Source of the DNA: a virus | DNA length: 64,000 nt | IMG/VR virus record: IMGVR_UViG_3300003937_000144 | Location: 30,020 to 94,019 of that record | Reading direction: 5' to 3' (one strand) | Shown here: positions 1 through 64,000 of the stretch, one piece after another | How positions within the stretch are numbered: position 1 is the first letter of the stretch | How the letters are laid out: each line of letters starts with the position of its first letter | Notes under the pieces: generated by a model | What the model saw: only the letters and a program-made list of their open reading frames with translations | Databases searched by the model: none | What the model was told of the DNA's origin: nothing | Translations under genes and position numbers: made by a program

Positions 1-1332
1 TACAGCCCATGCAGCTAAACCCCAAGGACCAAAGAATCTAAGAAAACCTCTACCTGCCATTTTCCAACCACCAGACTTAATCATCTTCGCCCACATCTTA
101 CCTCTTAAAGTATTCTTACCAGCGTTTTTAAATATTTTAGTTATTCCTAATTTTGTTAGAGTTGAAACTCTGGTTACTAATGATTTAACTGGAAGTAATG
201 TAGTAATCAATAGAGCATTAATAGCATTATCTAAAGTAAGAATTGATTTACCAGCTGGACCATCTCCTATTTCAATCTCGGACCCATCTCCACCATCATC
301 ATCCATCTTGAAGTCATCCATCTGTTCAGTTGACTGATTAATAAATCCACTAGCAATCATACCAGCAAGTAAAATTGGCCACATCCTTGGATTACGTGCT
401 CCCCTTCCTCTACCAAAGAGTTTCCTACCCATAATCTTTAATCTTAATTTCATAGTTTTAGCAAAACCACGTTTAGTTTTAAACCCAAACCATTTTTTAG
501 TTAGAGCCCAAAGTGTAAGAGCGCCAGCACCAAGACCAACATTTTTAGAATTTTGACTTAACCAACCAAATATACCACCGCTTTCTTCATCAGCATCACT
601 ACCACCTTCACGACCACCGCCAACAGCACCAACACCAAGACCAGCATTCTTAATAGATTCTCTACGTGCTTCTTCTCTATCACGCTGAGTTGTATTCCAT
701 CTTAGATCACTATCAACTTTAGATTGTTTTAAGAAGTCTAATATTTGATGATTGATGTTTTTAATTGTGGATAATGTGTTGGTTGATTTGTCACTATTAA
801 CTTTTATTAAAGGTAAAGACTTTAAATTTTCATCATCATAACCACTGCCACCGGGTTGTTGAGATTTTGGTATACCACCTAAAGCATCTCGCCATGCAGG
901 CTGTGGACGTTTTGAATCGTCCCAATGTCCAGGATTTAATATTTCTATTAGATCCATCATGTATAGGCCAAATGACTTATTAAAATCTATTAGCTGTTCA
1001 TCAAGACTATGAAGAAACTCTCTAGATATTTCAGCTTCTCTCAATATCATCATTTGAGCAAACTCTTTGGCAGGTCTATCTTTTATAGCAGCGTTAAATT
1101 CTGTTCTGGCTTGTCCCGCTAAGAACCTACGTTGGAAGTCTTGTGCATCGCTTACTAGGGCACCTTGAGTCTCATTTGCAACAACGTTAGCCGCTGCTAA
1201 ACTCTCTTGACGTTTTAGGGCTTCAGCATCTCTAAGTAGATCTTTTGCATTTGCACGATTCAGTTGTTGTAATTGACTTACAATATTCTTTAATAATGCA
1301 TTACCCTCTTTATTGTTACTTTTATCAGCCAT
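1..1332 (-). CDS. Possible tail tape-measure-like structural protein, C-terminus outside window
   Basis: The minus frame is open from an ATG at 1332-1330 to the window edge (444 codons, no stop). The protein begins MADKSNNKEGNALLKN and its first third is rich in Lys, Asp and Gln and looks helical. A Gly-rich linker near residues 220-235 precedes several hydrophobic or basic segments in the last 200 residues, including FGRGRGARNPRMWPILLAG. The start codon overlaps the stop of the gp51-like frame by 8 bases, so the two are probably translationally coupled. Position is the main clue: in T4 and in long-tailed phages generally, the tape measure lies downstream of the frameshifting tail-assembly chaperone pair, and gp26/gp51 lie directly upstream here. 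I do not recognise the sequence family itself. It could equally be another internal tail or hub protein. Confidence 0.5.
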   Translation of the reverse strand, partial: MADKSNNKEGNALLKNIVSQLQQLNRANAKDLLRDAEALKRQESLAAANVVANETQGALVSDAQDFQRRFLAGQARTEFNAAIKDRPAKEFAQMMILREAEISREFLHSLDEQLIDFNKSFGLYMMDLIEILNPGHWDDSKRPQPAWRDALGGIPKSQQPGGSGYDDENLKSLPLIKVNSDKSTNTLSTIKNINHQILDFLKQSKVDSDLRWNTTQRDREEARRESIKNAGLGVGAVGGGREGGSDADEESGGIFGWLSQNSKNVGLGAGALTLWALTKKWFGFKTKRGFAKTMKLRLKIMGRKLFGRGRGARNPRMWPILLAGMIASGFINQSTEQMDDFKMDDDGGDGSEIEIGDGPAGKSILTLDNAINALLITTLLPVKSLVTRVSTLTKLGITKIFKNAGKNTLRGKMWAKMIKSGGWKMAGRGFLRFFGPWGLAAWAV

Positions 1333-1465
1333 TCATTTTACCTTTTGTCTGTTTAGTTCTTTCGTTTACTTCCTTAACGTGTTGCCTTAAAAGAGAAACA
1401 TAGATTTCCCTTTCCCATGGCATCATACTATCAAGCTCTTCCAAATTAAACCCATGTTGGTTCAT
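1325..1465 (-). CDS. 51: gp51-like baseplate hub assembly segment, probably expressed as frameshift extension of gp26
   Basis: From the ATG at 1465 this frame encodes 46 residues that include LEELDSMMPWEREIYVSLL, a pattern I associate with gp51 of marine T4-like phages and with the extension part of tail-assembly chaperones. Homology appears to start earlier: the frame stays open upstream and reads ALSHSSVVGYYKLNFTL before the ATG, yet it has no ATG there, only an ATA. The simplest reading is that it is made as a gp26-gp51 fusion by a -1 slip on the T7 run at the end of gp26. The stop (1327-1325) overlaps the start of the next gene. A separate short product from the internal ATG is also possible. 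Confidence 0.6.
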   Translation of the reverse strand: MNQHGFNLEELDSMMPWEREIYVSLLRQHVKEVNERTKQTKGKMNG

Positions 1466-1485
1466 CAACGTAAAATTTAATTTAT

Positions 1486-1528
1486 AATAGCCTACTACAC
1501 TACTATGAGAAAGGGCTATTGAAAAAAA
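1486..1528 (-). promoter_or_regulatory. Candidate -1 ribosomal frameshift site: T7 slippery run plus stem-loop
   Basis: On the minus strand the last gp26 codons are GAT TTT TTT CAA TAG. The seven T residues at 1528-1522 form a T TTT TTT slippery heptamer. One C later a perfect 7-bp inverted repeat follows: AATAGCC (1520-1514) pairs with GGCTATT (1492-1486) around a 21-base loop. A -1 slip leads into the gp51-like frame. The spacer is shorter than the usual 5-9 bases, so the stem may be only partly used or the loop may form a pseudoknot. A single-base sequencing error in the homopolymer would give the same picture. Confidence 0.55.
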
Positions 1529-2220
1529 TCAGTTAACCCTTTTAACTCTATAGAGTTTTCTTTATTACACTTCTTACAATTATAATTTACATTATAACTT
1601 AAATATGGTGCTTTAGCTAATACATTCACAATCTGTTCAAACTGATCTGTACTCAAGCTTTCAATAAAGTCTTTTATTTCTTCTCTAGGACTATCTCTTA
1701 AATCAAAAGTTTCTTCACCGCTATAGATTGTTTCAATAGAAGCTATCATTAAATTAATGATTGTTTCAGTCTCACTATCACTTTGAAGCTCACCTTTTCT
1801 ATCTTTCATGGTAGTCCATTTTAAATCAAGAGATATATCATCTGTCAATTTAATATGTCTATCAACGGCTTTACCAAGATTAGTTATAGTAACCTCATCT
1901 AAGTTAACCTTTATTTCATTTTCTTCTTCACAATGTACACAGCTTGGGCCTAGTTTAATACCTTCACCTACTGACTTACTTCGTAAAGTCACAAATATAA
2001 ATTCCACATCAAATGTTGTTAATGAATTTATATCAAGCGGTGTTTCTACACACGACTCAATAACATTCATAACAGCATTCTCAATTTGTTTCTCATCTTG
2101 AGATTCCATTGCTATTAACAATATCTTCTCTTCTCTGACCACGTATGGTCTGTATGTAATACTTTCGCCTGTTGAGGGCACAATCATATCATACTTTGGC
2201 GTTACTAGTTTAGGTAACAT
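1516..2220 (-). CDS. 26: T4 gp26-like baseplate hub subunit
   Basis: This 234-residue protein matches the T4 gp26 family (T4_baseplate). It opens MLPKLVTPKYDMIVPSTGES and continues with a YRPYVVREEKILLIAMES stretch. It carries two CxxC pairs, C-V-H-C near residue 95 and C-K-K-C near residue 217, suggesting a small zinc site. In T4, gp26 is needed for assembly of the baseplate hub. T4's own version is about 208 residues, so the length fits. The gene ends at a T7 run where a -1 slip would fuse it to the downstream gp51-like segment, which parallels tail-assembly chaperones such as lambda gpG/gpGT. The upstream neighbour on the same strand ends 33 bases before the start. Confidence 0.85.
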   Translation of the reverse strand: MLPKLVTPKYDMIVPSTGESITYRPYVVREEKILLIAMESQDEKQIENAVMNVIESCVETPLDINSLTTFDVEFIFVTLRSKSVGEGIKLGPSCVHCEEENEIKVNLDEVTITNLGKAVDRHIKLTDDISLDLKWTTMKDRKGELQSDSETETIINLMIASIETIYSGEETFDLRDSPREEIKDFIESLSTDQFEQIVNVLAKAPYLSYNVNYNCKKCNKENSIELKGLTDFFQ

Positions 2221-2253
2221 ATCAATCTCACTCCATATTAAAAATTAAATTAT

Positions 2254-3330
2254 TTACTGTCCTGCTGCTTTTCTTCTATTCAAATCAGCTAATGCCGCAC
2301 TATAATCTCCGCGGTTAGTTCGCTTACTACTTTGATAAGCTTCTTGCGCTGCCTTCCCAGATGTTCTAGGACCTGGTCTTTCAGGTCTATATGCTCCACT
2401 AAATGGTGCACCTTGTCCAGATGTTCTTGGTCCTGGTCGAGGCACTTCAACTGCAACCTCTTCATTTCTTGGTCCTGCACCTTTAGTACCAGAATCTCTG
2501 GCTCCTGGACCATTGTATGTTTCTTCACCTGACATTGGTGGAGCTTGACCAGATGTTCTTTCACCTGGTCCAGTCCAATCTTGTTCTTCTTCATTCCTTG
2601 GGCCACTACCCTTAGGTCCAGAATCTCTTCTACCAGGATGAGTCCATTTTTCTTCAACACTTGCTGCCTTAAATCCTTTATCAATGTCAAGAGATCGCCA
2701 GTTATCATATTCCCATGTAATAGTTACTTCCATTAAACTTTCATTGGTATTACCCAATTCAACTTGACTCATTTGTATAGGATATGCATTCTCTAATAGA
2801 TTACCATATCCAACAACACCGTCTTCATTTCCTTGTAAGGCTCTTATTTCTACATCAGCAACATATTCTTTTTTATATAATGTCTTATAATGATTGTGTG
2901 TACTATCTACAATCATGTTCATCCACATATCAAAATACTTTTTAATATAATAATCACCTGTTAATAAGAAGCTCATTGTGACTTCATCAGTAGCCATTGA
3001 GTAAGGCTTCTTTGCAAGGTTATGATCGTGGGAAGCTTCAGTTGTGGATATACGTTTTCCAGGAAGTGATACGGATGTGCATAGCATATATGTATCCTGG
3101 CCATCTTGTATAAAATTAGCCATAGGACTATCGTTTTTTTCGAATCGACCAACCACAGGGTTGTCATTAGATATTGAATTTCTTGCAAAGTGATTATCAA
3201 TTGCAGTATCTGAATTCCGTTTAACTTGAGCAAGGTAAGGATGGCTAATCATTACTGAATATCTATTACCTCGTGCTATACCACCACGGCGATCTAATAA
3301 TGCTTTCATGTCGTCTATTGCAGTCTTCAT
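2254..3330 (-). CDS. 54: gp54-like baseplate tail-tube initiator with repetitive Pro/Gly-rich C-tail
   Basis: Residues 1-215 look like a tail-tube fold protein of the gp54 or gp19 type, with a CTSVSLPGKRISTTEAS segment near residue 85, DYYIKKYFDMWMNMIVD near 127 and a closing VTITWEYDNWRS. T4 gp54 (320 residues) starts tube polymerisation on the baseplate hub, next to gp48. From about residue 228 to 335 the sequence changes to low-complexity repeats built on GPGxRxSG and GPRNEEE units. Such a tail is not part of the T4 protein and may be disordered or bind a partner. The ATG at 3330 overlaps the stop of the upstream gene by one base, so coupling is likely. A tube paralogue other than gp54 is possible. 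Confidence 0.65.
   Translation of the reverse strand: MKTAIDDMKALLDRRGGIARGNRYSVMISHPYLAQVKRNSDTAIDNHFARNSISNDNPVVGRFEKNDSPMANFIQDGQDTYMLCTSVSLPGKRISTTEASHDHNLAKKPYSMATDEVTMSFLLTGDYYIKKYFDMWMNMIVDSTHNHYKTLYKKEYVADVEIRALQGNEDGVVGYGNLLENAYPIQMSQVELGNTNESLMEVTITWEYDNWRSLDIDKGFKAASVEEKWTHPGRRDSGPKGSGPRNEEEQDWTGPGERTSGQAPPMSGEETYNGPGARDSGTKGAGPRNEEVAVEVPRPGPRTSGQGAPFSGAYRPERPGPRTSGKAAQEAYQSSKRTNRGDYSAALADLNRRKAAGQ
2335..2648 (-). repeat. Imperfect repeats encoding GPGxRxSG units
   Basis: The C-terminal third of the gp54-like protein contains repeated blocks read as HPGRRDSGPKG, GPGERTSGQAPP, GPGARDSGTKG, RPGPRTSGQGAPF and RPGPRTSGKA, interleaved with GPRNEE. Two motifs (GPGxRTSG and GPRNEEE) alternate. 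Codons differ between the copies, so the repeat seems to be kept at the protein level. Boundaries are approximate. Confidence 0.7.
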
Positions 3331-3911
3331 TAATATTGTTTCCTTGAGTCAGCCCATATAGCACCTTCACTAGCTTTCTTGAATGATGCTGTTTGTAAAA
3401 AAATTGCTATGCTCCATTCTGCCGAAGGAACTTTCATTATCTTTGAAGATACTTTCTTAGTCAGATAATGTTTAAAGCACGGTTTAAAGTATTTATAGTT
3501 CTTTGTTGCTTTTAATAAGTTATATGTAATTCTAAACTTAGTCATATCATTAAACTTTTGATTAGTTGCTACATCATTTAAATGGTCTAAGAAGATTGCA
3601 CGAACTTTAGGTGGTAAGTAATGTAAGTTAATACCATAGAAACCATCTTTCGCTGGGCCCACGACAATAGTCAAAGGGAATGTATCATAGTAAGGCAATG
3701 TTGCTTTAAGCTTTGGATCATATGTGTACATAACCATTTCACCAGCCTTGGCACTTTGTCTTGCTATTAATCTCTCATCCTTCAACACACTCTTACCTAA
3801 CGGCCCAAGCTTCTTCACATTCTTAGCAAACCAAACGTTTGCTTCTTTAGATCTTGCTGTTATGCCTTTACGAAAAGCTTCTGATTCTAACTTGTCAAAT
3901 AGACTAGCCAT
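3330..3911 (-). CDS. Conserved virion-associated protein of unknown role
   Basis: This protein of 193 residues has a core YYDTFPLTIVVGPAKDGFYG followed by NLHYLPPKVRAIFLDHL. I associate this pattern with a protein family found near head-completion and baseplate genes of many large myoviruses. The N-terminus is basic and helical (FRKGITARSKEANVWFAKN). There is no signal peptide or membrane segment. It sits between a small membrane protein, whose end it overlaps by 8 bases, and the gp54-like gene, whose start it touches, so the minus-strand genes form one transcription unit. A DNA-end protector (gp2-like) or a neck or tail completion role is possible, but I cannot assign one from sequence alone. 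Confidence 0.5.
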   Translation of the reverse strand: MASLFDKLESEAFRKGITARSKEANVWFAKNVKKLGPLGKSVLKDERLIARQSAKAGEMVMYTYDPKLKATLPYYDTFPLTIVVGPAKDGFYGINLHYLPPKVRAIFLDHLNDVATNQKFNDMTKFRITYNLLKATKNYKYFKPCFKHYLTKKVSSKIMKVPSAEWSIAIFLQTASFKKASEGAIWADSRKQY

Positions 3912-4095
3912 TAAACGTCTCCATTAATTGTGGTCCGAACACTACCATAATATATGCTATGATAGCCATGGCAGCAATACCTCCTAATAGCCATTTTATT
4001 TTAAAATCGTCGACCATCATTTTAAATCCTATTATTTCGTTCCCTAATATACGTAGGGATATTTCTAACTTACCGTCACTATCTTCTTCTGCCAT
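3904..4095 (-). CDS. Small single-span membrane protein
   Basis: This protein of 63 residues has an acidic N-terminus (MAEEDSDGK), an amphipathic stretch, and one clear membrane segment at about residues 35-54 (WLLGGIAAMAIIAYIMVVFG). A late promoter TATAAATA lies exactly five bases upstream of the ATG and overlaps the stop codon of gp4, so the gene has its own late promoter and probably a leaderless mRNA. The next gene overlaps its end. Small one-span proteins in phages may be holins or antiholins, or membrane components of assembly. Nothing here decides between these. Confidence 0.75.
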   Translation of the reverse strand: MAEEDSDGKLEISLRILGNEIIGFKMMVDDFKIKWLLGGIAAMAIIAYIMVVFGPQLMETFNG

Positions 4096-4100
4096 ACTTA

Positions 4101-4108
4101 TATTTATA
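4101..4108 (-). promoter_or_regulatory. T4-type late promoter TATAAATA
   Basis: A perfect late -10 element reads on the minus strand, five bases before the ATG at 4095. It contains the stop codon of gp4 (4106-4104). With T4 geometry (+1 five bases after the box) transcription would begin at the start codon. Confidence 0.8.
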
Positions 4109-4601
4109 CTCTTTTCTTAAGAGATTTCCATATTCTTTTGCCAGTCTTTGTTTTACTTGCTTTAAATCTCATAGTCATAGTTTTAATACCCATTGCTTCT
4201 AATTCATTCTCAGTCCATATTTGAAATTCATATCCACGTTCCTCACAAAACTTACGTGCATACTTCCACTTAGAAGTATTCTTCATATAGGTTAATGCCT
4301 CTGTTAACTTTTTTCTTTTAGGTGGCACGGTTTGAGATGATGGTTTGATCTCGACTAAAAGAGTACGGCCTGTATCTGTTCGTATAGTAAGATCCACAAA
4401 GTATCTGTGAGCCTTGTTATCGGTTGCACATACGTAACCTATAACAGTTTCTTCAGAATTCCACCACTTAACCCATGATGCTTTATCTAAATACCTAAAT
4501 GCATTGCGCTCCCATAAAGATCTATAATGTATATTATCTACATTACCTTTATACTTTGCTATATTTGTTGGTCTCCATGATCCAGAATATGTTTTTTTCA
4601 T
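4104..4601 (-). CDS. 4: T4 gp4-like head completion protein
   Basis: This is the T4 gene 4 head-completion family (T4 protein about 150 residues). The characteristic parts are YRSLWERNAFRYLDK near residue 27, WNSEETVIGYVCATDNKAHR, VDLTIRTD, LVEIKPSSQTVPPKR, YMKNTSKWKYARKFCEERG and FQIWTENEL. The D...EVK/EIK arrangement recalls restriction-endonuclease-like folds. In T4, gp4 acts after DNA packaging and before tail joining. I start at the ATG at 4601, giving MKKTYSGSWRPTN; a longer frame up to 4673 would run through both divergent late promoters and into the gp48 start and is rejected. A minus-strand TATAAATA lies five bases upstream of this ATG. Confidence 0.9.
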   Translation of the reverse strand: MKKTYSGSWRPTNIAKYKGNVDNIHYRSLWERNAFRYLDKASWVKWWNSEETVIGYVCATDNKAHRYFVDLTIRTDTGRTLLVEIKPSSQTVPPKRKKLTEALTYMKNTSKWKYARKFCEERGYEFQIWTENELEAMGIKTMTMRFKASKTKTGKRIWKSLKKRV

Positions 4602-4606
4602 ACAAC

Positions 4607-4614
4607 TATTTATA
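4607..4614 (-). promoter_or_regulatory. T4-type late promoter TATAAATA for gp4
   Basis: Perfect box on the minus strand, five bases (GTTGT) before the gp4 ATG at 4601. It lies back to back with the plus-strand late promoter at 4623-4630, forming a compact divergent control region. Confidence 0.8.
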
Positions 4615-4622
4615 CAAATCGT

Positions 4623-4630
4623 TATAAATA
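4623..4630 (+). promoter_or_regulatory. T4-type late promoter TATAAATA for the baseplate operon
   Basis: Perfect late box 26 bases before the gp48 ATG. This leaves a leader of about 20 bases that contains an AAGGAA-like ribosome-binding site. It probably drives the plus-strand baseplate genes. Confidence 0.8.
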
Positions 4631-4656
4631 AGTAATATACAAACCAAGGAACTATT

Positions 4657-5916
4657 ATGGCAGACAACATCAAAGGTTATCCAATGAATCTCTCAGGAAG
4701 ACTTTCATCAGACGAAACCCCGGCAGACGCAAACGCAAGAAGAGCACGAGAGATTAAAGAAAATAAATTTTTCACAACTGAAAAACCATTTTCTTTTAAA
4801 TATCCGTCAACGGTAGCAGAGAATTTCAAAGAAGAAATAAATTTTAATACTCATGATTCTAGTGAGTATGCTTTAGTACGATCTTCAATAGATGCAAATG
4901 GAAACCAACTTGGTATTGATGATGATGCTATTGAGCCATATGTTATATTTGAATTTATGAGACTAATGACTGATGATAAGAAAAAAGCTCTGTCTAAATG
5001 GCAAGATAAAAATAATTTTACTAGACGTAATTCTTCAGCATTAAAGAAAGAAATATATGATGCAAAGGATGCAACCGCGCCACAATCGGCCGATGACATA
5101 GAAGCTGGTGCAGAAAAGAATTTTGTAATGCATGCAGAGAATAGAGCATTAATAGAAGCTTCCGGTATAGAAGATAGTATGTTTGATAAAGCTAAAAGAG
5201 TATTTGGTGGTTCAATAGCAATGTACATGCCTACAGATATTCAGATAAATGATGCAATAGGCTATAGTGAAGAGTCAAGACAAATTGCAGCTATGCTAGA
5301 AGATTTTGGTACCTCTGATAAAGTTAATAATGCTACAATGTTTAATCCTACTACAATTGCTGCTGGTGCTGGTGGTGTAAGTTGGTTAGCAGATGCAGCT
5401 AGTAAATCCACAAATACTAGAATTGCTGGAAGTAAAATAACTAAATGGTTATCTAAAGGTAACGTTGGTCTTTCTTCAATTCTTGGTTATGGTGCTGGTG
5501 GTGTAATTAGTGATGAAATGCAAAGACATCACGGTCAGGCTTTAAATCCTAATGAATATATGGCTTATCAAAATACTCCAATGAGAAGCTTCTCGTTTAA
5601 CTTTACATTTTTACCAGACAGTGCAGAAGAATCTACTGAGGCAACTGATATTATTAGACAATTCAGATATGCAGCCCACGCAGAAAAAAGAGATAATCTT
5701 ACAATCAATGTTCCGGATCATGTTGTTGTATCATTTCATGGAGCAAATGATATGATTCAATTGCCAGCTGTTGTTATCGATTCAGTAAATGTTTCATACA
5801 ACCCAAATAATACTTCATTCTTTAAACATAATAATGCACCAGTTGAAATAGGATTAGCTGTAACACTTAAAGAAATAGCACCTATATTTAAGGGTGATGT
5901 AGAGAGGGGATTCTAA
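4657..5916 (+). CDS. 48: gp48-like baseplate tail-tube cap
   Basis: This 419-residue protein matches gp48 of T4-like phages (T4: 364 residues), which forms the ring on the hub from which the tail tube grows. It opens MADNIKGYPMNLSGRLSSDE. The diagnostic C-terminal part has ALNPNEYMAYQNTPMRSFSF near residue 295, then FLPDSAEESTEATDIIRQFR and closing strands ending LKEIAPIFKGDVERGF. A Gly/Ala-rich middle section (residues 225-275) may be an insertion relative to T4. It starts 26 bases after a late promoter and is followed after one base by gp53, so it heads the baseplate operon. Confidence 0.85.
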   Translation: MADNIKGYPMNLSGRLSSDETPADANARRAREIKENKFFTTEKPFSFKYPSTVAENFKEEINFNTHDSSEYALVRSSIDANGNQLGIDDDAIEPYVIFEFMRLMTDDKKKALSKWQDKNNFTRRNSSALKKEIYDAKDATAPQSADDIEAGAEKNFVMHAENRALIEASGIEDSMFDKAKRVFGGSIAMYMPTDIQINDAIGYSEESRQIAAMLEDFGTSDKVNNATMFNPTTIAAGAGGVSWLADAASKSTNTRIAGSKITKWLSKGNVGLSSILGYGAGGVISDEMQRHHGQALNPNEYMAYQNTPMRSFSFNFTFLPDSAEESTEATDIIRQFRYAAHAEKRDNLTINVPDHVVVSFHGANDMIQLPAVVIDSVNVSYNPNNTSFFKHNNAPVEIGLAVTLKEIAPIFKGDVERGF

Positions 5917-5917
5917 T

Positions 5918-6628
5918 ATGTATTTTAAAAATATAAGTAATGCAGTTATAGATGTTGATGGGTCAGGTAATTTTGATGTATTAAAAAATCTAACAGCAAA
6001 AGCATTAGTATCAGATGAGTTAACTAATAATGCTGCACATTATGAAACAGTAACAATTCAAGATGGTGAAAGACCTGATATACTTTCTATGAGATTGTAT
6101 GGAACTGAAGTCTATCATTGGACATTCTTGTTACTTAATCCACAAATAAAAAATATATGGGATGACTGGCCGATGAAGTATGGTCAATTAATAGAGTATT
6201 GTACACAAAAATATCAATACCTTGCAGCTGACACCGATGCTGATCTAAATGATAAATTTAAAGTTGGCGAGACTGTAGTAGGTGGTGTGTCAGGAGCAAC
6301 AGGCTTAGTTAAAGAGATCCATGTAAATATGGGTTATCTTGTTATAGAATTAACTACCGGTACATTTGCTGAAACTGGTGAGACTATAAGTGGTGTTGAT
6401 ACACAAGACAATGTATCATGTATCTTTATTAAGTCACAAGCTTATGCACCTCATCATCATGTTGATGATTCAACTGGAGAGTGGACAACAAGGCGGACTG
6501 CTGGAACTACACCTTATACCTTTCTTGATTTTGAAGAAGCTGTTACCGATCAAAACAGAAATATTAAAGTAGTTAAATCTCAATACGTAAGTCGTATTGC
6601 TAGACAGTTTATAAAAATAATGGGTTAA
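5918..6628 (+). CDS. 53: gp53-like baseplate wedge subunit
   Basis: This 236-residue protein belongs to the gp53 family of the baseplate wedge (T4: 196 residues). The N-terminal half has the characteristic ERPDILSMRLYGTEVYHW and LLLNPQIKNIWDDWPM sequences. These resemble the LysM-like region that in T4 gp53 sits between wedges and holds the inner baseplate together. Residues 110-170 (VGETVVGGVSGATGLVKEI) look like an added beta-rich insertion, which would explain the extra length. The gene lies between gp48 and gp27 with one-base gaps on both sides. Confidence 0.85.
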   Translation: MYFKNISNAVIDVDGSGNFDVLKNLTAKALVSDELTNNAAHYETVTIQDGERPDILSMRLYGTEVYHWTFLLLNPQIKNIWDDWPMKYGQLIEYCTQKYQYLAADTDADLNDKFKVGETVVGGVSGATGLVKEIHVNMGYLVIELTTGTFAETGETISGVDTQDNVSCIFIKSQAYAPHHHVDDSTGEWTTRRTAGTTPYTFLDFEEAVTDQNRNIKVVKSQYVSRIARQFIKIMG

Positions 6629-6629
6629 T

Positions 6630-7775
6630 ATGGAATTAGAATCTCTTGTAGTTACTGGTGGTGCCACTGATATATCAGGTTTAGTCCAAGATGTAACGCT
6701 GTTTGAAAGCATAGAAGGTTATATACAAGGAAGTATCCATATTCTTGATGGTACTAACTTCTTTGATAGGGTTATTGGTTCAACTGACGAATTAGTACCT
6801 ATCACAATTAGTTATATTTATATGGGTATAGAAGTTGAGTATGTATTCCAGGCTGATGGTATCAGCAATATGAAGATAAACAAAGGTAGTAAAGATTACA
6901 ATATACATTTAATAACGCTTATCGAACAAAACTTAAAATTAGTTCCAATTAATGCAGCGTTTTCAGGAACAAGTCATGAAATTGCTGCAAACATATTTCA
7001 CGATGCAAATCTAGATGTTGGACCTCTCTTATATGTAGATAGCGCAGCAGTTACTACGGGTAAATATATTGTACCAAATATTCCTGCTGGAGATGCTATA
7101 AGAAATGTAGTAGATGGTGCAATGGATATTGATAGTACTGGTTTTTATATCTACCAAAGACTCAATGATAATGGAAAAACAAGAATGGGTTCTTTGAAAC
7201 AAATGGCTAATAATAAATTTATGAAAAGCCGAAAGGATGAATTTGTAATTTCTGGTAAATTAACAGGTAATGATGATGAAGATGCTGGAGATAATATAGA
7301 CAATATAGGAACATCAAATAAGTTTAATGTTCTAGAATATAAAAGAAACTTTACTGATAAAATCGCTGCTGGAGATTTCGGAAATAAAATTCATTCAGTT
7401 AGTCTTGACGAAACTGATGTTATAAAAAATGAAGCAACTGAAGATGTTAGTATTGTGCGAACTGTATATAAATCATCTAATAATTTATATAATACTGAGA
7501 AGAATATATTTGCTACGGTTAATGATCCTCAAAGCAGTATGGCAGTAAATCAGATTGCACGTGTACACCATACAAGATTAAGTGTTGAGGATATAGTGCC
7601 AATACCTAATATTGGATGTGGCATGACTATAGAAGTTGAATTGGGTAAACAAGAAAATAGTGAATCAATATCAGATGGACCTTATATAATTTCTGATATT
7701 AATCATGTCTTGACATATAACGGTAAGGCATATGATTATAAACAACGTATGACATTAATAAGAGAGTATGCATAA
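6630..7775 (+). CDS. 27: gp27-like baseplate central hub protein
   Basis: This 381-residue protein matches T4 gp27 (391 residues), the trimeric hub ring at the base of the tail tube. Its N-terminus (DISGLVQDVTLFESIEGYIQ) and the segment GTSHEIAANIFHDAN are typical hub-fold features shared with gpD and VgrG proteins. The C-terminal part contains QSSMAVNQIARVHHTRL and a closing strand set that ends QRMTLIREYA. The gene overlaps gp5 by one base, as expected for partners that form the (gp27)3-(gp5)3 puncturing device. Confidence 0.85.
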   Translation: MELESLVVTGGATDISGLVQDVTLFESIEGYIQGSIHILDGTNFFDRVIGSTDELVPITISYIYMGIEVEYVFQADGISNMKINKGSKDYNIHLITLIEQNLKLVPINAAFSGTSHEIAANIFHDANLDVGPLLYVDSAAVTTGKYIVPNIPAGDAIRNVVDGAMDIDSTGFYIYQRLNDNGKTRMGSLKQMANNKFMKSRKDEFVISGKLTGNDDEDAGDNIDNIGTSNKFNVLEYKRNFTDKIAAGDFGNKIHSVSLDETDVIKNEATEDVSIVRTVYKSSNNLYNTEKNIFATVNDPQSSMAVNQIARVHHTRLSVEDIVPIPNIGCGMTIEVELGKQENSESISDGPYIISDINHVLTYNGKAYDYKQRMTLIREYA

Positions 7776-8461
7776 TGTATTTTGGAATAGTAAAAGATAT
7801 AGAAGATCCTTTAAAGCTTGGAAGAGCTAAAGTAAAAGTATTTCACGTTCACGATAATATATCTACAAACGATCTTGGCTGGTCAAATATTGCAATGCCA
7901 GCAAATGTACCTGCTAAAAGTGGTATAGGTTCTTCAGTAAATTTATTAATTGGTACATTAGTGTTTGGCTTCTTTGAAGATAATATGTTACAAGAGTTTG
8001 TGGTTGTAGGAACTTTACCTACAAAGACTGCTGGGCTACATGATAACAATGTTAGAGTAAGAGCTGAAGCAGATCCAAATGCACGTGATCCTAAAGGTAC
8101 ATATGAACCAGCTAGCGGATACGCGCCTGTCTATCCATTTAATAATGTTATGGAAACAGAGAGTGGACATGTTAAAGAGTATGATGACACTCCTGGTGCA
8201 GAACGTATTGTGGAAAGACATAAGAGTGGTACTCAATATGAGATCCAACCCAATGGTTCAAAGAATGAAAGAATTGTAAGAGATAATTATACATTGGTAT
8301 GTGGCAATGATACACTTGAAGTTAAAGGTAATGTTAGAATTTATGTGCGTGGTGATGCGAATATTTTAGTAGCAAAAGATCTAACTACACAAGTTGGTGG
8401 CGATATGGTTGCAGATGTAAAGAATATACTAATGATGTTGGGTCAACATATTCAGGAATAA
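7775..8461 (+). CDS. 5: gp5-like hub spike, N-terminal part; frame broken near the end
   Basis: Residues 1-90 form the OB-fold domain typical of gp5 and VgrG (MYFGIVKDIEDPLKLGRAKV, then GSSVNLLIGTLVFGFFEDN). No lysozyme domain is present, as in other marine T4-like phages. From about residue 140 the sequence has short strands typical of the triangular beta-helix needle (KNERIVRDNYTLVCGNDTLEVKG, shown here only in part). After the DMVADVK residues the frame becomes atypical (NILMMLGQHIQE) and stops, whereas the -1 frame continues needle-like for 63 codons. The real C-terminus is therefore probably encoded by 8422-8613. T4 gp5 pierces the outer membrane. Confidence 0.8.
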   Translation: MYFGIVKDIEDPLKLGRAKVKVFHVHDNISTNDLGWSNIAMPANVPAKSGIGSSVNLLIGTLVFGFFEDNMLQEFVVVGTLPTKTAGLHDNNVRVRAEADPNARDPKGTYEPASGYAPVYPFNNVMETESGHVKEYDDTPGAERIVERHKSGTQYEIQPNGSKNERIVRDNYTLVCGNDTLEVKGNVRIYVRGDANILVAKDLTTQVGGDMVADVKNILMMLGQHIQE

Positions 8462-8613
8462 TATCATTAGATGGCGATGTAGCAATTACTAAGAATTTGT
8501 CGATTGAAGGTATAACAACTACTAGTAACGCTACTGATAAACTTATATTAGATGGACATGTCCATAATGAGAACAATGTTAACCAAGATAGAACGGGTGG
8601 TCCGATTAATTAG
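8422..8613 (+). pseudogene. 5: C-terminal part of gp5 spike in the -1 frame
   Basis: Read in the frame starting at 8422, the sequence gives EYTNDVGSTYSGIISLDGD, then VAITKNLSIEGITTTSN and a closing DGHVHNENNVNQ stretch before TAG at 8611-8613. This fits the end of a gp5-type needle followed by a His-rich tip-like segment. It joins the main frame with DVK if one base is missing in the AAA run at 8419-8421 (AAAA would restore it). This is either a sequencing or assembly indel, a real mutation, or less likely a recoding site. There is no separate start codon with a ribosome-binding site. Confidence 0.7.
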
Positions 8614-8621
8614 TATAAATA
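8614..8621 (+). promoter_or_regulatory. T4-type late promoter TATAAATA for gp25
   Basis: A perfect box immediately follows the gp5 C-terminal stop codon and lies six bases before the gp25 ATG. This is one base more than the five-base spacing seen at seven other genes in this window. Confidence 0.75.
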
Positions 8622-8627
8622 AGATAT

Positions 8628-9026
8628 ATGGCAGAGATAGCACGACAAGAAACGTATAAAGATTTAGATTTTACTTTTAAGCAAAATCCTAATACCAATG
8701 ACATTGGAATAAAGAAGAACAATGCAGCGGTAATACAAAGCTGTCTTAATATACTTCGCACTAATCACGGTGAGCGACCATTTGATTATCTTTTTGGTGC
8801 AAACCTAAGAGCATATCTCTTTGAGAACATGACAAATGTAACAGCATCGAACATGGGAACAAGTGTTAATATAGCTTTAAAGAATTACGAGCCAAGAATA
8901 GAGGTACTTAATACTAATATTAACGCAAAGCCCGATGAGAATATGGTATATATTACAGTAACCGGTAGAGTTAAATCAACTAACGAGATATTAGACATCG
9001 CTACCACAATAGAGAGAATACGATAA
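8628..9026 (+). CDS. 25: gp25-like baseplate wedge / sheath initiator
   Basis: The 132 residues equal the length of T4 gp25. The family signature YEPRIEV (the conserved EPR core) is present near residue 90, along with an N-terminal YKDLDFTFKQNPNTNDIGIK and a central TNHGERPFDYLFGANLR. Gp25 contacts gp6 in the inner baseplate and starts sheath polymerisation; similar proteins occur in contractile injection systems. The gene overlaps gp6 by one base. The late promoter just upstream suggests that gp25-gp6 can be transcribed independently of the upstream hub genes. Confidence 0.93.
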   Translation: MAEIARQETYKDLDFTFKQNPNTNDIGIKKNNAAVIQSCLNILRTNHGERPFDYLFGANLRAYLFENMTNVTASNMGTSVNIALKNYEPRIEVLNTNINAKPDENMVYITVTGRVKSTNEILDIATTIERIR

Positions 9027-10915
9027 TGGCAATAGAACGCAGAATTTCAGCAAGTGAATTAGACTTTGACCAAATAAAATTAAATCTAGTTAATTATATG
9101 AAGGCAACAGATACAACCTTCAATGATTATAACTACGATGGCTCAGCGATGAGTACCATCATTGATGTATTAAGTTATATAACACACATTAACTCTATGA
9201 ATGCGAACTTCGCTTTGAATGAAACATTTCTTGATACAGCTCAGCTACGAACTTCAGTTGTATCTCATGCCAAACTATTAGGATATACTCCAAGATCTAT
9301 TGCCCCTTCGGTTGCTTATGTCGATGTTAAAATGAATTACGATACTACAGCAACTCCTTTATGGAATCATGATTCTGCTAATGCTCCATTGCCTTTGTCA
9401 ATGCCAAGAGGTACTACATTCCAAACAATAATTAATGGTGTCACATATCCAATGTTTAATTCAGTTACAGAAAATATTGTATTTGATTCAACAGATGGTT
9501 GGAATTTCTCTAATGTTGCAATTGAACAAGGGGTATTAACTAGTATAACATACACATTCCAAAATAATAATTTCGAATCGTATATACTTCCTATGGTAAA
9601 TGTTAACACAAGCTCGATTAAGGTAACAGTTACCGATTCAAATTCAACATCAGCAGCTAAAGTTTATTCTCTTAATAGTAATGTAGTTGACTTAGATGGT
9701 TCAAGTGAAGTGTTCTTCTTAGAAGAAGGAAGAGACGGGCATTATGAAGTTAAATTTGGTGATAACATTGTTGGTAAGAGACCAGGCAATGGTAACAGTG
9801 TTGAGATAGAATATTCACATATACCTACTGGTGTTAATGTGAATGGTGCTACAGTGTTTAGTATGACAGGAACACTTAACGGCAATACCGATGAGACGAT
9901 GACACTTGTGACTAAAGCTACTGGTGGTGCAGCAAGAGAAACTAAAGAGGCAATTAAATTTAATGCTCCTCTTGCTCACGTATCTCAAAACAGAGCTGTT
10001 ACACCAGATGACTATAAAGCTATTATTAAAAACGAATTTGCTGACGTTGAAGCAGTATCAGTATGGGGTGGTGAAGATCATGATGTACCTGATTATGGTA
10101 AAGTATATATTAGTATCAAGCCTTTATCGGCTGATGTATTAACCACAGTACAAAAGGAAACAATCATTGGAAATATTCTTAAACCTAAAAATGTTGTAAG
10201 TATCACTCCTGTCCTTCTTGACCCTGAGTATACGTATATTAATTTAGAGGTTTTCTTTAAATTTAATCCGAACCTTGCTTCAGTAACTGCAGAAGGTTTG
10301 GCAACATCAGTAAGGAGTTCACTTATCTCACATAATACCGACGTACTAAAAAGTTTTGGTGGAGTATTTAGAGCAAGTAATGTTATGAAGAAAATAGACG
10401 ATACTAATATTGCTATCCTATCTAACATCACTCGTATTAGAATGACAAAGAAGATCATACCAGTGCTTGGTACAGCAACATCATACTCACTTAAGTTTAA
10501 TCAAAAGTTAGATAGTTTAGATGGTACTACATCAACTCTTGGTTCTTATGTGTCATCAAATTTATTTACATATAGTGGTCAGCAATGTATGTTAAAAGAC
10601 TTCTATGATACTTCAAGCGGTACAAGAATTATTCAAATCGTTGATGCTAATGGAATAATATATAATACAAATGCTGGTTCGGTAAATGAAACTACTGGAA
10701 CTGTTACATTAAATGGCTTTAATCCAACTGCACTTCCTACTGGACAAACTACAATCGATGTTAAAGTTAATCCAGCATCGAATGATATTAAACCTATGAG
10801 AAATGAATTACTAACTATTGATACATCAGGCGCAACTATAACAGGAACAATTGATACTATGGCTACTGGTGGTACGACTGCTGGAATCGATTACGAAACA
10901 GAGGCTAGCTGCTAA
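9026..10915 (+). CDS. 6: gp6-like baseplate wedge protein
   Basis: The protein has 629 residues (T4 gp6: 660). It starts with a helical domain (ELDFDQIKLNLVNYMKATD, then NYDGSAMSTIIDVLSYITH) and includes ANFALNETFLDTAQLRTS and LLGYTPRS, all typical of gp6/J-type baseplate proteins. In T4, gp6 dimers form the iris-like ring that holds the wedges together and opens during contraction. The C-terminal region from about residue 480 is beta-rich. It is coupled to gp25 upstream and to the next gene downstream by one-base overlaps. Confidence 0.93.
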   Translation: MAIERRISASELDFDQIKLNLVNYMKATDTTFNDYNYDGSAMSTIIDVLSYITHINSMNANFALNETFLDTAQLRTSVVSHAKLLGYTPRSIAPSVAYVDVKMNYDTTATPLWNHDSANAPLPLSMPRGTTFQTIINGVTYPMFNSVTENIVFDSTDGWNFSNVAIEQGVLTSITYTFQNNNFESYILPMVNVNTSSIKVTVTDSNSTSAAKVYSLNSNVVDLDGSSEVFFLEEGRDGHYEVKFGDNIVGKRPGNGNSVEIEYSHIPTGVNVNGATVFSMTGTLNGNTDETMTLVTKATGGAARETKEAIKFNAPLAHVSQNRAVTPDDYKAIIKNEFADVEAVSVWGGEDHDVPDYGKVYISIKPLSADVLTTVQKETIIGNILKPKNVVSITPVLLDPEYTYINLEVFFKFNPNLASVTAEGLATSVRSSLISHNTDVLKSFGGVFRASNVMKKIDDTNIAILSNITRIRMTKKIIPVLGTATSYSLKFNQKLDSLDGTTSTLGSYVSSNLFTYSGQQCMLKDFYDTSSGTRIIQIVDANGIIYNTNAGSVNETTGTVTLNGFNPTALPTGQTTIDVKVNPASNDIKPMRNELLTIDTSGATITGTIDTMATGGTTAGIDYETEASC

Positions 10916-12216
10916 TGGCCCATATCGGTAAATATAATATATCATCTTATGTTAATGACTTAATACCGGAACATGTAGCTACTTCATATCCTGATCTTAT
11001 TGAGTTCATTAAGGTATATGCATTATATTTAGAACGTCAAAACAAATCTGGATTCTATCTTAACGCATTAGATATCCAAAGAGATATTGATGAAGTAGAA
11101 GAGACATTACTTACAGAGCTTCAGAATGAAATTGGTATTGCTATACCTAGAGACTTTGCTACAGATCCAAGGATGTTCTATAAGCATTTGATTGAGTTCT
11201 ATAGAAGTAGAGGTACACCTGAATCAATCACATCATTTTTTAGAACTATATATGATGATGAAGTTGAGACATACTTTCCGTATATAGATTTACTTGTTCC
11301 ATCAGATGGAGACTGGACGGATCAAGCTGCGGATATTAAAATTAATCAATCTAAGTATACCCCTTGGAATACATTTACAATATCCGGTACACCTACAGTC
11401 GTAAGTGGAAATAATGATGCAGGTAACTCTGCATTTTTTGATGACGATATTGTATTTGTAAATGATGTATATAAAACTCCAGGTACAGATTATGCTGAAG
11501 GAGTATATTCAGAATCAAGTACAACTAAATATAAATTAACATTTACAAGTGCATTAGCAAACAGCGATGTGGTTAAGACATATCCTAAAGGTTTGTTTAC
11601 TACAGCAAATGGTTTCTTATCAGATAGAAAATATATACAGGACTCTTATTATTATCAAAAGTTTTCATATGTTCTTAAGACTGGTAAAAATATTTCTGAT
11701 TGGAAGAATGCATTTACAAGACTAATTCACCCTGCAGGATTTATATTCTTCGGGGAAGTATCAATATTTATTCAGCTATTAACTTCAACTAATGATGAAG
11801 TACAGCCTGGCTGGTTAGCAGCTGCTGGTCTGATAAATATAAACATAGCACAACTTCAAATTGGTCCAGTTTCATTCCATGAAGTTGGAAGCTATTTAGA
11901 GAAAACTTGGACATACTTTGCAAGAGGTAGTTCAGAGTTCAGCATTATTGGAATGCAGAATCATTGGGATAACATGAAGTTTAGATATTTAGGTCCAAAT
12001 TCAAACTTTGCTCATTATACACTTCAAGATGCTATAAATAACAATATAAGGATACAACATAACCAAGAGGTTATGAAATTAACGTGTGATACCGTTGCCG
12101 TACAAGCTGGTGAACCATATACAAGTACATATACTAGACCATATATAGTAAATGGAGTAAACCAAAATAGTGATATAACTTATTACGTGCAAGATTGTAC
12201 ATCAACATATTCATAA
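10915..12216 (+). CDS. Baseplate wedge-associated structural protein at the gp7 position
   Basis: This protein of 433 residues has an N-terminal part (YVNDLIPEHVATSYPDLIEF, ALYLERQNKSGFYLNALDIQ) and a KHLIEFYRSRGTPESITSFF segment. These recur in marine T4-like phages directly after gp6. The middle (residues 140-210) is beta-rich and Ser/Thr/Gly-rich, and the C-terminus is unlike its neighbours. In T4, gp7 lies between gp6 and gp8 and is much longer (about 1030 residues). This may be a shortened functional counterpart, as its helical N-terminus resembles the wedge core, but the equivalence is inferred from position only. Confidence 0.6.
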   Translation: MAHIGKYNISSYVNDLIPEHVATSYPDLIEFIKVYALYLERQNKSGFYLNALDIQRDIDEVEETLLTELQNEIGIAIPRDFATDPRMFYKHLIEFYRSRGTPESITSFFRTIYDDEVETYFPYIDLLVPSDGDWTDQAADIKINQSKYTPWNTFTISGTPTVVSGNNDAGNSAFFDDDIVFVNDVYKTPGTDYAEGVYSESSTTKYKLTFTSALANSDVVKTYPKGLFTTANGFLSDRKYIQDSYYYQKFSYVLKTGKNISDWKNAFTRLIHPAGFIFFGEVSIFIQLLTSTNDEVQPGWLAAAGLININIAQLQIGPVSFHEVGSYLEKTWTYFARGSSEFSIIGMQNHWDNMKFRYLGPNSNFAHYTLQDAINNNIRIQHNQEVMKLTCDTVAVQAGEPYTSTYTRPYIVNGVNQNSDITYYVQDCTSTYS

Positions 12217-12237
12217 ACATATAACAGAGGAAATAAA

Positions 12238-13740
12238 ATGTCAGCAATTATTACAAGTAAATTTAGATTAGATACAACGAATAAGTTCGTAGATAGTCTT
12301 GCAGCTAACCAATTCTATATGGCACTGGGAAGGCCGAATGCTTGGGCAGACGACACCTCTCCAACGGTTCCATACGAAAATGATTATGCAAACAACACTT
12401 TATGGGAAAACATGTTTGCCATGAAGAAACTAGACGCAACAGATATTGTTCATTGCGCAACAAGAAACTTATGGGTATCTGGTACAACATACATCGAGTA
12501 TGACGATCAAGATACAAATATTGAAAGCAAAAAGTATTTTGTTATTACAGATAATAACAATGTATATATGTGCTTAAAAGCAGGAGCAGGAACAAGCTCA
12601 ACTAACCCGGATATAATAGGTGTACAAACTTCTGGAGTTTTAAATCACTCAGGATCAGATGGTTACATATGGAAATATATGTTCACTGTCCCAACAGCGG
12701 ATGTAACAAAATTCTTAACATCTACTTTTATACCAGTTAGACTTATTGAATCAGCTCCGGTAGCTGGATCAGATACTGCATTGACAAATCAATGGAGTGT
12801 TCAACAAGCGGCTATCGATGGTGCAATATATAATATGAAGATAACAGCGGGCGGTACAGGTTATACAAGTACTCCTACATTAACTATTACAGGTGACGGC
12901 ACAGGTGCTACTGCTACGGCAACTCTTACATCAGGTGTTATTACAGACATCACGATGACGGCTGCTGGTACAGGATATACTCACGCGACTGTTGCAGTAA
13001 GCGTAAGTGGTGGTTCTGGTGGTGCGGTAAGACCAGTCATTGGTCCTCCAGGTGGATACGGCGCTAGCCCTACTAATGATTTACGTGCACACTATGTAAC
13101 AATTAATAAAGCATTTACTGGTGATGAATCAGCTTCTATTCCTGATGCAAACGACTTTAGACAAATAGCTATTTTGAAAAACCCAACTACATTAGCCGCT
13201 AGCTCAACTGCTATCGGTGGTGCTGGCTCAATGGTTGTTGGTCAATTTTATAAAATCTTAACATTAGGTAATAGCTCAGCTGCAAACTGGGCAACTGCTG
13301 GAGCACCAGCTGATTATGTTGTTGGAACTGTATTTAAAGCAATAGCTACTACAAGTACTGGTACAGGTACCGTTGGTGCTATAGCAAGTGCTACAGCATA
13401 TAATACGTGTTCAAGCTTAACGGTTGCTACGGGTAATACATTCCCGTCAGACCAAGTTGTTGAAGGTACTATAACAGGTGCTAAGGCTTTTGTTGTTGAA
13501 TATAATGCCACCTCTGGTGTATTACATTATATACAAAACGAAGCTACAGGCTTTGTAGCATTCACTGCTTCAGATTATATTCGTGAAGAAGGCACATCAA
13601 TTGCAGGACAAGACTGCACAGCAGTAACAGCACCTTTAATTAACCATCATTCAGGTGATGTTATGTTTATCGAGAATAAAACAGCAACTAGCAGGGCAAC
13701 AGATCAAGTAGAAACAGTACGATTAGTAGTCGCATTTTAA
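12238..13740 (+). CDS. 8: gp8-like baseplate wedge protein
   Basis: The first 180 residues follow T4 gp8: a start of SAIITSKFRLDTTNKFVDSL, a phrase like YMALGRPNAWADD, and GSDGYIWKYMFTVPTADVT. The last segment, HHSGDVMFIENKTATSRATD followed by a hydrophobic strand, also matches the T4 C-terminus. Between them is a Gly/Thr-rich insertion (about residues 200-290 and 320-430) with repeated ITAGGTGYTSTPTLTITG-type strands, making the protein 500 residues against 334 in T4. Such insertions may decorate the outside of the baseplate. An AGAGGA ribosome-binding site precedes the ATG. Confidence 0.88.
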   Translation: MSAIITSKFRLDTTNKFVDSLAANQFYMALGRPNAWADDTSPTVPYENDYANNTLWENMFAMKKLDATDIVHCATRNLWVSGTTYIEYDDQDTNIESKKYFVITDNNNVYMCLKAGAGTSSTNPDIIGVQTSGVLNHSGSDGYIWKYMFTVPTADVTKFLTSTFIPVRLIESAPVAGSDTALTNQWSVQQAAIDGAIYNMKITAGGTGYTSTPTLTITGDGTGATATATLTSGVITDITMTAAGTGYTHATVAVSVSGGSGGAVRPVIGPPGGYGASPTNDLRAHYVTINKAFTGDESASIPDANDFRQIAILKNPTTLAASSTAIGGAGSMVVGQFYKILTLGNSSAANWATAGAPADYVVGTVFKAIATTSTGTGTVGAIASATAYNTCSSLTVATGNTFPSDQVVEGTITGAKAFVVEYNATSGVLHYIQNEATGFVAFTASDYIREEGTSIAGQDCTAVTAPLINHHSGDVMFIENKTATSRATDQVETVRLVVAF

Positions 13741-13753
13741 ATAGGACAGACAC

Positions 13754-16700
13754 ATGGCAATTTCATTTAACGTAGAACCATATTGGGACGATTTTGAAAC
13801 CGCAGGAGCGGATGGATTATCCCCAAAAGAAAAATACCAAAGAGTATTATTCAGACCCGGTAAGGCTGTACAAGCAAGAGAGTTAACTCAGTTACAAACA
13901 TCATTACAACATCAACTATCTTCTACGGGAGATCATATATTTAAAGAAGGTTCGGTTGTTGTTCCTGGTGCACTTCACTTGCATAATAAACTTGACTATG
14001 TAAGACTATCAGCATGTAACACCGGTTTAGTTGCCGATATAGTTGGTACTGAATATACCGATGGTACAAACGTTGCTAAAGTTATCCATGCAGCTCTAGC
14101 TTCGGGTGATGACTCTATAACAATATGGGTACAATATATATCTGGTGCAGTATTTGCATCAGGCGCTTCATTAACAGCAACAGGAAGTAAGACAGCGACT
14201 GTTGCAAGTTCTAATGATGCTAATGCAAATACGCCTACAGGCTTTGGCTCTATTGTGTCACTAGAAGATGGCATATATTATATTAAGAAACATATGGTTG
14301 TAGCTAAGGCTAAGACAATTATATTATCTAAGTATACAAGCAATGTGTCATTTGATATCGGCTTACTTGTCACTGAAGCTCTTGTTAGTTCAGGTACTGA
14401 TGCATCGTTAAACGATAATGCTACAGGAACTCCTAACGCATCAGCTCCAGGTGCACATCGTTATTCTATTACAGCAGTATTATCTACTCAAGCAGTTAAT
14501 GCGACAACAGGTAACTTTGTTCTTATAGCTCGATTAGAAGAAGGCATTGTTATTAAGAATGCTCGCACCGCAGATTATAATCACCTTGAAGATGAACTAG
14601 CTCGTAGAACATTTGACGAATCTGGTAACTACTATGTAAATCCATTTAAAGCTCTTGTTAAAACACATCAAGCAGCAAGTCCTGATGCTACCAAATTAAC
14701 TCTTGCTGTTGAGCCTTCTAAAGCTTATGTAAGAGGTTATGAAATCCAAACATTATCAACTACTAATGTAACCGTTGACAGAGCAAGAACATCAGAAGTT
14801 GTTTCAGATAAGCTTACAGAGGTAACACACAATAACTATATTGAAGTCACAGCAATGACCGGCGTTCCTGATATTACTACATTCGGCAAAATCTCTATTG
14901 AGAATTCAGGTGGAAATGAAATTGGTACTTGCCGAGCTCGTTCGATTGAACGTGTTTCAGGTGATGGTGCAACGGCTGGATCAAGATATAGAATACATAT
15001 ATTTGAAGTTGTTCTTGATTTAGCAACGTATCCTACTGGTATGGCAGTTGCAACTCAACTAGATGACAAAGAAGGTACAGCGGCAGGTACAGCTTTTGCT
15101 GCGACTATTGCAACTTACAACTTTGGTCCAGACTCATTAATATATGAATTACCATATAAAAGAATTAAGACACTTAACGGTGAAGTAGATCCAAACTTAT
15201 CTGCTGTATATGACTTTAGTTATAATACTAATCGCATCGTTGGTTCGGCTACAGTATCAGGTTCTGGTACCGCAACATTTACTGCGGCAGCTACTGGTGA
15301 ACAATTTGGATCTAAGTCAGCTAATACAAACTGGATTCTAATAAATGATACTAATGATGGTGATGGCGGTGAAGAAGTTTTAGTTGGTGATATTACAATT
15401 GATAATAATGCAACTCCACCGAATGTTGTTATAGATGGCTTACCAACCACTGGAGATTTAGGCGGTGGCGGCAGTGATGGTGCTGTAGGTGATACAGTAA
15501 GATTAATTGCACCTATGGTTAGAACTCTAACACATAAGACTAAAACATTATCTGCAAATACATCCGTAGCTTTTGGTGCTGGTGTGACTGGAGGATATGA
15601 TGGTGCAGCGGCTGGATATGAAAAAGGTCAAGCACTTGGTCATGCTGACGTACACCAATTAGTAACTGTTGTTGAGACTTCAGGTTCTACTGATGTTACT
15701 GAACATTTCGAATTAGATACAGGACAAAGAGATGATTACTATGATGTAGGTCATGTTAAATTAAAGAGCACATCAAACTATACTGCGGCTGTAGCACTTA
15801 CTGTTACATACAAATACTTCTCACATTCAACAGGAGACTTCTTCACAGTTGATTCATACACTGGTCAAATCGATTATGCAGACATTCCTAAGCTTGGTGA
15901 TTTAGAATTAAGAGCTTGTGTTGACTTTAGACCACGCGTAGCAGATGCTGGTGGTAACTTTACAGGAACAGGTAATTCAATATCAAATGCTCCAGTTAAA
16001 GGTACACAATTCTCAACTGATATTCAATTCTATCTACCAAGAATAGATAAAGTTTATTTAAATTCTGCTGGTACATTTGGTGTTGCGCCTGGCGTTCCAT
16101 CACGTTACCCAGAAAAACCAAATATTCCATCCGATGCAATGCATTTATATACATTAACTATTCCTGCATATACATTAAATCCAGGTGAAGTAGAAGTTGA
16201 ATACATAGATCAGCGTAGATTTACTATGCGCGATATTGGTCGTATTGAAAAACGAATTAATCAAGTAGAATATTATAGTGTGCTTTCATTCTTAGAAGCT
16301 GAAGCACAGAATACACAAATTTTAGATGCATCTAATAATGCAAGATGGAAATCAGGTTATTTAGTAGACGCATTTTCAAATACTAGAATGTCGAGATCTA
16401 ATTCCTCAGAGTATAAAGCCTCTGTTGATTTAAAGAGTCGTACATTAAGACCTCCATTCTCTCAAGGTAATGCTTCATTAGATTATCATGCGTCATCTAC
16501 TACAGTTAGAACTGGCGATTTAGTTACATTGCCATATACCTCAGCTGCTATGATAACACAAGGGCAGTACTCTGGTCTAATTAATGTTAACCCTTACGAT
16601 GTATTTAATTGGACTGGTGGAATGACACTAACTCCTACTACTGATGAATGGCGCGATGTTGATAGAAGGCCTGAAGTAGTAATTAATAACGATGGTGAAT

Positions 16701-18862
16701 TTGATGCGATGGTAGCAAACCTTCAGCCTCAGGTAGGTACTGTATGGGGCGAATGGTCAACTAACTGGACTGGTCAAGAATGGCGTGGAGTCGGTGGTAG
16801 AACTAGTGGACTCTTTCAGACTGGTACATCTACACGAACAGGTATTCAACAAACTATTGAGGTTGTAACATCAAGATTTAGTATTGGTGATCGTATTGTT
16901 GAAGTTAACTTTGTTCCATTTATGAGAACAAGACTTGTAGAATTTTCCGCAACACGCATGAAACCTGCAACTCAAGTCTATGCATTTTTTGATGGTACAT
17001 CTGTAGCAGACTATGTATCTACTACATCAACAAGCTATACACCTTTAGTTGGTGTTAATACTGTTACTGCTCACCCCGCTGGGGCCACGACATTAACAAC
17101 CGATGCGAATGGCGCAATAAGTGGTACATTCTTAATACCTAATAACTCTGCCTTAAATTTCCCAGCTGGTGAAAAAGAATTTAAACTAACTCAAAGATCT
17201 GATAATGACGATTCAATAACAACAACATCCGCTACAGCAATGTATACAGCTGCGGGATTAATTGAAACTAGAGAGAATGTTATTATTTCAACAAGAACTC
17301 CATTCATTCAGAAAACTTCGGCTGGTACTCAAACACAAAGTGCTAGTAGAGATACAGGACAAAGAACGACGCCAAGGGTTAATTGGGGTGATCCACTTGC
17401 TCAATCTATCTTACTTGACCAAGCTGCATTTGTTACTTCAGTAGATCTTAACTTTACTACTAAAGATGATAACATACCAGTTCAAATACAGATTAGAGAA
17501 ATGGTTAATGGATTCCCAACACAGGTTATTATTCCATTCTCTGATGTAACACTTAATCCAAGTGCTGTTAGTACATCTGCTGCAACAACATTTACATTCC
17601 CATCCCCTGTTTATTTACAAGATGGTGTTGAATATGCAATAACAGTTATATCTAACTCAAATAAATACCATGTGCGTTATGCTCAGATTGGTGATGAAGA
17701 TCAAAATGGTAATAGAATAAGCCAACAGCCATACGCTGGTGTATTATTTAAATCACAGAATGCTTCAACATGGACTCCTGATCAGAATAAAGATTTAATG
17801 TTCACATTGAATAGAGCAGTATTTGATATTTCAACTTCACGTAATTGTGTACTTAGAAATGCTGCATTGCCTTCAAGAGCTTTAGAAGCAAATCCATTAA
17901 CAACTGTAGCATCGGCTGCCGGTGCGGCTAATACATTTAAAGTAACTCATAGAGATCACGGCTTTAAAGTTGGTGACACAGTTACTTTAGCTGGATTTGC
18001 AGATACAAATGGTTATGATGCAGACGAATTAAATATAACACACACTATTGTGGCAGTAACTATGGATAGTTATACTATTACAACAGCGGCTGGTTCTCCT
18101 GGTGGTCATGTTCTTGCGATTACTGCTGGTAATGGTGGTGGTACTGCATGTACTGCAACTCAACATCTAGCTTGGAATACAATACATCCAGTTGTACAAG
18201 GGATTGTATTACCTGATACTACAGCAACATGGACAGTTAAAGATGCATTAATGTCAAGTGGAACTATTACTGCTACTGGAGCGGCTATAGTACTTAACGA
18301 AGACTATACTCCTTTATATCCTAAAGTAATTAAATCTGGGGCCACGCAAACATTACAGTTTGATGGTACATTCGCTTCAACGAATGCTTACCTATCACCT
18401 GTTATTGATATGGAACGTTGTTCAGTAATTACTATTGGTAATAGAATTGATAATAATGCTGGTGTATTTAATGCAGGGTTAACTGCATTAACTGCTACTG
18501 CTGAGACAACGGCGGCATTAGGATCTAACTTAGCAAAGTATGTAACTAAAACAATTGAATTACAAGATACATCAGATGCAATTAAAATATATTTAGATAT
18601 TAATAGACCAAACGGATCATTTGTTGACGTGTACTATAAGACTGGTAACACGGCTGGAACATTTGATGCTGAGTCATGGGTTGAAGCTACACCTAATGCA
18701 ACAGTTAAATTCTCGGATGGATCTACATACGATGAAACAGTATATGATATTGCCCCTGCAGCTTCATTTACTATATTTGCAATTAAGATTGTAATGAGAT
18801 CTACTGGTACAAGTTATATTCCAATGTGTCAAGATCTTAGGGCTATAGCAATGAGAGTGTAA
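13754..18862 (+). CDS. Very large DUF4815-type virion structural protein
   Basis: With 1702 residues this is the largest gene in the window. Residues 1-600 resemble the DUF4815 family of marine T4-like phage virion proteins, with VEPYWDDFETAGADGLSPKE, VLFRPGKAVQARELTQLQTS and HIFKEGSVVVPGALHLHN near the start. The middle includes RDIGRIEKRINQVEYYSVLS (about residue 830), and later parts are beta-rich. It follows gp8 directly, where T4 has gp9 and gp10, so it may make the peripheral baseplate and fibre attachment. There is no signal peptide or membrane segment. Its role is inferred from position and size. Confidence 0.7.
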   Translation: MAISFNVEPYWDDFETAGADGLSPKEKYQRVLFRPGKAVQARELTQLQTSLQHQLSSTGDHIFKEGSVVVPGALHLHNKLDYVRLSACNTGLVADIVGTEYTDGTNVAKVIHAALASGDDSITIWVQYISGAVFASGASLTATGSKTATVASSNDANANTPTGFGSIVSLEDGIYYIKKHMVVAKAKTIILSKYTSNVSFDIGLLVTEALVSSGTDASLNDNATGTPNASAPGAHRYSITAVLSTQAVNATTGNFVLIARLEEGIVIKNARTADYNHLEDELARRTFDESGNYYVNPFKALVKTHQAASPDATKLTLAVEPSKAYVRGYEIQTLSTTNVTVDRARTSEVVSDKLTEVTHNNYIEVTAMTGVPDITTFGKISIENSGGNEIGTCRARSIERVSGDGATAGSRYRIHIFEVVLDLATYPTGMAVATQLDDKEGTAAGTAFAATIATYNFGPDSLIYELPYKRIKTLNGEVDPNLSAVYDFSYNTNRIVGSATVSGSGTATFTAAATGEQFGSKSANTNWILINDTNDGDGGEEVLVGDITIDNNATPPNVVIDGLPTTGDLGGGGSDGAVGDTVRLIAPMVRTLTHKTKTLSANTSVAFGAGVTGGYDGAAAGYEKGQALGHADVHQLVTVVETSGSTDVTEHFELDTGQRDDYYDVGHVKLKSTSNYTAAVALTVTYKYFSHSTGDFFTVDSYTGQIDYADIPKLGDLELRACVDFRPRVADAGGNFTGTGNSISNAPVKGTQFSTDIQFYLPRIDKVYLNSAGTFGVAPGVPSRYPEKPNIPSDAMHLYTLTIPAYTLNPGEVEVEYIDQRRFTMRDIGRIEKRINQVEYYSVLSFLEAEAQNTQILDASNNARWKSGYLVDAFSNTRMSRSNSSEYKASVDLKSRTLRPPFSQGNASLDYHASSTTVRTGDLVTLPYTSAAMITQGQYSGLINVNPYDVFNWTGGMTLTPTTDEWRDVDRRPEVVINNDGEFDAMVANLQPQVGTVWGEWSTNWTGQEWRGVGGRTSGLFQTGTSTRTGIQQTIEVVTSRFSIGDRIVEVNFVPFMRTRLVEFSATRMKPATQVYAFFDGTSVADYVSTTSTSYTPLVGVNTVTAHPAGATTLTTDANGAISGTFLIPNNSALNFPAGEKEFKLTQRSDNDDSITTTSATAMYTAAGLIETRENVIISTRTPFIQKTSAGTQTQSASRDTGQRTTPRVNWGDPLAQSILLDQAAFVTSVDLNFTTKDDNIPVQIQIREMVNGFPTQVIIPFSDVTLNPSAVSTSAATTFTFPSPVYLQDGVEYAITVISNSNKYHVRYAQIGDEDQNGNRISQQPYAGVLFKSQNASTWTPDQNKDLMFTLNRAVFDISTSRNCVLRNAALPSRALEANPLTTVASAAGAANTFKVTHRDHGFKVGDTVTLAGFADTNGYDADELNITHTIVAVTMDSYTITTAAGSPGGHVLAITAGNGGGTACTATQHLAWNTIHPVVQGIVLPDTTATWTVKDALMSSGTITATGAAIVLNEDYTPLYPKVIKSGATQTLQFDGTFASTNAYLSPVIDMERCSVITIGNRIDNNAGVFNAGLTALTATAETTAALGSNLAKYVTKTIELQDTSDAIKIYLDINRPNGSFVDVYYKTGNTAGTFDAESWVEATPNATVKFSDGSTYDETVYDIAPAASFTIFAIKIVMRSTGTSYIPMCQDLRAIAMRV

Positions 18863-19056
18863 TGCATATACCAGTTCAAGGACATCCGGGAATGGTAAGA
18901 GATACAAACTCAGGTGCAGTTATAAATATGGGCAGCGAAGGTGATAGACATTCTGCTAATAGAGCAAGGATGGCACGAGAAGCTGAGAGATTAAATAAAG
19001 TAGAACAAGATGTATCGGAAATTAAAGATATGTTAAAACAATTAATAGAGAGATAA
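18862..19056 (+). CDS. Small coiled-coil protein next to fibre genes
   Basis: This 64-residue protein begins MHIPVQGHPGMVRDTNSGAV and ends with a predicted coiled coil (ARMAREAERLNKVEQDVSEI and on). Its ATG overlaps the stop of the giant upstream gene by one base and it ends one base before the next gene, so it is part of the structural operon. Such small proteins could act as fibre chaperones or connectors. I do not recognise a family. Confidence 0.65.
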   Translation: MHIPVQGHPGMVRDTNSGAVINMGSEGDRHSANRARMAREAERLNKVEQDVSEIKDMLKQLIER

Positions 19057-19057
19057 T

Positions 19058-20263
19058 ATGGCAACAGTAAACGTAACAACAGCAAATACATTTGAAGAAT
19101 GGAGAGTCAAGACCAATGAGTTGGGAACAGCTGTTGGTAACTTAACTAATCTGACTGAGCCATTAGCAGGTGCAACAGATATAGTTTCTGCATTAGCAGA
19201 CCATGAGACACGAACAGAAGCGCTTGATCTTATTGTTGGTACTGCTGCATTATGGGACACAACTAATTATGGTACTTTGCGTAAAGCTGCAAATAAGAAC
19301 CATGCAGATATTACGACACTAGCTGCAACAGCCGGTATTGATTTAGCTAACAATAGTTTATCTGGATATAATGGTTCAGAGACAACTCTAGTAGCTATTC
19401 TTAATGCTCAATATGCAGTTGACAATACTCAAACAACTAATATAACATCTAACGATACTGATATTGCTGCTATAAATACGAAGCTAGGTACAATCTCGGC
19501 AGCTGCGATGGGAACAACTGCGGCAACGGTTGGTCCTGCTATTTTAGAATTACACGGTGAATTAACCACCGCTACTTCAAATATTGCTGCCGTCGGTGCT
19601 GCTTATGTAGCTGTTGCTGGTGATACAATGACTGGCACACTTGTTACTGCAAGCTCTGGATTAAGTGGTTCAACAGCGGGTGTAAGTGCTGCAACGCTAT
19701 TAACATTTGGTACTGGTTCTAGTACAGCAATGCAAATTAACTCAAGCCAACGTATTGGTATTGGTACAAGTGCTCACGCATCGCATAAGGTAGATGTATC
19801 TGGTAGCTTGAATGCTACAACATTATCATATGGCGGAACAGATTTAAAATCAGTATTCCATGAACAAGGTGAGTCATTCCAAGATGCGGTAGGTGCAATG
19901 CTTGGTGGTACAGAAACTGGTGGAATATCAGTAACATATGATGATGCTAATAACCATATAGACTTCGCAATTGCAGATGATGGACATAATCACGTAGTTG
20001 GTAACATTGATAACTTCGCTGAAGAAGTTCAAGATGTTGTTGGCGCTATGGTTGGCTCTAATACTGAGTCAGGCATATCGGTTGTGTATCAAGATGGTGA
20101 TGGAACTATTGACTTTGATGTTAACGATCCAACCATTACTTTGACAGGTGCGGTTACAGGTTCTGGTACAATAACAAACTTAGGTTCAGTGAGCATAACA
20201 ACAACAGGTGCGCCATCGCTTAAACTAGATATTTATGATGTTGCTGGCAACCAGTTGTTCTAA
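19058..20263 (+). CDS. Fibre-like virion appendage protein
   Basis: This protein of 401 residues starts with TTANTFEEWRVKTNELGTAV, an N-terminus I associate with structural appendage proteins of marine T4-like phages. The rest is rich in Ala, Thr, Gly and Asn with short repeats, including FQDAVGAMLGGTETGGISVT and VQDVVGAMVGSNTESGISVV, two copies of one unit. The C-terminus LKLDIYDVAGNQLF resembles RVDIYNAAGSLLN at the end of the fibre gene at 30964, suggesting a shared end module. A trimeric fibre or whisker is likely; the receptor is not known. Confidence 0.65.
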   Translation: MATVNVTTANTFEEWRVKTNELGTAVGNLTNLTEPLAGATDIVSALADHETRTEALDLIVGTAALWDTTNYGTLRKAANKNHADITTLAATAGIDLANNSLSGYNGSETTLVAILNAQYAVDNTQTTNITSNDTDIAAINTKLGTISAAAMGTTAATVGPAILELHGELTTATSNIAAVGAAYVAVAGDTMTGTLVTASSGLSGSTAGVSAATLLTFGTGSSTAMQINSSQRIGIGTSAHASHKVDVSGSLNATTLSYGGTDLKSVFHEQGESFQDAVGAMLGGTETGGISVTYDDANNHIDFAIADDGHNHVVGNIDNFAEEVQDVVGAMVGSNTESGISVVYQDGDGTIDFDVNDPTITLTGAVTGSGTITNLGSVSITTTGAPSLKLDIYDVAGNQLF

Positions 20264-20274
20264 ATTGACAATAA

Positions 20275-20282
20275 TATAAATA
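20275..20282 (+). promoter_or_regulatory. T4-type late promoter TATAAATA
   Basis: A perfect box lies in the 32-base gap after the appendage gene and 13 bases before the next ATG (20296). This leaves a short leader with GGTATAGGGAA. Confidence 0.7.
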
Positions 20283-20295
20283 AAGGTATAGGGAA

Positions 20296-20634
20296 ATGGC
20301 AGTATTAAGCAATTTAAGTATAGACCAAGGTGCAGACTATAGTGCTGACATCGTGGTAGAAGATGGTAATGGTAACGTTGCAGATTTAACTGGATATACT
20401 GTAGCGGGTCAAATGCGAAAAAGCTATGCCTCAAGTACCGCAACAAATTTTGGAGCTACTATAGCTAATGCCGGACAGGGATTAATTACAATAACTCTAT
20501 CGAATTCGGTTACAAATGGATTGAAGGCCGGAAGATACTTATATGATGTGGAGATAACCAAGACTTCTACAAGTGAGAAGACTAGGGTTGTCGAAGGACA
20601 AGTTACGATTAACCCAGGAGTTACACAAACATAA
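20296..20634 (+). CDS. Small beta-rich fibre-associated protein
   Basis: This 112-residue protein reads like a single Ig-like or BppU-type beta-sandwich: LSIDQGADYSADIVVEDGNG, LTGYTVAGQMRKSYAS, ITLSNSVTNGLKAGRYLYDV, EKTRVVEGQVTINPG. Such domains in phages sit at the upper part of fibres or baseplate arms. It overlaps the next gene by one base. A late promoter lies just upstream, so this and the next fibre genes may be made as a unit. Confidence 0.6.
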   Translation: MAVLSNLSIDQGADYSADIVVEDGNGNVADLTGYTVAGQMRKSYASSTATNFGATIANAGQGLITITLSNSVTNGLKAGRYLYDVEITKTSTSEKTRVVEGQVTINPGVTQT

Positions 20635-20885
20635 TGGCATTACAAGGAAAGATTACAGCAAATAGGGGATACCAATCCGCTGGAATCACAAAGAAAGTTA
20701 TAATGGCAAGAAATGTAAGTGTCTCGGGGGTAACGTCGCAGCTCGCAGCGTTAACTGATGTTGATGTTTCTGCTAGAGCTGATGGTTCAATTATACAATG
20801 GGATGGTTCTGCCGGAACATTTAAAGTTAAGCCGACTATGGAAGATACGAATAGTAATACAAAAATTAATGGAGGGTCATTTTAG
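20634..20885 (+). CDS. Small fibre-associated protein
   Basis: An 83-residue protein with LAALTDVDVSARADGSIIQW followed by DGSAGTFKVKP. The phrase LTDVDVS...DGS...W is typical of phage fibre joints (compare the LAELDDVTLTTPADGSLLL unit in the fibre gene at 28414). Its end, TNSNTKINGGSF, resembles SGTIDGGTF at the end of the next gene. It is probably a short fibre or fibre adaptor. The identity is inferred from repeats shared with neighbouring genes. Confidence 0.55.
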   Translation: MALQGKITANRGYQSAGITKKVIMARNVSVSGVTSQLAALTDVDVSARADGSIIQWDGSAGTFKVKPTMEDTNSNTKINGGSF

Positions 20886-20921
20886 TGGCGCTACAACTTA
20901 ACAAATTAGAGGAGAAATAGG

Positions 20922-22793
20922 ATGGCAGGAACAGTCATTGTAACTAAATATAGTTTAGCCACAGGCTCGCCGGCAACAGATGCATTAGCGGTTGGTGAAC
21001 AGGCTTACTCATTTAGTTCAGATAAATTATTCATTGGCGAAACATCGGGTTCGGATGTAGTAGCACGAGTAATTGGTGGTCAAGTCTACACAGACATGTT
21101 GGACCACACTGCGGGTACGCTAACAGCGTCATCAGCAATTATAACAGACGCATCGAGTAAAATTAGTGCATTAAATGTTGACAACTTAACATTAGATGGT
21201 AATGCAATCACATCAACAAATACAAATGGTGATATTACAATCACACCACATGGATCTGGTAAGGTTATCCTTGATGGTTTATCTCATCCAACGGCTGACG
21301 GTTCGAATGGTCATGTCTTAACAACTGACGGTTCGGGTAACTTAAGCTTTACTGCACCAGCTTCATCAAGCTTATCGCTTGCTGCTGATTCAGGTTCAAA
21401 TGATACCTTTAATACTGGTGAGACATTAACCTTTACAGGTGGTGATGGTATTGATACAACAGTATCAGATAATACAATAACAATTGCCGCAGAAGTTGCA
21501 ACCTCAGCTAATAAGGGTGTTGTAACATTAAACACTGCTGACTTTGATGTAACATCAGGTGATGTAACGGTTAAAGCTTTAGGTATATCGAATGCACAAC
21601 TTGCTGGTTCAATTGCTAATGGTAAATTAGCAAACTCAACTGTTGCATACGGTGGTGTTACATTATCATTAGGTACTGCAGATACAACTCCTGCATTTGA
21701 CCTAACTGATGCAACTAACTATCCAACATCTTCATTAACTGGCAGCATTACTAATGCTCAGTTAGCAGGTTCAATTGCTAACGGTAAACTAGCAAATGAT
21801 GGTATAACAATTGGTTCTACTGACACATCTCTTGGTGATACAATTACAGCATTAGCTGGAATGACAGCAATCGCTGTTGACAATGTATCAATAGATGGTA
21901 ATGCAATTTCAACAACTGATTCAAACGGTAACCTATCACTTGCACCACATGGTACAGGAACAGTTACGGTTCCTTCAAGTTATGAAGGTCGTGCTGGATT
22001 TGGTTCTGATTCACTTACAAATAAAGCATATGTTGACTCTGTTGCAAACGGTTTAGATGTTAAAAAATCTTGTCGTGTTGCTACAACAGCCAACCTTGCT
22101 GCAACATATAACAATGGTGCAGGTACACTAACTGCAACTTCAAACGCTGCAATTTCTATCGATGGTGTAACTCTTGTTGCAGATGATAGAATTCTTGTTA
22201 AAGACCAAACAGCTGGTTTACAAAATGGTTTCTATAAAGTAACAACTGTTGGTGATGGTTCTACTGCATTTGTTATAACAAGAACACCAGACGCTGATGC
22301 AGCCTCTGAATTAACCGCAGGTGCATTTACATTTGCTGAAGAAGGTACTGATAACGGAGACAATGGTTATGTAATGAGCACAAACGGTGCCATCACACTT
22401 GGTACAACTGCAATTACATTTGACCAATTCTCAGGTGCTGGTCAAATTAGTGCTGGAAATGGTTTAACTAAGTCTGGTAATACAATCAATGTTGTTGGTA
22501 CAGCAAACAGATTAAGTGTTGCTGCTGATGCAATTGATATTGATTCAAACTATGTTGGTCAAGCTACAATAACAACATTAGGTAGTATTGCTACAGGTAC
22601 TTGGGCAGCAACAGATGTTGCAATAGCTCATGGTGGTACAGGTGTAAGTTCACATACTGGTGACGGATATTGGGTATCAAACGCTGGCGGTACAGCATTA
22701 AGCTACATAACTGGTACACAATACCAGCATTTAGGATTTAGTTCAACTGGAGTTCCACAAGCAAGTGGAACAATTGATGGTGGAACATTTTAA
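20922..22793 (+). CDS. Long tail fibre protein
   Basis: The 623 residues are rich in Ala, Gly, Thr, Asn and Ser. Repeat units include ITNAQLAGSIANGKLAN (about residues 223-290, two copies) and LTLDGNAITSTNTNGDITIT with VSIDGNAISTTDSNGNLSLA. The segment VTLVADDRILVKDQTAGLQN near residue 425 is common in marine phage fibres. The N-terminus (VTKYSLATGSPATDALAVGE) is likely the attachment end. No catalytic domain is evident. An AGAGGAGAAA ribosome-binding site precedes the ATG. Confidence 0.75.
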   Translation: MAGTVIVTKYSLATGSPATDALAVGEQAYSFSSDKLFIGETSGSDVVARVIGGQVYTDMLDHTAGTLTASSAIITDASSKISALNVDNLTLDGNAITSTNTNGDITITPHGSGKVILDGLSHPTADGSNGHVLTTDGSGNLSFTAPASSSLSLAADSGSNDTFNTGETLTFTGGDGIDTTVSDNTITIAAEVATSANKGVVTLNTADFDVTSGDVTVKALGISNAQLAGSIANGKLANSTVAYGGVTLSLGTADTTPAFDLTDATNYPTSSLTGSITNAQLAGSIANGKLANDGITIGSTDTSLGDTITALAGMTAIAVDNVSIDGNAISTTDSNGNLSLAPHGTGTVTVPSSYEGRAGFGSDSLTNKAYVDSVANGLDVKKSCRVATTANLAATYNNGAGTLTATSNAAISIDGVTLVADDRILVKDQTAGLQNGFYKVTTVGDGSTAFVITRTPDADAASELTAGAFTFAEEGTDNGDNGYVMSTNGAITLGTTAITFDQFSGAGQISAGNGLTKSGNTINVVGTANRLSVAADAIDIDSNYVGQATITTLGSIATGTWAATDVAIAHGGTGVSSHTGDGYWVSNAGGTALSYITGTQYQHLGFSSTGVPQASGTIDGGTF

Positions 22794-22828
22794 TTAACGT
22801 ATATATATAAGAAAGAGAGGAAAATAAT

Positions 22829-23806
22829 ATGCCAAAACCTTTAAAGTGGAATGGAAGTGCAGGACTTAAGGAAATGTCCGCAGCTGAAATTGATGACAAC
22901 GTCGATCTAATATTAGACCATTTTTCTGGAATGACATCTAATAATACTGGCCACCTTGCAATGAATGCAGAGTCGGGCTGGACAGACATTGGTACATTCG
23001 CAGATACTAGACGTGACCAAGCACAGGGAACTCACCCGGCTAATACAACCATTCATACAGACAACTATGTCTTTAGACAAAACTTAACTGACGTTACTCC
23101 TAGCCCAACAGCTAGGCCGTTCGCAGTTAAATATGATGGTGGTTCTTTTGATGGTATGATTGAAATGACAGATGCTGAATGCAGAGCTGACATTGTTGAT
23201 AGAATCAATATTAAAATTGCTGCAGGTGGTGTAGGTTCATATGTATTACAACCAGCAGCTCCTGGTACAGGAACATGGACTAACGTTGGTACAGTTAATA
23301 ACAAATTAGCTGTGGATTCAGTTGCTAATAGCACAATACTTTGGAAGAGAACAACTGGTTCGAATACAACTGCAACAAGACCTCTAAAATGGAATTCAAA
23401 TCAAGTGAAAGAGATGTCTGATGCTGAGATTAATGACTTAGTAGAAATGTATCAAGAATCTATTGTTGATACAGGTATTGGTAAGTACACATTAGCTGCA
23501 GCCGCTCCTGGTACAGGAACATGGCAAACAGTAGGTTCGGCCTTTGTTGATACAAGAAAACAAAGAACAGACCAAAACTATTCAGGTGATTATACTGGTG
23601 CTTATACCGGTAACTATACTGGAGCTTATACAGGTTATTACTCAACATACTACTCAGGACGTCAAGTAGGTCCATATACTGGATATTACTCAGGCACATA
23701 TACTGGATATTATTCAGGAACTTATACTGGTTCATATACTGGTGCAACAATTATGGCCGCAACAGACTCAGTAACTACAATGAAACTTTGGTTAAGGACA
23801 GCATAA
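22829..23806 (+). CDS. Fibre or tip protein with three short domains and a Tyr-Thr-Gly repeat tail
   Basis: Three copies of a unit occur at about residues 4-32 (PLKWNGSAGLKEMSAAEIDD), 97-126 (KYDGGSFDGMIEMTDAECRA) and 185-210 (PLKWNSNQVKEMSDAEINDL). Two GTGTW strands follow (GTGTWTNVG and GTGTWQTVG). Residues 251-305 are almost only Y-T-G-x and Y-S-G-x tetrapeptides. After the repeats a short tail, ATIMAATDSVTTMKLWLRTA, closes the protein. This looks like an adhesin tip: hydroxyl-rich aromatic repeats could bind glycans or be modified. The glycosyltransferase and oxygenase genes start about 900 bases downstream. Its function is inferred. Confidence 0.65.
   Translation: MPKPLKWNGSAGLKEMSAAEIDDNVDLILDHFSGMTSNNTGHLAMNAESGWTDIGTFADTRRDQAQGTHPANTTIHTDNYVFRQNLTDVTPSPTARPFAVKYDGGSFDGMIEMTDAECRADIVDRINIKIAAGGVGSYVLQPAAPGTGTWTNVGTVNNKLAVDSVANSTILWKRTTGSNTTATRPLKWNSNQVKEMSDAEINDLVEMYQESIVDTGIGKYTLAAAAPGTGTWQTVGSAFVDTRKQRTDQNYSGDYTGAYTGNYTGAYTGYYSTYYSGRQVGPYTGYYSGTYTGYYSGTYTGSYTGATIMAATDSVTTMKLWLRTA
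23579..23743 (+). repeat. Tetrapeptide repeat coding region (Y-T/S-G-x)
   Basis: About a dozen near-tandem 12-base units encode YTGx or YSGx, interrupted once by RQVGP. The units use mixed codons (tatactggt, tattcagga, tataccggt), which suggests selection on the protein and not only recent slippage. Confidence 0.85.
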
Positions 23807-23807
23807 T

Positions 23808-24242
23808 ATGGCAAAGCATAAAATAGTTTCATGTTATACCAAATCAGGTGCAGCATTTAATACAATAACAGAAGCAATAGAAACACATATGGCGGCTTCA
23901 TCTGCTACTGAAACAACAATTGCTGAGTATGAATCATGGGTTGATGGACAAACTAACTTTACTGAAACAAAATCATTAACATCTAATGGTTCAGCTGTTG
24001 CCTCTGGTACTGCAGGTAATGGTTATGCATTAACTAGAACTTGGACACAAGCTAAGTTAGCAGCATTGGCAGCAACATGGACTTCTCTTGCTGAAGCTAA
24101 AGGTGAACCAACAACTATTGGTACTGGATGGACAGTAACCCATACTGATACTGATCCTGCTAGTGGTAATCCATCACCTGTATGGGGTGGAGATGGAACA
24201 GGTGGTCCAGAAGGTTCAACATTTGGAGTAGAAGGCATTTAA
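23808..24242 (+). CDS. Small fibre-region protein of unknown function
   Basis: This 144-residue protein is rich in Thr, Ala, Ser and Gly. It contains TITEAIETHMAASSATETTI, then TWTQAKLAALAATWTSLAEA, and a Gly/Pro-rich end (SPVWGGDGTGGPEGSTFG). It starts one base after the tip protein. I recognise no domain. Position suggests a fibre tip accessory or chaperone. There are no membrane or signal segments. Confidence 0.5.
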   Translation: MAKHKIVSCYTKSGAAFNTITEAIETHMAASSATETTIAEYESWVDGQTNFTETKSLTSNGSAVASGTAGNGYALTRTWTQAKLAALAATWTSLAEAKGEPTTIGTGWTVTHTDTDPASGNPSPVWGGDGTGGPEGSTFGVEGI

Positions 24243-24250
24243 TAAGCGAG

Positions 24251-24258
24251 TATAAATA
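24251..24258 (+). promoter_or_regulatory. T4-type late promoter TATAAATA
   Basis: A perfect box sits 28 bases before the ATG at 24287, with a GAAAGGAA ribosome-binding site in between. It could drive the small protein gene and the coupled modification block behind it. Confidence 0.75.
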
Positions 24259-24286
24259 ATTATATTATAACTGAAAGGAATATATC

Positions 24287-24736
24287 ATGGCAACTGAGAA
24301 TAAAAAAATCAATGATCCGTACTACGCGGATGCATCTTCCAATCTAATCGTATGCGACTTCTTATATGAAGATGGCACATCTACAACTGTGTCAATTGGA
24401 AATACTCCTAAGGGAGAAAAAGATAATCCGGATTGGAAACAAGTATTTAAAGAGTTTACTCACGAAGAAATTAAAGCAAATACTAAATTAAAAGAAGATT
24501 CATATCATGCTAACCAAGCTGGAAGACTGGCCAAAGAAAAAGCTGATCAAGATAAAGCAAAGAATGAAGCATTATTTGCAGCAAAGGTTGATGCCTTTGA
24601 AATCGCAGAGGTTAAAGCTTCTAAGAATAGAGTGGCAAAATCTAAAATTCGTAAAGCAAGTAATCTAGTAGAGATCTTTGCTTATAGTGCATCTATTATC
24701 TTAGAAGAAAATGCCAAACCAAAAGAAGAAGCTTAA
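24287..24736 (+). CDS. Small lysine-rich structural-region protein
   Basis: This 149-residue protein starts with a beta-type part (ASSNLIVCDFLYEDGTSTTVS) and continues with a highly charged helix-rich section (KEKADQDKAKNEALFAAKVD). This layout is seen in small proteins beside phage fibre genes, perhaps as assembly chaperones. The last 26 bases overlap the glycosyltransferase gene, so translation is probably coupled. I do not recognise a named family. Confidence 0.6.
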   Translation: MATENKKINDPYYADASSNLIVCDFLYEDGTSTTVSIGNTPKGEKDNPDWKQVFKEFTHEEIKANTKLKEDSYHANQAGRLAKEKADQDKAKNEALFAAKVDAFEIAEVKASKNRVAKSKIRKASNLVEIFAYSASIILEENAKPKEEA

Positions 24737-25424
24737 TGGGTTCATAATTGTAGCAAGTCAGTTTTACGAGTATTATGAGGCGGCTCATATGCTTATAGAT
24801 TCACTGCTAGATTATATGCCAGAGGCAAACATTGCCCTATTCGCTCATGACCAATGGACCAAGAATGATTCACGCTGTGACGATCTTTATATGGTTGATG
24901 ATTGTCCTAATCATGTTCGAGCCAAACTCTATTGCCTATCTAAAACCCCATTTGATAAAACTGTATACTTAGATGCTGATACTTATGTGCAGCATGAAGA
25001 TGTATCTAAGATGTTTGACTTCGATTCCGATTTAGTATTCACTAATATAAGACCATACGCAGGTAAGATAGCTAAGTTTGTTGGAGGTGAAATGGTATTA
25101 CATGGTGGCGTATTCGGTTATAAGTCAACGCCTAGAGTATTTCAATTCATGGATGATTGGTGGAATTATTATAATAAGCAAAGAACTAATGAATGGTGGC
25201 CAGAAGGGGTTCAACCAAAATCACAATTAATTAGTTGGGATCAGCTAACTTTATGGTGGTTAACTGAAAATACGTATTCTGATTTAGATATAAGTATATA
25301 CGAAGATGATGCAAGATGGAATTTTGTTTATGTATATAAAGAAGATGAATGCAAAGGACCAATAGTAATATGGCATTATACATTACCATTAAAAAAACCG
25401 GCAGATGCGCGAAGTCTTAATTAA
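24711..25424 (+). CDS. GT-A glycosyltransferase-like protein
   Basis: This protein of 237 residues has a GT-A type layout. An N-terminal strand (NGFIIVASQFYEYYEAAHML) is followed by KTVYLDADTYV, in which D88-A-D90 forms the DxD metal/nucleotide-sugar motif. Near residue 125 is VLHGGVFGYK, like the acceptor-side loop of GT8-type enzymes, and the protein ends with WHYTLPLKKP, a possible closing His. It would transfer a sugar from a nucleotide donor in the cytoplasm. It overlaps the upstream gene and the following oxygenase gene (20 bases), so the four genes to 28044 look like one operon lying between two sets of fibre genes. The target could be fibres, host surface glycans or DNA; fibres are favoured by position only. 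Confidence 0.7.
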   Translation: MPNQKKKLNGFIIVASQFYEYYEAAHMLIDSLLDYMPEANIALFAHDQWTKNDSRCDDLYMVDDCPNHVRAKLYCLSKTPFDKTVYLDADTYVQHEDVSKMFDFDSDLVFTNIRPYAGKIAKFVGGEMVLHGGVFGYKSTPRVFQFMDDWWNYYNKQRTNEWWPEGVQPKSQLISWDQLTLWWLTENTYSDLDISIYEDDARWNFVYVYKEDECKGPIVIWHYTLPLKKPADARSLN

Positions 25425-26025
25425 AAATAAAGAGATATTAAAAAGACTTGATGGCTTTATTGAAAGTATCAAGGGCCTTGACATGTCTATTTTAGATATT
25501 AAAGAGCAAGGAGACAAGGGTAAAATATATGCCACCTCCAAAGAATATCTACAACTCGTATTAAATAAAGCTGAGAATAAACAATTTAGAGGGCCACCTG
25601 AAATGATGTGGGGTGTAGACTTATGTAACAATCATAAGTACGGTGGCGAATGGTTAATACTTGCAGAGGATGTAGGATTTAATTTTGCAAGAGAATTAGG
25701 TGCACAACAGAATGCATTGTTCATGTATTATCCTAAGGATGGTTATATAGGTTGGCATGATAATAGAGATGCTCCAGGATATACTATATTATTTAATTGG
25801 AGTGAGGGTGGAGATGCATTCTATAGATATCGTGATTGGAAAACTGGTAAGGTGCATACTATACATGACAGACCTGGTTGGACCTGTAAGACTGGTTGGT
25901 ATGGACCAGGTAAAGAGTCAACATTCCATTGCGCTATGACTAATGAACCAAGATGGAGTATAGCATTCTATGCACGTAATGAGACGATGAGAGATCTAAT
26001 CATTGATGAAATAGAAAATGACTAA
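25405..26025 (+). CDS. 2-oxoglutarate/Fe(II) oxygenase-like protein with HxN site
   Basis: The double-stranded beta-helix oxygenase fold is suggested by LFMYYPKDGYIGWHDNRDAP, then YTILFNWSEGGDAFYRY, a distal STFHCAMTNEPRWSIAFYAR with H175 and R183. In classical enzymes the iron is held by HxD...H. Here the first motif is H118-D-N120, so an Asn takes the place of the usual Asp. Members of this family are common in marine T4-like phages. The role would be hydroxylation of a protein or small molecule, if active. The gene is embedded in the glycosyltransferase block with overlaps on both sides. Confidence 0.7.
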   Translation: MREVLIKNKEILKRLDGFIESIKGLDMSILDIKEQGDKGKIYATSKEYLQLVLNKAENKQFRGPPEMMWGVDLCNNHKYGGEWLILAEDVGFNFARELGAQQNALFMYYPKDGYIGWHDNRDAPGYTILFNWSEGGDAFYRYRDWKTGKVHTIHDRPGWTCKTGWYGPGKESTFHCAMTNEPRWSIAFYARNETMRDLIIDEIEND

Positions 26026-27388
26026 AACAAAACTCATAAAATTTATAAAAGACAACAAACATAAATTTGTATTCTTTAATTATAGAGGTGGAATGGGTGG
26101 TGAAACCATTTGTAATCATCTAACACTAACAAATGATTACTTCTATAATGAAACTTTTAAGCAAGATATCATAGATAATAAGTCACACATATTCAGTGCC
26201 GAGCTAGATGATGGAGGTTCTAAGCCTGTAACAGATGCTTATGATACCGCAAATAGATCTAGGTTTAGAGATTGGATGTTCGGAGATTGGTTTATGCTAC
26301 ATTCATTATACGATAATTATAATTCTAATAATAATAACCTATGGGATGGTGAAAATATATTTCCACAGTATGATGATGTACATGGTGATAATGAATTTTA
26401 TGATAAACTATATGAGATATCAGATTCAATAGAACATAGAAATTCAAATCTAGGTGATATCAATTGTATTTTTGGTTGGGACAATAGAATTAATGATGGT
26501 AAATGGGACCATGAATGGAAAGATGTAGATCATGAATGCGATGAGGTATTAGAAAGATTTGCTGCACAAGATAAACCTTACTTGATTCGAACACATGGTA
26601 TAACCCCTTTTATGAAATTTTTAGGTGGTGCAAAGTTTATTGATATTGTTTGTAATGAATGGGAAAGGTATTGTACAAGTTTATCCGAAGCAAAAGTATT
26701 TGTTAATCCTATTAAAGGCAAAGAAGAAATAGCCGCTATGGTTAAACAGGTAATACATTGTTGGTCAATTGGACTCGAAGCAATTGGTGTAGATAATAAG
26801 AATCAACCAGTGGGTGGAGTGTCACCTATTATAACACATAGCGAGATGGAAGCAGAACTTAAAGAAAAATTTGTTTTAGATTATATAGGTGATGCGGAAG
26901 AGATATGTCTTAAGACAATAGGTGTTATAATAGATCCTGAAAAATATGAATTAAATTTAAATACTTTTAAAGATGCAACTGAATTAAATAAATTTGTTCA
27001 TGCGTTACAAATGTTTAGATCATATCCAAAGATGCTACCTTTTTTTATGAGAGATGAACTTACAAAATGGGATATGGGTGGACCATGGGGAACAAAGATT
27101 GAAGAGCCAAATCATAAAGGTGCATGGTGGCAAACAATATATAAGCATGAGCGATGGTGGTATGACATAATTAACCCACAATTATATAATATGCAAGATA
27201 TGTTTGATGGTGATTGGGTAGAAGAACAATTCGGAATGGATCCAAAACCTATAAGAGAAATGATGGCTAAATGGCATGAAGGCAATTGTAAGTTCTTAGA
27301 CGATATGCATATTACTAATTATCTTCCTAAGGCACCTTCAAAAGAAGCACAAGATATATACCATACACATCGAATAACGCCGTCATGA
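26018..27388 (+). CDS. P-loop-like protein of the GxGG family (possibly sulfotransferase-like)
   Basis: The 456-residue protein begins with a strand and loop VFFNYRGGMGGETICNHLT (residues 33-51). It resembles WTPGMGGDMIRTCL and WPPGTGGDFVRSCLY at the start of the genes at 44539 and 45198. A hydrophobic strand followed by a Gly-rich turn and a helix is what the phosphosulfate-binding loop of sulfotransferases looks like, so a sulfotransferase-like fold is possible. The later sequence is Trp- and Asp-rich (KGAWWQTIYKHERWWYD). No Walker B is clear. It overlaps the oxygenase before it and the glycosyltransferase after it, so it works in the same block. Confidence 0.5.
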   Translation: MTKTKLIKFIKDNKHKFVFFNYRGGMGGETICNHLTLTNDYFYNETFKQDIIDNKSHIFSAELDDGGSKPVTDAYDTANRSRFRDWMFGDWFMLHSLYDNYNSNNNNLWDGENIFPQYDDVHGDNEFYDKLYEISDSIEHRNSNLGDINCIFGWDNRINDGKWDHEWKDVDHECDEVLERFAAQDKPYLIRTHGITPFMKFLGGAKFIDIVCNEWERYCTSLSEAKVFVNPIKGKEEIAAMVKQVIHCWSIGLEAIGVDNKNQPVGGVSPIITHSEMEAELKEKFVLDYIGDAEEICLKTIGVIIDPEKYELNLNTFKDATELNKFVHALQMFRSYPKMLPFFMRDELTKWDMGGPWGTKIEEPNHKGAWWQTIYKHERWWYDIINPQLYNMQDMFDGDWVEEQFGMDPKPIREMMAKWHEGNCKFLDDMHITNYLPKAPSKEAQDIYHTHRITPS

Positions 27389-28044
27389 ATATAGTAACAG
27401 TTAAATGGGGTGACAAATATTCTGTTGATGATGTCAATAAATTGTATTATAGTTGCGTAGCTACTACTCATGAGAATGATATTCATTTTTATTGTTATAC
27501 AGATGATTCTATTGGGTTAAATCCTCATATAAATTGGTTACCTCTTATTGATATGGATCTAGATGGGGTATGGAATAAGTTATCATTGTTTAAGCCGGGT
27601 ATGTTACCAGAAGGTAAGTGGTTATATTTAGACTTAGATGTAATTATACAAGGTAGATTAGATGAGATCTATATGCAAAATCAGTTTACAATGGTTAAAT
27701 GCTATTGGAAACCTATAGAAGTTCTTCGCCCTGATTGGGTATTTGAAGGCAGAACTATAAGAGATCATGATATAAACTCTTCTGTTATGTTGTTTCATAA
27801 TGATGAGAACCATCATATATGGGAACACTTTTGGGAATCACCTGATGATTATATGATGGCTTATCCAGGAATAGATGGGTTTATATATTGTGAAGGCTTT
27901 GCCCCTAACAATTATTGGAAACAAGGTAGGATATATTCAAAGTACTATGGAATTAAAGAAGAGTCATGGTATAATCCACCTGATGAGCCTTATTATTTAG
28001 AAACAGCTGCAATCTGTTTACTTAACGGACCCCTTAAGATATAA
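27385..28044 (+). CDS. GT-A glycosyltransferase-like protein (KWGDKY family)
   Basis: This protein of 219 residues starts NIVTVKWGDKYSVDDVNKLY, a hallmark shared with the gene at 47365 (FFTFKWGDKYGPEYVNRLYA). D83-L-D85 in WLYLDLDVII is the DxD motif, and SSVMLFHND near residue 131 fits the second conserved loop of these enzymes. It would move a hexose or similar from a nucleotide sugar. The stop codon lies inside a late promoter box (28040-28047), which marks the end of the block and the start of the next fibre set. Confidence 0.7.
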   Translation: MNIVTVKWGDKYSVDDVNKLYYSCVATTHENDIHFYCYTDDSIGLNPHINWLPLIDMDLDGVWNKLSLFKPGMLPEGKWLYLDLDVIIQGRLDEIYMQNQFTMVKCYWKPIEVLRPDWVFEGRTIRDHDINSSVMLFHNDENHHIWEHFWESPDDYMMAYPGIDGFIYCEGFAPNNYWKQGRIYSKYYGIKEESWYNPPDEPYYLETAAICLLNGPLKI

Positions 28045-28047
28045 ATA
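28040..28047 (+). promoter_or_regulatory. T4-type late promoter TATAAATA, first of a tandem pair
   Basis: A perfect box that contains the stop codon of the glycosyltransferase gene. It lies 84 bases before the fibre ATG at 28132. Confidence 0.65.
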
Positions 28048-28075
28048 AAGCTATAAGGATTGAATATTCAATTAT

Positions 28076-28083
28076 TATAAATA
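28076..28083 (+). promoter_or_regulatory. T4-type late promoter TATAAATA, second of a tandem pair
   Basis: Perfect box 48 bases before the ATG at 28132. Two boxes 36 bases apart in front of the largest fibre genes suggest strong late expression. Confidence 0.75.
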
Positions 28084-28131
28084 AAGACAACGGTGGTTAT
28101 ATAATCATCACAATAAAATTAGAGCATAGAT

Positions 28132-28410
28132 ATGGCTGGTACTGTAGTAAAAATCAAGCAGTCCTCTGTTGCAGGTAAAGTACCTTCAGCGAGTGACTTA
28201 CAACAAGGCGAATTAGCACTTAACACGGCTGATGTCAAGCTATACTCAAAGAACGGATCAGGAGAAGTCATTACGTTAGCGGCGGGGGCTAGTACGTTTA
28301 CTCAAACATTTGATATGGGTAACCATGCTGGAGATGTAATATTAGACGGCGGTGATTATAATGATTCAATTTATGTAACACAGGGTTCATATGACGGCGG
28401 GGGAGCATAA
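28132..28410 (+). CDS. Short fibre protein or fibre adaptor
   Basis: This 92-residue protein carries the common fibre attachment-type motif KIKQSSVAGKVPSASDLQQG followed by ELALNTADVKLYSKNGSGEV. This motif typically begins long phage fibres. Here it stands alone and ends with a Gly/Asp-rich segment (DYNDSIYVTQGSYDGGGA). It may be a detached head domain or a short separate fibre. The next fibre gene starts three bases later. Confidence 0.65.
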   Translation: MAGTVVKIKQSSVAGKVPSASDLQQGELALNTADVKLYSKNGSGEVITLAAGASTFTQTFDMGNHAGDVILDGGDYNDSIYVTQGSYDGGGA

Positions 28411-28413
28411 GAT

Positions 28414-30945
28414 ATGGCAACAATATTTAAGATAAGAAGAGATACGGCGGCCAATTGGGCGTCTGGCAATCCTACCCTAGCAGCGGGAGAAATGGGTCTT
28501 GACCAAACAAATAACTTCATCAAAATGGGTGATGGCTCAACTGCTTGGAATTCGTTAGCCCAATTCACACAAAACATTGAGAACGTAGAGGATTTAGTAG
28601 GTGCAATGGTCACCTCAAATACTGAAACATTTATTACAGTAACCTACGATGACTCAGATGGAACACTAGATTTCGTTGTTCCAGTATTAGATGAAGACAA
28701 CTTATCAACAGATTCCGCAACACATTTAGCTACACAACAAAGTATTAAAGCATACGTGGATGGACAAACCCACTTAAGCTTACTTGACGAAGACAATATG
28801 GCATCTAACAGTGCTACGCAAGCCGCTTCTCAACAATCAATCAAAGCTTATGTGGATGCACAAGTAGATACAGAAGATACCCTTGCTGAATTAGATGATG
28901 TTACTCTTACAACTCCAGCAGATGGTTCCCTATTACTTTATGATACTGGCAACTCAGTTTGGATTGACAATATCATGTCAGGTGATGCTACTCTATCAGA
29001 CACTGGTGCTATAACACTTGCAACAGTTAATTCAAATACTGGTGCAATTGGTTCATCAACAGCTATTCCAATTATTACAACTAACGCCAAGGGTTTAGTT
29101 ACAGCAGTAAGCACGGCAAGTATTACAACATCATTAACGGTTGGAGCTGATTCAGGTTCTAATGATGCAGTAGCTCTAGCCACTGATACATTAGATTTCT
29201 CAGGTGGTACAGGTATTGATACAACAGTTTCTGATAATGATATCTCAATTGCTATCGACGCTACTGTTGCTACATTAGCTGGTTCACAAACATTAACAAA
29301 TAAAACATTAACTAGTCCAGTTCTAAATACGGGTGTTAGTGGTACTGCGGTTAAAGATGAAGATAATATGGCGAGTAATTCTGCCACTCATCTTGCTACT
29401 CAACAATCTATTAAAGCATATGTTGATAGCGTAGCGGATGCTCAAGATAATACAGATGAAATAACAGAAGGTTCAACTAACTTATATTTCACTAACGCAA
29501 GAGCTAGAGCTGCGGTATCTGTTACAGATGCGGGTGGCGATGGTTCATTAGCATATAACTCTTCAACAGGTGTTATCACATATACAGGCCCAAGTGCTGC
29601 AGAAGCCAGAGCACATATTAGTGTTACTGATGCTGGTGGTGATGGTTCAGCTGCATACAATAGTTCAACTGGTGTTATAACTTATACTGGTCCAAGTGCC
29701 GCAGAGGTTAGAGCTCATATAAGTGCTGGTACTGGCGTTGCAATTTCAAATGGTGCAATATCTATTGGACAAGCAGTAGCCACAAGTTCTGATGTTCAAT
29801 TTGCTGACCTAGTATTAAGTGGTGATTTAACTATTAATGGTACTACTACAACAGTTGCCTCAACTAACACTACACATACAGATGCATTAATTGAATATGC
29901 TACTGGTACCACAGGTACACCGGCTAATGATGCTGGTATTGTTATTGAACGTGGTGATCAGAATAATGCATTCATCGGTTATGATGAGAGTGCAGACGAA
30001 TTTACTATGGGTACAGGTTCATTTACAGGTGCTTCAACCGGTAACTTAACAATTACAACTGGTACCCTTAATGTTGGTCAAGTAAAAGCCACATCGATGG
30101 CTTTGACAGGAGCTGTTACAACTAATTCCACATTTGATGGACGAGATGTAGCAACCGATGGTGCTAAGCTAGATAATATTGAAGCTTCAGCAACAGCTGA
30201 CCAAACAGGTGCACAAATTAAAGTATTATATGAAGCAGAATCTTCAGCATTTACAGATGCACAATTTACTAAGCTAGCTAATATTGAAACTGCAGCTGAT
30301 GTAACCGATGCAACAAATGTTAATGCTGCTGGTGCTCTTATGTTATCAGATACTTCAACCTCTGGTTTGGGTATTGTTGTTGATGAAGATAACTTAGTAT
30401 CAGATAGTGCTACTAAAGTACCTACTCAACAAAGTGTTAAAGCATATGTCGATGCTGGATTAGCAGCACAAAATCACCTAAATGAAATGTTAGGTAATAT
30501 GGATGACATAGATAATGGTACAACATTTGTTAAAACAGCAAACAACTTTACAGATGCTTTAAAGACTTCATTAGATACAATGGAAGACAATGCAGATGTC
30601 ACAGATGCTACTAATGTAGCGGCTGCTGGCGCTGTAATGGAATCAGGTGATACAGCTTCGGCTAAGATACCTGCTGGAACAACGGCACAGAGAGACGGTT
30701 CACCGAGTGCAGGTTATTTCAGATGGAATACAACATCCGGTGGTGCTGAGATATTTGACGGCACTTCTTGGGGATTAGTAGGTGGTGGTAACACTACCGG
30801 AAAGGCGGTATGGGAACATAGTTATACAGTTGCAGAAGATTATGAAGTAACTTCTGGTAACAACGCATTAACAGCGGGACCAATTACCATTAATACTGGC
30901 TATTCAGTCACTGTTCCTTCGGGATCATCGTGGGTGATAGTTTAA
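28414..30945 (+). CDS. Long tail fibre protein
   Basis: The 843-residue protein starts with the fibre N-terminal motif TIFKIRRDTAANWASGNPTL then AAGEMGLDQTNNFIKMGDGS, which normally binds the baseplate. It has at least four copies of a D-E-D-N-x-x-S-x-S-A-T unit followed by QQSIKAYVD or QQSVKAYVD. It also has two near-identical GDGS..YNSSTGVITYTGPSA units near residues 365-430 and ANIETAADVTDATN-like joints. The C-terminus (HSYTVAEDYEVTSGNNALTA) differs and may be the receptor-binding tip. No enzyme domain is seen. It lies between two other fibre genes that share repeats with it. Confidence 0.8.
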   Translation: MATIFKIRRDTAANWASGNPTLAAGEMGLDQTNNFIKMGDGSTAWNSLAQFTQNIENVEDLVGAMVTSNTETFITVTYDDSDGTLDFVVPVLDEDNLSTDSATHLATQQSIKAYVDGQTHLSLLDEDNMASNSATQAASQQSIKAYVDAQVDTEDTLAELDDVTLTTPADGSLLLYDTGNSVWIDNIMSGDATLSDTGAITLATVNSNTGAIGSSTAIPIITTNAKGLVTAVSTASITTSLTVGADSGSNDAVALATDTLDFSGGTGIDTTVSDNDISIAIDATVATLAGSQTLTNKTLTSPVLNTGVSGTAVKDEDNMASNSATHLATQQSIKAYVDSVADAQDNTDEITEGSTNLYFTNARARAAVSVTDAGGDGSLAYNSSTGVITYTGPSAAEARAHISVTDAGGDGSAAYNSSTGVITYTGPSAAEVRAHISAGTGVAISNGAISIGQAVATSSDVQFADLVLSGDLTINGTTTTVASTNTTHTDALIEYATGTTGTPANDAGIVIERGDQNNAFIGYDESADEFTMGTGSFTGASTGNLTITTGTLNVGQVKATSMALTGAVTTNSTFDGRDVATDGAKLDNIEASATADQTGAQIKVLYEAESSAFTDAQFTKLANIETAADVTDATNVNAAGALMLSDTSTSGLGIVVDEDNLVSDSATKVPTQQSVKAYVDAGLAAQNHLNEMLGNMDDIDNGTTFVKTANNFTDALKTSLDTMEDNADVTDATNVAAAGAVMESGDTASAKIPAGTTAQRDGSPSAGYFRWNTTSGGAEIFDGTSWGLVGGGNTTGKAVWEHSYTVAEDYEVTSGNNALTAGPITINTGYSVTVPSGSSWVIV

Positions 30946-30963
30946 TTTTTTAGGAGACGATAA

Positions 30964-33243
30964 ATGTCGAAATTAAAACTAAAGGGTGACTCAGGCGGAA
31001 CTGGTGTATTTACATTAACTTCTCCTAACTCAAACACCGATAGAACAATTACTTTACCAGATGATACTGGTAATATTTTAACTTCAGCACAAACTACGGT
31101 AGCTGCATCATCGTGGGTTATTGATGAAGATAACATGGCAAGTGATTTAGCAACAAAAGTACCTACACAGCAATCCGTCAAAGCTTATGTAGATGCTCAA
31201 ATTAGCGCTGAAAACACACTAGCTGAAGACAACGATGTTAACCTTACCTCACCAGGTGATGGTGCATTATTAATATATGATACAGGTACATCAACATGGC
31301 GCGATGGTGCTATGTCTGGTGATGCAACGATTAGTGATACAGGTGCTTTAACAATTGCTAATGATGCTATCGATAGTCAACACTATGCTGCTGATTCAAT
31401 CGATGCAGAACATTATGCTGCAGGTTCAGTTGATGGAACTGCTATAGCAAACGATGCTGTTGATAGTCAACATATAGCTGCGGATAGTATTGATGCAGAA
31501 CATTATGCTGCTGGTTCAGTAGATGGCACAGCAATAGGTAATGACCAAGTTGATAGCCAACACTACGTAGCAGGTTCAATTGATAACGAACACTTAGCAG
31601 CGAACTCGGTTGATTCCGACAACTATGTTGATGCTTCAATTGATCTAGCCCATATGAGTGTAAACTCAATTGATTCAGATCAATATGTGGACGGTTCAAT
31701 TGATACAATACATATTGCAGCAAGTAATATAACAAACGCTTTGATGGCAGATGATGCTATTGATTCAGCAGAGATTGCTGATGGTGCGGTTGATCTAGTT
31801 CATATGAGTCCAAACTCAGTGGATAGTGACCAATACGTTGACGGATCTATTGATACAGTTCATATTGGAGCAGATCAAATCACTGCAGCTTTGATTGCAG
31901 ATGATGTAATTAATAGTGAGCACATTGTTGCAGACTCTATTGATGCGGAACATCTAGCACCAAACTCAGTTAACACTGATGCTATTATTGATGCTGCTGT
32001 AAGAACAGCTCATATACAAGCTGATAATATTACATCGGCACTTATTGCTGATGACCAAATTGATTCAGAACATATTGTAGATGCTTCAGTCGATCTAGCC
32101 CATATGGCGGCTAACTCTGTAGATAGTGACCAATACGTTGATGGTTCAGTGGATAATGTTCACTTAGCTAACTCTGCTATTACAGTTTCAGATGGTTCAA
32201 ACACAACAGCTATATCACTCGGAGGCACTGCTACTTTCGCCGGTACGGCCAACGAGGTTACAGTTGCTGAAAGTTCAGGAACGATCACTGTAGGTTTACC
32301 AGATAATGTAACAATTGCTGGTAACTTAACTGTATCAGGTACAAACACTTCAGTTAGTTCAACAACTATCGAAGTTGCTGATCCATTACTACACTTAGCA
32401 ACAACCAATAATGCTGCGGACGCAGTTGATATTGGTATGTATGGTTTGTATGATACATCAGGTTCATTAGACCTTTATGGTGGTATCTTTAGGGATGCTT
32501 CTGATTCAGGTAAGTGGAATATATTTAAAGACTTACAAGCTGCTCCAACTACAACGGTTAATAAATCGGGTACTGGATATGCAGTTGGTACATTAGTATC
32601 AAACCTTGAAGGTGATGTTACTGGTGATGTAACAGGTGACTTAACTGGTACAGCTTCATTAGCAACAAGCATTACGCTTACAGCTAATGACTCAACTGAT
32701 GAGACCGTTTATCCGGTATTTGTTGATGGTGCTACAGGTACACAGGGTCTTGAAACTGATACTGGATTATCATATAATCCTTCATCAGGTAACTTAGTTA
32801 TCGGTGGTACGGTTGATGGTCGTGATCTACAAACTGATGGTACTAAATTAGATACTATTGAAACTAGTGCGACAGCAGACCAAACAAATGCAGAGATAAG
32901 AACAGCTGTTGAAGCTGCGTCTGATTCAAATGTGTTTACCGATGCTGACCATAGTAAACTGAATGCTATTGAAGCTTCAGCTACTGCGGACCAGTCAAAT
33001 GCTGAGATTAGAGCGGCAGTAGAAGCGGCAAGTGATTCAAATGTATTCACAGATGCCGACCATACTAAATTAAATGCAATTGAAGCTTCTGCAACGGCTG
33101 ATCAAACAGCTGCAGAGATTTTAACTGCTATTAAAACAGTTGATGGTGCAGGTTCTGGTTTAGATTCTGACTTGCTAGATGGTCAATCCGGTGCTCATTA
33201 CCGTGTTGATATCTACAACGCAGCAGGTTCACTACTTAACTAA
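30964..33243 (+). CDS. Tail fibre protein with 27 tandem decapeptide repeats
   Basis: Residues 1-130 repeat elements of the previous fibre (WVIDEDNMASDLATKVPTQQ). Residues 135-404 are 27 tandem ten-residue units with consensus S-[IV]-D-x-x-H-[IY]-x-A-[DNG], probably a regular beta-structured shaft. Later sections hold two long repeats around LDTIETSATADQ, TNAEIRTAVEAASDSNVFTD and LNAIEASATADQ. The end, DIYNAAGSLLN, matches the end of the appendage protein at 19058. The gene stops 15 bases before a strong terminator, so it closes the fibre operon. The AGGAG ribosome-binding site is well placed. Confidence 0.8.
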   Translation: MSKLKLKGDSGGTGVFTLTSPNSNTDRTITLPDDTGNILTSAQTTVAASSWVIDEDNMASDLATKVPTQQSVKAYVDAQISAENTLAEDNDVNLTSPGDGALLIYDTGTSTWRDGAMSGDATISDTGALTIANDAIDSQHYAADSIDAEHYAAGSVDGTAIANDAVDSQHIAADSIDAEHYAAGSVDGTAIGNDQVDSQHYVAGSIDNEHLAANSVDSDNYVDASIDLAHMSVNSIDSDQYVDGSIDTIHIAASNITNALMADDAIDSAEIADGAVDLVHMSPNSVDSDQYVDGSIDTVHIGADQITAALIADDVINSEHIVADSIDAEHLAPNSVNTDAIIDAAVRTAHIQADNITSALIADDQIDSEHIVDASVDLAHMAANSVDSDQYVDGSVDNVHLANSAITVSDGSNTTAISLGGTATFAGTANEVTVAESSGTITVGLPDNVTIAGNLTVSGTNTSVSSTTIEVADPLLHLATTNNAADAVDIGMYGLYDTSGSLDLYGGIFRDASDSGKWNIFKDLQAAPTTTVNKSGTGYAVGTLVSNLEGDVTGDVTGDLTGTASLATSITLTANDSTDETVYPVFVDGATGTQGLETDTGLSYNPSSGNLVIGGTVDGRDLQTDGTKLDTIETSATADQTNAEIRTAVEAASDSNVFTDADHSKLNAIEASATADQSNAEIRAAVEAASDSNVFTDADHTKLNAIEASATADQTAAEILTAIKTVDGAGSGLDSDLLDGQSGAHYRVDIYNAAGSLLN
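31366..32175 (+). repeat. 27 tandem 30-bp units coding decapeptides
   Basis: Units run without a gap, for example AIDSQHYAAD, SIDAEHYAAG, SVDGTAIAND and SVDSDQYVDG. A three-unit group (SQHYAAD/AEHYAAG/GTAI) is repeated early, and SDQYVDG recurs four times, which points to growth by duplication of several units at once. Confidence 0.92.
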
Positions 33244-33258
33244 TAAGTAAAATTCTAA

Positions 33259-33280
33259 GGGCTCTTCGGAGCCCTTTTTT
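33259..33280 (+). terminator. Rho-independent terminator after the fibre genes
   Basis: GGGCTC (33259-33264), TTCG loop, GAGCCC (33269-33274), followed by six T. A stable UUCG tetraloop hairpin closes the fibre operon and separates it from the radical-SAM island. Confidence 0.95.
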
Positions 33281-33284
33281 ATTA

Positions 33285-33292
33285 TATAAATA
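33285..33292 (+). promoter_or_regulatory. T4-type late promoter TATAAATA for the radical-SAM island
   Basis: A perfect box placed right after the terminator and five bases before the ATG at 33298. T4 spacing would give a leaderless transcript. Confidence 0.85.
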
Positions 33293-33297
33293 TTGTT

Positions 33298-34731
33298 ATG
33301 AAAACAAGTGATACTTTTTGTGCCCTTCCATGGGTACACCTCTCAACAAGACCGAATGGACATATGCGGGTATGTTGTACAGCAAATGCTTCCGGCGTTC
33401 AGAACCCAGACTCTCAAGATAAGATAGAATCAGACATTGGCATTTTAAAGAATGATGATGGTATGCCTTCTAATCTTGCCAACACATCATTAGCTGATGC
33501 TTGGAATAATAACTATATGAGAGGAACACGTAAAGCAATGATGCGTGGTGAAAAGCCTGCAAGTTGTATTAAATGTTATAAAGAAGAAGATGCAGGACAT
33601 AGATCCAAGAGGATGTGGGAGACCGATAAATGGATTAAGAAACTTGGTATAGAGTCAGTATTAGAAGGATATGATCCAGAGACTGGTACAGTGCCACCAC
33701 AAATCCGATACGTGGATCTTCGCCTTGGGTCTAAGTGTCAGTTAGCTTGTGTTATGTGTTCACCTAATGATTCATCGGGTTGGATAGTAGAACATAAAAA
33801 GATACATCCTAAATTAAAGAACGATAATCTAGAAAAAACAATGCGTTGGGAGAAGGAGACAGGTAAATTAGCCTTTGTAGGTGGTAGTTATGCGTGGCAT
33901 AAAAAGAATCCAATGTTCTTTGATGAACTCTATGAACAGATACCTAAGCTAAAACAATTATATTGGGCAGGTGGTGAACCACTTGTTATGAAAGAACATT
34001 ACTTTTTATTGCAACAAATCATTGATGATGGTTATGCAAGTGAGATTGAAGTGAGATATAACTCAAACGGAATGGAGTGGGAGCCTGAGCTCTTTGACTT
34101 ATGGAAGCATTTTAAGGAAGTTATATTTCATTTCTCTATTGATGACATGGAAGATAGGTTACATTATATAAGATATCCTGCAACATTCGACCATCTCACT
34201 ATGAAAATGAGGGAGTTAGATAATTATCCTCATGGAAACCTTAGGCTAACTACTGCTTATACTATACAGCTACTTAATATATGGTCTATACCAGATTTTG
34301 TTAGGTGGAAATTAACAAACAAATGGAAACTATTAAATCAATGGCCGCAAGGTGGAGGTATGATTGATAATCATTTGGCATATTGGCCGCCCCAATTAAA
34401 TTGTAAAGCATTGCCATTAGACTTTAAAAAGAAAGTAACTGAAAAGTATGAGGCTTTCTATCCATGGTTAGAAGAGAACTGGGAATTATCTGGCGCACCT
34501 AGCAAAGAATTATTCATGGAAAACAATTATACAATAAACCGTCTTAAAGGGATTGCATCATTTATGAATGCAGAAGATTGGTCAGTACGATTGCCTGAAA
34601 CTGCTGAATGGTGTTATAGAGTTGCAGAAGAAAGAAGTCTAGACTTTGATAAGATCTTTCCAGAGTTATCTTGGTTACAAGATTATCATACGCCCCACGA
34701 AGATTTTCCGTTAGTAATTAATACTTCTTAA
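33298..34731 (+). CDS. Radical-SAM protein with N-terminal Cys-rich twitch-like domain, copy 1
   Basis: At 477 residues this is the longest member of a six-gene family. The N-terminal domain has C8 in FCALPWVHL, a C26-C27 pair and C90-x2-C93, the pattern of a twitch/SPASM-type auxiliary cluster placed before the catalytic domain. The core follows: C147-QLA-C151-VM-C154 binds the catalytic 4Fe-4S cluster and GGEP (225-228) contacts SAM. Radical-SAM enzymes form a 5'-deoxyadenosyl radical; no substrate can be read from sequence. It has its own late promoter just after the fibre terminator and leads the enzyme island. Its 3' end overlaps the PP-loop gene on the other strand by 14 bases. Confidence 0.85.
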   Translation: MKTSDTFCALPWVHLSTRPNGHMRVCCTANASGVQNPDSQDKIESDIGILKNDDGMPSNLANTSLADAWNNNYMRGTRKAMMRGEKPASCIKCYKEEDAGHRSKRMWETDKWIKKLGIESVLEGYDPETGTVPPQIRYVDLRLGSKCQLACVMCSPNDSSGWIVEHKKIHPKLKNDNLEKTMRWEKETGKLAFVGGSYAWHKKNPMFFDELYEQIPKLKQLYWAGGEPLVMKEHYFLLQQIIDDGYASEIEVRYNSNGMEWEPELFDLWKHFKEVIFHFSIDDMEDRLHYIRYPATFDHLTMKMRELDNYPHGNLRLTTAYTIQLLNIWSIPDFVRWKLTNKWKLLNQWPQGGGMIDNHLAYWPPQLNCKALPLDFKKKVTEKYEAFYPWLEENWELSGAPSKELFMENNYTINRLKGIASFMNAEDWSVRLPETAEWCYRVAEERSLDFDKIFPELSWLQDYHTPHEDFPLVINTS

Positions 34732-35398
34732 AAGCCCAGAATTTCTCTTTACACCACCAACATTTCTTACATGGCTTTGTAAACTTCTTTGTCTTATCAG
34801 CTTGGCCTTCACAAGATCTTGTTAAAGGAAATAAACCTTTCATTAAACCTTCGCTTTCAAAGCATCTAGCTATAAATTGTTTATCATGATTAGCAAATGG
34901 CTTTGAGTTATGTTTTCTATGTGTACCATCTCTGTATTTTGGTCTTTCATCGGTATACATATTATGCTCTTGCATAACAGGTCTTGCTGGGTTCTTTGTA
35001 ACAAATCCAATATTTTCTTTTAGCTTATACTTAGTTTTATTGTTATCATATACCTTTTGCCATTCTTCATCAAGAATTCTTAAACCAACTTTAGGTGGAG
35101 TAGGTACAACAATATGTTGAAACTTCTGGGTCTTAGTTAACTTCAATTCTTTTTCAACCCAAGCCATAATCTTTTTAGCGTGTGTAACATTCCAATCTTT
35201 AGCCGCTTGCTTCTGATAACCTGGATTATCGTTTTGGTCTCTCTTCCAAGTAGCAATAACAATCTTATTCTTAAGTTTATTCTCTTTAATATGTTTGGCT
35301 ATAACATATAAACCTAAAGCTGAATCAAGTCCACCGCTCACCCATAATAGTATGTTGCCAGTCTTTGGTAAATCTATTTGAACGTTCTTATAAATCAT
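34718..35398 (-). CDS. PP-loop ATPase with QueC-like zinc site, copy 1
   Basis: This protein has 226 residues. S21-GGLD-S26 is the PP-loop signature of N-type ATP pyrophosphatases, which activate a substrate by adenylation. The C-terminus holds C196...P-C210-KK-C213-WW-C216, laid out like the zinc site of QueC (7-cyano-7-deazaguanine synthase) and related enzymes. The sequence outside these sites is not QueC-like enough for me to claim preQ0 synthesis. It is the only minus-strand gene within the island, driven by its own late promoter at 35430-35437, which overlaps the start codon of the next radical-SAM gene. A paralogue is at 42600. Confidence 0.75.
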   Translation of the reverse strand: MIYKNVQIDLPKTGNILLWVSGGLDSALGLYVIAKHIKENKLKNKIVIATWKRDQNDNPGYQKQAAKDWNVTHAKKIMAWVEKELKLTKTQKFQHIVVPTPPKVGLRILDEEWQKVYDNNKTKYKLKENIGFVTKNPARPVMQEHNMYTDERPKYRDGTHRKHNSKPFANHDKQFIARCFESEGLMKGLFPLTRSCEGQADKTKKFTKPCKKCWWCKEKFWAFKKY

Positions 35399-35405
35399 AT
35401 AAATA
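35398..35405 (+). promoter_or_regulatory. T4-type late promoter TATAAATA (plus), overlapping the start of the minus gene
   Basis: Perfect box whose first base is the first base of the start codon (minus strand) of the PP-loop gene. It is 31 bases upstream of the plus-strand ATG at 35437. Confidence 0.8.
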
Positions 35406-35429
35406 ATAATAAATTGATTAACATAACTT

Positions 35430-35437
35430 TATTTATA
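35430..35437 (-). promoter_or_regulatory. T4-type late promoter TATAAATA (minus), overlapping the start of the plus gene
   Basis: Perfect box on the minus strand, 31 bases upstream of the PP-loop ATG at 35398. Its first base is the A of the plus-strand ATG at 35437. The arrangement mirrors the box at 35398-35405 exactly. Confidence 0.8.
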
Positions 35438-36780
35438 TGAAAAAAAATACCTTCTGTCCACTTCCTTGGAATTCTATTAACCTAAGAAATAACGGCGATA
35501 TGCGGATCTGCTGTAATACAAACTCGTATTCACCGCAACGTGGTATAATGAAGACTGAAGATGGTGAGACTTATAACGCTGGTAAGCATGACTTTAATGA
35601 AGCACGTAATGCACAGATATTAAAAGATGTTCGTGCAGATATGCTTAAGGGTGAATGGAATCCTGAGTGTGAACGTTGTAGACAAGAAGAGATAAACGGT
35701 ATACCGTCTCGTCGTCAATATGAGAATAATGATTGGGAAATAAAATTAGATACAGCTATTCCAATGACTCAGGAAGATGGAACTCTTGATGTAGATAAAC
35801 AACTAATAGAATTTATTGATATACGTTATGGTAATTTCTGTAATCTTAAATGCAGAATGTGTGGGCCAACTGATTCTCATATGTGGTACCCAGACTTTAT
35901 TAAACTTACAGACGGTAAGGTAACATCATATAAAGATACGCATACTCGTATACAACTTGAACAAACATCGACTGGCAAATGGACTACTGACCAATATGAT
36001 TGGTTTAAAGATGCTCCTATTTACTGGGACAACTTTGAAAAGTATGCGCATGATGCAAAGAAACTTTATATTGTTGGTGGTGAACCTTTAATTATTGCTG
36101 AACATGAGAAGAGTTTACAGTTATTAGTTGATGGTGGTAAAGCACATAACATAGAGATAGAGTATAATTCTAATCTAACAAATGTAACAAACAAATACAT
36201 AGAGCTATGGTCACAGTTTAAACAGATTCGTGTCGGTGCATCTGTTGATGGATTTGGTAAAGTATTTAATTATCAGCGTACGCCAGCTAAATGGGAATCT
36301 GTATATGAGCATATGAAAAAGCTAAATGATAATCGTGAAGTAAATCTAAAATGTTGGTTTACATTTACTGTTACACCTTATAATGTATATCATATGCCTG
36401 AGTTTATGAAATGGAAATTAGAAGAGAGTGAGTTAGATAGATATAATCCTATCGATGGTATGAGACCAACCATAACTCAACACATGTGTCACTCCCCTAA
36501 GTACTATAATATTAAAGTATTACCGCAACATCTTAAAGATGACATTGAAGATCATTATGAATTATACAAATCATGGGTTGACGGTAGTAATTATTCAGAT
36601 AAAGTTAAAGCACATTTCCATGAGGTATGTGATAGCACAATAAGATTTATGCAGTCCGAGTCTTATGAAAAAGATCACCTACAAGGATTCATAGATATAA
36701 CAAATAAATTAGATAAGATACGAGGTCAAGATGTAAGGGAAATTGTTCCTGAATATATCGAAATGTTCGATGCGCACTAA
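35437..36780 (+). CDS. Radical-SAM protein with N-terminal twitch-like domain, copy 2
   Basis: The protein has 447 residues. C7 lies in FCPLPW, followed by C25-C26 and C78-x2-C81, which make up the N-terminal Cys domain. C135-NLK-C139-RM-C142 is the SAM-cluster motif and GGEP lies at 214-217. It is close in layout to copy 1 (the PLPW or ALPW and MR-x-CC stretches are the same type). It starts 31 bases after a divergent late promoter and overlaps the next member by 11 bases, so the copies are co-translated. Six divergent paralogues in one phage suggest either several steps on one substrate or several substrates. Confidence 0.85.
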   Translation: MKKNTFCPLPWNSINLRNNGDMRICCNTNSYSPQRGIMKTEDGETYNAGKHDFNEARNAQILKDVRADMLKGEWNPECERCRQEEINGIPSRRQYENNDWEIKLDTAIPMTQEDGTLDVDKQLIEFIDIRYGNFCNLKCRMCGPTDSHMWYPDFIKLTDGKVTSYKDTHTRIQLEQTSTGKWTTDQYDWFKDAPIYWDNFEKYAHDAKKLYIVGGEPLIIAEHEKSLQLLVDGGKAHNIEIEYNSNLTNVTNKYIELWSQFKQIRVGASVDGFGKVFNYQRTPAKWESVYEHMKKLNDNREVNLKCWFTFTVTPYNVYHMPEFMKWKLEESELDRYNPIDGMRPTITQHMCHSPKYYNIKVLPQHLKDDIEDHYELYKSWVDGSNYSDKVKAHFHEVCDSTIRFMQSESYEKDHLQGFIDITNKLDKIRGQDVREIVPEYIEMFDAH

Positions 36781-37957
36781 ACCATATTGTAAGGCTCCAT
36801 GGGTTGGATTATCTTATGTAGGAACTGAAGGTTGCAAGCCATGTTGTGAATGGAAAGGTGGCCAGTTCTTTGGCACTCATAAAGAATATATTGAATCAGA
36901 TTACTTAAAAGAATTTAAGGAAATGATGTACAATGATGATATGAATGAGGCATGTATAGAATGTATTCATAATGAAAAGATTCAAAAACTAGGCGGGTCG
37001 AGAAGACAGCGGTTCATGAAATATGATATTGATGGTGGATTAGTAAGGTTAGATTTTAGGGCTGGAAATAAATGTAATATGAAATGTAGAATGTGTGGTT
37101 CACATTCATCATCTCTTTGGGAAGACGAAGATAATAAGTGGGGATCAAATGTATATTTAGATCCACCTCATGTTATTCCAAGATTAGATACATCAGATGT
37201 ATATAATATCGATTTCACATCTTTGCAGAAAGTTATGATTCTAGGCGGTGAGCCTTCAGTTGATTTAGAAGTAAGAAAGTTTATAGATCATATTAAACAT
37301 CTAGATTGTTTTGTTGGTATAACTACTAATTGTTCCAACGCATCTGAGAAATGGTTTCGTTCATTAGAAACTATTAAAAAATTAGAGCTTGATTTGTCAA
37401 TAGATGGCTGTGGTCCTGTAGCAGAATATCAAAGGCATGGTGTTACTTGGGATAAGATCAAAACTAATCTATGGAAATATAAAGCATTATTTAATGGAGA
37501 TAAAGGTGCTGTTCAAATAGATGATATTATGTATCACAATTCACTTACGAGGTGGAAAGATGCAAATGGCACATGGGGTGATGCTCATATAAACTTTGCA
37601 GTAACTGCAATTAACTTTCCTATATTAGATACATGGTGGGATGAGTTAATGGATTTTGAAATACAAACATTTTTTAGTGTAGTTCATTTGCCATTGTCAC
37701 ATAGCATAAATGCAATACCAAAAGAATATTTAGATTATCAAATAGCTTGGTTAAAGAAATGGATTGATGACGGTAAAGCAAATAATATTAACCGTAAACA
37801 AGCTGCTGAGATGGCTATAAGTGTAATGGAAAATTCAAAGTATGATCTGTTTTGTCATGAACAATTTGTAAAGATAACAAAAGAATTGGATAAGCGAAGG
37901 GATGAAAATATATATGATTTAGATGAAAGGTTTGAGGATATAATGAATGAAAGATAA
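36770..37957 (+). CDS. Radical-SAM protein with N-terminal twitch-like domain, copy 3
   Basis: Starting at the ATG at 36770 (MRTKPYCKAPWVGL) this protein has 395 residues; an upstream TTG would add nine unrelated residues and is not used. N-terminal Cys are C7, C22, C25-C26 and C62-x2-C65, one more than in copies 1 and 2. C102-NMK-C106-RM-C109 and GGEP (159-162) form the catalytic core. ELDLSIDGCGPVAEYQRHG near residue 204 is the family's conserved S-x-D-G segment. It overlaps both neighbours by about 11 bases. Confidence 0.85.
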   Translation: MRTKPYCKAPWVGLSYVGTEGCKPCCEWKGGQFFGTHKEYIESDYLKEFKEMMYNDDMNEACIECIHNEKIQKLGGSRRQRFMKYDIDGGLVRLDFRAGNKCNMKCRMCGSHSSSLWEDEDNKWGSNVYLDPPHVIPRLDTSDVYNIDFTSLQKVMILGGEPSVDLEVRKFIDHIKHLDCFVGITTNCSNASEKWFRSLETIKKLELDLSIDGCGPVAEYQRHGVTWDKIKTNLWKYKALFNGDKGAVQIDDIMYHNSLTRWKDANGTWGDAHINFAVTAINFPILDTWWDELMDFEIQTFFSVVHLPLSHSINAIPKEYLDYQIAWLKKWIDDGKANNINRKQAAEMAISVMENSKYDLFCHEQFVKITKELDKRRDENIYDLDERFEDIMNER

Positions 37958-39149
37958 TGGTGTAATATGCATGTTGCCTTGGGTTCATACCACCGTGAGT
38001 ATGAAAAATACTTTGAGGCCTTGCTGTAGATTTAGAGTGGGTAGAGAAGATGAAGGTATAACCGCTGACTCTGAATCAGATATTAAAGATAAATTTAGAT
38101 GGTTACGTACAGAAATGTTAGCAGGCAGACCTGTAGAGAAGTGTTCATTGTGTTATCAACAAGGTGACAAGTCTATGAAGTGGACAGCTAATAAAGAATT
38201 TGATTTAGAAAATGCAGAGCTTACAGAAGATTTTGATAAGCTAAGGTCAGTAGAATTATCCCTAGATAACCTATGCAATCTTCAATGCAAGATGTGTGAT
38301 TCATTATTCTCAAGTAAGTTATATGATAGGGACAAGTATCTAATAGAGGTACATAATCTTAAAGGTAGAAACCCAACAAAGATACCTAAACAAAGAATTG
38401 AATTCCTCAAGGGCCTTGATATAGATTGGCATGCATTAGAACATATTAAAATTCTTGGTGGTGAACCATTCTTCTCACCTAATTTCCCTAAGCTAATTGA
38501 TTTTCTATTAGAACATTCTGAAGTAAAGAATGTCACATTAGAGATTGTAAGCAACTGTACAAATAGATTAGATCAAGATATGATTGATAAGTTAAATCAA
38601 TTTGGGTTTATAATACTTACATGTTCTCTTGATGGCTGTAATGAATTTAATACATATCAAAGATGGGGTTCACCTGGATGGGAGGAGACATTAGATACCT
38701 ATAAGTGGTATCATACAGTGTTAAACAATATGGTTAAAAAACATATACATTCCACATATACTATTCTTAATTTGTCTGGTCTTGCAAATGATATGAAATA
38801 CTGGGAAAATAATCACCCTGACTGGTCAGTGTCATTTAACTTTGTTACTACAGGTGAATACTCTCCATACATTGTTCCGACATGGTATAGAGATTGGATA
38901 TTAGAACAATGGGGAGATAAAGACAACGAGAGAATAACTTTAGCTCGTAAGATGTTACGAGAAAATCAGATTAAATATAAACCATGGAAGACATGGGGAT
39001 TAGCTATGTTAAAGCTTCATGCCATTGACGGCTATTATGATTCTGAATTAGGTGACTATTGTCCTGATCTAGAAATGTTATTATTAAAACACGATAAGAC
39101 ATATCAACATAATCAATACTATGAAACAATAGAGGACTTTGATGTTTGA
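37947..39149 (+). CDS. Radical-SAM protein with N-terminal twitch-like domain, copy 4
   Basis: The protein has 400 residues. The Cys domain comprises C8 (ICMLPWVHTTV), C26-C27 and C66-x2-C69. The catalytic motif is C110-NLQ-C114-KM-C117, with GGEP at 171-174. ILTCSLDGCNEFNTYQRWG fits the shared SxDG/YQR segment near the end of the barrel. It lies in an unbroken run of overlapping genes. There is no C-terminal SPASM domain, so the only extra cluster candidate is N-terminal. Confidence 0.85.
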   Translation: MKDNGVICMLPWVHTTVSMKNTLRPCCRFRVGREDEGITADSESDIKDKFRWLRTEMLAGRPVEKCSLCYQQGDKSMKWTANKEFDLENAELTEDFDKLRSVELSLDNLCNLQCKMCDSLFSSKLYDRDKYLIEVHNLKGRNPTKIPKQRIEFLKGLDIDWHALEHIKILGGEPFFSPNFPKLIDFLLEHSEVKNVTLEIVSNCTNRLDQDMIDKLNQFGFIILTCSLDGCNEFNTYQRWGSPGWEETLDTYKWYHTVLNNMVKKHIHSTYTILNLSGLANDMKYWENNHPDWSVSFNFVTTGEYSPYIVPTWYRDWILEQWGDKDNERITLARKMLRENQIKYKPWKTWGLAMLKLHAIDGYYDSELGDYCPDLEMLLLKHDKTYQHNQYYETIEDFDV

Positions 39150-40248
39150 ATTAGAAACATGCTTAGCTCCACAAGCATCCGTTACAGTAAGTCAAAAAGG
39201 TTATATAGCTCCATGTTGCCAGTTTAATCTTTGGCCGGAAGATGAATGGTTTAGTATATATGATTTAGATTCATTACATGAAGCACATGGTACAGATCGG
39301 TGGAACAAATATGATTCAGAGCTATCTAAATATGATGGCAGTAATAAATGTCGTACATGTATTCGTGAAGAAGAATCAGGGGCACATTCTTTAAGACAGA
39401 CTTGGAATGAAAAGATAAAAAAAGAAGATAAGCATATAGAACATTTAGAAATCTCATTAGACTTTACATGTAATATGATGTGTAGATCTTGTGGACCAAG
39501 TCAAAGTTCTAAATGGAATGGCAGTTCAATACTAGAAGAATTGCAAATGTTAAATATGCCAGATAATGAAGGTGCATATACTGCAATTAAAAACCCTAGA
39601 AATTATCAAGATAATATCAAACGTGTTCTTAGTAATACAGATCTATCGCACTTAAAAGAAGTAACATTAGTAGGTGGTGAACCATTATATTCTAAAAGCT
39701 TACCTTGGTTTCTTAGTTTATTGCATGAAGATGTTCGGCTTATAGTTGTTACTAACGGAAGTTTATTACCATCCGATGAGATGTTTTCTAAATTTAAATA
39801 TGTTAAATTCCAAGTATCTATTGATGCTATTGGAGATTTAGGAACTGCAATGAGAATGAAAGTTCCATTTGAAACCATTGATAAAAACATTAGACAGATG
39901 ATAAAGAAATATCATATTGGTGTCCACACAACCATTTCTGTACAGAATATAAATAGACTATACGAGCTTGATAAATATTGTGTAAATTTAGGACAGGAGA
40001 AGGTACAACATAGCGTTGCATTGCTGCACGATCCTTCATATATGAGAATAGATATCATACCTCTTGAAATTAGAATGAAGTGGTTAACTGATAATAAGGA
40101 AATAAATCCGTATTTAAATATGCCATATAGAGAATCAATAAGTGATGTGCAACACTTTTTAGAAAATATGGAAATAATGGATGATGAATCATCAATTAAA
40201 TTTAAAGATGCTAACCCAGAAATAATGGATATACTAAATGAAATGTAG
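39142..40248 (+). CDS. Radical-SAM protein with N-terminal twitch-like domain, copy 5
   Basis: I use the ATG at 39142 (MFELETCLAPQ), giving 368 residues; the TTG three bases upstream only adds one residue. Cys positions are C7, C25-C26 and C70-x2-C73 for the N-terminal domain and C110-NMM-C114-RS-C117 for the SAM cluster, with GGEP at 178-181. The usual PW after the first Cys is PQ here. KFQVSIDAIGDLG replaces the SxDG segment. It overlaps copy 4 by 8 bases and copy 6 by 11. Confidence 0.85.
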   Translation: MFELETCLAPQASVTVSQKGYIAPCCQFNLWPEDEWFSIYDLDSLHEAHGTDRWNKYDSELSKYDGSNKCRTCIREEESGAHSLRQTWNEKIKKEDKHIEHLEISLDFTCNMMCRSCGPSQSSKWNGSSILEELQMLNMPDNEGAYTAIKNPRNYQDNIKRVLSNTDLSHLKEVTLVGGEPLYSKSLPWFLSLLHEDVRLIVVTNGSLLPSDEMFSKFKYVKFQVSIDAIGDLGTAMRMKVPFETIDKNIRQMIKKYHIGVHTTISVQNINRLYELDKYCVNLGQEKVQHSVALLHDPSYMRIDIIPLEIRMKWLTDNKEINPYLNMPYRESISDVQHFLENMEIMDDESSIKFKDANPEIMDILNEM

Positions 40249-41431
40249 AATGGCATGGTCGCACTTAGACTTTAAGAAGGGAGGATATGCTCCCTGTTAT
40301 AGGTTTAAAAATTATGCTGGATATTGGGATCACTCTAGTGATGATAAGCTTCCATCTCAAGTAATAAATAATTCAGATTTTATATCTGTTAGAAGACAAC
40401 TACGTAATAACCAATGGCCCAAAGGTTGTATCGATTGTAAACGTCAAGAGTCAGAAGGTATGTCCTCATATAGAACTCGTTCATTGGAAGAAGAGGATGA
40501 TGTTAATCGTACCAATAAAGTATTTACTCCTGTAGATTATGATAGTGACACTGCTGTAATAAAAGATTTACAATTAAAAATGTCGCGAGCATGTAATTAT
40601 AATTGCAGACATTGTGACTCAGCATCTAACTCTTCATTTGAAAAACTAGGTCATCAATTTCCTGAGATAGAGAATGAATTAAAAACTAAATATGAATTTA
40701 ATCACATATCAATGGCAGGTAATAATAAAATTGTTATACCAACCGATGAAGTTATGGATGATCTATTTGAAAATATTATGCCTACTGTTGAACAACTTGA
40801 ATTTTCTGGCGGTGAACCATTTTATCAACATGAAATGTATAAGACATTACAGAGATTGATTGATGGTGATTTTGCTAAGAATATAACATTAGTGTTTAAT
40901 ACTAATATGAGTATATTAGAGCATAAGAAATATAAGATAGCAGATTATCTGCCTCACTTTAAAACAGTTAATATCACATGTTCTATGGATGGTACAGGTA
41001 AACTGTTTGATTACTTTAGAGTTGGTGGAGACTATAATAATGTTATAAATAATATTAAAGAGATTGCACCATTAGTAGATACATTTTTATTCGTATGTAC
41101 AACAAGTGCATATCATGCCTTCTATATGAATGAAATATATAATGATCTAACTGAATTGCAAAACTCTATTAAAACAAAATCATCTATAAGATCAACGTTT
41201 GTACATTGGCCTAAAGCGTTAGATATTATTAATTTAGAAGAAGATGTTAAAAGTAAAATTATGGAAACATTAGAAGTGAATGAGTTTACTAAAGAGTTTG
41301 CTATACGAATGACTCAATCTAAAGGCGAAATTGAGCCTTGCTTTAAAGGATTAGTAAAGACTCAAGATCTATTATATGATAAATCATGCCAAGAAATGGC
41401 TCCTAAAATTTGGGATTATATATGCAGTTAA
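40238..41431 (+). CDS. Radical-SAM protein with N-terminal twitch-like domain, copy 6 (altered Cys set)
   Basis: The protein has 397 residues. It keeps C3, C64-x2-C67, the SAM motif C119-NYN-C123-RH-C126 and GGEP (191-194). The C-C pair of the other copies is C20-Y21, so one cluster ligand may be missing or supplied elsewhere. An insertion of about 30 residues precedes the SAM motif. NITCSMDGTGKLFDYFRVGG is the conserved late segment. The stop overlaps the start of the SPASM-type gene at 41422. Confidence 0.82.
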   Translation: MKCRMAWSHLDFKKGGYAPCYRFKNYAGYWDHSSDDKLPSQVINNSDFISVRRQLRNNQWPKGCIDCKRQESEGMSSYRTRSLEEEDDVNRTNKVFTPVDYDSDTAVIKDLQLKMSRACNYNCRHCDSASNSSFEKLGHQFPEIENELKTKYEFNHISMAGNNKIVIPTDEVMDDLFENIMPTVEQLEFSGGEPFYQHEMYKTLQRLIDGDFAKNITLVFNTNMSILEHKKYKIADYLPHFKTVNITCSMDGTGKLFDYFRVGGDYNNVINNIKEIAPLVDTFLFVCTTSAYHAFYMNEIYNDLTELQNSIKTKSSIRSTFVHWPKALDIINLEEDVKSKIMETLEVNEFTKEFAIRMTQSKGEIEPCFKGLVKTQDLLYDKSCQEMAPKIWDYICS

Positions 41432-42600
41432 CTATTGAAGTAACATCTAATTGTCAAGCTCAATGCCCTGGTTGTATTCGTAAGAATGTTATAAACCCAA
41501 CTACTGGAGAAATAGGTTATACTAAAGGTGTTCCTAAGAATGTTAACATGACCCTTGAAGCACACAATAGATTAATAGATGAGGCAGGAGAAGATTTAAA
41601 TTGGGTAAGTTATGACGGTGGATTCGGTGATTCACCATTGCATCCAGACTTTTTAGATATGATAAGACATGTTGTGTCTAAACCACAAATGCAAATCGTT
41701 GCTATATCAACCAATGGAAGTTATCAAACCGAAGAATTTTGGTTTGAGTTAGGACAGATACTTAATGAAAATCAACCACATGACCCAGAATATTTCGGTG
41801 ACTTACCACGAATGGAGAGAGGCCATTTAGTATTTTGGGATTTAGATGGTGTTGATAATGAAACACAAAATAAATATAGGGTTAAAACAAATTTTGATAG
41901 GATCATCCGTAATGCTAAAGCTTATATAGCTGGTGGTGGTTATGCTGTATGGAAGATGATTCCATTTGACTTCAATGAAGAATTAGAAGAGCGTGGAATG
42001 GAGTTAGCTAAAGAGCATGGCTTTGCTGAGTTTAGAAGAACACGTGTACATAGAGTAGAACAACAAGCAACGTTAATGGCATTAGCTGAAAAGCAAGGAC
42101 AAGACTTAGGAGATCTTAACGATGGTGAAATAGACAGGGCTGATCCAGCTGACATTAAAGAAAATATAGAAAAAGCTCAAACATTAATACAAGAGATTCC
42201 AATAGATCCTTATAAATCTCCACGAGAAAATATGGCGGTAGCTAAAGAGAAAGCTGGCATTACATGTAAGTGGGCAAACGATACTCCTGGTGGTAATTAC
42301 CAAGTAAGCCATGATGGTTCTGTATGGAGATGTTGTTGGCATAACTCAGCCTATCAATTTAGAACGAGATTAAATAGTGGTGATAGAGATGGGTGGGAAA
42401 GGTTTATACAATTCTATGCGGATGACTGGAATAACATATATACTAATAGCTTCCAAGAAATTATAACTCATCCGTTTTTTACAGAAGATTTGTATGAAAG
42501 TTTTGATAATGATTATGATGATCCTATTAATCCGAAGTTAAAGGTATGCACTAACAGGTGCTCTAATTTAAATTTACAAGAAAGTGAGAGGTTTTGCTAA
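41422..42600 (+). CDS. Radical-SAM/SPASM-type protein, copy 7
   Basis: This protein of 392 residues has a different layout from copies 1-6. The SAM motif C11-QAQ-C15-PG-C18 is at the very N-terminus, GGFGDSPLHPDF replaces GGEP, and Cys residues near the C-terminus (ITCKW, VWRCCWHNS and KVCTNRC) suggest a SPASM-type auxiliary domain. Such enzymes often act on peptides or sugars. I use the ATG at 41422; the ORF could extend to a TTG 12 bases upstream. It overlaps the PP-loop gene at 42600 by one base, pairing an activating ATPase with a radical enzyme. Confidence 0.8.
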   Translation: MQLTIEVTSNCQAQCPGCIRKNVINPTTGEIGYTKGVPKNVNMTLEAHNRLIDEAGEDLNWVSYDGGFGDSPLHPDFLDMIRHVVSKPQMQIVAISTNGSYQTEEFWFELGQILNENQPHDPEYFGDLPRMERGHLVFWDLDGVDNETQNKYRVKTNFDRIIRNAKAYIAGGGYAVWKMIPFDFNEELEERGMELAKEHGFAEFRRTRVHRVEQQATLMALAEKQGQDLGDLNDGEIDRADPADIKENIEKAQTLIQEIPIDPYKSPRENMAVAKEKAGITCKWANDTPGGNYQVSHDGSVWRCCWHNSAYQFRTRLNSGDRDGWERFIQFYADDWNNIYTNSFQEIITHPFFTEDLYESFDNDYDDPINPKLKVCTNRCSNLNLQESERFC

Positions 42601-43499
42601 TGATAAAAGATAAAAGTATAATATATAATAAAGATGAAATAGTTGAAGAATGGAATATAGAATTAAATTTAGACTATGACCATTTATTAGTTGGCATGTC
42701 AGGAGGAATGGATTCATCTATTCTATATTGGATGATGGCCTATCATATGGATAAGAATAATTTAAGTGGAACACTACATGCATATTCATGTATCCATGAA
42801 GAGAGACCATGGCAAGCACATCACGCTAAGAAAGTAATTAAATATGTGAAAGAACAATTTCCTAATATTAAATATGGAGTACATACAATTGCGACTACGC
42901 CTGGAACATCTTATATTGATAATGGTACTGCACTACAATGGAAGACAAGCTATGAGTTAGCGCAAAGCGATGGTGGAACTGTAGCTACGTATAATGGTGT
43001 GACACTTAACCCACCAGACGAATTAGGTAAATATATATGGCGACACTCATGGGGTAGACGTGCTGTCGGAAGAGATGTATCTACACTTGACAAATGGGAA
43101 AAGGTTGATGGTGAACAGATAGAACATAACAACGAAGATTTTTTTGTGAAGGCTGGTTTACATTGGGAAGAAGATGGTTCGCTTGTACATTGGGGAACAA
43201 ATGATGAAGAGCAGGAACAAGCAGCGAGAGATCATAACGAATATCATATTCAGCATTATCCATTTTGTACTCAAGATAAACGTGTAGTACTTGCATTCTA
43301 TAAGAAGTATGGACAATTAATATCTTTAGGAGAATTAACTAATTCATGTGAGGGTCATATTAGTATGAGAGGTGATCCTAAATATTCCAAGCCTTGTCAT
43401 TGGTGTTGGTGGTGTATAGAAAAAGAATGGGCTACAAGCGAAATCTTTCACTATGATCCAATAAAGAGTATGGAAGACTGGCCAGCATTTCATAACTAA
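42600..43499 (+). CDS. PP-loop ATPase with QueC-like zinc site, copy 2
   Basis: From the ATG at 42600 (MIKDKSIIYNKDE) the protein has 299 residues. S34-GGMD-S39 is the PP-loop. C250-EG...P-C266-HW-C269-WW-C272 near the end repeats the zinc layout of the protein at 34718, including the unusual C-W-W-C. The middle is longer and has Trp/His-rich parts (WEEDGSLVHWGTND). PP-loop enzymes adenylate a carbonyl or base and then introduce N or S. It lies between two SPASM-type radical-SAM genes with one-base overlaps on both sides, so all three probably act on one pathway. Confidence 0.75.
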   Translation: MIKDKSIIYNKDEIVEEWNIELNLDYDHLLVGMSGGMDSSILYWMMAYHMDKNNLSGTLHAYSCIHEERPWQAHHAKKVIKYVKEQFPNIKYGVHTIATTPGTSYIDNGTALQWKTSYELAQSDGGTVATYNGVTLNPPDELGKYIWRHSWGRRAVGRDVSTLDKWEKVDGEQIEHNNEDFFVKAGLHWEEDGSLVHWGTNDEEQEQAARDHNEYHIQHYPFCTQDKRVVLAFYKKYGQLISLGELTNSCEGHISMRGDPKYSKPCHWCWWCIEKEWATSEIFHYDPIKSMEDWPAFHN

Positions 43500-44548
43500 T
43501 GTATAGCTACTCTGACATAAGACAGGTTCATCTTGAGCCGACGCAGAAGTGTCAGGCTAGATGTCCTATGTGTGATAGGAATGAAAACGGTGGTAAAGAT
43601 AATAAGTATCTAACTAATGCCGACCTATCCTTAATGGATATAAAAATGATTATGCCTAAAGAATTTGTAAGGCAACTTGATAATCTCTATATGTGTGGTA
43701 ATCATGGTGACCCTATGATGGCACCCGAAGCATTAGAAATATGTAAATGGTTAAAGGAAGTAAACCCAAAGATTAGACTTGCAATGAATACAAATGGTGG
43801 TGCAAGAAGACCAACATGGTGGGCAGAGCTAGCACAAGTTATTGACCATGTAACATTCTCTGTTGATGGTCTTGATGATACTAATCATCTATATAGACAA
43901 GGAGTAACTTGGGAAAGAGTTGAAGCTAATATGCATGCGTTCTGTAGAGCTGGTGGTAATGCTAAATGGGAATTTTTAGTATTCAAACATAATGAACATC
44001 AACTGGAAGAGGCCGAATTATGGTCAAAGACACTAGGGGTAAAAACGTTTAGCGTAAAGAAATCAGGTAGATATATTTCTAGCGCTACTTTAAAAAAGAA
44101 AGATTCACATCAAGCAAAGGATAGACATGAACAACACACACAACTCTTGGAGCCACCTACTATGGCGCGCTTTAAGAACGCCGCAAGTAAAGACTTTGAT
44201 AATATCACTGCTAAATTTGGCAACATGGATTCTTATTTGGATGTGGCTGACATAGAACCGAAATGTATAAAGAAGAAAGAAATATATATTTCAGCTGAGG
44301 GATATGTATTCCCTTGTTGTTGGACCGCTGGTCAAATGTATAAATGGTGGCAAAAACCAGGTGAGGCACAGATATGGGAACACATAGATCAGTACGATAT
44401 TAATGGAATCACTACACCTATAGAAGAAATTATAAATACTTTTTTTAATTCAATAGAGGAAGCATGGGAAGTTGGGCCGGACCGATTAAAGGTTTGTGCT
44501 CTCAAATGTAATAAAGCATTTGACCCATTCGCAGCACAATGGCAGTAA
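43499..44548 (+). CDS. Radical-SAM/SPASM-type protein, copy 8
   Basis: This protein of 349 residues has C18-QAR-C22-PM-C25 as SAM motif and MCGNHGDPMMAPEAL in place of GGEP. ISAEGYVFPCCWTAG and VCALKC near the end suggest a C-terminal SPASM-type cluster domain. It is a clear relative of the protein at 41422 (both use a G-x-x-GD-P turn and end with a KVC-x3-C type motif). It overlaps the first of two GxGG P-loop-like genes by 10 bases. Confidence 0.8.
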   Translation: MYSYSDIRQVHLEPTQKCQARCPMCDRNENGGKDNKYLTNADLSLMDIKMIMPKEFVRQLDNLYMCGNHGDPMMAPEALEICKWLKEVNPKIRLAMNTNGGARRPTWWAELAQVIDHVTFSVDGLDDTNHLYRQGVTWERVEANMHAFCRAGGNAKWEFLVFKHNEHQLEEAELWSKTLGVKTFSVKKSGRYISSATLKKKDSHQAKDRHEQHTQLLEPPTMARFKNAASKDFDNITAKFGNMDSYLDVADIEPKCIKKKEIYISAEGYVFPCCWTAGQMYKWWQKPGEAQIWEHIDQYDINGITTPIEEIINTFFNSIEEAWEVGPDRLKVCALKCNKAFDPFAAQWQ

Positions 44549-45207
44549 TAGCATGGACGCCTGGAATGGGTGGTGATATGATTCGCACATGTCTTATGTG
44601 TTTGACAACTCCTGGTAAATGGGAATATAAACCTGCTCGTCCTGAATTTTATGAAGAGAATAAACTGGCTTTACACTTTCAAGGATTTTGGGATGTATTA
44701 TATCTTGATAATAAGTTTGTAAGCTTTATTGATTGGAGAGGACAAGCGCAAACAAAATTAGGTGAAGGAACTATACATGGTGCACATTATATTGAATCAA
44801 ACCAAGATACAATAGATAATGTTATGGATTCTGGTAAAGGTCATGTAACCTTTATAACTGTTAATGATATACGTTATTTAAAGTTAGCACAAAAGAATTG
44901 GTTAATGAAGTCTAGTGTTACAGATGGAGATAAGAATAGTATAGCTTGGTGGGACAATGAATATGAAAAAGCATTTATTAGGCGGCAGCAAATATATGAA
45001 CCTAATAAGAGTTTATTTGATTTGGGTGATAGAAAGCATTGTTTCTGGATGGATACAATTTATAAATGGGAATCATTTAAACAAGAGCTAGATAATTATA
45101 TAGGCTTTTATGATATACCATTTGAAGAAAGACAATATAAGAATTGGGATATAGTACAAAAATTTTGGCAGGAATGGATGGATGCGCAAAGGTTACCATG
45201 GCAATAG
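44539..45207 (+). CDS. GxGG P-loop-like protein, tandem copy A
   Basis: This 222-residue protein opens MAVIAWTPGMGGDMIRTCLM, a strand and Gly-rich loop followed by a helix. It shares with the next gene the phrases VSFIDWRGQAQ / ISFIDYKGQVQ, DIRYLKLAQKNW / DTKYLRLAQENW, FDLGDRKHCFWMDTIYKWES / FEFGDRKHMMFMDSFFEWET and FWQEWMDAQRL / FWQEWIDGQKL. The two are therefore a tandem duplication. A longer relative is at 26018. The fold could be sulfotransferase-like, but I see no certain catalytic residue. It overlaps the preceding and following genes. Confidence 0.55.
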   Translation: MAVIAWTPGMGGDMIRTCLMCLTTPGKWEYKPARPEFYEENKLALHFQGFWDVLYLDNKFVSFIDWRGQAQTKLGEGTIHGAHYIESNQDTIDNVMDSGKGHVTFITVNDIRYLKLAQKNWLMKSSVTDGDKNSIAWWDNEYEKAFIRRQQIYEPNKSLFDLGDRKHCFWMDTIYKWESFKQELDNYIGFYDIPFEERQYKNWDIVQKFWQEWMDAQRLPWQ

Positions 45208-46004
45208 GAAATAAAATAGTTTTATCTTGGCCTCCTGGTACAGGCGGGGATTTTGTACGGTCTTGTCTATATGTAATTATGCATCATGGTAATTGGGAAT
45301 ACAGGCAATGGGAAGAACATGAAGAACCTATTGACGGCTGGACTGAGATTAGTGCTGATCCATATCCTAAGGCTCTAGTATGGAATAATAATCTTATATC
45401 TTTTATTGATTACAAAGGACAAGTACAGTCACCTGTTATGTGGAAACATTTTAGATGGAATGAATTTCTTGAGGGCAAGAAAAATGAATTAGGTATTACT
45501 GCTTTAAAAGCAGATTTATATAGACTTGTATTTTGTATTCATAAGCGTCATCATACAGAAACTAATGTTGACCAATTAATGGAAATTCAGAATGAAGCAT
45601 ATAGACTTGATGATTTAAACCCAGTCGTTACATATATTTGTGCCAAGGATACTAAGTATCTTAGGTTAGCACAAGAAAATTGGAATTTAAAAACTCATGA
45701 ATATAATCATTATATTGCTAATCAAGAAATAAATTGGTGGGATACAGCGCTAGCTGAGACTATTGATTGGAGAGATAGAAACCCAGAGAAAATTAATCAT
45801 ACTTTATTTGAGTTTGGTGATAGAAAACATATGATGTTTATGGATAGCTTTTTTGAATGGGAAACATTCAGACAAGAATTAGAATGGTTTAGGGGGTTTT
45901 ATCATAACGCAGGTTGTATGCCAGTGCAAAATGATGCCCATTGGTATGTAGTTAAACAATTTTGGCAGGAATGGATAGATGGACAAAAACTTAAAGTGGA
46001 GTGA
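45198..46004 (+). CDS. GxGG P-loop-like protein, tandem copy B
   Basis: I start at the ATG at 45198, giving MAIGNKIVLSWPPGTGGDFV and 268 residues; the longer frame from 45144 reads through the end of copy A. It matches copy A along its length with an insertion of about 45 residues (around residues 95-140). The Gly-rich loop WPPGTGGDFVRSC is closer to a phosphate-binding loop than in copy A. It overlaps copy A by 10 bases and the radical-SAM gene by 26 bases. Confidence 0.55.
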   Translation: MAIGNKIVLSWPPGTGGDFVRSCLYVIMHHGNWEYRQWEEHEEPIDGWTEISADPYPKALVWNNNLISFIDYKGQVQSPVMWKHFRWNEFLEGKKNELGITALKADLYRLVFCIHKRHHTETNVDQLMEIQNEAYRLDDLNPVVTYICAKDTKYLRLAQENWNLKTHEYNHYIANQEINWWDTALAETIDWRDRNPEKINHTLFEFGDRKHMMFMDSFFEWETFRQELEWFRGFYHNAGCMPVQNDAHWYVVKQFWQEWIDGQKLKVE

Positions 46005-47109
46005 GTATGACTTCGGTCAAATACCTTTCGACGATATAGAGCATTTTGGCACACGTTCTATGCTGGATAGGGACACGTTTACAGTATCTTGGTTACTAGG
46101 AAGATTCTGTAATTACCGTTGTTCTTATTGTTGGCCTTATGCTAGGTCAGATAAGAAAGACCATAGACCACTTAAAGCAACTATAGGAACTATTAATGAA
46201 ATCAAAAGACAAGCAAGAGAAAGAGGATTTAATTCGTTTCACTTCTCACTTTCGGGAGGCGAACCGACATTTCATCCGCAGTACCTCGATATTGTACAGC
46301 ATCTTAATAATGATGTTCCTAATTGTAATTTTCATTCCCTTCACATGACCTCAAATGTTTCTCGACCAATACAATGGTTTGAGAAATATTATCAAGCCTC
46401 AAAGGATATGCATAGAGTATCTATTACAGCTTCTTACCATAGGGAACATGTCAATACTCCAAAGAAGGTTATTGAGTTTGCAGACAAATTAGAATTTTGT
46501 CAAGAACATAATATACAGATTACTATTAATATAGTTATGGTACCTGAATTCTTTGAACAATTTTATGAGGAGGCATTATACTTTCATGATCGTGGTATTA
46601 ATGTAACGCTTAAACCTCAGAGTGATCCGACAGCTTCATTCGTTGTAGATGGATATACAGATGAACAGTTAAAGACTCTACATAATGGAATGCCTCAAAG
46701 GGGATATACTCAGGAAAAATCTACAGTAGAAAGACCTCATTATAAATGGAGAGATGCTGCGGTAGATAATAAGTATGGCAAAGTACCTGCCCACTTTGAA
46801 ATAGAATTCACTGACAAGTACGGGAAGAAATGGTATATGGATCAAGCAGAAAGATTCAATGCCTTTAACTTTAATAACTTTAATGGATGGGAATGCTCAT
46901 CAGGTTATAGAAGTATTATTATACGTGAACCAGATGGTACAATCAAAAGAAGTTATTCTTGTCATGATGAACCATTAGGTCAAATAGAAACTGGGTTTAA
47001 GTTATATGATGGACCCAAGATATGTACAACAAGCGCATGTGTATCTTCAGCTGATAGCAAGATACCTAAACGCAAACCAGGAAATATGATACCATTATGG
47101 ACAGTGTAG
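45979..47109 (+). CDS. Radical-SAM protein, copy 9
   Basis: This protein of 376 residues has C44-NYR-C48-SY-C51 and GGEP at 93-96, in a standard radical-SAM core (FHFSLSGGEPTFHPQYLD). C-terminal Cys are few (a CSS pair near residue 305, SYSCHDEP, KICTTSACVSS), so a single auxiliary cluster is possible. Unlike copies 1-6 it has no N-terminal Cys domain; it resembles sequence families of single-step radical enzymes acting on small molecules. It overlaps the 117-residue gene downstream by 13 bases. Confidence 0.8.
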   Translation: MDKNLKWSEYDFGQIPFDDIEHFGTRSMLDRDTFTVSWLLGRFCNYRCSYCWPYARSDKKDHRPLKATIGTINEIKRQARERGFNSFHFSLSGGEPTFHPQYLDIVQHLNNDVPNCNFHSLHMTSNVSRPIQWFEKYYQASKDMHRVSITASYHREHVNTPKKVIEFADKLEFCQEHNIQITINIVMVPEFFEQFYEEALYFHDRGINVTLKPQSDPTASFVVDGYTDEQLKTLHNGMPQRGYTQEKSTVERPHYKWRDAAVDNKYGKVPAHFEIEFTDKYGKKWYMDQAERFNAFNFNNFNGWECSSGYRSIIIREPDGTIKRSYSCHDEPLGQIETGFKLYDGPKICTTSACVSSADSKIPKRKPGNMIPLWTV

Positions 47110-47450
47110 ACCTTTTTGGTCAAAAAGGTCGATACCGTCAGGACGGTGTAGAAGGGCCTTTTGGGCCAATAGAAAAATACCCACCTATTATAAAGACAAC
47201 ACCTAATGTGCCGGTCGACCAGCCAGGTGTGGAAGGCCTTATAAATACTTTTGAGATGAGAGAACTTCAGCTTGAAGCTGCGTTAGTTATAAGCTCACAT
47301 AATGCAAACAATATTTGGATAAAACAATTTAAGGCAGATCATAACTCGGAGGAATTTTATAAGAATGTCATCAGATGGTATATTAATGAATACGGAGGAC
47401 TTCCTAGCGAAGTCGAACCCGGAAATAAAATACAACTTCTTTACGTTTAA
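47097..47450 (+). CDS. Small unknown protein with Gly/Pro-rich leader, candidate substrate or adaptor
   Basis: This 117-residue protein has an N-terminal half rich in Gly, Pro and charged residues (DLFGQKGRYRQDGVEGPFGP, then KYPPIIKTTPNVPVDQPGVE). The C-terminal half is helical (INTFEMRELQLEAALVISSH) and resembles small phage-encoded conserved proteins. The last 86 bases overlap the glycosyltransferase gene, which is far longer than the usual 1-26 base overlap here. Its place directly after nine radical-SAM genes makes a peptide substrate possible, but there is no Cys or other clear core, so this is speculation. I do not recognise a family. Confidence 0.55.
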   Translation: MDSVDLFGQKGRYRQDGVEGPFGPIEKYPPIIKTTPNVPVDQPGVEGLINTFEMRELQLEAALVISSHNANNIWIKQFKADHNSEEFYKNVIRWYINEYGGLPSEVEPGNKIQLLYV

Positions 47451-48174
47451 GTGGGGAGATAAATATGGACCAGAATATGTTAATAGATTATACGCGAGTC
47501 TGGTAGAACATTGTGATGTTCCTTTTGCTTTCACTTGTGTTACTGACAATAGTGCTGGGATACGTCCTGAAGTACTTCTTTTAGATTACAATCAAATAGG
47601 TCCAGACTCTTGGAGATCTTACGGTCAAGATAAGATTTTTACTCGTGAGAAACTTTGTCTTATGGATCTAGATATTCCCGGCACAAAAGGTTGGATTGAT
47701 TTAGATGTATTGATTAGAAAAGAAGTCACATCTATGGTGACTAGAGACTTTAAGAAGCCTACCTTTATTCTTAATCATTGGAATATGAAAAAAGAAAATT
47801 CATTCAAATGGTTTGGTAAAGGATCTGACTGTCATGTGAATAGTAGCTTTGTAATGTGGAAAGATGATGTTGCGCAATGGTTGTTTGATTATACTGACAA
47901 GCATTTAGAGAAGCTAATGTTCACTTATAAATCCTTAGATAAATACTTATATTACCAACATTGGCGTACAGATAGATTAACATTTTGGGAAGAGGGATTA
48001 GTAGATAACTTTAATTTTAGTGATCCGCCTCATATAAAAAGGAAAGGAGTGAGAGTAACTTTATTTAATACCTCACATATTATTATACAAGGCATGGATA
48101 TAGAAGCATACGAGTTACATGAAACAGAAGGTATGTGGCCGTGGGAATATTGGATGAAATATGACAAAAGTTGA
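47365..48174 (+). CDS. GT-A glycosyltransferase-like protein (KWGDKY family), copy 2
   Basis: This protein of 269 residues resembles the one at 27385: FFTFKWGDKYGPEYVNRLYA at residues 25-44, then D112-L-D114 in GWIDLDVLI as DxD, and CHVNSSFVMWKDD as the second loop. It likely transfers a sugar. The start at 47365 overlaps the previous gene by 86 bases; an in-frame ATG at 47386 would shorten the overlap by 21 bases without losing the domain. It shows that both glycosylation blocks of the phage use the same family. Confidence 0.7.
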   Translation: MSSDGILMNTEDFLAKSNPEIKYNFFTFKWGDKYGPEYVNRLYASLVEHCDVPFAFTCVTDNSAGIRPEVLLLDYNQIGPDSWRSYGQDKIFTREKLCLMDLDIPGTKGWIDLDVLIRKEVTSMVTRDFKKPTFILNHWNMKKENSFKWFGKGSDCHVNSSFVMWKDDVAQWLFDYTDKHLEKLMFTYKSLDKYLYYQHWRTDRLTFWEEGLVDNFNFSDPPHIKRKGVRVTLFNTSHIIIQGMDIEAYELHETEGMWPWEYWMKYDKS

Positions 48175-48604
48175 TGCGTGGATATACACACAAGTAACAA
48201 CATTTAGCGATGCTGAAACAATTGCTATTGTTGGACCGGCTGGTAAGAGAAATTTATATGACGAATTTAAACAGATAAAATCTTTTAAAGAAGTTAATAT
48301 GTATGACTATGATCCTGCACGTGGAAAAGATGAGAATATAATTAACAAAGATGTTGTATTTGATATAGAACTAAAAGAAGATCTTATTATAAATTATGCG
48401 TGTGAGAAAATGTGGCCCTTAGGTAAGATATATAAGGATAGAGAGTTTATATTAGTGGGTGATAATGAAAGGCATAACGGTGATTGTAATCCTATAACGA
48501 GTAATAGAATGTTAATAGAACAGAATGGGATAGAAGAAATTTGGTCATTCAATGAATTTACAAGATGGAAAGGTAAATATTTTGTGGTGTTTGGATGCAA
48601 TTAG
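48161..48604 (+). CDS. Methyltransferase-like protein, short paralogue
   Basis: This 147-residue protein shares a pattern with the next gene: VVFDIELKEDLIINYACEKM here versus HLIINTSCEHM there, followed in both by a strand with R-x-x-x-L-V-x-x-N/GD and a late E-NGI segment. The N-terminus (AETIAIVGPAGKRNLYDEF) could be the SAM-binding glycine motif of a class I methyltransferase. It is shorter than functional enzymes of that class, so it may be a partner subunit or a decayed copy. It overlaps both neighbours by about ten bases. Confidence 0.5.
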   Translation: MTKVDAWIYTQVTTFSDAETIAIVGPAGKRNLYDEFKQIKSFKEVNMYDYDPARGKDENIINKDVVFDIELKEDLIINYACEKMWPLGKIYKDREFILVGDNERHNGDCNPITSNRMLIEQNGIEEIWSFNEFTRWKGKYFVVFGCN

Positions 48605-49362
48605 TAGATACATCAACGCGTCAACGATCAAGTGAGGCAGATCATTTAGGTGCTGATTTAAAAAATAATAAAACTCAAGATCTAGACATATATTATAATA
48701 TGCTTAAATGGTTTCACAGGAATTATCCTGAAAGGCTAGATAGGTTTATTGAGAGTTGTTCGCCTAACCAGATAGAAGGTAAGACCTGGTTAGTAGAAGA
48801 GCTAGACAATGTACAGATACCACGTGATGAAGAAGGTAAATTTAAGATTGAAATCGTTGGTGGTTGGTTTGGTTTTCCTATGATAGATTTATTATACGAA
48901 AAGTATGGTGATGAAATAAGAGCAATAGATTTTTTTGATGTGGATCCATTTGCTGCTAAAGTGTTTGGTGTATATCTAAGTATGTGGGATGTAGATATGC
49001 AAGATGTTAAAATATTTACTAATGCTCAAGGAGATTATTTTAATTATAAAGAAAAGCGAAGAGCACATTTAATAATAAATACATCATGTGAACATATGCC
49101 TGATATGATTGATATGAAACAATACTACTTTGATCCTGATAGAACATTGTTAGTATTACAAAGTAATGACAAAGATGATGAGCCTGATCATATTAATTGT
49201 GTTGAGAGTGAAACACAATTAGCTGAAAAGAATGGCATAGCTTTATTAAATGGCGGATGGCGAACAATGAAAAGTAAAGTACTTAAACGAGAAATACAGG
49301 GTGGAGATAAAAAGAAAATCTCTTGGTGGAATAGATATATGGCAATGGGAAAATGGACTTAG
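48595..49362 (+). CDS. SAM-dependent methyltransferase-like protein
   Basis: This 255-residue protein has a class I layout: IEIVGGWFGFPMIDLLYEKY near residue 88 as motif I, IDFFDVDP as the acidic end of strand 2 and LIINTSCEHMPDM as motif IV. The SAM-binding glycines (GGWFG) are slightly unusual. The N-terminal 85 residues are helical. The substrate cannot be predicted. It overlaps the desaturase gene by 10 bases. Confidence 0.6.
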   Translation: MQLVDTSTRQRSSEADHLGADLKNNKTQDLDIYYNMLKWFHRNYPERLDRFIESCSPNQIEGKTWLVEELDNVQIPRDEEGKFKIEIVGGWFGFPMIDLLYEKYGDEIRAIDFFDVDPFAAKVFGVYLSMWDVDMQDVKIFTNAQGDYFNYKEKRRAHLIINTSCEHMPDMIDMKQYYFDPDRTLLVLQSNDKDDEPDHINCVESETQLAEKNGIALLNGGWRTMKSKVLKREIQGGDKKKISWWNRYMAMGKWT

Positions 49363-49997
49363 AATTATTTTTGTGGGCAACCTTTTTAGGATTCTTATGG
49401 TGTCAGGTAGTTACACACTATGCTGTCTCTGTAGGACTACATAGGTACTTTGCTCATAACCAATTTAAAACAAGCTTATTTCATGAGGTTGGCTTCATAA
49501 TAGGAATTATGATTGCATGTGTTCGTACACCTATTGGTTGGGTGGCAAGTCACAGAATGCACCATGCAGATACAGAGGGACCATTAGATCCTCACGATGC
49601 TAAACAAATAGGTTATTGGAAAGTGGCAACTACCACTTGGGATTTGAAACATGTGCCTATTAAATTTGCAAAGGATCTATATGATAACCCAAGACTTGTA
49701 TGGGCTCATGAGAATTGGGATACATTCTTATGGTATTACTGGGCTGCATGTATGTTAATCTCACCTTATTTCTGGTGGGCTGCAGCATTTATGCCTTATG
49801 TATTTGCTAAGGTTGGATTTGGTATGTTAAATATATTTGGACATTGGAATGGACCAACTGATGGTGTTTGGATGAATTGGATTTTGGGTGGTGATGGATA
49901 TCACAAAGTACATCATGAACATCCATATAGATTAAAACTTGGTAAGTATGATTTAGGTGGTTATTTAGCGGAGAGATTTTGGAAAAAGAAACTTTAA
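49353..49997 (+). CDS. Membrane fatty-acid desaturase
   Basis: The three histidine boxes of acyl-CoA/acyl-lipid desaturases are all present: H30-RYFA-H35, H67-RM-H70-H71 and H184-KV-H187-H188, with a further NIFGHWNG near residue 160. These hold the di-iron centre that puts a double bond into an acyl chain. Hydrophobic segments (residues 5-28, 45-60, 127-155) fit a membrane enzyme, though with 214 residues it is shorter than most bacterial relatives (about 300). Phage-encoded desaturases are known from marine T4-like phages. It would change host membrane fluidity or supply an acyl group for the island's product. Confidence 0.85.
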   Translation: MDLELFLWATFLGFLWCQVVTHYAVSVGLHRYFAHNQFKTSLFHEVGFIIGIMIACVRTPIGWVASHRMHHADTEGPLDPHDAKQIGYWKVATTTWDLKHVPIKFAKDLYDNPRLVWAHENWDTFLWYYWAACMLISPYFWWAAAFMPYVFAKVGFGMLNIFGHWNGPTDGVWMNWILGGDGYHKVHHEHPYRLKLGKYDLGGYLAERFWKKKL

Positions 49998-50803
49998 AAA
50001 AATCCCAATGGGTAGATGTACCTATGTCAGAAGATGTTTGGCATCTCCTGAAAGAACAACGTGTATCTGAAACTTATTACAACCGTGGGTCAGGTAAAGC
50101 CACACAAGAATTAGAATGGCTTGAGGCAACACATAGAAACTGGGTTCATGAGATTACTGACTTAAGTGACTTCCCATACTGTTATGTTACTAATGGTACA
50201 ACAGATGCAATCCATCATTGGTTACAAACAGAAGATCGTCAATGGCAATACATTAAAGGCGACTATGAATACCCTAATATAATCGATGCTGGTACAGAGA
50301 TAGAACATTCATATTTTATTGACCCGCATAAAGTATTATACCTATCTAATCCATTTGCTGGTGATGGTATGTTTAGAGATGTAGAAGTTGATTGCCCTGT
50401 TATATTAGACTGTACATATGTGTCTAGTACTGCTATACAAAGAATACACATACCAAAAAATACTGAACAAGTTATGTTTAGTTTCTCAAAAGGATTTGGT
50501 ATGATAGGAAACAGATGTGGTTTAGTCTATACAAAGAAACCTCATAAGACATTGCACTTATTAAAAGAATTTGAGAATTGGAATTATGCCAATGTTAAAA
50601 CTATGCATCTTGTTATGAGTAACTTTACTGTTGATGAGATGTTCCATGAAAATAGAGAAAGGCAATTAGAGCTATGTCAAGAATATAGCTTAGTACCAGC
50701 TGATGTTTTTTTCCTTGCCCAGAGTGGTGATAAATATTATAAAAGGAGAAGACGAATGCACGACAGTCCAACAGCAAGGCTTTGCTTAACACCTCTATGG
50801 TAG
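49979..50803 (+). CDS. PLP-dependent aminotransferase-fold protein
   Basis: The segment VMFSFSKGFGMIGNRCGLVY has K171 in the S-x-S-K context that binds pyridoxal phosphate in class I/II aminotransferases. VTNGTTDAIHHWL (70-82) fits the phosphate-side helix and LDCTY (D144) the pyridine-nitrogen Asp. At 274 residues it lacks parts of the small domain, so it is a shortened member. The start is TTG at 49979, with GGAGAG four bases upstream inside the desaturase end; the next in-frame ATG is at 50024. A role in making an amino sugar or amino acid for the island is inferred. Confidence 0.7.
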   Translation: MEKETLKKSQWVDVPMSEDVWHLLKEQRVSETYYNRGSGKATQELEWLEATHRNWVHEITDLSDFPYCYVTNGTTDAIHHWLQTEDRQWQYIKGDYEYPNIIDAGTEIEHSYFIDPHKVLYLSNPFAGDGMFRDVEVDCPVILDCTYVSSTAIQRIHIPKNTEQVMFSFSKGFGMIGNRCGLVYTKKPHKTLHLLKEFENWNYANVKTMHLVMSNFTVDEMFHENRERQLELCQEYSLVPADVFFLAQSGDKYYKRRRRMHDSPTARLCLTPLW

Positions 50804-51729
50804 TACCAACTTATTTAGGATTATCTCTATCTGAATTAAATCCAGATAATATAGCTGAGTTAATTGGTAAAGCAGGTGTAGTTGTTATACGTGATAGTGG
50901 AGCAACGCCCGAAGAATATGCTGAATGGTCATTAGGTTTAGGTTATCATTTAAGCCCAGAGATATGGTGTACAGATAAAGAACATTCTAATTTGTTTTGG
51001 ACTGTAACTAATGAGATGATGGATGATAGGAACCAAGGATTATTTGGTGACTATGAATTAGATTGGCATACAAACATGACACCAGTCGCTGATGCAGAAG
51101 AAGTGATAGGCTTATATGCTAAGACGATTACTTATGAAACTGAGACTTGGTTTGCTAATTCAATACCATACTTTAATCAATTACCTGAATCAGAACAAGA
51201 AAGATTGAGAGCCTTAACCGTTGTACTTGACCCTAAAAGAACATTAGGGGTTTATCAGGCAGCTTGGCAACCTGCATTTAAAAAGATATATGGTCAAGAA
51301 GTTCTTGATGAGATTAATAAGAATAGAAATACTCGTGAAGTATTCAATAGTATTAATATGGAACCTGAGAATAAAGAAAAGTTTGGGGCGAGTAGAGGTA
51401 TAATGAATAATCATAGGCTTGTAGTTAATCACCCAATAAAAGGTGTTGAGGGTTTATTCTTTAGTCCATATGAAGTGCATGGATTTTTAAAAGATGGTAA
51501 ACCTTATTATGGAGCAGAGTCATTATATTGGAAGTTATGGAATGATTATGTATGTAATGATAGATACATATATAAACATACGTGGCAAGAAGGTGATATA
51601 TGTTTGTTTGATAATATAATAGGAATACACAGAAGACCAGATATACTTAAAGATAAACCAAGAAAATTATTACGTACAGCTAAATGGTATAAGTCACATA
51701 TGAGGAGACACCATGATTATGTTGTATAA
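50797..51729 (+). CDS. TauD/TfdA-like 2OG oxygenase with HxN site, copy 1
   Basis: With the ATG at 50797 the protein has 310 residues. It has the TauD-type N-terminus (GVVVIRDSGATPEEYAEWSL), H91-T-N93 in YELDWHTNMTP where TauD has HxD, VVNHPIKGVEGLFFSPYEVH in the middle and a distal GDICLFDNIIGIHRRPDI. The His/Arg pair at the end fits the second iron His and the 2OG-binding Arg. The replaced carboxylate recurs in the three other TauD-like proteins here. Its stop codon lies inside the TATAAATA box of the next gene. Confidence 0.75.
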   Translation: MVVPTYLGLSLSELNPDNIAELIGKAGVVVIRDSGATPEEYAEWSLGLGYHLSPEIWCTDKEHSNLFWTVTNEMMDDRNQGLFGDYELDWHTNMTPVADAEEVIGLYAKTITYETETWFANSIPYFNQLPESEQERLRALTVVLDPKRTLGVYQAAWQPAFKKIYGQEVLDEINKNRNTREVFNSINMEPENKEKFGASRGIMNNHRLVVNHPIKGVEGLFFSPYEVHGFLKDGKPYYGAESLYWKLWNDYVCNDRYIYKHTWQEGDICLFDNIIGIHRRPDILKDKPRKLLRTAKWYKSHMRRHHDYVV

Positions 51730-51732
51730 ATA
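51725..51732 (+). promoter_or_regulatory. T4-type late promoter TATAAATA
   Basis: A perfect box that includes the stop codon of the upstream oxygenase gene and lies five bases before the ATG at 51738. It gives the second half of the island its own promoter. Confidence 0.85.
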
Positions 51733-51737
51733 TAACT

Positions 51738-52373
51738 ATGGAAGCAAGAACAAAATATAAATTACCGACACATGGTGAATTAAAGCATATCGATATAGAT
51801 CTTGATAAGCTTCAAGCAGCAACAGATAAATTAGCTGCCGAATATGTCGATGTCAAGACCGCTAATAAAATGTTATGTGATAATCATATGGCATTGAGTA
51901 AATCTGTATACGATAACTTTATGCAAATAAACTTAACTGAATTTGGTGGTGATAAAGAATTAAAATATACAGATAGTATAAAAGAGCGTCTTCGTAGAGG
52001 TGAAGAAAAATTATATAATAAGCCTAACGACAAATATATAGGAAGTTACTTTGAAGAAATAACTAGCCAATTTAAATGTGATAAGATGAGAGTTCGTATC
52101 ACTAAACTTGATCCTGGTACTGATGTACCTATGCATATTGACTATGACCCTACCTATGCAACTAGAGTTGTCATACCAGTATACACAAACCCTAAAGTTA
52201 AAAATAGATTTAAGGTTAGAGGTGAAGAAGTTGAAACACATTTAGAAGCAGGCAAAGCATATTTCTTTAATACCGGTTTTGCTCATGGAGTATTTAATGA
52301 GAGTGATGAACCACGTATAGCCTTTATGTTTAGCTTAGATGGACAAGATGATATAACTGATATAAAATTATAA
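51738..52373 (+). CDS. Aspartyl/asparaginyl beta-hydroxylase-like oxygenase
   Basis: The 211-residue protein has the cupin-type core of the Asp/Asn hydroxylase family: H133-I-D135 in VPMHIDYDPTYATRVVIPVY, then HLEAGKAYFFNTGFAHGVFN with H183 and R193 in EPRIAFMFSL. All three iron ligands and the 2OG Arg are present, so it should be active. The N-terminal 110 residues are helical and may bind the substrate. Known members hydroxylate protein side chains or free amino acids. It starts a transcription unit (late promoter five bases upstream) and is followed by another oxygenase after one base. Confidence 0.8.
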   Translation: MEARTKYKLPTHGELKHIDIDLDKLQAATDKLAAEYVDVKTANKMLCDNHMALSKSVYDNFMQINLTEFGGDKELKYTDSIKERLRRGEEKLYNKPNDKYIGSYFEEITSQFKCDKMRVRITKLDPGTDVPMHIDYDPTYATRVVIPVYTNPKVKNRFKVRGEEVETHLEAGKAYFFNTGFAHGVFNESDEPRIAFMFSLDGQDDITDIKL

Positions 52374-52374
52374 T

Positions 52375-53022
52375 ATGAATTTAGATATTGAGCACTACGT
52401 CTATAAGGCGAAATGGATTGACGACTCTATTTGTGATGAAGCCATTAAAGTACTTAATGAGGAAAACACCTGGCTACCATTCCCTAAAGATGTAATCAAT
52501 GCATATCCCGATGCTCCAAGAGCACAAGACGGTATTAAAGGATCTACACTCAGTATTGATTGGGCACAATTCTTAGGTGATCCTAGTATACCTGAACAAG
52601 ATAGAAATTATGGTTTAGCCCATTTAAAAAATCAAGATGTATTAAATAAAGTTAGATCTTGTATGAAGGCAGGATTAGATAATTATATTCACGAATATAT
52701 GAAGGACATAGAGTGGTATGATTACTATACAGACTTTACTGATCCTAAATTTATGAAGTATACTGAAAGTAATGACATGATGGAACATTGCGATCATGTA
52801 AGATATATATTTGATGGTAAAAAGAAAGGCATTCCTACAGTTTCTATTGTAGGTAATTTAGGTGATGACTTTGAAGGTGGTGCAATAAGATTTTGGGATA
52901 AGACAGATTACTATATGAAAAAAGGTGAGCTAATGTTTTTTCCTAGTAATTTTTTGTATCCTCATAGGGTTAGAACAACAACTAAAGGTTTAAGATATTC
53001 TCTTGTGAGTTGGGTATGGTAA
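52375..53022 (+). CDS. Prolyl-4-hydroxylase-type 2OG oxygenase
   Basis: This protein of 215 residues has H138-C-D140 (MMEHCDHVRYIF), GGAIRFWDK and the closing FPSNFLYPHRVRTTTKGLRY with H197 and R207, the canonical iron and 2OG ligands of the P4H family. Members hydroxylate proline or other residues in proteins, or free substrates. It lies between the Asp hydroxylase-like gene (one-base gap) and the TauD-like cluster, whose first ATG overlaps its end by 7 bases. Confidence 0.8.
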   Translation: MNLDIEHYVYKAKWIDDSICDEAIKVLNEENTWLPFPKDVINAYPDAPRAQDGIKGSTLSIDWAQFLGDPSIPEQDRNYGLAHLKNQDVLNKVRSCMKAGLDNYIHEYMKDIEWYDYYTDFTDPKFMKYTESNDMMEHCDHVRYIFDGKKKGIPTVSIVGNLGDDFEGGAIRFWDKTDYYMKKGELMFFPSNFLYPHRVRTTTKGLRYSLVSWVW

Positions 53023-53834
53023 ATATATTAGATTATACTGACAAGCAGTTTAAAGAATTAGCAAAGAAAATTATTCAAGATGGTTCAGTAGTACTCCATG
53101 ACCAAAACCTAACACGAGAACAACACGTTGAAGCATGTGCACGTTTTGGTGAACTCGAGAAACAAAGTTATTGGATGAATCCTAAAGACACCCCTGAAAT
53201 TAGTATTGTATCTGGTCAAGTTGACAAAGAGGGTAATGCTATTGGTATGTTCAGAGATCAGGAATTAGAGTGGCATGTTAATGGTGCAGGTAGACATAAG
53301 TTAACAGAATATTGTGTATCATTATATTGTGTAGAGGAATGTGTAGATACTGTATTATCAATATGTAATTGGACTGATATGTTTGCTGATCTATCCGAAG
53401 AACAAAAAGATTATTATAGAAGCATTGATGTTCATTTAGATGGAGCAGGTGTAAGCTTATGGCCCAATAGTAATTATAGAGGTAGAGAGGGTGAGTTTAA
53501 TGTAAGCAATGAATATTATAAAGAAGTTATTCAAGATGATGATAGACGACCACTTGTTGGTAAGCACCCAATAGATGGTAGAGAATATCTATATTTTCTA
53601 ATTCAATATTTAAAAGAAGCATATATAGGTGATAAGCAATTAGACATCGATGAATTTTATGCTGACCTATGGCCGAAAGTATTTAGGTCGAAGTATATGT
53701 TTCATCATGTATTCAGGAGAGGTGACCTACTCTTTATGGACCAATTACACACAATACATAGGAGATCGCCGATACACTTTATGGACAGAATGTTATGGAG
53801 GACAGCGTTTGACTACTCAAATATTAAATTTTAG
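53016..53834 (+). CDS. TauD-like 2OG oxygenase with HxN site, copy 2
   Basis: From the ATG at 53016 the protein has 272 residues. LDYTDKQFKELAKKIIQDGS begins the TauD-type fold. H87-V-N89 in LEWHVNGAGRHK is the altered first iron motif, RRPLVGKHPIDGREYLYF the middle segment, and LLFMDQLHTIHRRSP (H245 or H248, R249/R250) the distal motif. It is the first of three tandem paralogues with the same order. The last codons double as the ribosome-binding site and start of the next copy. Whether it binds iron without the Asp, as halogenase-type relatives do with other residues, is unknown. Confidence 0.75.
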   Translation: MVNILDYTDKQFKELAKKIIQDGSVVLHDQNLTREQHVEACARFGELEKQSYWMNPKDTPEISIVSGQVDKEGNAIGMFRDQELEWHVNGAGRHKLTEYCVSLYCVEECVDTVLSICNWTDMFADLSEEQKDYYRSIDVHLDGAGVSLWPNSNYRGREGEFNVSNEYYKEVIQDDDRRPLVGKHPIDGREYLYFLIQYLKEAYIGDKQLDIDEFYADLWPKVFRSKYMFHHVFRRGDLLFMDQLHTIHRRSPIHFMDRMLWRTAFDYSNIKF

Positions 53835-54639
53835 TGATGAACAATTAAAAGACTTAGCTGAAGAACTTATTGCAAAGGGCCATGTTATACTTTACGATCA
53901 GGTTATGACCATGGACCAATATGTTGAAGTGTGTAATCGCATAGGTAATTGTGAGTATTATAATTACTTTATGAATCCACCTGAAAGGCCAGAGATTAGT
54001 TTTGTGTCAGGTGAGAGAGATGAGAACGGTAAAGTCTTAGGTGTCTTTGGTGATAGCGAATTACAGTGGCATGCAAATGGTGTAGCTCGTCATAAGTTTG
54101 ACCAAATAATTGTATCATTATATTGTGTAGAGGAATGTATAGACACAGTGCTTTCTATATGTAATCAATGTGATGCGTTTGCTGAATTATCTGAAAGAGA
54201 TAAGGAAAGATTTAGAAAGATTGATATACAGCTTGATGATAAAAAAGATGCTATATATAAAATGTCTGACCATGATTTACCTGATCATCCAGCAAGAGAA
54301 CGTGAAATTAAAACTGGCGCTGAATTTTATAAAGAAGATGTAGATAGACGGCCTTTAGTAGGTAAGCATCCGATAGATGGTAGAGAATATTTATATTTTA
54401 TGGTACCATATATAGTTGGTGCATTTGAGAATGGAGAACGAATTAATCATGAAGCTTTATATGAAGAACTATGGGAAAAGTTATTTAATTCAAGAAATAT
54501 GAAACATCATGTATTTAGGAAAGGCGATTTATTGCTTATGGACCAGTTACATACAACTCATAGGAGATCGCCCGTTAAAAGAAAAATAAGAAAATTATGG
54601 AGGTGTGCATTTGACTATTCAAATATCGACTTTACCTAG
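53809..54639 (+). CDS. TauD-like 2OG oxygenase with HxN site, copy 3
   Basis: The frame is open from 53650, but the sequence before 53809 is only the neighbouring gene in another frame. I choose the TTG at 53809: GGAGG (53797-53801) lies seven bases upstream, and the protein then starts LTTQILNFSDEQLKDLAEEL, which aligns with the start of copies 2 and 4. It has 276 residues, H88-A-N90 in LQWHANGVARHK, RRPLVGKHPIDGREYLYF and LLLMDQLHTTHRRSP. The pattern of a TTG start nested in the upstream copy repeats at the next gene. Confidence 0.75.
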   Translation: MTTQILNFSDEQLKDLAEELIAKGHVILYDQVMTMDQYVEVCNRIGNCEYYNYFMNPPERPEISFVSGERDENGKVLGVFGDSELQWHANGVARHKFDQIIVSLYCVEECIDTVLSICNQCDAFAELSERDKERFRKIDIQLDDKKDAIYKMSDHDLPDHPAREREIKTGAEFYKEDVDRRPLVGKHPIDGREYLYFMVPYIVGAFENGERINHEALYEELWEKLFNSRNMKHHVFRKGDLLLMDQLHTTHRRSPVKRKIRKLWRCAFDYSNIDFT

Positions 54640-55402
54640 AGATAGACTTAAGTGGGAACTAACTAAAACCCAAATAGCAGGTCATAGTATATGGTATGAC
54701 CAAGGATTAGATGCTAATGGTTTAACAGAATTCATGAATTCAATTGGTGAATGTGAATGCCCTGACCTATTCATGAACCCTAAGAATACACCTGAGATCT
54801 TTATAGTCACTGGTAAGAAGGATAAGCATGGTAAGAAGCTTGGCATGTTTGGTGATACTGAACTTGGTTGGCACTCTAATGGTAACTCAAGACACAACGT
54901 TGATAAAATATTAATTGCTTTATATTGCGTTGAAGAAGATGATAATACTTGTTTGTCTATATGTAATACAACTCGACCATTCCAGGCTTTAACAGATGAA
55001 CAACAAGAATACTATAGAGATATTACAATTAAACTCAAATTTAAAAATAATACTATATATAATTTAGAAGAAGGTGATCCAGAATTAGAATTCATGGAAG
55101 CTAGCAAAGGATCTATACGTAAATTAATAGGTAGGCATCCACATACTGGCCAAGAGTATTTCTATTTTCCATATCATTTTATAGAGAGAGTTTGGTATAA
55201 GAAAAAGAAAATTGACGGTAATAAACTTATACAAGAGTTGAAGCAGGTTATATTTAAATCACAATACCAAACACATCACATATTTAAAAAGGGCGATCTA
55301 TTATTAATGGATCAATTTACTTCGTTACATAGGAGGACTCCAGTGTATGACAATAATAGATTACTATGGAGAGTTGCCTGTGACTATAGGAAGATAATGT
55401 GA
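54611..55402 (+). CDS. TauD-like 2OG oxygenase with HxN site, copy 4
   Basis: I choose the TTG at 54611 (LTIQISTLPRDRL), with GGAGG at 54599-54603 seven bases upstream, exactly as in copy 3; a GTG at 54605 is possible too. The protein has 263 residues with H88-S-N90 in LGWHSNGNSRHN, GRHPHTGQEYFYFPYHF and LLLMDQFTSLHRRTP. It is the most divergent of the tandem set. The GTG start of the flavin reductase overlaps its stop codon. Confidence 0.75.
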   Translation: MTIQISTLPRDRLKWELTKTQIAGHSIWYDQGLDANGLTEFMNSIGECECPDLFMNPKNTPEIFIVTGKKDKHGKKLGMFGDTELGWHSNGNSRHNVDKILIALYCVEEDDNTCLSICNTTRPFQALTDEQQEYYRDITIKLKFKNNTIYNLEEGDPELEFMEASKGSIRKLIGRHPHTGQEYFYFPYHFIERVWYKKKKIDGNKLIQELKQVIFKSQYQTHHIFKKGDLLLMDQFTSLHRRTPVYDNNRLLWRVACDYRKIM

Positions 55403-56064
55403 AAAAAATAGTTGCTGTAGCATTTAGTTATGCAGAAAATTCTATGAACATGAGAGGCTTAACCCTCATGGATGAATTGTTATTTTTTGATGGCCAATAT
55501 GATATGAATGATTTTAATATGCCTCTTTGTAATTCAAATAAATCAGATGGAAATGTTCCAGAAGGTGTGAATAAATTCATAAAGGTTATGAGAGATGCTG
55601 ACATATTAGTGTTTGCTATACCTGAAGCTACAGGACATTATGCGGCTGCGTTCAAGAATGCAATGGATTGGTTAATATGTGAGTCTAAGTTTAATAGTGA
55701 TATTGCAGTTGATGGTGCATTTTATAATAAACCAGTATGGGTTGTAACATTCACTCCTGTGATTCCCGCGGTAACTCCGGGTGAAAGTTATGAGATAGGT
55801 GCTGGAGGCCGACACTTTGAAATGACAAGACACCTATTAAATGAGAAGATGGGTGGAGCTGTGCATCAAGAGATGTTTGTGTTTAATGATGGATGGCAAC
55901 ATTGCAGACCAGGAAATGTTGATTGGGTAAGAGATGCTTGTAATGAAATACTAAGAGCAATAGATTTTGATCCTGGTGAAAGGGCACCATCATATTCTAT
56001 GAAGGATAGACCAGTAAAGTGGCTTAAACGATACGAAGAGTGGGATGCTTCATGGAAGGAATAG
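55399..56064 (+). CDS. NAD(P)H-dependent FMN reductase-like flavoprotein
   Basis: This protein of 221 residues follows the flavodoxin-like FMN reductase plan. The first strand is KKIVAVAFSYAENSMNMRGL, then MRDADILVFAIPEATGHYAA and AFKNAMDWLICESK, the analogue of the P-E-Y-N-G ... LKNAIDW motif. FTPVIPAVTPGESYEIGAGG follows strand four. It could supply electrons or reduced flavin to radical-SAM or oxygenase partners. The start is GTG at 55399, overlapping the stop of the previous gene by four bases. Confidence 0.75.
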   Translation: MKKIVAVAFSYAENSMNMRGLTLMDELLFFDGQYDMNDFNMPLCNSNKSDGNVPEGVNKFIKVMRDADILVFAIPEATGHYAAAFKNAMDWLICESKFNSDIAVDGAFYNKPVWVVTFTPVIPAVTPGESYEIGAGGRHFEMTRHLLNEKMGGAVHQEMFVFNDGWQHCRPGNVDWVRDACNEILRAIDFDPGERAPSYSMKDRPVKWLKRYEEWDASWKE

Positions 56065-56630
56065 CCGAATACATTAATGTCGATTATAATAAAGAGTATC
56101 TAATACGAAAGCATAACGATGCGCGCGGTGCACATGGTAAAGAGTATATCGAATGTGGAACCGAATCTCACATCCTTAGAGATAACCCAGACTATTACAG
56201 ACAATGGGATCATATACTTACAATCATGTGTGGTGTTCATATAGGTATGTGCGAACATGGTACAGGTTTTAATTTAAATGGAACTCTAAAAGCCGGGGTA
56301 CCGCCCCATATAGATTTTGATGATAGAGAAGGTAATGGATTTAATTTATTATTACCTATGTTTGGTATAGCTAAGATTAATATATACGAAACCATACCTA
56401 GTCAATTAGAATTTAGACATGGCATGACCCATTGGAATATGTTACAAGATAAATATCCACCAAGAAAGATAGGTGAAATAGTTGTAGATAAGCCTGTCTT
56501 ATTAGATACAATGTACTTACATGATGTACAAGTAATCGATGCGCCTCGTGCAATATTTTGTGTTGCTTGGAGAGGTATAAATAAGACATATAATGAATTT
56601 AAAGACCATGCCGAAAAAACACTTACCTGA
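56052..56630 (+). CDS. Cupin-type Fe/2OG oxygenase-like protein
   Basis: From the ATG at 56052 the protein has 192 residues. H86-I-D88 in VPPHIDFDDREGNGFNLLLP and H157 with R166 in MYLHDVQVIDAPRAIFCVAW give a complete HxD...H...R set on a cupin-like core. The fold resembles the Asp/Asn hydroxylase group. The upstream GTG at 56040 would add four residues. It overlaps the flavin reductase by 13 bases and the methyltransferase by 38 bases. Confidence 0.65.
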   Translation: MEGIAEYINVDYNKEYLIRKHNDARGAHGKEYIECGTESHILRDNPDYYRQWDHILTIMCGVHIGMCEHGTGFNLNGTLKAGVPPHIDFDDREGNGFNLLLPMFGIAKINIYETIPSQLEFRHGMTHWNMLQDKYPPRKIGEIVVDKPVLLDTMYLHDVQVIDAPRAIFCVAWRGINKTYNEFKDHAEKTLT

Positions 56631-58032
56631 TCCAGAAAAGTATGAGCTAGGCGAGCCATATACCCATCTAGGAATACCATTCCCAAGGTTACCTGCTACC
56701 TTTGAAAAGAATTCAGTTCCATTAAAAGAAGATTACAAAATGAGATCTATGGATTACTTAGATACTCCTGAAGCTTATTCGTTATTTGAAAAGCAAGCTG
56801 ACCTTATAATTGAAAATGGTTGGAAGGGTATTATTGATGTTGGTTGTAGACATGGTCCAGTAGTTGATATATTAATGGATAAAGGATATACTGATTTCAA
56901 CTATATGGGATTTGATACATCTGCTCAACCTATTGAATATGCTCAAGAGACATGGCAAGAGTTTGATAATATAGAATATCGTGTTATGTCTTGGAATGAA
57001 TTTGCGCCAGCTGGTGCAAGCAAAGGTCATAAGCAGCTTGGTCAAAACAATAAGAAAGAAACTGATGAGGAATGGTGGTCTAGAGCCGGTGTTAAATTCA
57101 AAGTAGACTTCCATGTTGATGTTATGATATGGTCAGGCGTTTTATTATATGAACCAACATATCATTTATGGTTCTTTCATAATATGCATAATGCGTATGG
57201 TGCACAAAATGCAATTATACAAGAACCTTTAAAAGACCAAAGGCCAGAATGCTGGAGAGAAGATTTAGAATTAAATACTATTGAGCATAGACTTCATATG
57301 TATAAAACTAAATATTATGAATATGAATCTTGGGAATTTGATTTAGATATATTTAGTGGTAGAAGAATAATATCACGTGTTAAATTATGGCAGGATGGTG
57401 ATTCTAAATGGGAAGATTGGGTAGATACTCATGGTCAGCTAGCCGCTAATCCACACACTGAGATACTTCCATCAGGCTATAAAGTAATACCATATATATT
57501 TCGAGGTAAATTAAATTTTGAATTAAGCCAAAGGGATCAGACTTTATGTCAAGTAGCTTTAGAGAAAATGTTTAAAGAGAGACATAGTCATAGGTTAGCA
57601 GATAATTATAGCAGAGATAAATTGCATTTAGGCAAAATGTATATGTACAACTTTGTATTTGATGGTGATGAACCAGTCTTCTGCTCGGGTGTACAAAATG
57701 TTACTGATAAAGTTGTTAGAGTATTCTCTAGATACTTTGCTTTTGAAAAGTATAAGACAGATGGCACCACACTATTAGAGAAGAATGACAACTTTGAAGA
57801 ATTACAATATGCTATGCATTGGATCCGTGATAGAATTATATTTTGGAGTAGAGATAAATCTCCTAAGTTCTTTGAAAGGTTAAAAGTTAAAAATGAATTG
57901 TTTTCAGAGTGGACTGTACATCCTACAAAGATTAATATAATCTATCCTAATAATGAACAATATATATTTTATACACCAAAGGTTCCAGCTGAATGGTGGA
58001 AAAATGGTAACTATGATGGATTTTTTAAATGA
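56593..58032 (+). CDS. Two-domain methyltransferase-like protein
   Basis: This 479-residue protein has a class I SAM-binding motif near residue 80 (GIIDVGCRHGPVVDILMDKG, then YMGFDTSAQPIEYAQETW). VDVMIWSGVLLYEPTYHLWF fits motif IV of the catalytic domain. From about residue 300 a second part of unknown type follows (KMYMYNFVFDGDEPVFCSGV, ending with VPAEWWKNGNYDGFFK). An ATG at 56608 is an equally good start. It overlaps the next gene by four bases. The substrate is unknown. Confidence 0.65.
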   Translation: MNLKTMPKKHLPDPEKYELGEPYTHLGIPFPRLPATFEKNSVPLKEDYKMRSMDYLDTPEAYSLFEKQADLIIENGWKGIIDVGCRHGPVVDILMDKGYTDFNYMGFDTSAQPIEYAQETWQEFDNIEYRVMSWNEFAPAGASKGHKQLGQNNKKETDEEWWSRAGVKFKVDFHVDVMIWSGVLLYEPTYHLWFFHNMHNAYGAQNAIIQEPLKDQRPECWREDLELNTIEHRLHMYKTKYYEYESWEFDLDIFSGRRIISRVKLWQDGDSKWEDWVDTHGQLAANPHTEILPSGYKVIPYIFRGKLNFELSQRDQTLCQVALEKMFKERHSHRLADNYSRDKLHLGKMYMYNFVFDGDEPVFCSGVQNVTDKVVRVFSRYFAFEKYKTDGTTLLEKNDNFEELQYAMHWIRDRIIFWSRDKSPKFFERLKVKNELFSEWTVHPTKINIIYPNNEQYIFYTPKVPAEWWKNGNYDGFFK

Positions 58033-59090
58033 AGTTCTATGTTAACGGCACCCGTCGAGGGTTAGGCAAATATATCTATGATAGATTGAATGTAGTCGAG
58101 ACTCTTGAAGAATGTGATGTATTCATTAATTGTAAGCATGATGGATTCCTTCAGGTGGACTTATTATATAAAGCTTGTGAATTAGGCAAGAGAGTTATCA
58201 ACATAGGTTCATATGCATCTGACTGGATATTCCATCCACAACAAAAGAAATATACTTATGCTATTGAGAAGAAAGCATTAAGAGATGCTAACTCACAACT
58301 GTTTGATAATGGTTATAATACTACATGTTTAAACTTAGGTTATTTGGATAGTGAGAGTGTAGAACATATCACATCAAATAAGATGACACATAGATCTGTT
58401 GTAAATAATATTGAATGGATACTCACACATCCTCATCGTGTAAAAGAAATAACTATAACACCTAATGAATCAAAGAAAGAAAATAAGTACAATGACCAGG
58501 TCGTTAAAGAAATAGGAACTCTAGCATATGATGAACGTATAACAATATCAGATAACCTACGTGACTATTCAACCATGTATGCTAACTGTTATAAACAATT
58601 ACACCAGTTCGGTCAATATGATTTAGAAAAGGTTAGAGCTGAAGTAGCTGTGTTATTAGAGGCACATGAATTACATGATAATCAAATTATGTTACAATCA
58701 TTGGATGGTAAAGACTTCTATACTGGTATCACTCAAGTAAGTAAGATCCCTGAGGGTATAGTTGAGAATGATTTTGATAAGCTCAACGTTCATGAGGATT
58801 CAGAGATAGCTAGATTCATAAATGATTTAGGTATAACAAGGGCAAGATTACTTGTCTTACCTGAGAAAACTTGTTATACATTCCATTTTGATCCGACTTC
58901 ACGAATACATTTAGTGGTAAAAACAAATGAATGGGCCTTTATGGCTGATGAAAAGTGGAGATTATTCCATATGCCTGATGATGGTTATCCATGGTATGTT
59001 GACACTACATATCCACACACCGCAATTAACTCAGCACTTGAAGACCGCATACATATAATGGGTCGTGCACCGCAAAAACCTTATAAATAG
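58029..59090 (+). CDS. Fusion of SDR-like domain and Asp/Asn hydroxylase-like domain
   Basis: Residues 1-150 look like a short-chain dehydrogenase: YVNGTRRGLGKYIYDRL is the TGxxxGxG nucleotide loop in altered form, CDVFINCKHDG fits the NAG region, and Y77-AIE-K81 is the YxxxK catalytic pair. Residues 200-353 carry H286-F-D288, H330 and R340 (CYTFHFDPTSRIHLVV, then TTYPHTAINSALEDRIHIMG), a complete hydroxylase set. One chain could thus oxidise and hydroxylate the same substrate. It ends at the late promoter of the lipoprotein gene (the TAG is partly in the box). Confidence 0.65.
   Translation: MKFYVNGTRRGLGKYIYDRLNVVETLEECDVFINCKHDGFLQVDLLYKACELGKRVINIGSYASDWIFHPQQKKYTYAIEKKALRDANSQLFDNGYNTTCLNLGYLDSESVEHITSNKMTHRSVVNNIEWILTHPHRVKEITITPNESKKENKYNDQVVKEIGTLAYDERITISDNLRDYSTMYANCYKQLHQFGQYDLEKVRAEVAVLLEAHELHDNQIMLQSLDGKDFYTGITQVSKIPEGIVENDFDKLNVHEDSEIARFINDLGITRARLLVLPEKTCYTFHFDPTSRIHLVVKTNEWAFMADEKWRLFHMPDDGYPWYVDTTYPHTAINSALEDRIHIMGRAPQKPYK
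59082..59089 (+). promoter_or_regulatory. T4-type late promoter TATAAATA
   Basis: A perfect box overlapping the last codons of the SDR-hydroxylase gene, exactly five bases before the ATG at 59095. Confidence 0.85.
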
Positions 59091-59094
59091 AAAT

Positions 59095-59541
59095 ATGATT
59101 GAGAAAATACTAGCGGGGACTCTCGCACTTTCGGTAGGTGGATGTAGCATGTTAGGCGGTTTCAACGCACTAGATCCCAAAAACCTTATTAAGACAGCAG
59201 CAACAACTGGTGTCACATACGTAATAGCAGGCCCCTTAGCAGCCGCGGGCAATGCTGCAACATCTATAGCAGTTGATTCAGTTCTACCTGATGACAAACC
59301 TGCAATAGGTGATATTGAGGCTGGAAACGAAGAACAATTGAGGGCATATATGTTTCAAAACCTAACACAAACAGTACTATACGCGGTAATCGGATTCTTA
59401 ATATTTACTAATGTTGTTGGACCATGGGCTGCACAGCGTAGAGCAAAGAGAAAAGCTGAGCAAGTAGCAGAAGACCAACGTCGTAAAGATAAATATGACG
59501 CAATGAAAGCTGAATTAACTGCGCGTCGAAATAAAGAATAG
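59095..59541 (+). CDS. Lipoprotein-like membrane protein, possible unimolecular spanin
   Basis: The protein has 148 residues from the ATG at 59095. It starts MIEKILAGTLALSVGGCSML, a short signal-peptide-like stretch with a possible lipidation Cys at C17 (V-G-G-C is a weak lipobox). A second strong membrane segment lies at residues 93-113 (TVLYAVIGFLIFTNVVGPWA) and a charged, helical tail follows (RRAKRKAEQVAEDQRRKDKY). A lipid-anchored N-terminus plus a C-terminal inner-membrane span is the layout of u-spanins, which fuse inner and outer membranes at lysis. The tail is long for that class, so another two-membrane or inner-membrane protein is possible. An upstream TTG frame start is rejected because a late promoter occupies it. 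Confidence 0.6.
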   Translation: MIEKILAGTLALSVGGCSMLGGFNALDPKNLIKTAATTGVTYVIAGPLAAAGNAATSIAVDSVLPDDKPAIGDIEAGNEEQLRAYMFQNLTQTVLYAVIGFLIFTNVVGPWAAQRRAKRKAEQVAEDQRRKDKYDAMKAELTARRNKE

Positions 59542-59549
59542 TATAAATA
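59542..59549 (+). promoter_or_regulatory. T4-type late promoter TATAAATA
   Basis: A perfect box immediately after the lipoprotein stop codon. The next gene starts 109 bases downstream, the longest leader in the window. Confidence 0.75.
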
Positions 59550-59554
59550 TACTT

Positions 59555-59658
59555 GTAAGTAAGCGAGAATATCGAAATAGTCAGTAACACGGAGAGACAC
59601 TCCAGATCGATCGGTTATGATTGCAATCTTACGTTTTTTTTAACTTAAGGAGAAGTAT
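59555..59658 (+). promoter_or_regulatory. Long 5' leader of the nitroreductase gene
   Basis: About 100 bases between the likely transcript start and the ATG. It holds a small hairpin GGAG (59591-59594) / CTCC (59600-59603), two palindromes (GATCGATC and GATTGCAATC), a run of eight or more T and an AAGGAG ribosome-binding site just before the start. I could not match it to a riboswitch class. Other genes here have almost no leader, so this one may carry regulation. Confidence 0.4.
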
Positions 59659-60357
59659 ATGTTTAGACAAATGATTAAGAAGTCTATCCAAAAATCTCAG
59701 CATTGCAATCGCAACTGGGATTTAACACAAGAGATGCCTCAGGCAGATATCGATCTTATGATTGAAGCTGCTACACAGTGTCCTACTAAGCAAAACCTTA
59801 ACCACTATAAAACCCACGTAATAACAGACCGTGCTATAATCGAACAGATTGAAGCTGCGACTGCTATTCCTGATTTTGGTTCTGAAGACAATGACTTCAG
59901 AGGCTATGATGGCGTTCAGGGTTATGATGGAGGTTTTGGTCCAACTAACTCACAACTATCTGCTCATGCAGTCTTCGCGTTTGTTGAAGATGAGCCATGG
60001 CAAATGGGTGAGGAAGTTCGTGAGCCTTCAGAGTCTACTAAGACTATGCATGGCAAAACAGGTGACGGCAAATTGGCTGAGTCTTATAAAGAAGACAGAG
60101 ACCAAGCTGTTGGTATTGCTGCAGGATATTTAAACCTAGTATCAACTATGATGGGTTATTCTACTGGTTGTTGCAAGTGTTTTCATATGGACAAAGTTAA
60201 CAAAGCATTGGGAGTACCGGAAGGTAAGAACACTGTATTGTTAATGGGTATTGGTATTGCTGATCCTAGTCGTCAAAGACAGGAACATCATTCTGATGCA
60301 AGCTTTAGCTTCGGTTCTCATAAGAATATGAGAAAGTTCGAAACTCACTACGCTTAA
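59659..60357 (+). CDS. Nitroreductase-family flavoprotein
   Basis: This protein of 232 residues belongs to the nitroreductase family: IEAATQCPTKQNLNHYKTHV in the N-terminal part replaces the usual PSSxNxQP, VGIAAGYLNLVSTMMGYSTG is the central helix region and LLMGIGIADPSRQRQEH the late strand and loop. It likely binds FMN and reduces a small molecule with NAD(P)H. From memory, members are found in marine T4-like phages. An AAGGAG site lies six bases before the ATG, and a terminator follows the gene, so it forms a one-gene transcription unit. Confidence 0.82.
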   Translation: MFRQMIKKSIQKSQHCNRNWDLTQEMPQADIDLMIEAATQCPTKQNLNHYKTHVITDRAIIEQIEAATAIPDFGSEDNDFRGYDGVQGYDGGFGPTNSQLSAHAVFAFVEDEPWQMGEEVREPSESTKTMHGKTGDGKLAESYKEDRDQAVGIAAGYLNLVSTMMGYSTGCCKCFHMDKVNKALGVPEGKNTVLLMGIGIADPSRQRQEHHSDASFSFGSHKNMRKFETHYA

Positions 60358-60369
60358 ACAGTAACACAA

Positions 60370-60395
60370 AGCCAGCTTCGGCTGGCTTTTTTTTT
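60370..60395 (+). terminator. Rho-independent terminator after the nitroreductase gene
   Basis: AGCCAGC (60370-60376), TTCG loop, GCTGGCT (60381-60387), then a T run. It has the same TTCG-loop design as the terminator at 33259. Confidence 0.95.
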
Positions 60396-60398
60396 CTC

Positions 60399-60406
60399 TA
60401 TAAATA
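60399..60406 (+). promoter_or_regulatory. T4-type late promoter TATAAATA
   Basis: A perfect box four bases after the terminator's T run and five bases before the small ATG at 60412. Confidence 0.85.
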
Positions 60407-60411
60407 ATAAT

Positions 60412-60564
60412 ATGAATCATATCACTAGTCGTAATATAGATAAGAAAGTACAATTAAAAAAGTTAAAAGAAAAACTACATGTTGCTGGACATGATAGAAG
60501 CAACAAAAAAGTTAACATGGTAAAAGCCTTAAAAAATTTAATGAAGAGGGAAAAAAGAAAATGA
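60412..60564 (+). CDS. Small basic protein, 50 residues
   Basis: The frame ATG at 60412 to TGA at 60562 encodes MNHITSRNIDKKVQLKKLKE and ends in NLMKREKRK. It is highly basic and helical and may bind nucleic acid. It is supported by the late promoter with the exact five-base spacing and by an ATGA overlap with the methyltransferase gene. No family is recognised. Confidence 0.7.
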   Translation: MNHITSRNIDKKVQLKKLKEKLHVAGHDRSNKKVNMVKALKNLMKREKRK

Positions 60565-61238
60565 TACAAGCATATGACGAAACTTGGCAGTTCTATATTA
60601 GACAACTGACTCTAACTTCGAGACGTCCGTTTGTTCAACCTTATCCTATCATTCGTAGTTTATATGATTTTTTAAAAAGCACTGGTGATACCCCTGTATT
60701 AGATATTGGATGTGGAGAAAATAATCTAAAGCATTTCTTTCCTAATATAGATGGCATGGACATGACATGCGAAGCTGATATAAAATCTTATGTTGATAGC
60801 CAATCCTTTAAAGACGTACCTAAATATAAGTATGGCGTTGCAGTAAATGTTATGAACTGGCCAGATGGAAATACTATCGACAGTAAAATTAAATTAGCAT
60901 TATCAAAATGTGATAAAGTGTGGTTCAGCATGAATGACTTGCCTACTTTAATAATGCCAATAGAAGAATATAAAACAAAAGAAGCGTGGGAAAAATATGG
61001 TAAGGTAGAATCTTTTTGGCATGGTCAAGATCCAGAAACTAAAAAAGATATTCGTGACTATTTAGAAAATGATCTCTTGTATTCACAAATGATGAAAATG
61101 CCACATAGAGATGGAGTCCAAGCAACGAGAGGCTTAACGCAACTCCAACAGGATGTTGCAGAGATCTATACTAATGCCGTAGACCATGATGCATATTATG
61201 GTGTAGTTCGTGTATTAATAAGTGCAGAAAAAGATTAA
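60561..61238 (+). CDS. Class I SAM-dependent methyltransferase-like protein
   Basis: This protein of 225 residues has VLDIGCGENNLKHFFPNIDG (46-65) as a textbook motif I, followed by MDMTCEADI for the acidic loop. VAVNVMNWPDG fits motif IV and KVWFSMNDLP motif V. The N-terminal 40 residues (WQFYIRQLTLTSRRPFVQPY) may bind the substrate, which could be nucleic acid or a small molecule. It is co-transcribed with the small basic protein and coupled by an ATGA overlap. The next short gene starts within its last 17 bases. Confidence 0.75.
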   Translation: MIQAYDETWQFYIRQLTLTSRRPFVQPYPIIRSLYDFLKSTGDTPVLDIGCGENNLKHFFPNIDGMDMTCEADIKSYVDSQSFKDVPKYKYGVAVNVMNWPDGNTIDSKIKLALSKCDKVWFSMNDLPTLIMPIEEYKTKEAWEKYGKVESFWHGQDPETKKDIRDYLENDLLYSQMMKMPHRDGVQATRGLTQLQQDVAEIYTNAVDHDAYYGVVRVLISAEKD

Positions 61239-61377
61239 AGGCATTCCACCCCATAGTAAATTTCCGTGTAGTTGTGGACGTTCACCTACTGGTAGATGTT
61301 GTGGCTGGCATAAGCTAACAGAAGAAGAATATATGATTAAGTTTAAAGAATTTAAAGAGCTCGATAAATTTCAATAA
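61222..61377 (+). CDS. Small SEC-C-like zinc-binding protein, 51 residues
   Basis: A GTG start at 61222 follows a stop codon in the same frame and the frame runs to TAA at 61375. The protein contains FPCSCGRSPTGRCCGWHKLT: C-x-C, then C-C-G-W-H. That is close to the SEC-C motif (CxC ... CC/CH), which binds zinc in SecA and many small proteins. It ends in a charged helix (EEEYMIKFKEFKELDKFQ). Its last 26 bases overlap the end of the cyclase gene on the other strand. No upstream ribosome-binding site is obvious; coupling to the methyltransferase is likely. Confidence 0.6.
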   Translation: MQKKIKGIPPHSKFPCSCGRSPTGRCCGWHKLTEEEYMIKFKEFKELDKFQ

Positions 61378-63190
61378 TATCTTCCTTACCCTTCACTTTA
61401 ATATCACCAATCTTTCTAGAGTTATGGAACATATCAGGCGGAAGCTGGTCTCTTGTCATTGAGGAATATATAGTTGGATATTCTGAATAATCTCCCCTAC
61501 CTGCTGTTGCTTCTAGTCTTGCTGCTAGATTAACTGCATCACCTATCACACTAAAGTCAAATCGAGTTGAGCTACCCATATTACCGATAATTGCTGGACC
61601 AGAATTCACACCTGTACCAACATTGATATCAGGTAAGCCTCTATCCTTATATCGTTGTTTTAGTTCTAATGTCTTTGCTTCTATTTCAACAGCAGACTTA
61701 ACAGCCATCTCAGCATGATTAGGCATATCAAGTGGTGCACCGAACACTGCCATAATACAGTCACCCATAAACTTATCGACCATACCACCATTAGCCAATA
61801 TAATATTAGTCATCTCATCTAAGAATTCATTGACAAGAACTACTAACCCTTCAGGGTCATCATTGTTCTTATAGAATTCTGATATAGGTGTGAACCCTAT
61901 AATGTCCATAAACAAATAAGACATATCCTTTCTAGCACCACCTAACTTAAGTAGATCAGGATTCTTTTGTAGTTCTTTGACTTGCCTTGGATCTAAGTAG
62001 TGTTCGAACTGTTTCTTGATCTGTTGCTTCTGCCTAAACTCTAATATGAACCTATTAAATGTGGCATGGAATCCTACGATAAAGAATGTCAACAAGGCCC
62101 ACGTGATATCTACAAGAACTAATTGTGTACTAAACATATATTGGAAGTAATACAAGGCCCCTGCAAATGTACCTATAAGTGATAGACCAATAAACCAGTA
62201 TGGCAAAAATCTTGTTATAAGAATGATAGCAATACCCAATACAAGACCCGCAAGCAGTTCTATTAAAGGGTCATACCGCTTTATTGTTTCACCATCTAGG
62301 ATTGTTTGGAGAGTCTGTGCAGATATAACATAGTCATATTGTTCACCTACTGGTGTTGCAACAACTCCACTTAATCCCTCTGCTGTCATAGCTATAATCA
62401 CTGTTGTACCCGCAAGCGGCGTGAAGTCTTCAGACGCAGCACTCATAGTTTTAAATTCTTTATTCCATCTTACCCAAACTCTAGCTCTTGTATCTGTATT
62501 AATTGTAGCATAAGCAGGAACTCGCATAGCACTAATGCCAGCTTCGTCAGCTTTTACTTGATACGATGGGTCACCAACCGCAACTCGTATTGTTTCTATT
62601 GCCATGTTAGGATATACTTCCTCGCCTATCTTCATAAGCAATGGCACTCGTCTTACAACACCATCAATTTCAGGAGCGGTATTAATAACACCAACACCTC
62701 CTGCACATTCTGCAAGTTTAGGTAATGGACCAACCATACCATTCCACTCAAATAGATATGGTAATGGATCACCTATCTTTGCCACACCTCTCGGTACTGG
62801 ATTAGATGTTCTCTTTTGTGCTGTACCAACCTGAGCAATGACTACGCCATAACCTAATGTTTCACAAAATACTTCATCACCACCAAACCTATCCTCTTCA
62901 CTAAATAATATAGGCATAACAATAATACCTGTTTGGGCATTTCTTAATTGTAGTATGAGGTTAGCAAGTATATCACGGTCCCACGGCCATTGACCATGTT
63001 CTTCGATTGCTGCTTCATCGATGGTAACTATTGTTACTGCTTCAGAAGGAGTCTTTACTTCATTCTGTAGTACATAGTCAAATGATTTGAGTCTAAGTAT
63101 TTCTTTGACCCACGGATCTTGAAGACCGATATAGGTTAATGCTATAAGGGTAACAAATGCAATGGTCCAATGTGAGAAGATTTTCTTCAT
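61352..63190 (-). CDS. CHASE2-adenylate cyclase (class III)
   Basis: The protein has 612 residues in three parts. A first membrane helix (about 8-24) leads to a CHASE2-type sensor domain outside the inner membrane (to about residue 305: TIVTIDEAAIEEHGQWPWDR, AGGVGVINTAPEIDGVVRR). Three membrane helices follow (about 308-385), then a cytoplasmic class III cyclase domain. The cyclase is complete: D429 (YLFMDIIGF) and D477 (FMGDCIMAVFG) bind metal, K473 and D545 fit ATP selectivity, N554 and R558 the transition state (VIGDAVNLAARL). It should make cAMP if folded. A late promoter (TATAAATA, five bases, ATG) shows it belongs to the phage programme and is not a stray host gene. Confidence 0.88.
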   Translation of the reverse strand: MKKIFSHWTIAFVTLIALTYIGLQDPWVKEILRLKSFDYVLQNEVKTPSEAVTIVTIDEAAIEEHGQWPWDRDILANLILQLRNAQTGIIVMPILFSEEDRFGGDEVFCETLGYGVVIAQVGTAQKRTSNPVPRGVAKIGDPLPYLFEWNGMVGPLPKLAECAGGVGVINTAPEIDGVVRRVPLLMKIGEEVYPNMAIETIRVAVGDPSYQVKADEAGISAMRVPAYATINTDTRARVWVRWNKEFKTMSAASEDFTPLAGTTVIIAMTAEGLSGVVATPVGEQYDYVISAQTLQTILDGETIKRYDPLIELLAGLVLGIAIILITRFLPYWFIGLSLIGTFAGALYYFQYMFSTQLVLVDITWALLTFFIVGFHATFNRFILEFRQKQQIKKQFEHYLDPRQVKELQKNPDLLKLGGARKDMSYLFMDIIGFTPISEFYKNNDDPEGLVVLVNEFLDEMTNIILANGGMVDKFMGDCIMAVFGAPLDMPNHAEMAVKSAVEIEAKTLELKQRYKDRGLPDINVGTGVNSGPAIIGNMGSSTRFDFSVIGDAVNLAARLEATAGRGDYSEYPTIYSSMTRDQLPPDMFHNSRKIGDIKVKGKEDIIEIYRAL

Positions 63191-63195
63191 AAAGC

Positions 63196-63203
63196 TATTT
63201 ATA
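63196..63203 (-). promoter_or_regulatory. T4-type late promoter TATAAATA for the cyclase
   Basis: A perfect box on the minus strand, five bases upstream of the cyclase ATG at 63190 and one base below the stop codon of the curlin-repeat gene. Confidence 0.85.
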
Positions 63204-63518
63204 TTAATTCTGTGTTACTGTTGCTGAACAAGTAGTGTTAGTACAAATTTGTGATAAGTAATAATTTTGGTCTGAACTACTATCTTGTGTCAAGGTTATT
63301 GTGGTGGGATTACCACTTAAAATTAAAGTACCATTATGGTCACCTGAACCGTCTTGGGTTATATCTAATGTGTGACTATCTGTTAAAGTAATATCCATAA
63401 ACATATCGCCTGTTCCTTTTTGGTCTACAGTAACATTATTACTACCATCAACATCTAAAAATAATATCTTATCTCCTGTTTCTGTTTGGTCAAGGTCCAT
63501 AACAAGCAAAATGTTCAC
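63204..63518 (-). pseudogene. Curlin-repeat protein, C-terminal part in a shifted frame
   Basis: This frame continues the repeats of the upstream fragment: VMDLDQTETGDKILFLDVDG, then NNVTVDQKGTGDMFMDI and LDITQDGSGDHNGTLIL. It ends with an unusual two-Cys tail (SQICTNTTCSATVTQN), which may form a disulfide. There is no convincing start codon or ribosome-binding site. Removing one T from the TTTT run (minus strand) at 63511-63508 fuses it to the upstream frame with an unbroken repeat pattern. Boundaries of the shared part are approximate. Confidence 0.7.
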
Positions 63519-64000
63519 CTGTATTTGACAAATGAGTTTGATTTAAATTGAGAGTGTTCGAGGCCCCTGTAATATCGATTAATGCACTTTGATTTAAGTT
63601 CTGTGTAATATCAATATCATTTGAATTACCATCAACATCTATTCCTACAATATTATTATTACCAGTTTGTGTTATAGCTAATTCATTATTATCACCTGTG
63701 ATTTCGCCGGCAGATGTTAAATCTGAACCTGCAACCAAATTGTCTTCACCATCTTGTGTTATAGCTATTTCAACACCGCTACCGCTTTGAGTTATATAGA
63801 TATAATTATTATTTTGGGTGGTGGCTTGTGTGGATGTAACTAATGTTTGTTGAGTAGAAGTTATTCCTGATGTTGGTGTCGATCTAGTATTAAGTGTACT
63901 AGTTATTACATCAGCTATTAAAGCATTCATTAATTCTTTATTGTCATTTGTATAATAAGATGATTGAGAAGCATAGTTTATATCTGTAATTATAATTACT
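63490..64000 (-). CDS. Curlin-repeat protein, N-terminal part; start beyond window
   Basis: The frame is open to the window edge (64000) upstream of the in-frame ATG at 63930, so the gene probably starts outside. The visible part has a Thr/Ser/Gln-rich stretch (TSTQQTLVTSTQATTQNNN) and then curlin-type repeats: YIYITQSGSGVEIAITQDGE, ELAITQTGNNNIVGIDVDGN and NDIDITQNLNQS. The repeated I-T-Q-x-G-x-x-N pattern is that of CsgA/CsgB amyloid subunits. In this frame it ends in an unrelated EHFACYGP. Curli-type genes have, as I recall, been noted in SAR11-type myophages. The protein could coat cells or virions or promote attachment. Confidence 0.75.
   Translation of the reverse strand, partial: VIIITDINYASQSSYYTNDNKELMNALIADVITSTLNTRSTPTSGITSTQQTLVTSTQATTQNNNYIYITQSGSGVEIAITQDGEDNLVAGSDLTSAGEITGDNNELAITQTGNNNIVGIDVDGNSNDIDITQNLNQSALIDITGASNTLNLNQTHLSNTGEHFACYGP

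Follow-up and report, generated by a model that had tools for sequence, protein, structure and literature searches.

A conserved array of radical-SAM enzymes and oxygenases behind the tail-fibre genes of a T4-like marine phage has counterparts in Bdellovibrionota chromosomes

What does a phage do with nine different radical-SAM (rSAM) enzymes and about 20 other modifying enzymes encoded directly behind its tail-fibre genes? These enzymes, of which the rSAMs catalyse reactions that are otherwise hard to reach, lie in a window of 64,000 nucleotides (positions 30,020 to 94,019 of IMG/VR record IMGVR_UViG_3300003937_000144), Table 1. The phage is marine, T4-like and a relative of the pelagimyophages. 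The best matches of its VrlC by tblastn are VrlC of the Pelagibacter phages Mosig and HTVC008M, at 35–36%. The island, a variable region after VrlC and the fibre genes, sits at the position of the pelagimyophage 'host recognition cluster', a known hypervariable region containing 'cassettes related to radical SAM proteins' and glycosyltransferases interpreted as O-chain modifiers (Zaragoza-Solas 2020, PMC7029224). The isolate HTVC008M differs: oxygenases occupy that position and a halogenase lies close by, with no rSAM annotated. No neck protein gp14 was seen on the other side of the island up to the contig end, which falls at cyclase-like and curlin-like genes; HTVC008M has the neck gene on that side.

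The multi-rSAM phenomenon itself is not new since T4-like marine phages with many rSAMs have been reported, TARA_ERS488813_N000010 and its relatives having 12 rSAMs, an A-type Fe-S carrier and a glutaredoxin (Nishimura 2017, PMC5332604). The present record is likewise T4-like with many rSAMs, an A-type carrier-like gene (L009:19145) and a glutaredoxin-like gene (L010:532). In its passages on these phages, that paper deals with Fe-S supply only and gives no core trio, link to bacterial arrays or pathway.

Table 1. Features of the window.
Feature	Position	Strand	Remarks
VrlC baseplate protein	13754..18862	+	left border of host-recognition-cluster position
Small outlying block: 2OG-oxygenase-like gene, GxGG protein, GT-A-like gene	25405..28044	+	retained in related contigs
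Two repeat-rich tail-fibre-like genes	28414..33243	+	sequence repeats; located after VrlC
Intrinsic terminator separating island from fibre gene	33257..33276	+	8-bp stem with T run
T4-type late promoter motif TATAAATA ahead of rS1	33285..33292	+	
rS1, core N_Twi_rSAM (N-terminal twitch + radical SAM)	33298..34731	+	NF033640 380 bits
PP1, QueC-like PP-loop protein	34718..35398	-	weak QueC match; SGGLDS; C-terminal CKKCWWC
Back-to-back late promoter motifs TATAAATA for PP1/rS2	35398..35437		35398-35405 (+), 35430-35437 (-)
rS2, N_Twi_rSAM	35437..36780	+	NF033640 364 bits; dN/dS 0.08-0.13
rS3, N_Twi_rSAM, variable	36770..37957	+	NF033640 172 bits, barely above cut-off 170
rS4, N_Twi_rSAM, variable	37947..39149	+	NF033640 187 bits
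rS5, N_Twi_rSAM	39142..40248	+	NF033640 180 bits
rS6, N_Twi_rSAM	40238..41431	+	NF033640 227 bits; twitch domain with single Cys replacing CC
rS7, radical SAM, SPASM-like C-terminal cysteines	41422..42600	+	Pfam E 6.8e-6, SPASM weak
PP2, second PP-loop protein	42594..43499	+	ATP_bind_3 E 1.3e-4; CHWCWWC
rS8, core radical SAM, SPASM-like C-terminal cysteines	43499..44548	+	Pfam E 1.5e-12
GxGG protein 1	44539..45207	+	no Pfam match; no homolog in G005/G006
GxGG protein 2, start uncertain	45198..46004	+	no Pfam match
rS9, core radical SAM	45979..47109	+	Pfam E 2.6e-15
Small conserved array protein, 73-aa family	47097..47450	+	N-terminus longer here
Predicted GT-A glycosyltransferase (GT8/GT24-like)	47365..48174	+	AlphaFold pLDDT 82
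Conserved 147-aa protein accompanying the glycosyltransferase	48161..48604	+	20 loci
MT2, methyltransferase-like, core partner	48595..49362	+	57 viral loci, 8/15 chromosomal loci
Fatty-acid desaturase-like	49353..49997	+	PF00487 E 1.2e-6, 28.9 bits vs 29.7 cut-off
PLP-fold enzyme	49979..50803	+	weak Aminotran_1_2 match
Oxygenase block: TauD 50782, AspH 51738, 2OG 52375, TauD 53010, TauD about 53818, TauD 54605	50782..55402	+	each Pfam above cut-off
NADPH-dependent FMN reductase	55399..56064	+	PF03358 E 3.2e-15
2OG-type protein, as read by eye	56040..56630	+	no Pfam match; G006 ortholog 76%
Class I methyltransferase fused to domain of no known kind	56593..58032	+	Methyltransf_23 E 5.7e-4, under its cut-off
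Protein with C-terminal AspH-type oxygenase domain	58029..59090	+	PF05118 22.1 bits vs 22.6 cut-off

All nine rSAM genes named in a preliminary description of the locus are present at the coordinates given there, with CxxxCxxC, and Pfam Radical_SAM or NCBIfam backs each of them. The motif occurs in 9 of the 61 ORFs of the window against 0.065 expected by chance. PF04055 is over its cut-off in seven, rS3 and rS7 being just under. Six exceed the curated cut-off of the NCBIfam family N_Twi_rSAM (NF033640, 170 bits) with 172–380 bits, while rS8 (61 bits) and rS9 (37 bits) are under it and rS7 is without a match among those listed. Thus three of the nine lie outside this family, whose name denotes a domain architecture and no reaction. 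The extra N-terminal cysteine pattern C..CC..CxxC, claimed for six proteins, was found in five of the six twitch domains, with rS6 as the exception. The C-terminal cysteines of rS7 are Cys 282, 304, 305, 376 and 380. In PDB sequence searches rS9 and rS1 matched only distant rSAM enzymes, and the labels obtained from PHROGs were all generic (rSAM, dioxygenase and methyltransferase).

The two PP-loop proteins, described previously as having a CxxCWWC site, have SGG(L/M)DS plus CKKCWWC or CHWCWWC. They resemble QueC (7-cyano-7-deazaguanine synthase) in joining a PP-loop to a C-terminal Cys triad but no protein of the window is over any QueC cut-off (PP1, 15.8 bits versus 22; PP2, no QueC match). 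PP1 homologs were found in 31 viral loci and also in chromosomal arrays. The predicted structure of 47365 has the proposed GT-A fold, with Foldseek matches to UGGT, LgtC and glycogenin (prob 1.00), and 27385 in the outlying block shares one alignment with it. The commonest partner family also has a GT-A-like predicted fold, but matches known glycosyltransferases weakly (TM about 0.4) and is not present in this genome fragment. PDB sequence searches with the PP2, glycosyltransferase and partner profiles gave no useful match.

The other assignments held to differing degrees. FMN_red is above its Pfam cut-off. Among the eight proposed Fe/2OG-type proteins, four TauD, one AspH and one 2OG_3 protein are above their Pfam cut-offs, 56040 has no match, and 58029, thought to be an SDR-hydroxylase fusion, has an AspH domain just below the cut-off and an 'SDR' half without a clear Pfam match. 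The desaturase match is present just under the cut-off. The Pfam match of the PLP-fold enzyme is weak, though other members of its family in viral arrays and Bdellovibrionota weakly match PLP decarboxylases. Less certain are the two GxGG proteins, neither with a clear Pfam match, and the methyltransferase-like proteins, where 48161 and 48595 have no clear Pfam match and 56593 has a match below the cut-off.

It had been supposed that nearly all genes overlap and hence are co-expressed late. Overlaps were found at 25 of 28 junctions (where the second GxGG gene and third TauD gene start is uncertain), but PP1, lying between the first two rSAM genes, is on the opposite strand, and a single operon is thus excluded. 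The T4 late-promoter motif TATAAATA occurs 27 times in the window versus 12.8 expected and is placed closely upstream of rS1, the divergent PP1/rS2 pair, 51738 and 56593, and the fibre gene is cut off from the island by the terminator. These signals give indirect support to late expression of the island.

The preliminary description had also proposed one linked multi-step pathway, a proposal that single, unlinked genes in related phages would contradict. The opposite was found. Gene order is preserved in five related contigs, and the rSAM core recurs with the PP-loop, PLP, AspH, TauD, desaturase and methyltransferase set in both unrelated phages and bacterial chromosomes, and in the latter the clustering of AspH and TauD genes is significant (below). 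Sharing of the rSAM core extends further than that of the oxygenase half. Viral arrays also encode a NodU-type carbamoyltransferase, FkbM methyltransferase, UDP-glucose dehydrogenase and cytidylyltransferase.

Within the island rS1, rS8 and rS9 form a slowly evolving core while the other rSAMs vary between phages, a division that is new here. The rSAMs evolve under purifying selection, with dN/dS of 0.06–0.13 for rS1, rS2, rS8 and rS9 (rS1, 0.06–0.08) versus 0.12–0.39 for rS3, rS4, rS6 and rS7. In the relatives G004–G006, rS3 has 46–49% identity and rS5 has no ortholog, only paralogous matches of 23–25%. Recent tandem duplication as the origin of the array was rejected, also a new result, because for 516 of 527 rSAMs the nearest relative lies in a different contig.

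A further new result is the occurrence of the core trio in Bdellovibrionota chromosomes together with homologs of the PP-loop, PLP, methyltransferase, glycosyltransferase, AspH, TauD and desaturase proteins. Identity to Bdellovibrionota homologs is 43–50% for rS1 and 56–65% for rS9, the best conserved of all between phages and bacteria, and an rS8-type homolog occurs in 14 of 15 chromosomal loci, mostly at 34–44%. Homologs of rS9 are present in 17 of 291 genomes, normally in single copy, and rS9 itself had no match among 50,697 isolate phage records. Of the Bdellovibrionota AspH genes, 10 of 19 (0.7 expected, p about 5e-10) were no more than 10 kb from an N_Twi rSAM, as were 6 of 16 TauD genes (0.6 expected, p about 2e-5). 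Up to about 14 N_Twi rSAMs lie within 30 kb. Unlike the island, these arrays are more dispersed, use both strands and are without the small phage protein of 47097–47450, whose family is missing from bacterial loci except two phage-like contigs. Some loci have a UDP-sugar epimerase, CapD-type Polysacc_synt_2, an acyltransferase-SGNH protein and GT2 enzymes as neighbours. The bacterial copies are not explained by contamination of MAGs, a possibility that was rejected: contigs reach 1.6 Mb with no phage structural genes nearby, and phage and chromosomal rS9 homologs fall on either side of a single branch (support 100/99). Literature on rSAM in Bdellovibrio held nothing on point at title and abstract level. 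The clustering of the same enzyme kinds in Bdellovibrio-type chromosomes argues for one pathway common to phage and bacteria.

We tentatively favour, with a probability of about 0.4, a pathway of several oxidative tailoring steps that is expressed late and acts on a surface glycan or glycolipid. The core rSAMs would act with a PP-loop ATPase, the PLP enzyme, a methyltransferase-like protein and glycosyltransferases. The varying further rSAMs and Fe/2OG oxygenases would then alter C-H bonds of one common scaffold in different ways, by oxidation, epimerisation, cross-link or methyl steps. That scaffold would most likely be a glycan or glycolipid on the surface of the infected cell, and its remodelling would fall late in the infection; the probable benefit would be superinfection exclusion. 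For this count the kept gene order, the recurrence of the trio, the AspH/TauD clustering, the dN/dS split, the GT-A folds, the sugar-type chromosomal neighbours, the sugar genes of viral arrays, the lack of a trio-linked peptide and the position in a host recognition cluster with O-chain-type glycosyltransferases (PMC7029224). Against it, no complete sugar-nucleotide pathway lies within the window, clear polysaccharide genes adjoin only some chromosomal loci, the partner family, weak in its glycosyltransferase match, is missing here, and no rSAM of the island is near any characterised sugar-acting rSAM enzyme. Peptides and small molecules are also substrates of AspH and TauD enzymes.

A diffusible small molecule, nucleoside- or peptide-like and acting on the host or rival phages or serving as an anti-defence agent, is a possible though doubtful product. 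The mixture of rSAM, PLP, PP-loop, TauD, carbamoyltransferase, halogenase and phosphorylase is natural-product-like, the rSAMs are ancient and non-duplicate, and rS9 is weakly similar to viperin-type enzymes, far below the cut-off. However, no transporter, carrier protein, NRPS/PKS or precursor peptide family was found among the scanned phage array proteins, no precursor-like family adjoins the chromosomal trio, and the array is often linked to GT-type genes. A RiPP-like system acting on the protein of 47097–47450 or another short ORF is extremely improbable. That family accompanies the array in 29 loci, including all four close relatives tested, and twitch/SPASM rSAMs often mature peptides, but it is conserved over its full length with no leader/core pattern and does not accompany bacterial arrays. 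No RRE, peptidase or exporter was found among the scanned viral array proteins, and no conserved small ORF or peptide near the trio in 15 chromosomal loci.

Modification of the virion itself, for example of residues or glycans on the adjoining fibres, is unlikely. The island lies directly behind the fibre genes with late-type promoters, and proteins are common substrates of the rSAM/SPASM and AspH families. Of the product candidates proposed earlier, surface glycolipid is nevertheless preferred. Fibre modification is weakened because the same core, with glycosyltransferase and oxygenase homologs, exists in Bdellovibrionota chromosomes without fibre or other phage structural genes; moreover a terminator intervenes, and the fibre-like genes are only 61–65% identical to those of relative G005 whereas core rSAMs remain 89–93% identical. 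A loose store of functionally unrelated auxiliary genes at a recombination hot spot would fit the known hypervariability of the cluster (PMC7029224) and the narrower sharing of the oxygenase half, but is very unlikely given the same combination in the distant phage contig L092 and, strongly clustered, in bacterial chromosomes.

Returning to the glycan reading, phages and Bdellovibrio-type predators, both attackers of Gram-negative cells, might even share one dedicated rSAM/oxygenase machinery building a new class of extensively tailored envelope glycan for use on the attacked cell, though this extension is quite improbable. Such a glycan could, for instance, shut out rivals, and the changing rSAM set would give a lineage-specific structure. 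The arrays comprise several hundred uncharacterised rSAMs evolving as a kit. A fixed trio with a variable set, found also in Bdellovibrionota, recasts 'many Fe-S genes in marine phages' as a pathway that can be tested, and the bacterial carriers offer deletable clusters and a product to search for.

All nine radical-SAM (rSAM) genes claimed in the preliminary description, here rS1 to rS9, are present in this virus record of 94,019 bases, of which the window spans 30020-94019. The window has 61 non-overlapping ORFs that are 100 residues or longer; exactly these nine contain the motif CxxxCxxC, against 0.065 expected from residue shuffling. Six of the nine exceeded the cut-off of N_Twi_rSAM (NCBIfam NF033640, an N-terminal twitch domain). 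The accessory enzymes described around them were mostly supported by Pfam or motifs, and the GT-A assignment of 47365 held, its predicted structure matching UGGT, LgtC and glycogenin. No Pfam match was obtained for the GxGG pair, 48161 or 56040 and no methyltransferase match for 48595, and the SDR half of 58029 was without support. That the FMN reductase might supply electrons to the rSAM enzymes is conjecture.

Features of the island, its surroundings and related loci (window positions, or positions in labelled stretches, L; L009 and L010 belong to this record)
Feature	Position	Remark
rS1	33298	core
rS2	35437
rS3	36770
rS4	37947
rS5	39142
rS6	40238
rS7	41422	SPASM-like C-terminal cysteines
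rS8	43499	core; SPASM-like C-terminal cysteines
rS9	45979	core; C-terminal cysteine set of its own type
Two PP-loop proteins		CxxCWWC; confirmed
Four TauD, one AspH, one 2OG_3 oxygenase		confirmed
FMN reductase		confirmed
Desaturase-like protein		marginally below cut-off
Member of 73-residue family	47097-47450	in 29 loci with rSAM arrays; absent from bacterial arrays
VrlC	13754-18862	closest to Pelagibacter phages Mosig and HTVC008M, 35-36%
CHASE2-type adenylate cyclase-like gene, two curlin-repeat-like genes	61352-63930 (-)	past the island; curli-system genes are reported for pelagimyophages (PMC7029224)
NodU/CmcH-type carbamoyltransferase	L009:15661-17079	about 45 kb upstream of island start
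A-type Fe-S carrier-like gene	L009:19145	read from sequence
Glutaredoxin-like gene	L010:532	read from sequence
PaaD/DUF59-like gene	L082:2-271	near rSAM island; also at five further viral loci
Carbamoyltransferase homolog	L201:1875-3224	29%; adjoins Bdellovibrionota rSAM array

Searching with an rS1 profile gave relatives on 444 stretches of viral contig, and 80 of these were kept. Long rSAM arrays surround these relatives: of the 727 genes enclosed by the outermost rSAMs of each array, 463 are rSAMs, a fraction inflated by the choice of loci and borders. For 516 of 527 rSAM genes the nearest relative lies in a different contig, and median identity is 28% to the nearest array-mate versus 68% to the nearest relative elsewhere (<85%). 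Judged by sequence, the array rSAMs are old, distinct enzymes. The core trio rS1, rS8 and rS9 recurs most. In this lineage dN/dS is 0.06-0.13 for rS1, rS2, rS8 and rS9 and 0.12-0.39 for rS3, rS4, rS6 and rS7. Between the record and the related contig G005 the trio is 89-93% identical, similar to the best conserved replication genes, and the fibres are 61-65% identical.

In a genome scan, rS1 relatives came mainly from MAGs of Bdellovibrionota, a phylum known for predators, as a group rather than for these MAGs; every relative encountered lies on a metagenomic contig or in a MAG. rS9 was found in 17 of 291 Bdellovibrionota genomes, usually as a single copy, on contigs up to 1.6 Mb. Among 15 rS9 neighbourhoods, rS1-type and rS8-type genes are each nearby in 14, and a 48595 homolog and a member of a GT-A-like family each in eight; PLP and GT2 genes also occur, with QueC-like PP-loop genes in at least two. 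N_Twi rSAMs number 4 to 20 per rS9-carrying genome; of 192 Bdellovibrionota genomes 55 have them, versus 0 of 14 controls at equal threshold. A second one lies within 5 kb for 86 of the 150 listed (4.8 expected), and 10 of 19 AspH genes (0.73 expected) and 6 of 16 TauD genes (0.62 expected) lie within 10 kb of one, the p-values being rough given the 150 listed, rounded genome sizes and partly dependent neighbours. One locus, L206, parallels the latter half of the phage island: AspH, a desaturase, an N_Twi rSAM and two TauD genes sit together there. No phage structural genes were found at the Bdellovibrionota loci, and among the other phage genes tested only the carbamoyltransferase matches there. 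Phage and bacterial rS9 fall on opposite sides of one branch (100/99 support), which disfavours binning error and recent phage-bacteria swaps. Four MAG contigs labelled Acidimicrobiaceae, Chloroflexi, Neisseriaceae and Gammaproteobacteria (L112, L113, L121, L137) look like misbinned phage contigs of this group. The arrays are not restricted to Bdellovibrionota, since an Elusimicrobia contig (L145) holds six N_Twi-like rSAM genes in 13 kb.

Because the linkage holds across phages and bacteria, the island genes probably form one pathway or system (roughly three chances in four). Its product is tentatively seen as an envelope glycan or glycolipid. GT-A folds occur in the window and in the commonest partner family (the latter a weak match, TM about 0.4); some chromosomal loci are flanked by UDP-sugar epimerase, CapD-type, acyltransferase and GT2 genes, and other viral arrays hold carbamoyltransferase, FkbM methyltransferase, UDP-glucose dehydrogenase and cytidylyltransferase. 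These folds and sugar-type neighbours favour an envelope product, as does the failure to find a precursor peptide beside the chromosomal trio or, in the scanned proteins of the viral arrays, an exporter, and the same two negative results speak against a diffusible metabolite, which appears unlikely. Modification of the virion would be slightly less likely again. An envelope product would also fit a fixed core with changing finishing enzymes, which would suit a structure that, like surface structures, is selected for variation.

Gene order is kept in five related contigs; G002 and G003 are about 100% and 91-100% identical along the island, which leaves chiefly G004, G005 and G006 as independent comparisons. 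The window contains 27 copies of the T4-type late promoter motif TATAAATA versus 12.8 expected, and copies stand directly before rS1, the AspH gene 51738 and the methyltransferase fusion 56593. Two overlapping back-to-back motifs, on both strands (35398-35437), lie in the 38-base gap between rS2 and the divergent PP-loop gene at 34718. From this enrichment and placement the late co-expression proposed earlier is likely, but in several transcription units, since 34718-35398 is on the minus strand.

VrlC is followed by fibre-like genes, a terminator (33257), a T4-type late promoter motif (33285) and the island; in HTVC008M the corresponding position is taken by Fe/2OG oxygenases and by hypothetical genes that probably encode fibres. 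The record is a fragment, and genes missing from it may lie beyond its ends. rSAM-rich T4-like phages are already known, as a T4-like marine genome described in 2017 (PMC5332604) has 12 rSAM genes, an A-type carrier and a glutaredoxin. This record likewise combines an A-type carrier-like gene, a glutaredoxin-like gene and multiple rSAM genes, and the PaaD/DUF59-like genes near viral rSAM islands agree with the paaD noted in that paper. The NodU/CmcH-type carbamoyltransferase may belong to the rSAM system, because its family occurs in 9 viral rSAM loci and a homolog adjoins the array at L201.

Follow-up and report, generated by a model that had tools for sequence, protein, structure and literature searches.

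A predicted late CHASE2 adenylyl cyclase of a T4-like phage, companion of curli and FecR genes and candidate sensor of a surface fibre

The stretch of DNA that was analysed (64,000 nucleotides, hereafter the window) is the final 64 kb of an IMG/VR virus record of 94,019 bases and ends on the right where the contig itself ends (G000:C1:94019). The following features were located close to that end, all on the minus strand:

61352..63190 (-), CHASE2 adenylyl cyclase gene, 612 aa, final gene of a curli/FecR module (reading frame, domains, relatives, AlphaFold model)
61358..61936 (-), predicted class III cyclase catalytic domain, residues 419-611, with D429, K473, D477, S547, N554 and R558 (PF00211, PDB alignments, Foldseek, viral alignment)
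62006..62269 (-), predicted membrane helices 2-4 and cytoplasmic extension, residues 308-395 (hydropathy and AlphaFold model)
62291..63112 (-), predicted CHASE2 periplasmic sensor, residues 27-300, Pfam match 16-324 (PF05226, model, co-variation with FecR)
63119..63172 (-), predicted membrane helix 1, residues 7-24 (AlphaFold model)
63196..63203 (-), T4-type late promoter TATAAATA, ending 5 nt before the ATG (motif position and spacing enrichment)
63204..63999 (-), curlin-repeat gene, orthologue of HTVC008M gp018 (PF07012, E=1.6e-9; alignment with L057, L006 and HTVC008M)

The cyclase gene is a single uninterrupted frame of 612 codons (open reading frame check) on a contig of a marine T4-like phage that also encodes homologues of gp6, gp53, UvsX and the primase-helicase together with baseplate PHROGs, i.e. 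T4-type genes with relatives in the Kyanoviridae; Gp23 and terminase gave no match on this partial contig. The adjacent (second) curlin gene is split into the frames 63490-63999 and 63204-63518 by a deletion of 26 nt relative to L057, L006 and HTVC008M (junction 63504/63505), which may be real or may represent an assembly collapse within the repeats. It is the only gene of the curli module left before the contig end and, since the window ends where the contig ends, the remaining genes of the operon lie outside the record. On the other side of the cyclase gene, the plus strand holds a short frame of 45 codons with PCSCGRSPTGRCCGWHKLTEEEY (61240-61377, perhaps encoding a small metal-binding protein), the end of which overlaps the cyclase 3' end, and to the left of it an island (55399-60357, plus strand) of FMN reductase, Asp/Asn hydroxylase-like, methyltransferase-like and nitroreductase genes.

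The complete CHASE2 cyclase that an earlier sequence-only reading of this DNA had put forward was borne out by Pfam matches over the frame to CHASE2 (PF05226, E=1.5e-37) and Guanylate_cyc (PF00211, E=3.3e-16), both well above the curated cut-offs. The AlphaFold model, built from 28 homologues (mean pLDDT 87.8), contains four membrane helices and not the three of that reading: residues 7-24 ahead of CHASE2 and then 308-328, 331-356 and 363-395 (membrane part to ~385), so that the CHASE2 domain is modelled between one N-terminal and three subsequent membrane helices. Aligned with its relatives (83 viral proteins), the window cyclase was indeed seen to have both metal-binding Asp residues (D429 and D477), Lys473 and the transition-state pair N554/R558. 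Of the ATP-selecting Lys/Asp pair that had been claimed, the Lys stands, and the second purine-selecting position is Ser547; the Asp that was read before is probably that of 'FDFSV', two residues ahead of this Ser. The second purine-selecting residue is Ser in 77 of the 78 viral relatives with a readable site versus Thr in 54 of 57 cellular hits, and as judged from the alignment the Lys473/Ser547 pair agrees with the Lys plus Asp, Thr or Ser of adenylyl rather than guanylyl cyclases. The cyclase domain superposes (Foldseek and PDB alignments) on those of CyaB (3r5g, TM 0.88) and CyaC (1wc1, TM 0.85), class IIIb enzymes that have the catalytic fold and the K..D and N..R residues in common with the phage protein and differ from it in their regulatory domains and in the residue at the purine site (Thr, where the phage cyclase has Ser). 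Where the site is readable, 77 of 78 viral relatives retain the full D-D-K-S-N-R set; phage Melnitz is the exception, with Asp at the purine site and Ser in place of the transition-state Asn, and activity may therefore not be conserved everywhere. On balance, and jointly with the whole interpretation developed below, we read the protein as a predicted transmembrane class III adenylyl cyclase that is class IIIb-like (Lys/Ser).

The late promoter that had been noticed five bases before the gene was confirmed as well. When [AC]TAAATA was sought in the 60 bases preceding gene starts, a spacing of exactly 5 nt was found to be over-represented, with 6 of 16 occurrences on the window contig (binomial P ~3e-7) and 11 of 24 in HTVC008M (binomial P ~2e-13), csgF and the cyclase gene being among the latter. 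Structural genes of HTVC008M are enriched for the motif upstream (15/43 vs 9/119), and a Shine-Dalgarno sequence was found for 2 of 10 genes with the 5-nt box spacing versus 6 of 6 with a distant box. Of the 45 viral cyclase relatives with at least 45% identity, 18 retain the late motif with this 5-nt spacing, and csgF is preceded by an equal 5-nt late promoter in several to many relatives. In T4, transcription starts roughly one helical turn downstream of the late box (PMC2988020); accordingly, a box that ends 5 nt before the ATG should place the start of the RNA at or near the A of this codon, and the cyclase mRNA is predicted to be leaderless and late. The same motif exactly 5 nt before an ATG also occurs at window positions 3904-4601 (minus strand) and 33298, 51738 and 59095 (plus strand), all candidates for leaderless late mRNAs. 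In a number of distant relatives (L063, L064, L070, L076, L079, L080 and L081), TATAACACTTT abuts the cyclase ATG (TATAACAC being 3 nt before the ATG) and replaces TATAAATA; this is possibly a diverged late promoter.

The nearest named relative is gp019 of Pelagibacter phage HTVC008M (YP_007517885, adenylate/guanylyl cyclase), which is 66% identical over the full length (sensor 76%, catalytic half 61%), has equal domains and late-promoter spacing and directly follows a curlin gene that is intact in that phage. The cyclases of four Melnitz isolates are 49% identical; gp104 of the Methylophilales phage Melnitz lies in a module as found with the relatives of the window cyclase, its sensor is 63% and its catalytic half 34% identical, and it differs further in the purine-site and transition-state residues mentioned above (Asp/Ser) and in a C-terminal extension. 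In HTVC008M and Melnitz, csgF, csgG, curlin, FecR and second curlin genes precede the cyclase gene, and these genes neighbour it in dozens of contigs, which substantiates the link to curlin that had been suspected. The supposed rarity of receptor cyclases in phages did not hold: at least 304 IMG/VR stretches encode relatives, and such genes had been reported already. In a paper published in 2022 (PMC9599517), the cyclase and FecR are reported to accompany the pelagiphage curli genes (a 'partner-AMG' T8SS module), with the conserved order CsgF, CsgG, curlin, FecR, second curlin and adenylate cyclase, of which the present record contains the last two genes only; an alphaproteobacterial origin is given there and a role in curli regulation is proposed. 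The curli genes are also discussed in PMC7029224 and PMC9004378, where the cyclase is not mentioned. The pairing of a phage CHASE2 cyclase with curli is already known, and the window gene adds another member. The FecR tail, the type-I-secretion-like variant, the mosaic of sensor and catalytic halves and the 5-nt promoter spacing are not described in the passages of PMC9599517 that were consulted.

A survey for linked CHASE2 cyclase and curlin genes had been suggested by the sequence-only reading. We distinguished 142 viral cyclase loci and scored the context of the 44 with at least 5.5 kb upstream; a fibre module was present in all 44, being of the curli type in 37 and type-I-secretion-like in 7. 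The latter type consists of an outer-membrane efflux protein, an ABC-type membrane protein (~250 aa and thus probably without the ATPase part), HlyD and an adhesin-like protein of large size; on contigs that extend far enough, this last protein was seen to contain a FecR domain. For instance, such a set lies beside the CHASE2 cyclase of uncultivated phages at L085:231-7508, L190:513-7631 and L192:19-8001, with adhesin-like proteins of 1200-1550 aa and a FecR domain in several of them. The variant sits in other large phages, like that of the 148-kb contig G036, which encodes a DNA polymerase, tail fibres and a ribonucleotide reductase with 73% identity to the HTVC008M enzyme. A search of the phage collection gave no match for the efflux protein, and we found no literature on it. 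A T4-type capsid and terminase were not found in the phages with this variant, the viral nature of which rests on IMG/VR, the DNA polymerase, the ribonucleotide reductase and the tail-fibre PHROGs. At one end of contig G036 (L236:38-3197) there are GroEL- and DnaK-looking frames, either viral cargo or a joined host piece. Phage-like cyclase modules were also seen on bacterially binned contigs (L084, L085 (MAG MED657) and L086 (MAG TMED10)), which look like phage contigs binned into MAGs.

A further finding concerned FecR. At the curli loci it is a separate protein with a signal-peptide-like start, and in all 21 aligned proteins of this kind the motif [ILV]x[ILV]xQ was found at the C-terminus, followed by at most 2 residues; a second copy lies 21-22 residues upstream in 9 of the 21. 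The Gln of the terminal motif is the sole invariant residue in the last ~90 of FecR, and among the 180 ORFs of HTVC008M this type of ending occurs in CsgB and FecR only. The C-terminal end of FecR resembles a curlin strand at the level of sequence, and the Pfam curlin model gave no match in the tail. The FecR model has a pLDDT of 71, with ~87 for the core and 59-79, i.e. modest confidence, for the C-terminal part; its best match in the PDB is 5ix9, 'Cell surface anchoring domain' (TM 0.76 by target, rmsd 1.0, 32% identity), followed by the PupR cell-surface signalling domain 6ovk. We take 5ix9 to be the domain that retains a very large ice adhesin secreted by the type I route; if so, the match agrees with FecR being fused to the adhesin in the type-I-secretion-like module.

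The association of FecR with CHASE2 extends to cellular genomes: in Alphaproteobacteria, FecR was found within 5 kb of 49 of 134 CHASE2 genes vs ~1.2 expected. In Burkholderia, an operon of a LysM-FecR protein and a CHASE2 histidine kinase (BiofilmReg) has been tied to biofilm formation, with no known ligand for CHASE2 (PMC5192318). It resembles the phage module in that a periplasmic FecR is encoded beside a CHASE2 receptor and in its surface-growth phenotype, but it is cellular, its output is a histidine kinase and it is without curli genes.

We considered whether the sensor type follows the secretion system. This idea was weakly supported, the distant curli sensors being 0.34-0.36 and the type-I-variant sensors 0.30-0.36 identical to the window sensor, and co-variation with FecR was therefore tested instead, as the correlation of pairwise identities across 26 complete loci. 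The identity of the CHASE2 half correlated with that of FecR with r 0.94 and with that of CsgG with r 0.86 (partial correlation with FecR 0.74 given CsgG), and the identity of the catalytic half correlated with that of FecR with r 0.54. Linkage and gene order can explain part of this co-variation, because FecR lies nearer to the 5' (sensor) half than csgG does. A sensor of 63-64% identity is paired with a catalytic half of 34-35% in Melnitz, and one of 34-36% with a catalytic half of 83-85% in L045-L047, which indicates that the two halves recombine.

On balance we favour the reading in which the cyclase gene is the late, leaderless and terminal gene of a pelagimyophage curli (type VIII secretion) module, and its product a FecR-sensing cyclase that signals the fibre to the host. 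The phage would produce CsgF, CsgG and the curlins, so that a surface fibre would be built late in infection, and the cyclase gene would have a late T4-type promoter of its own that yields a leaderless mRNA. The periplasmic FecR, with its curlin-like C-terminal strand, would bind the cell-proximal end of the fibre and engage CHASE2 across the periplasm, reporting fibre assembly; the three helices after CHASE2 would pass the signal to the catalytic dimer, and cAMP would rise in the infected cell after fibre assembly and act on host cyclic-nucleotide-binding proteins. Sensing through CHASE2, as suggested before, is plausible. What the sequences show is the gene with its domains and active site, the promoter, the operon as it occurs in relatives, the selection, the linkage to FecR and the co-variation with it, and we infer FecR as the ligand, fibre assembly as the signal, cAMP as the product in vivo and a host effector. 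No cNMP-binding protein (PF00027) was found in the seven phage records searched, and the receiver should therefore be a host protein. Each of the 32 genomes from the order to which MAG MED657 belongs, a streamlined alphaproteobacterial order that may not be that of the host, encodes such proteins, and in several cases the gene lies beside a cellular CHASE2 cyclase gene. More tentatively, and with some doubt, the system may constitute a fibre-assembly checkpoint, in which FecR is both the periplasmic fibre anchor (separate in the curli phages, fused to the adhesin in the type-I-like variant) and the CHASE2 ligand, and the cyclase signals the assembled fibre by cAMP.

It seems unlikely that the cyclase instead controls curli gene expression, as proposed in PMC9599517, or lysis timing, for which CsgGF has been proposed (PMC9004378), with CHASE2 responding to the membrane or pore state and not to FecR. 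In line with such a role, the cyclase gene is located at the end of the operon and has its late promoter type in common with csgF. Nevertheless, no cNMP-binding regulator was found in the seven phage records, and we know of no need of T4-type late promoters for cAMP. The absence of CsgD from phages, as stated in PMC9599517, likewise argues against it.

Somewhat less probable still, and close to the sequence-only reading, is a constitutive rise of host cAMP late in infection that redirects carbon or energy metabolism, with CHASE2 sensing a small external molecule and the linkage to FecR and curli being incidental. The intact catalytic site, the late promoter and the cyclic-nucleotide-binding proteins in the genomes of one streamlined alphaproteobacterial order would suit such a role, but the fibre module at 44 of 44 loci, the co-variation of the sensor, stronger with FecR than with the catalytic half, and the adjacency of FecR and CHASE2 in cellular genomes favour a role as signalling partner to a surface fibre.

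We consider it very improbable that the cyclase gene is a functionless passenger or is decaying, as might be supposed from the frameshifted curlin gene next to it in the window contig and from the changed catalytic residues of Melnitz, since the catalytic set is complete in nearly all viral proteins with a readable site and a dN/dS of 0.06-0.14 versus eight relatives indicates purifying selection on the gene. That host DNA was joined to the phage contig during assembly, conceivable for a gene within 3 kb of the contig end, is practically excluded by the orthologues in an equal neighbourhood of the complete genomes of the cultured phages HTVC008M and Melnitz, by L004 (140 kb) and L066 (128 kb), which hold both the cyclase gene and a T4-type major capsid gene, and by the baseplate and replication proteins encoded on the window contig.

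The favoured reading, a cyclase that senses FecR and signals the fibre to the host, bears on two matters. CHASE2 domains are sensors of wide occurrence in bacteria with no ligand established so far, and it is not settled what curli genes are for in the phages of abundant marine bacteria. The CHASE2 cyclase and its FecR-linked fibre module make up a small system in which both questions can be tested. Given late and apparently leaderless expression, the signal falls in the second half of infection. If the more tentative checkpoint version is true, FecR would be a general ligand of CHASE2 in bacteria as well.
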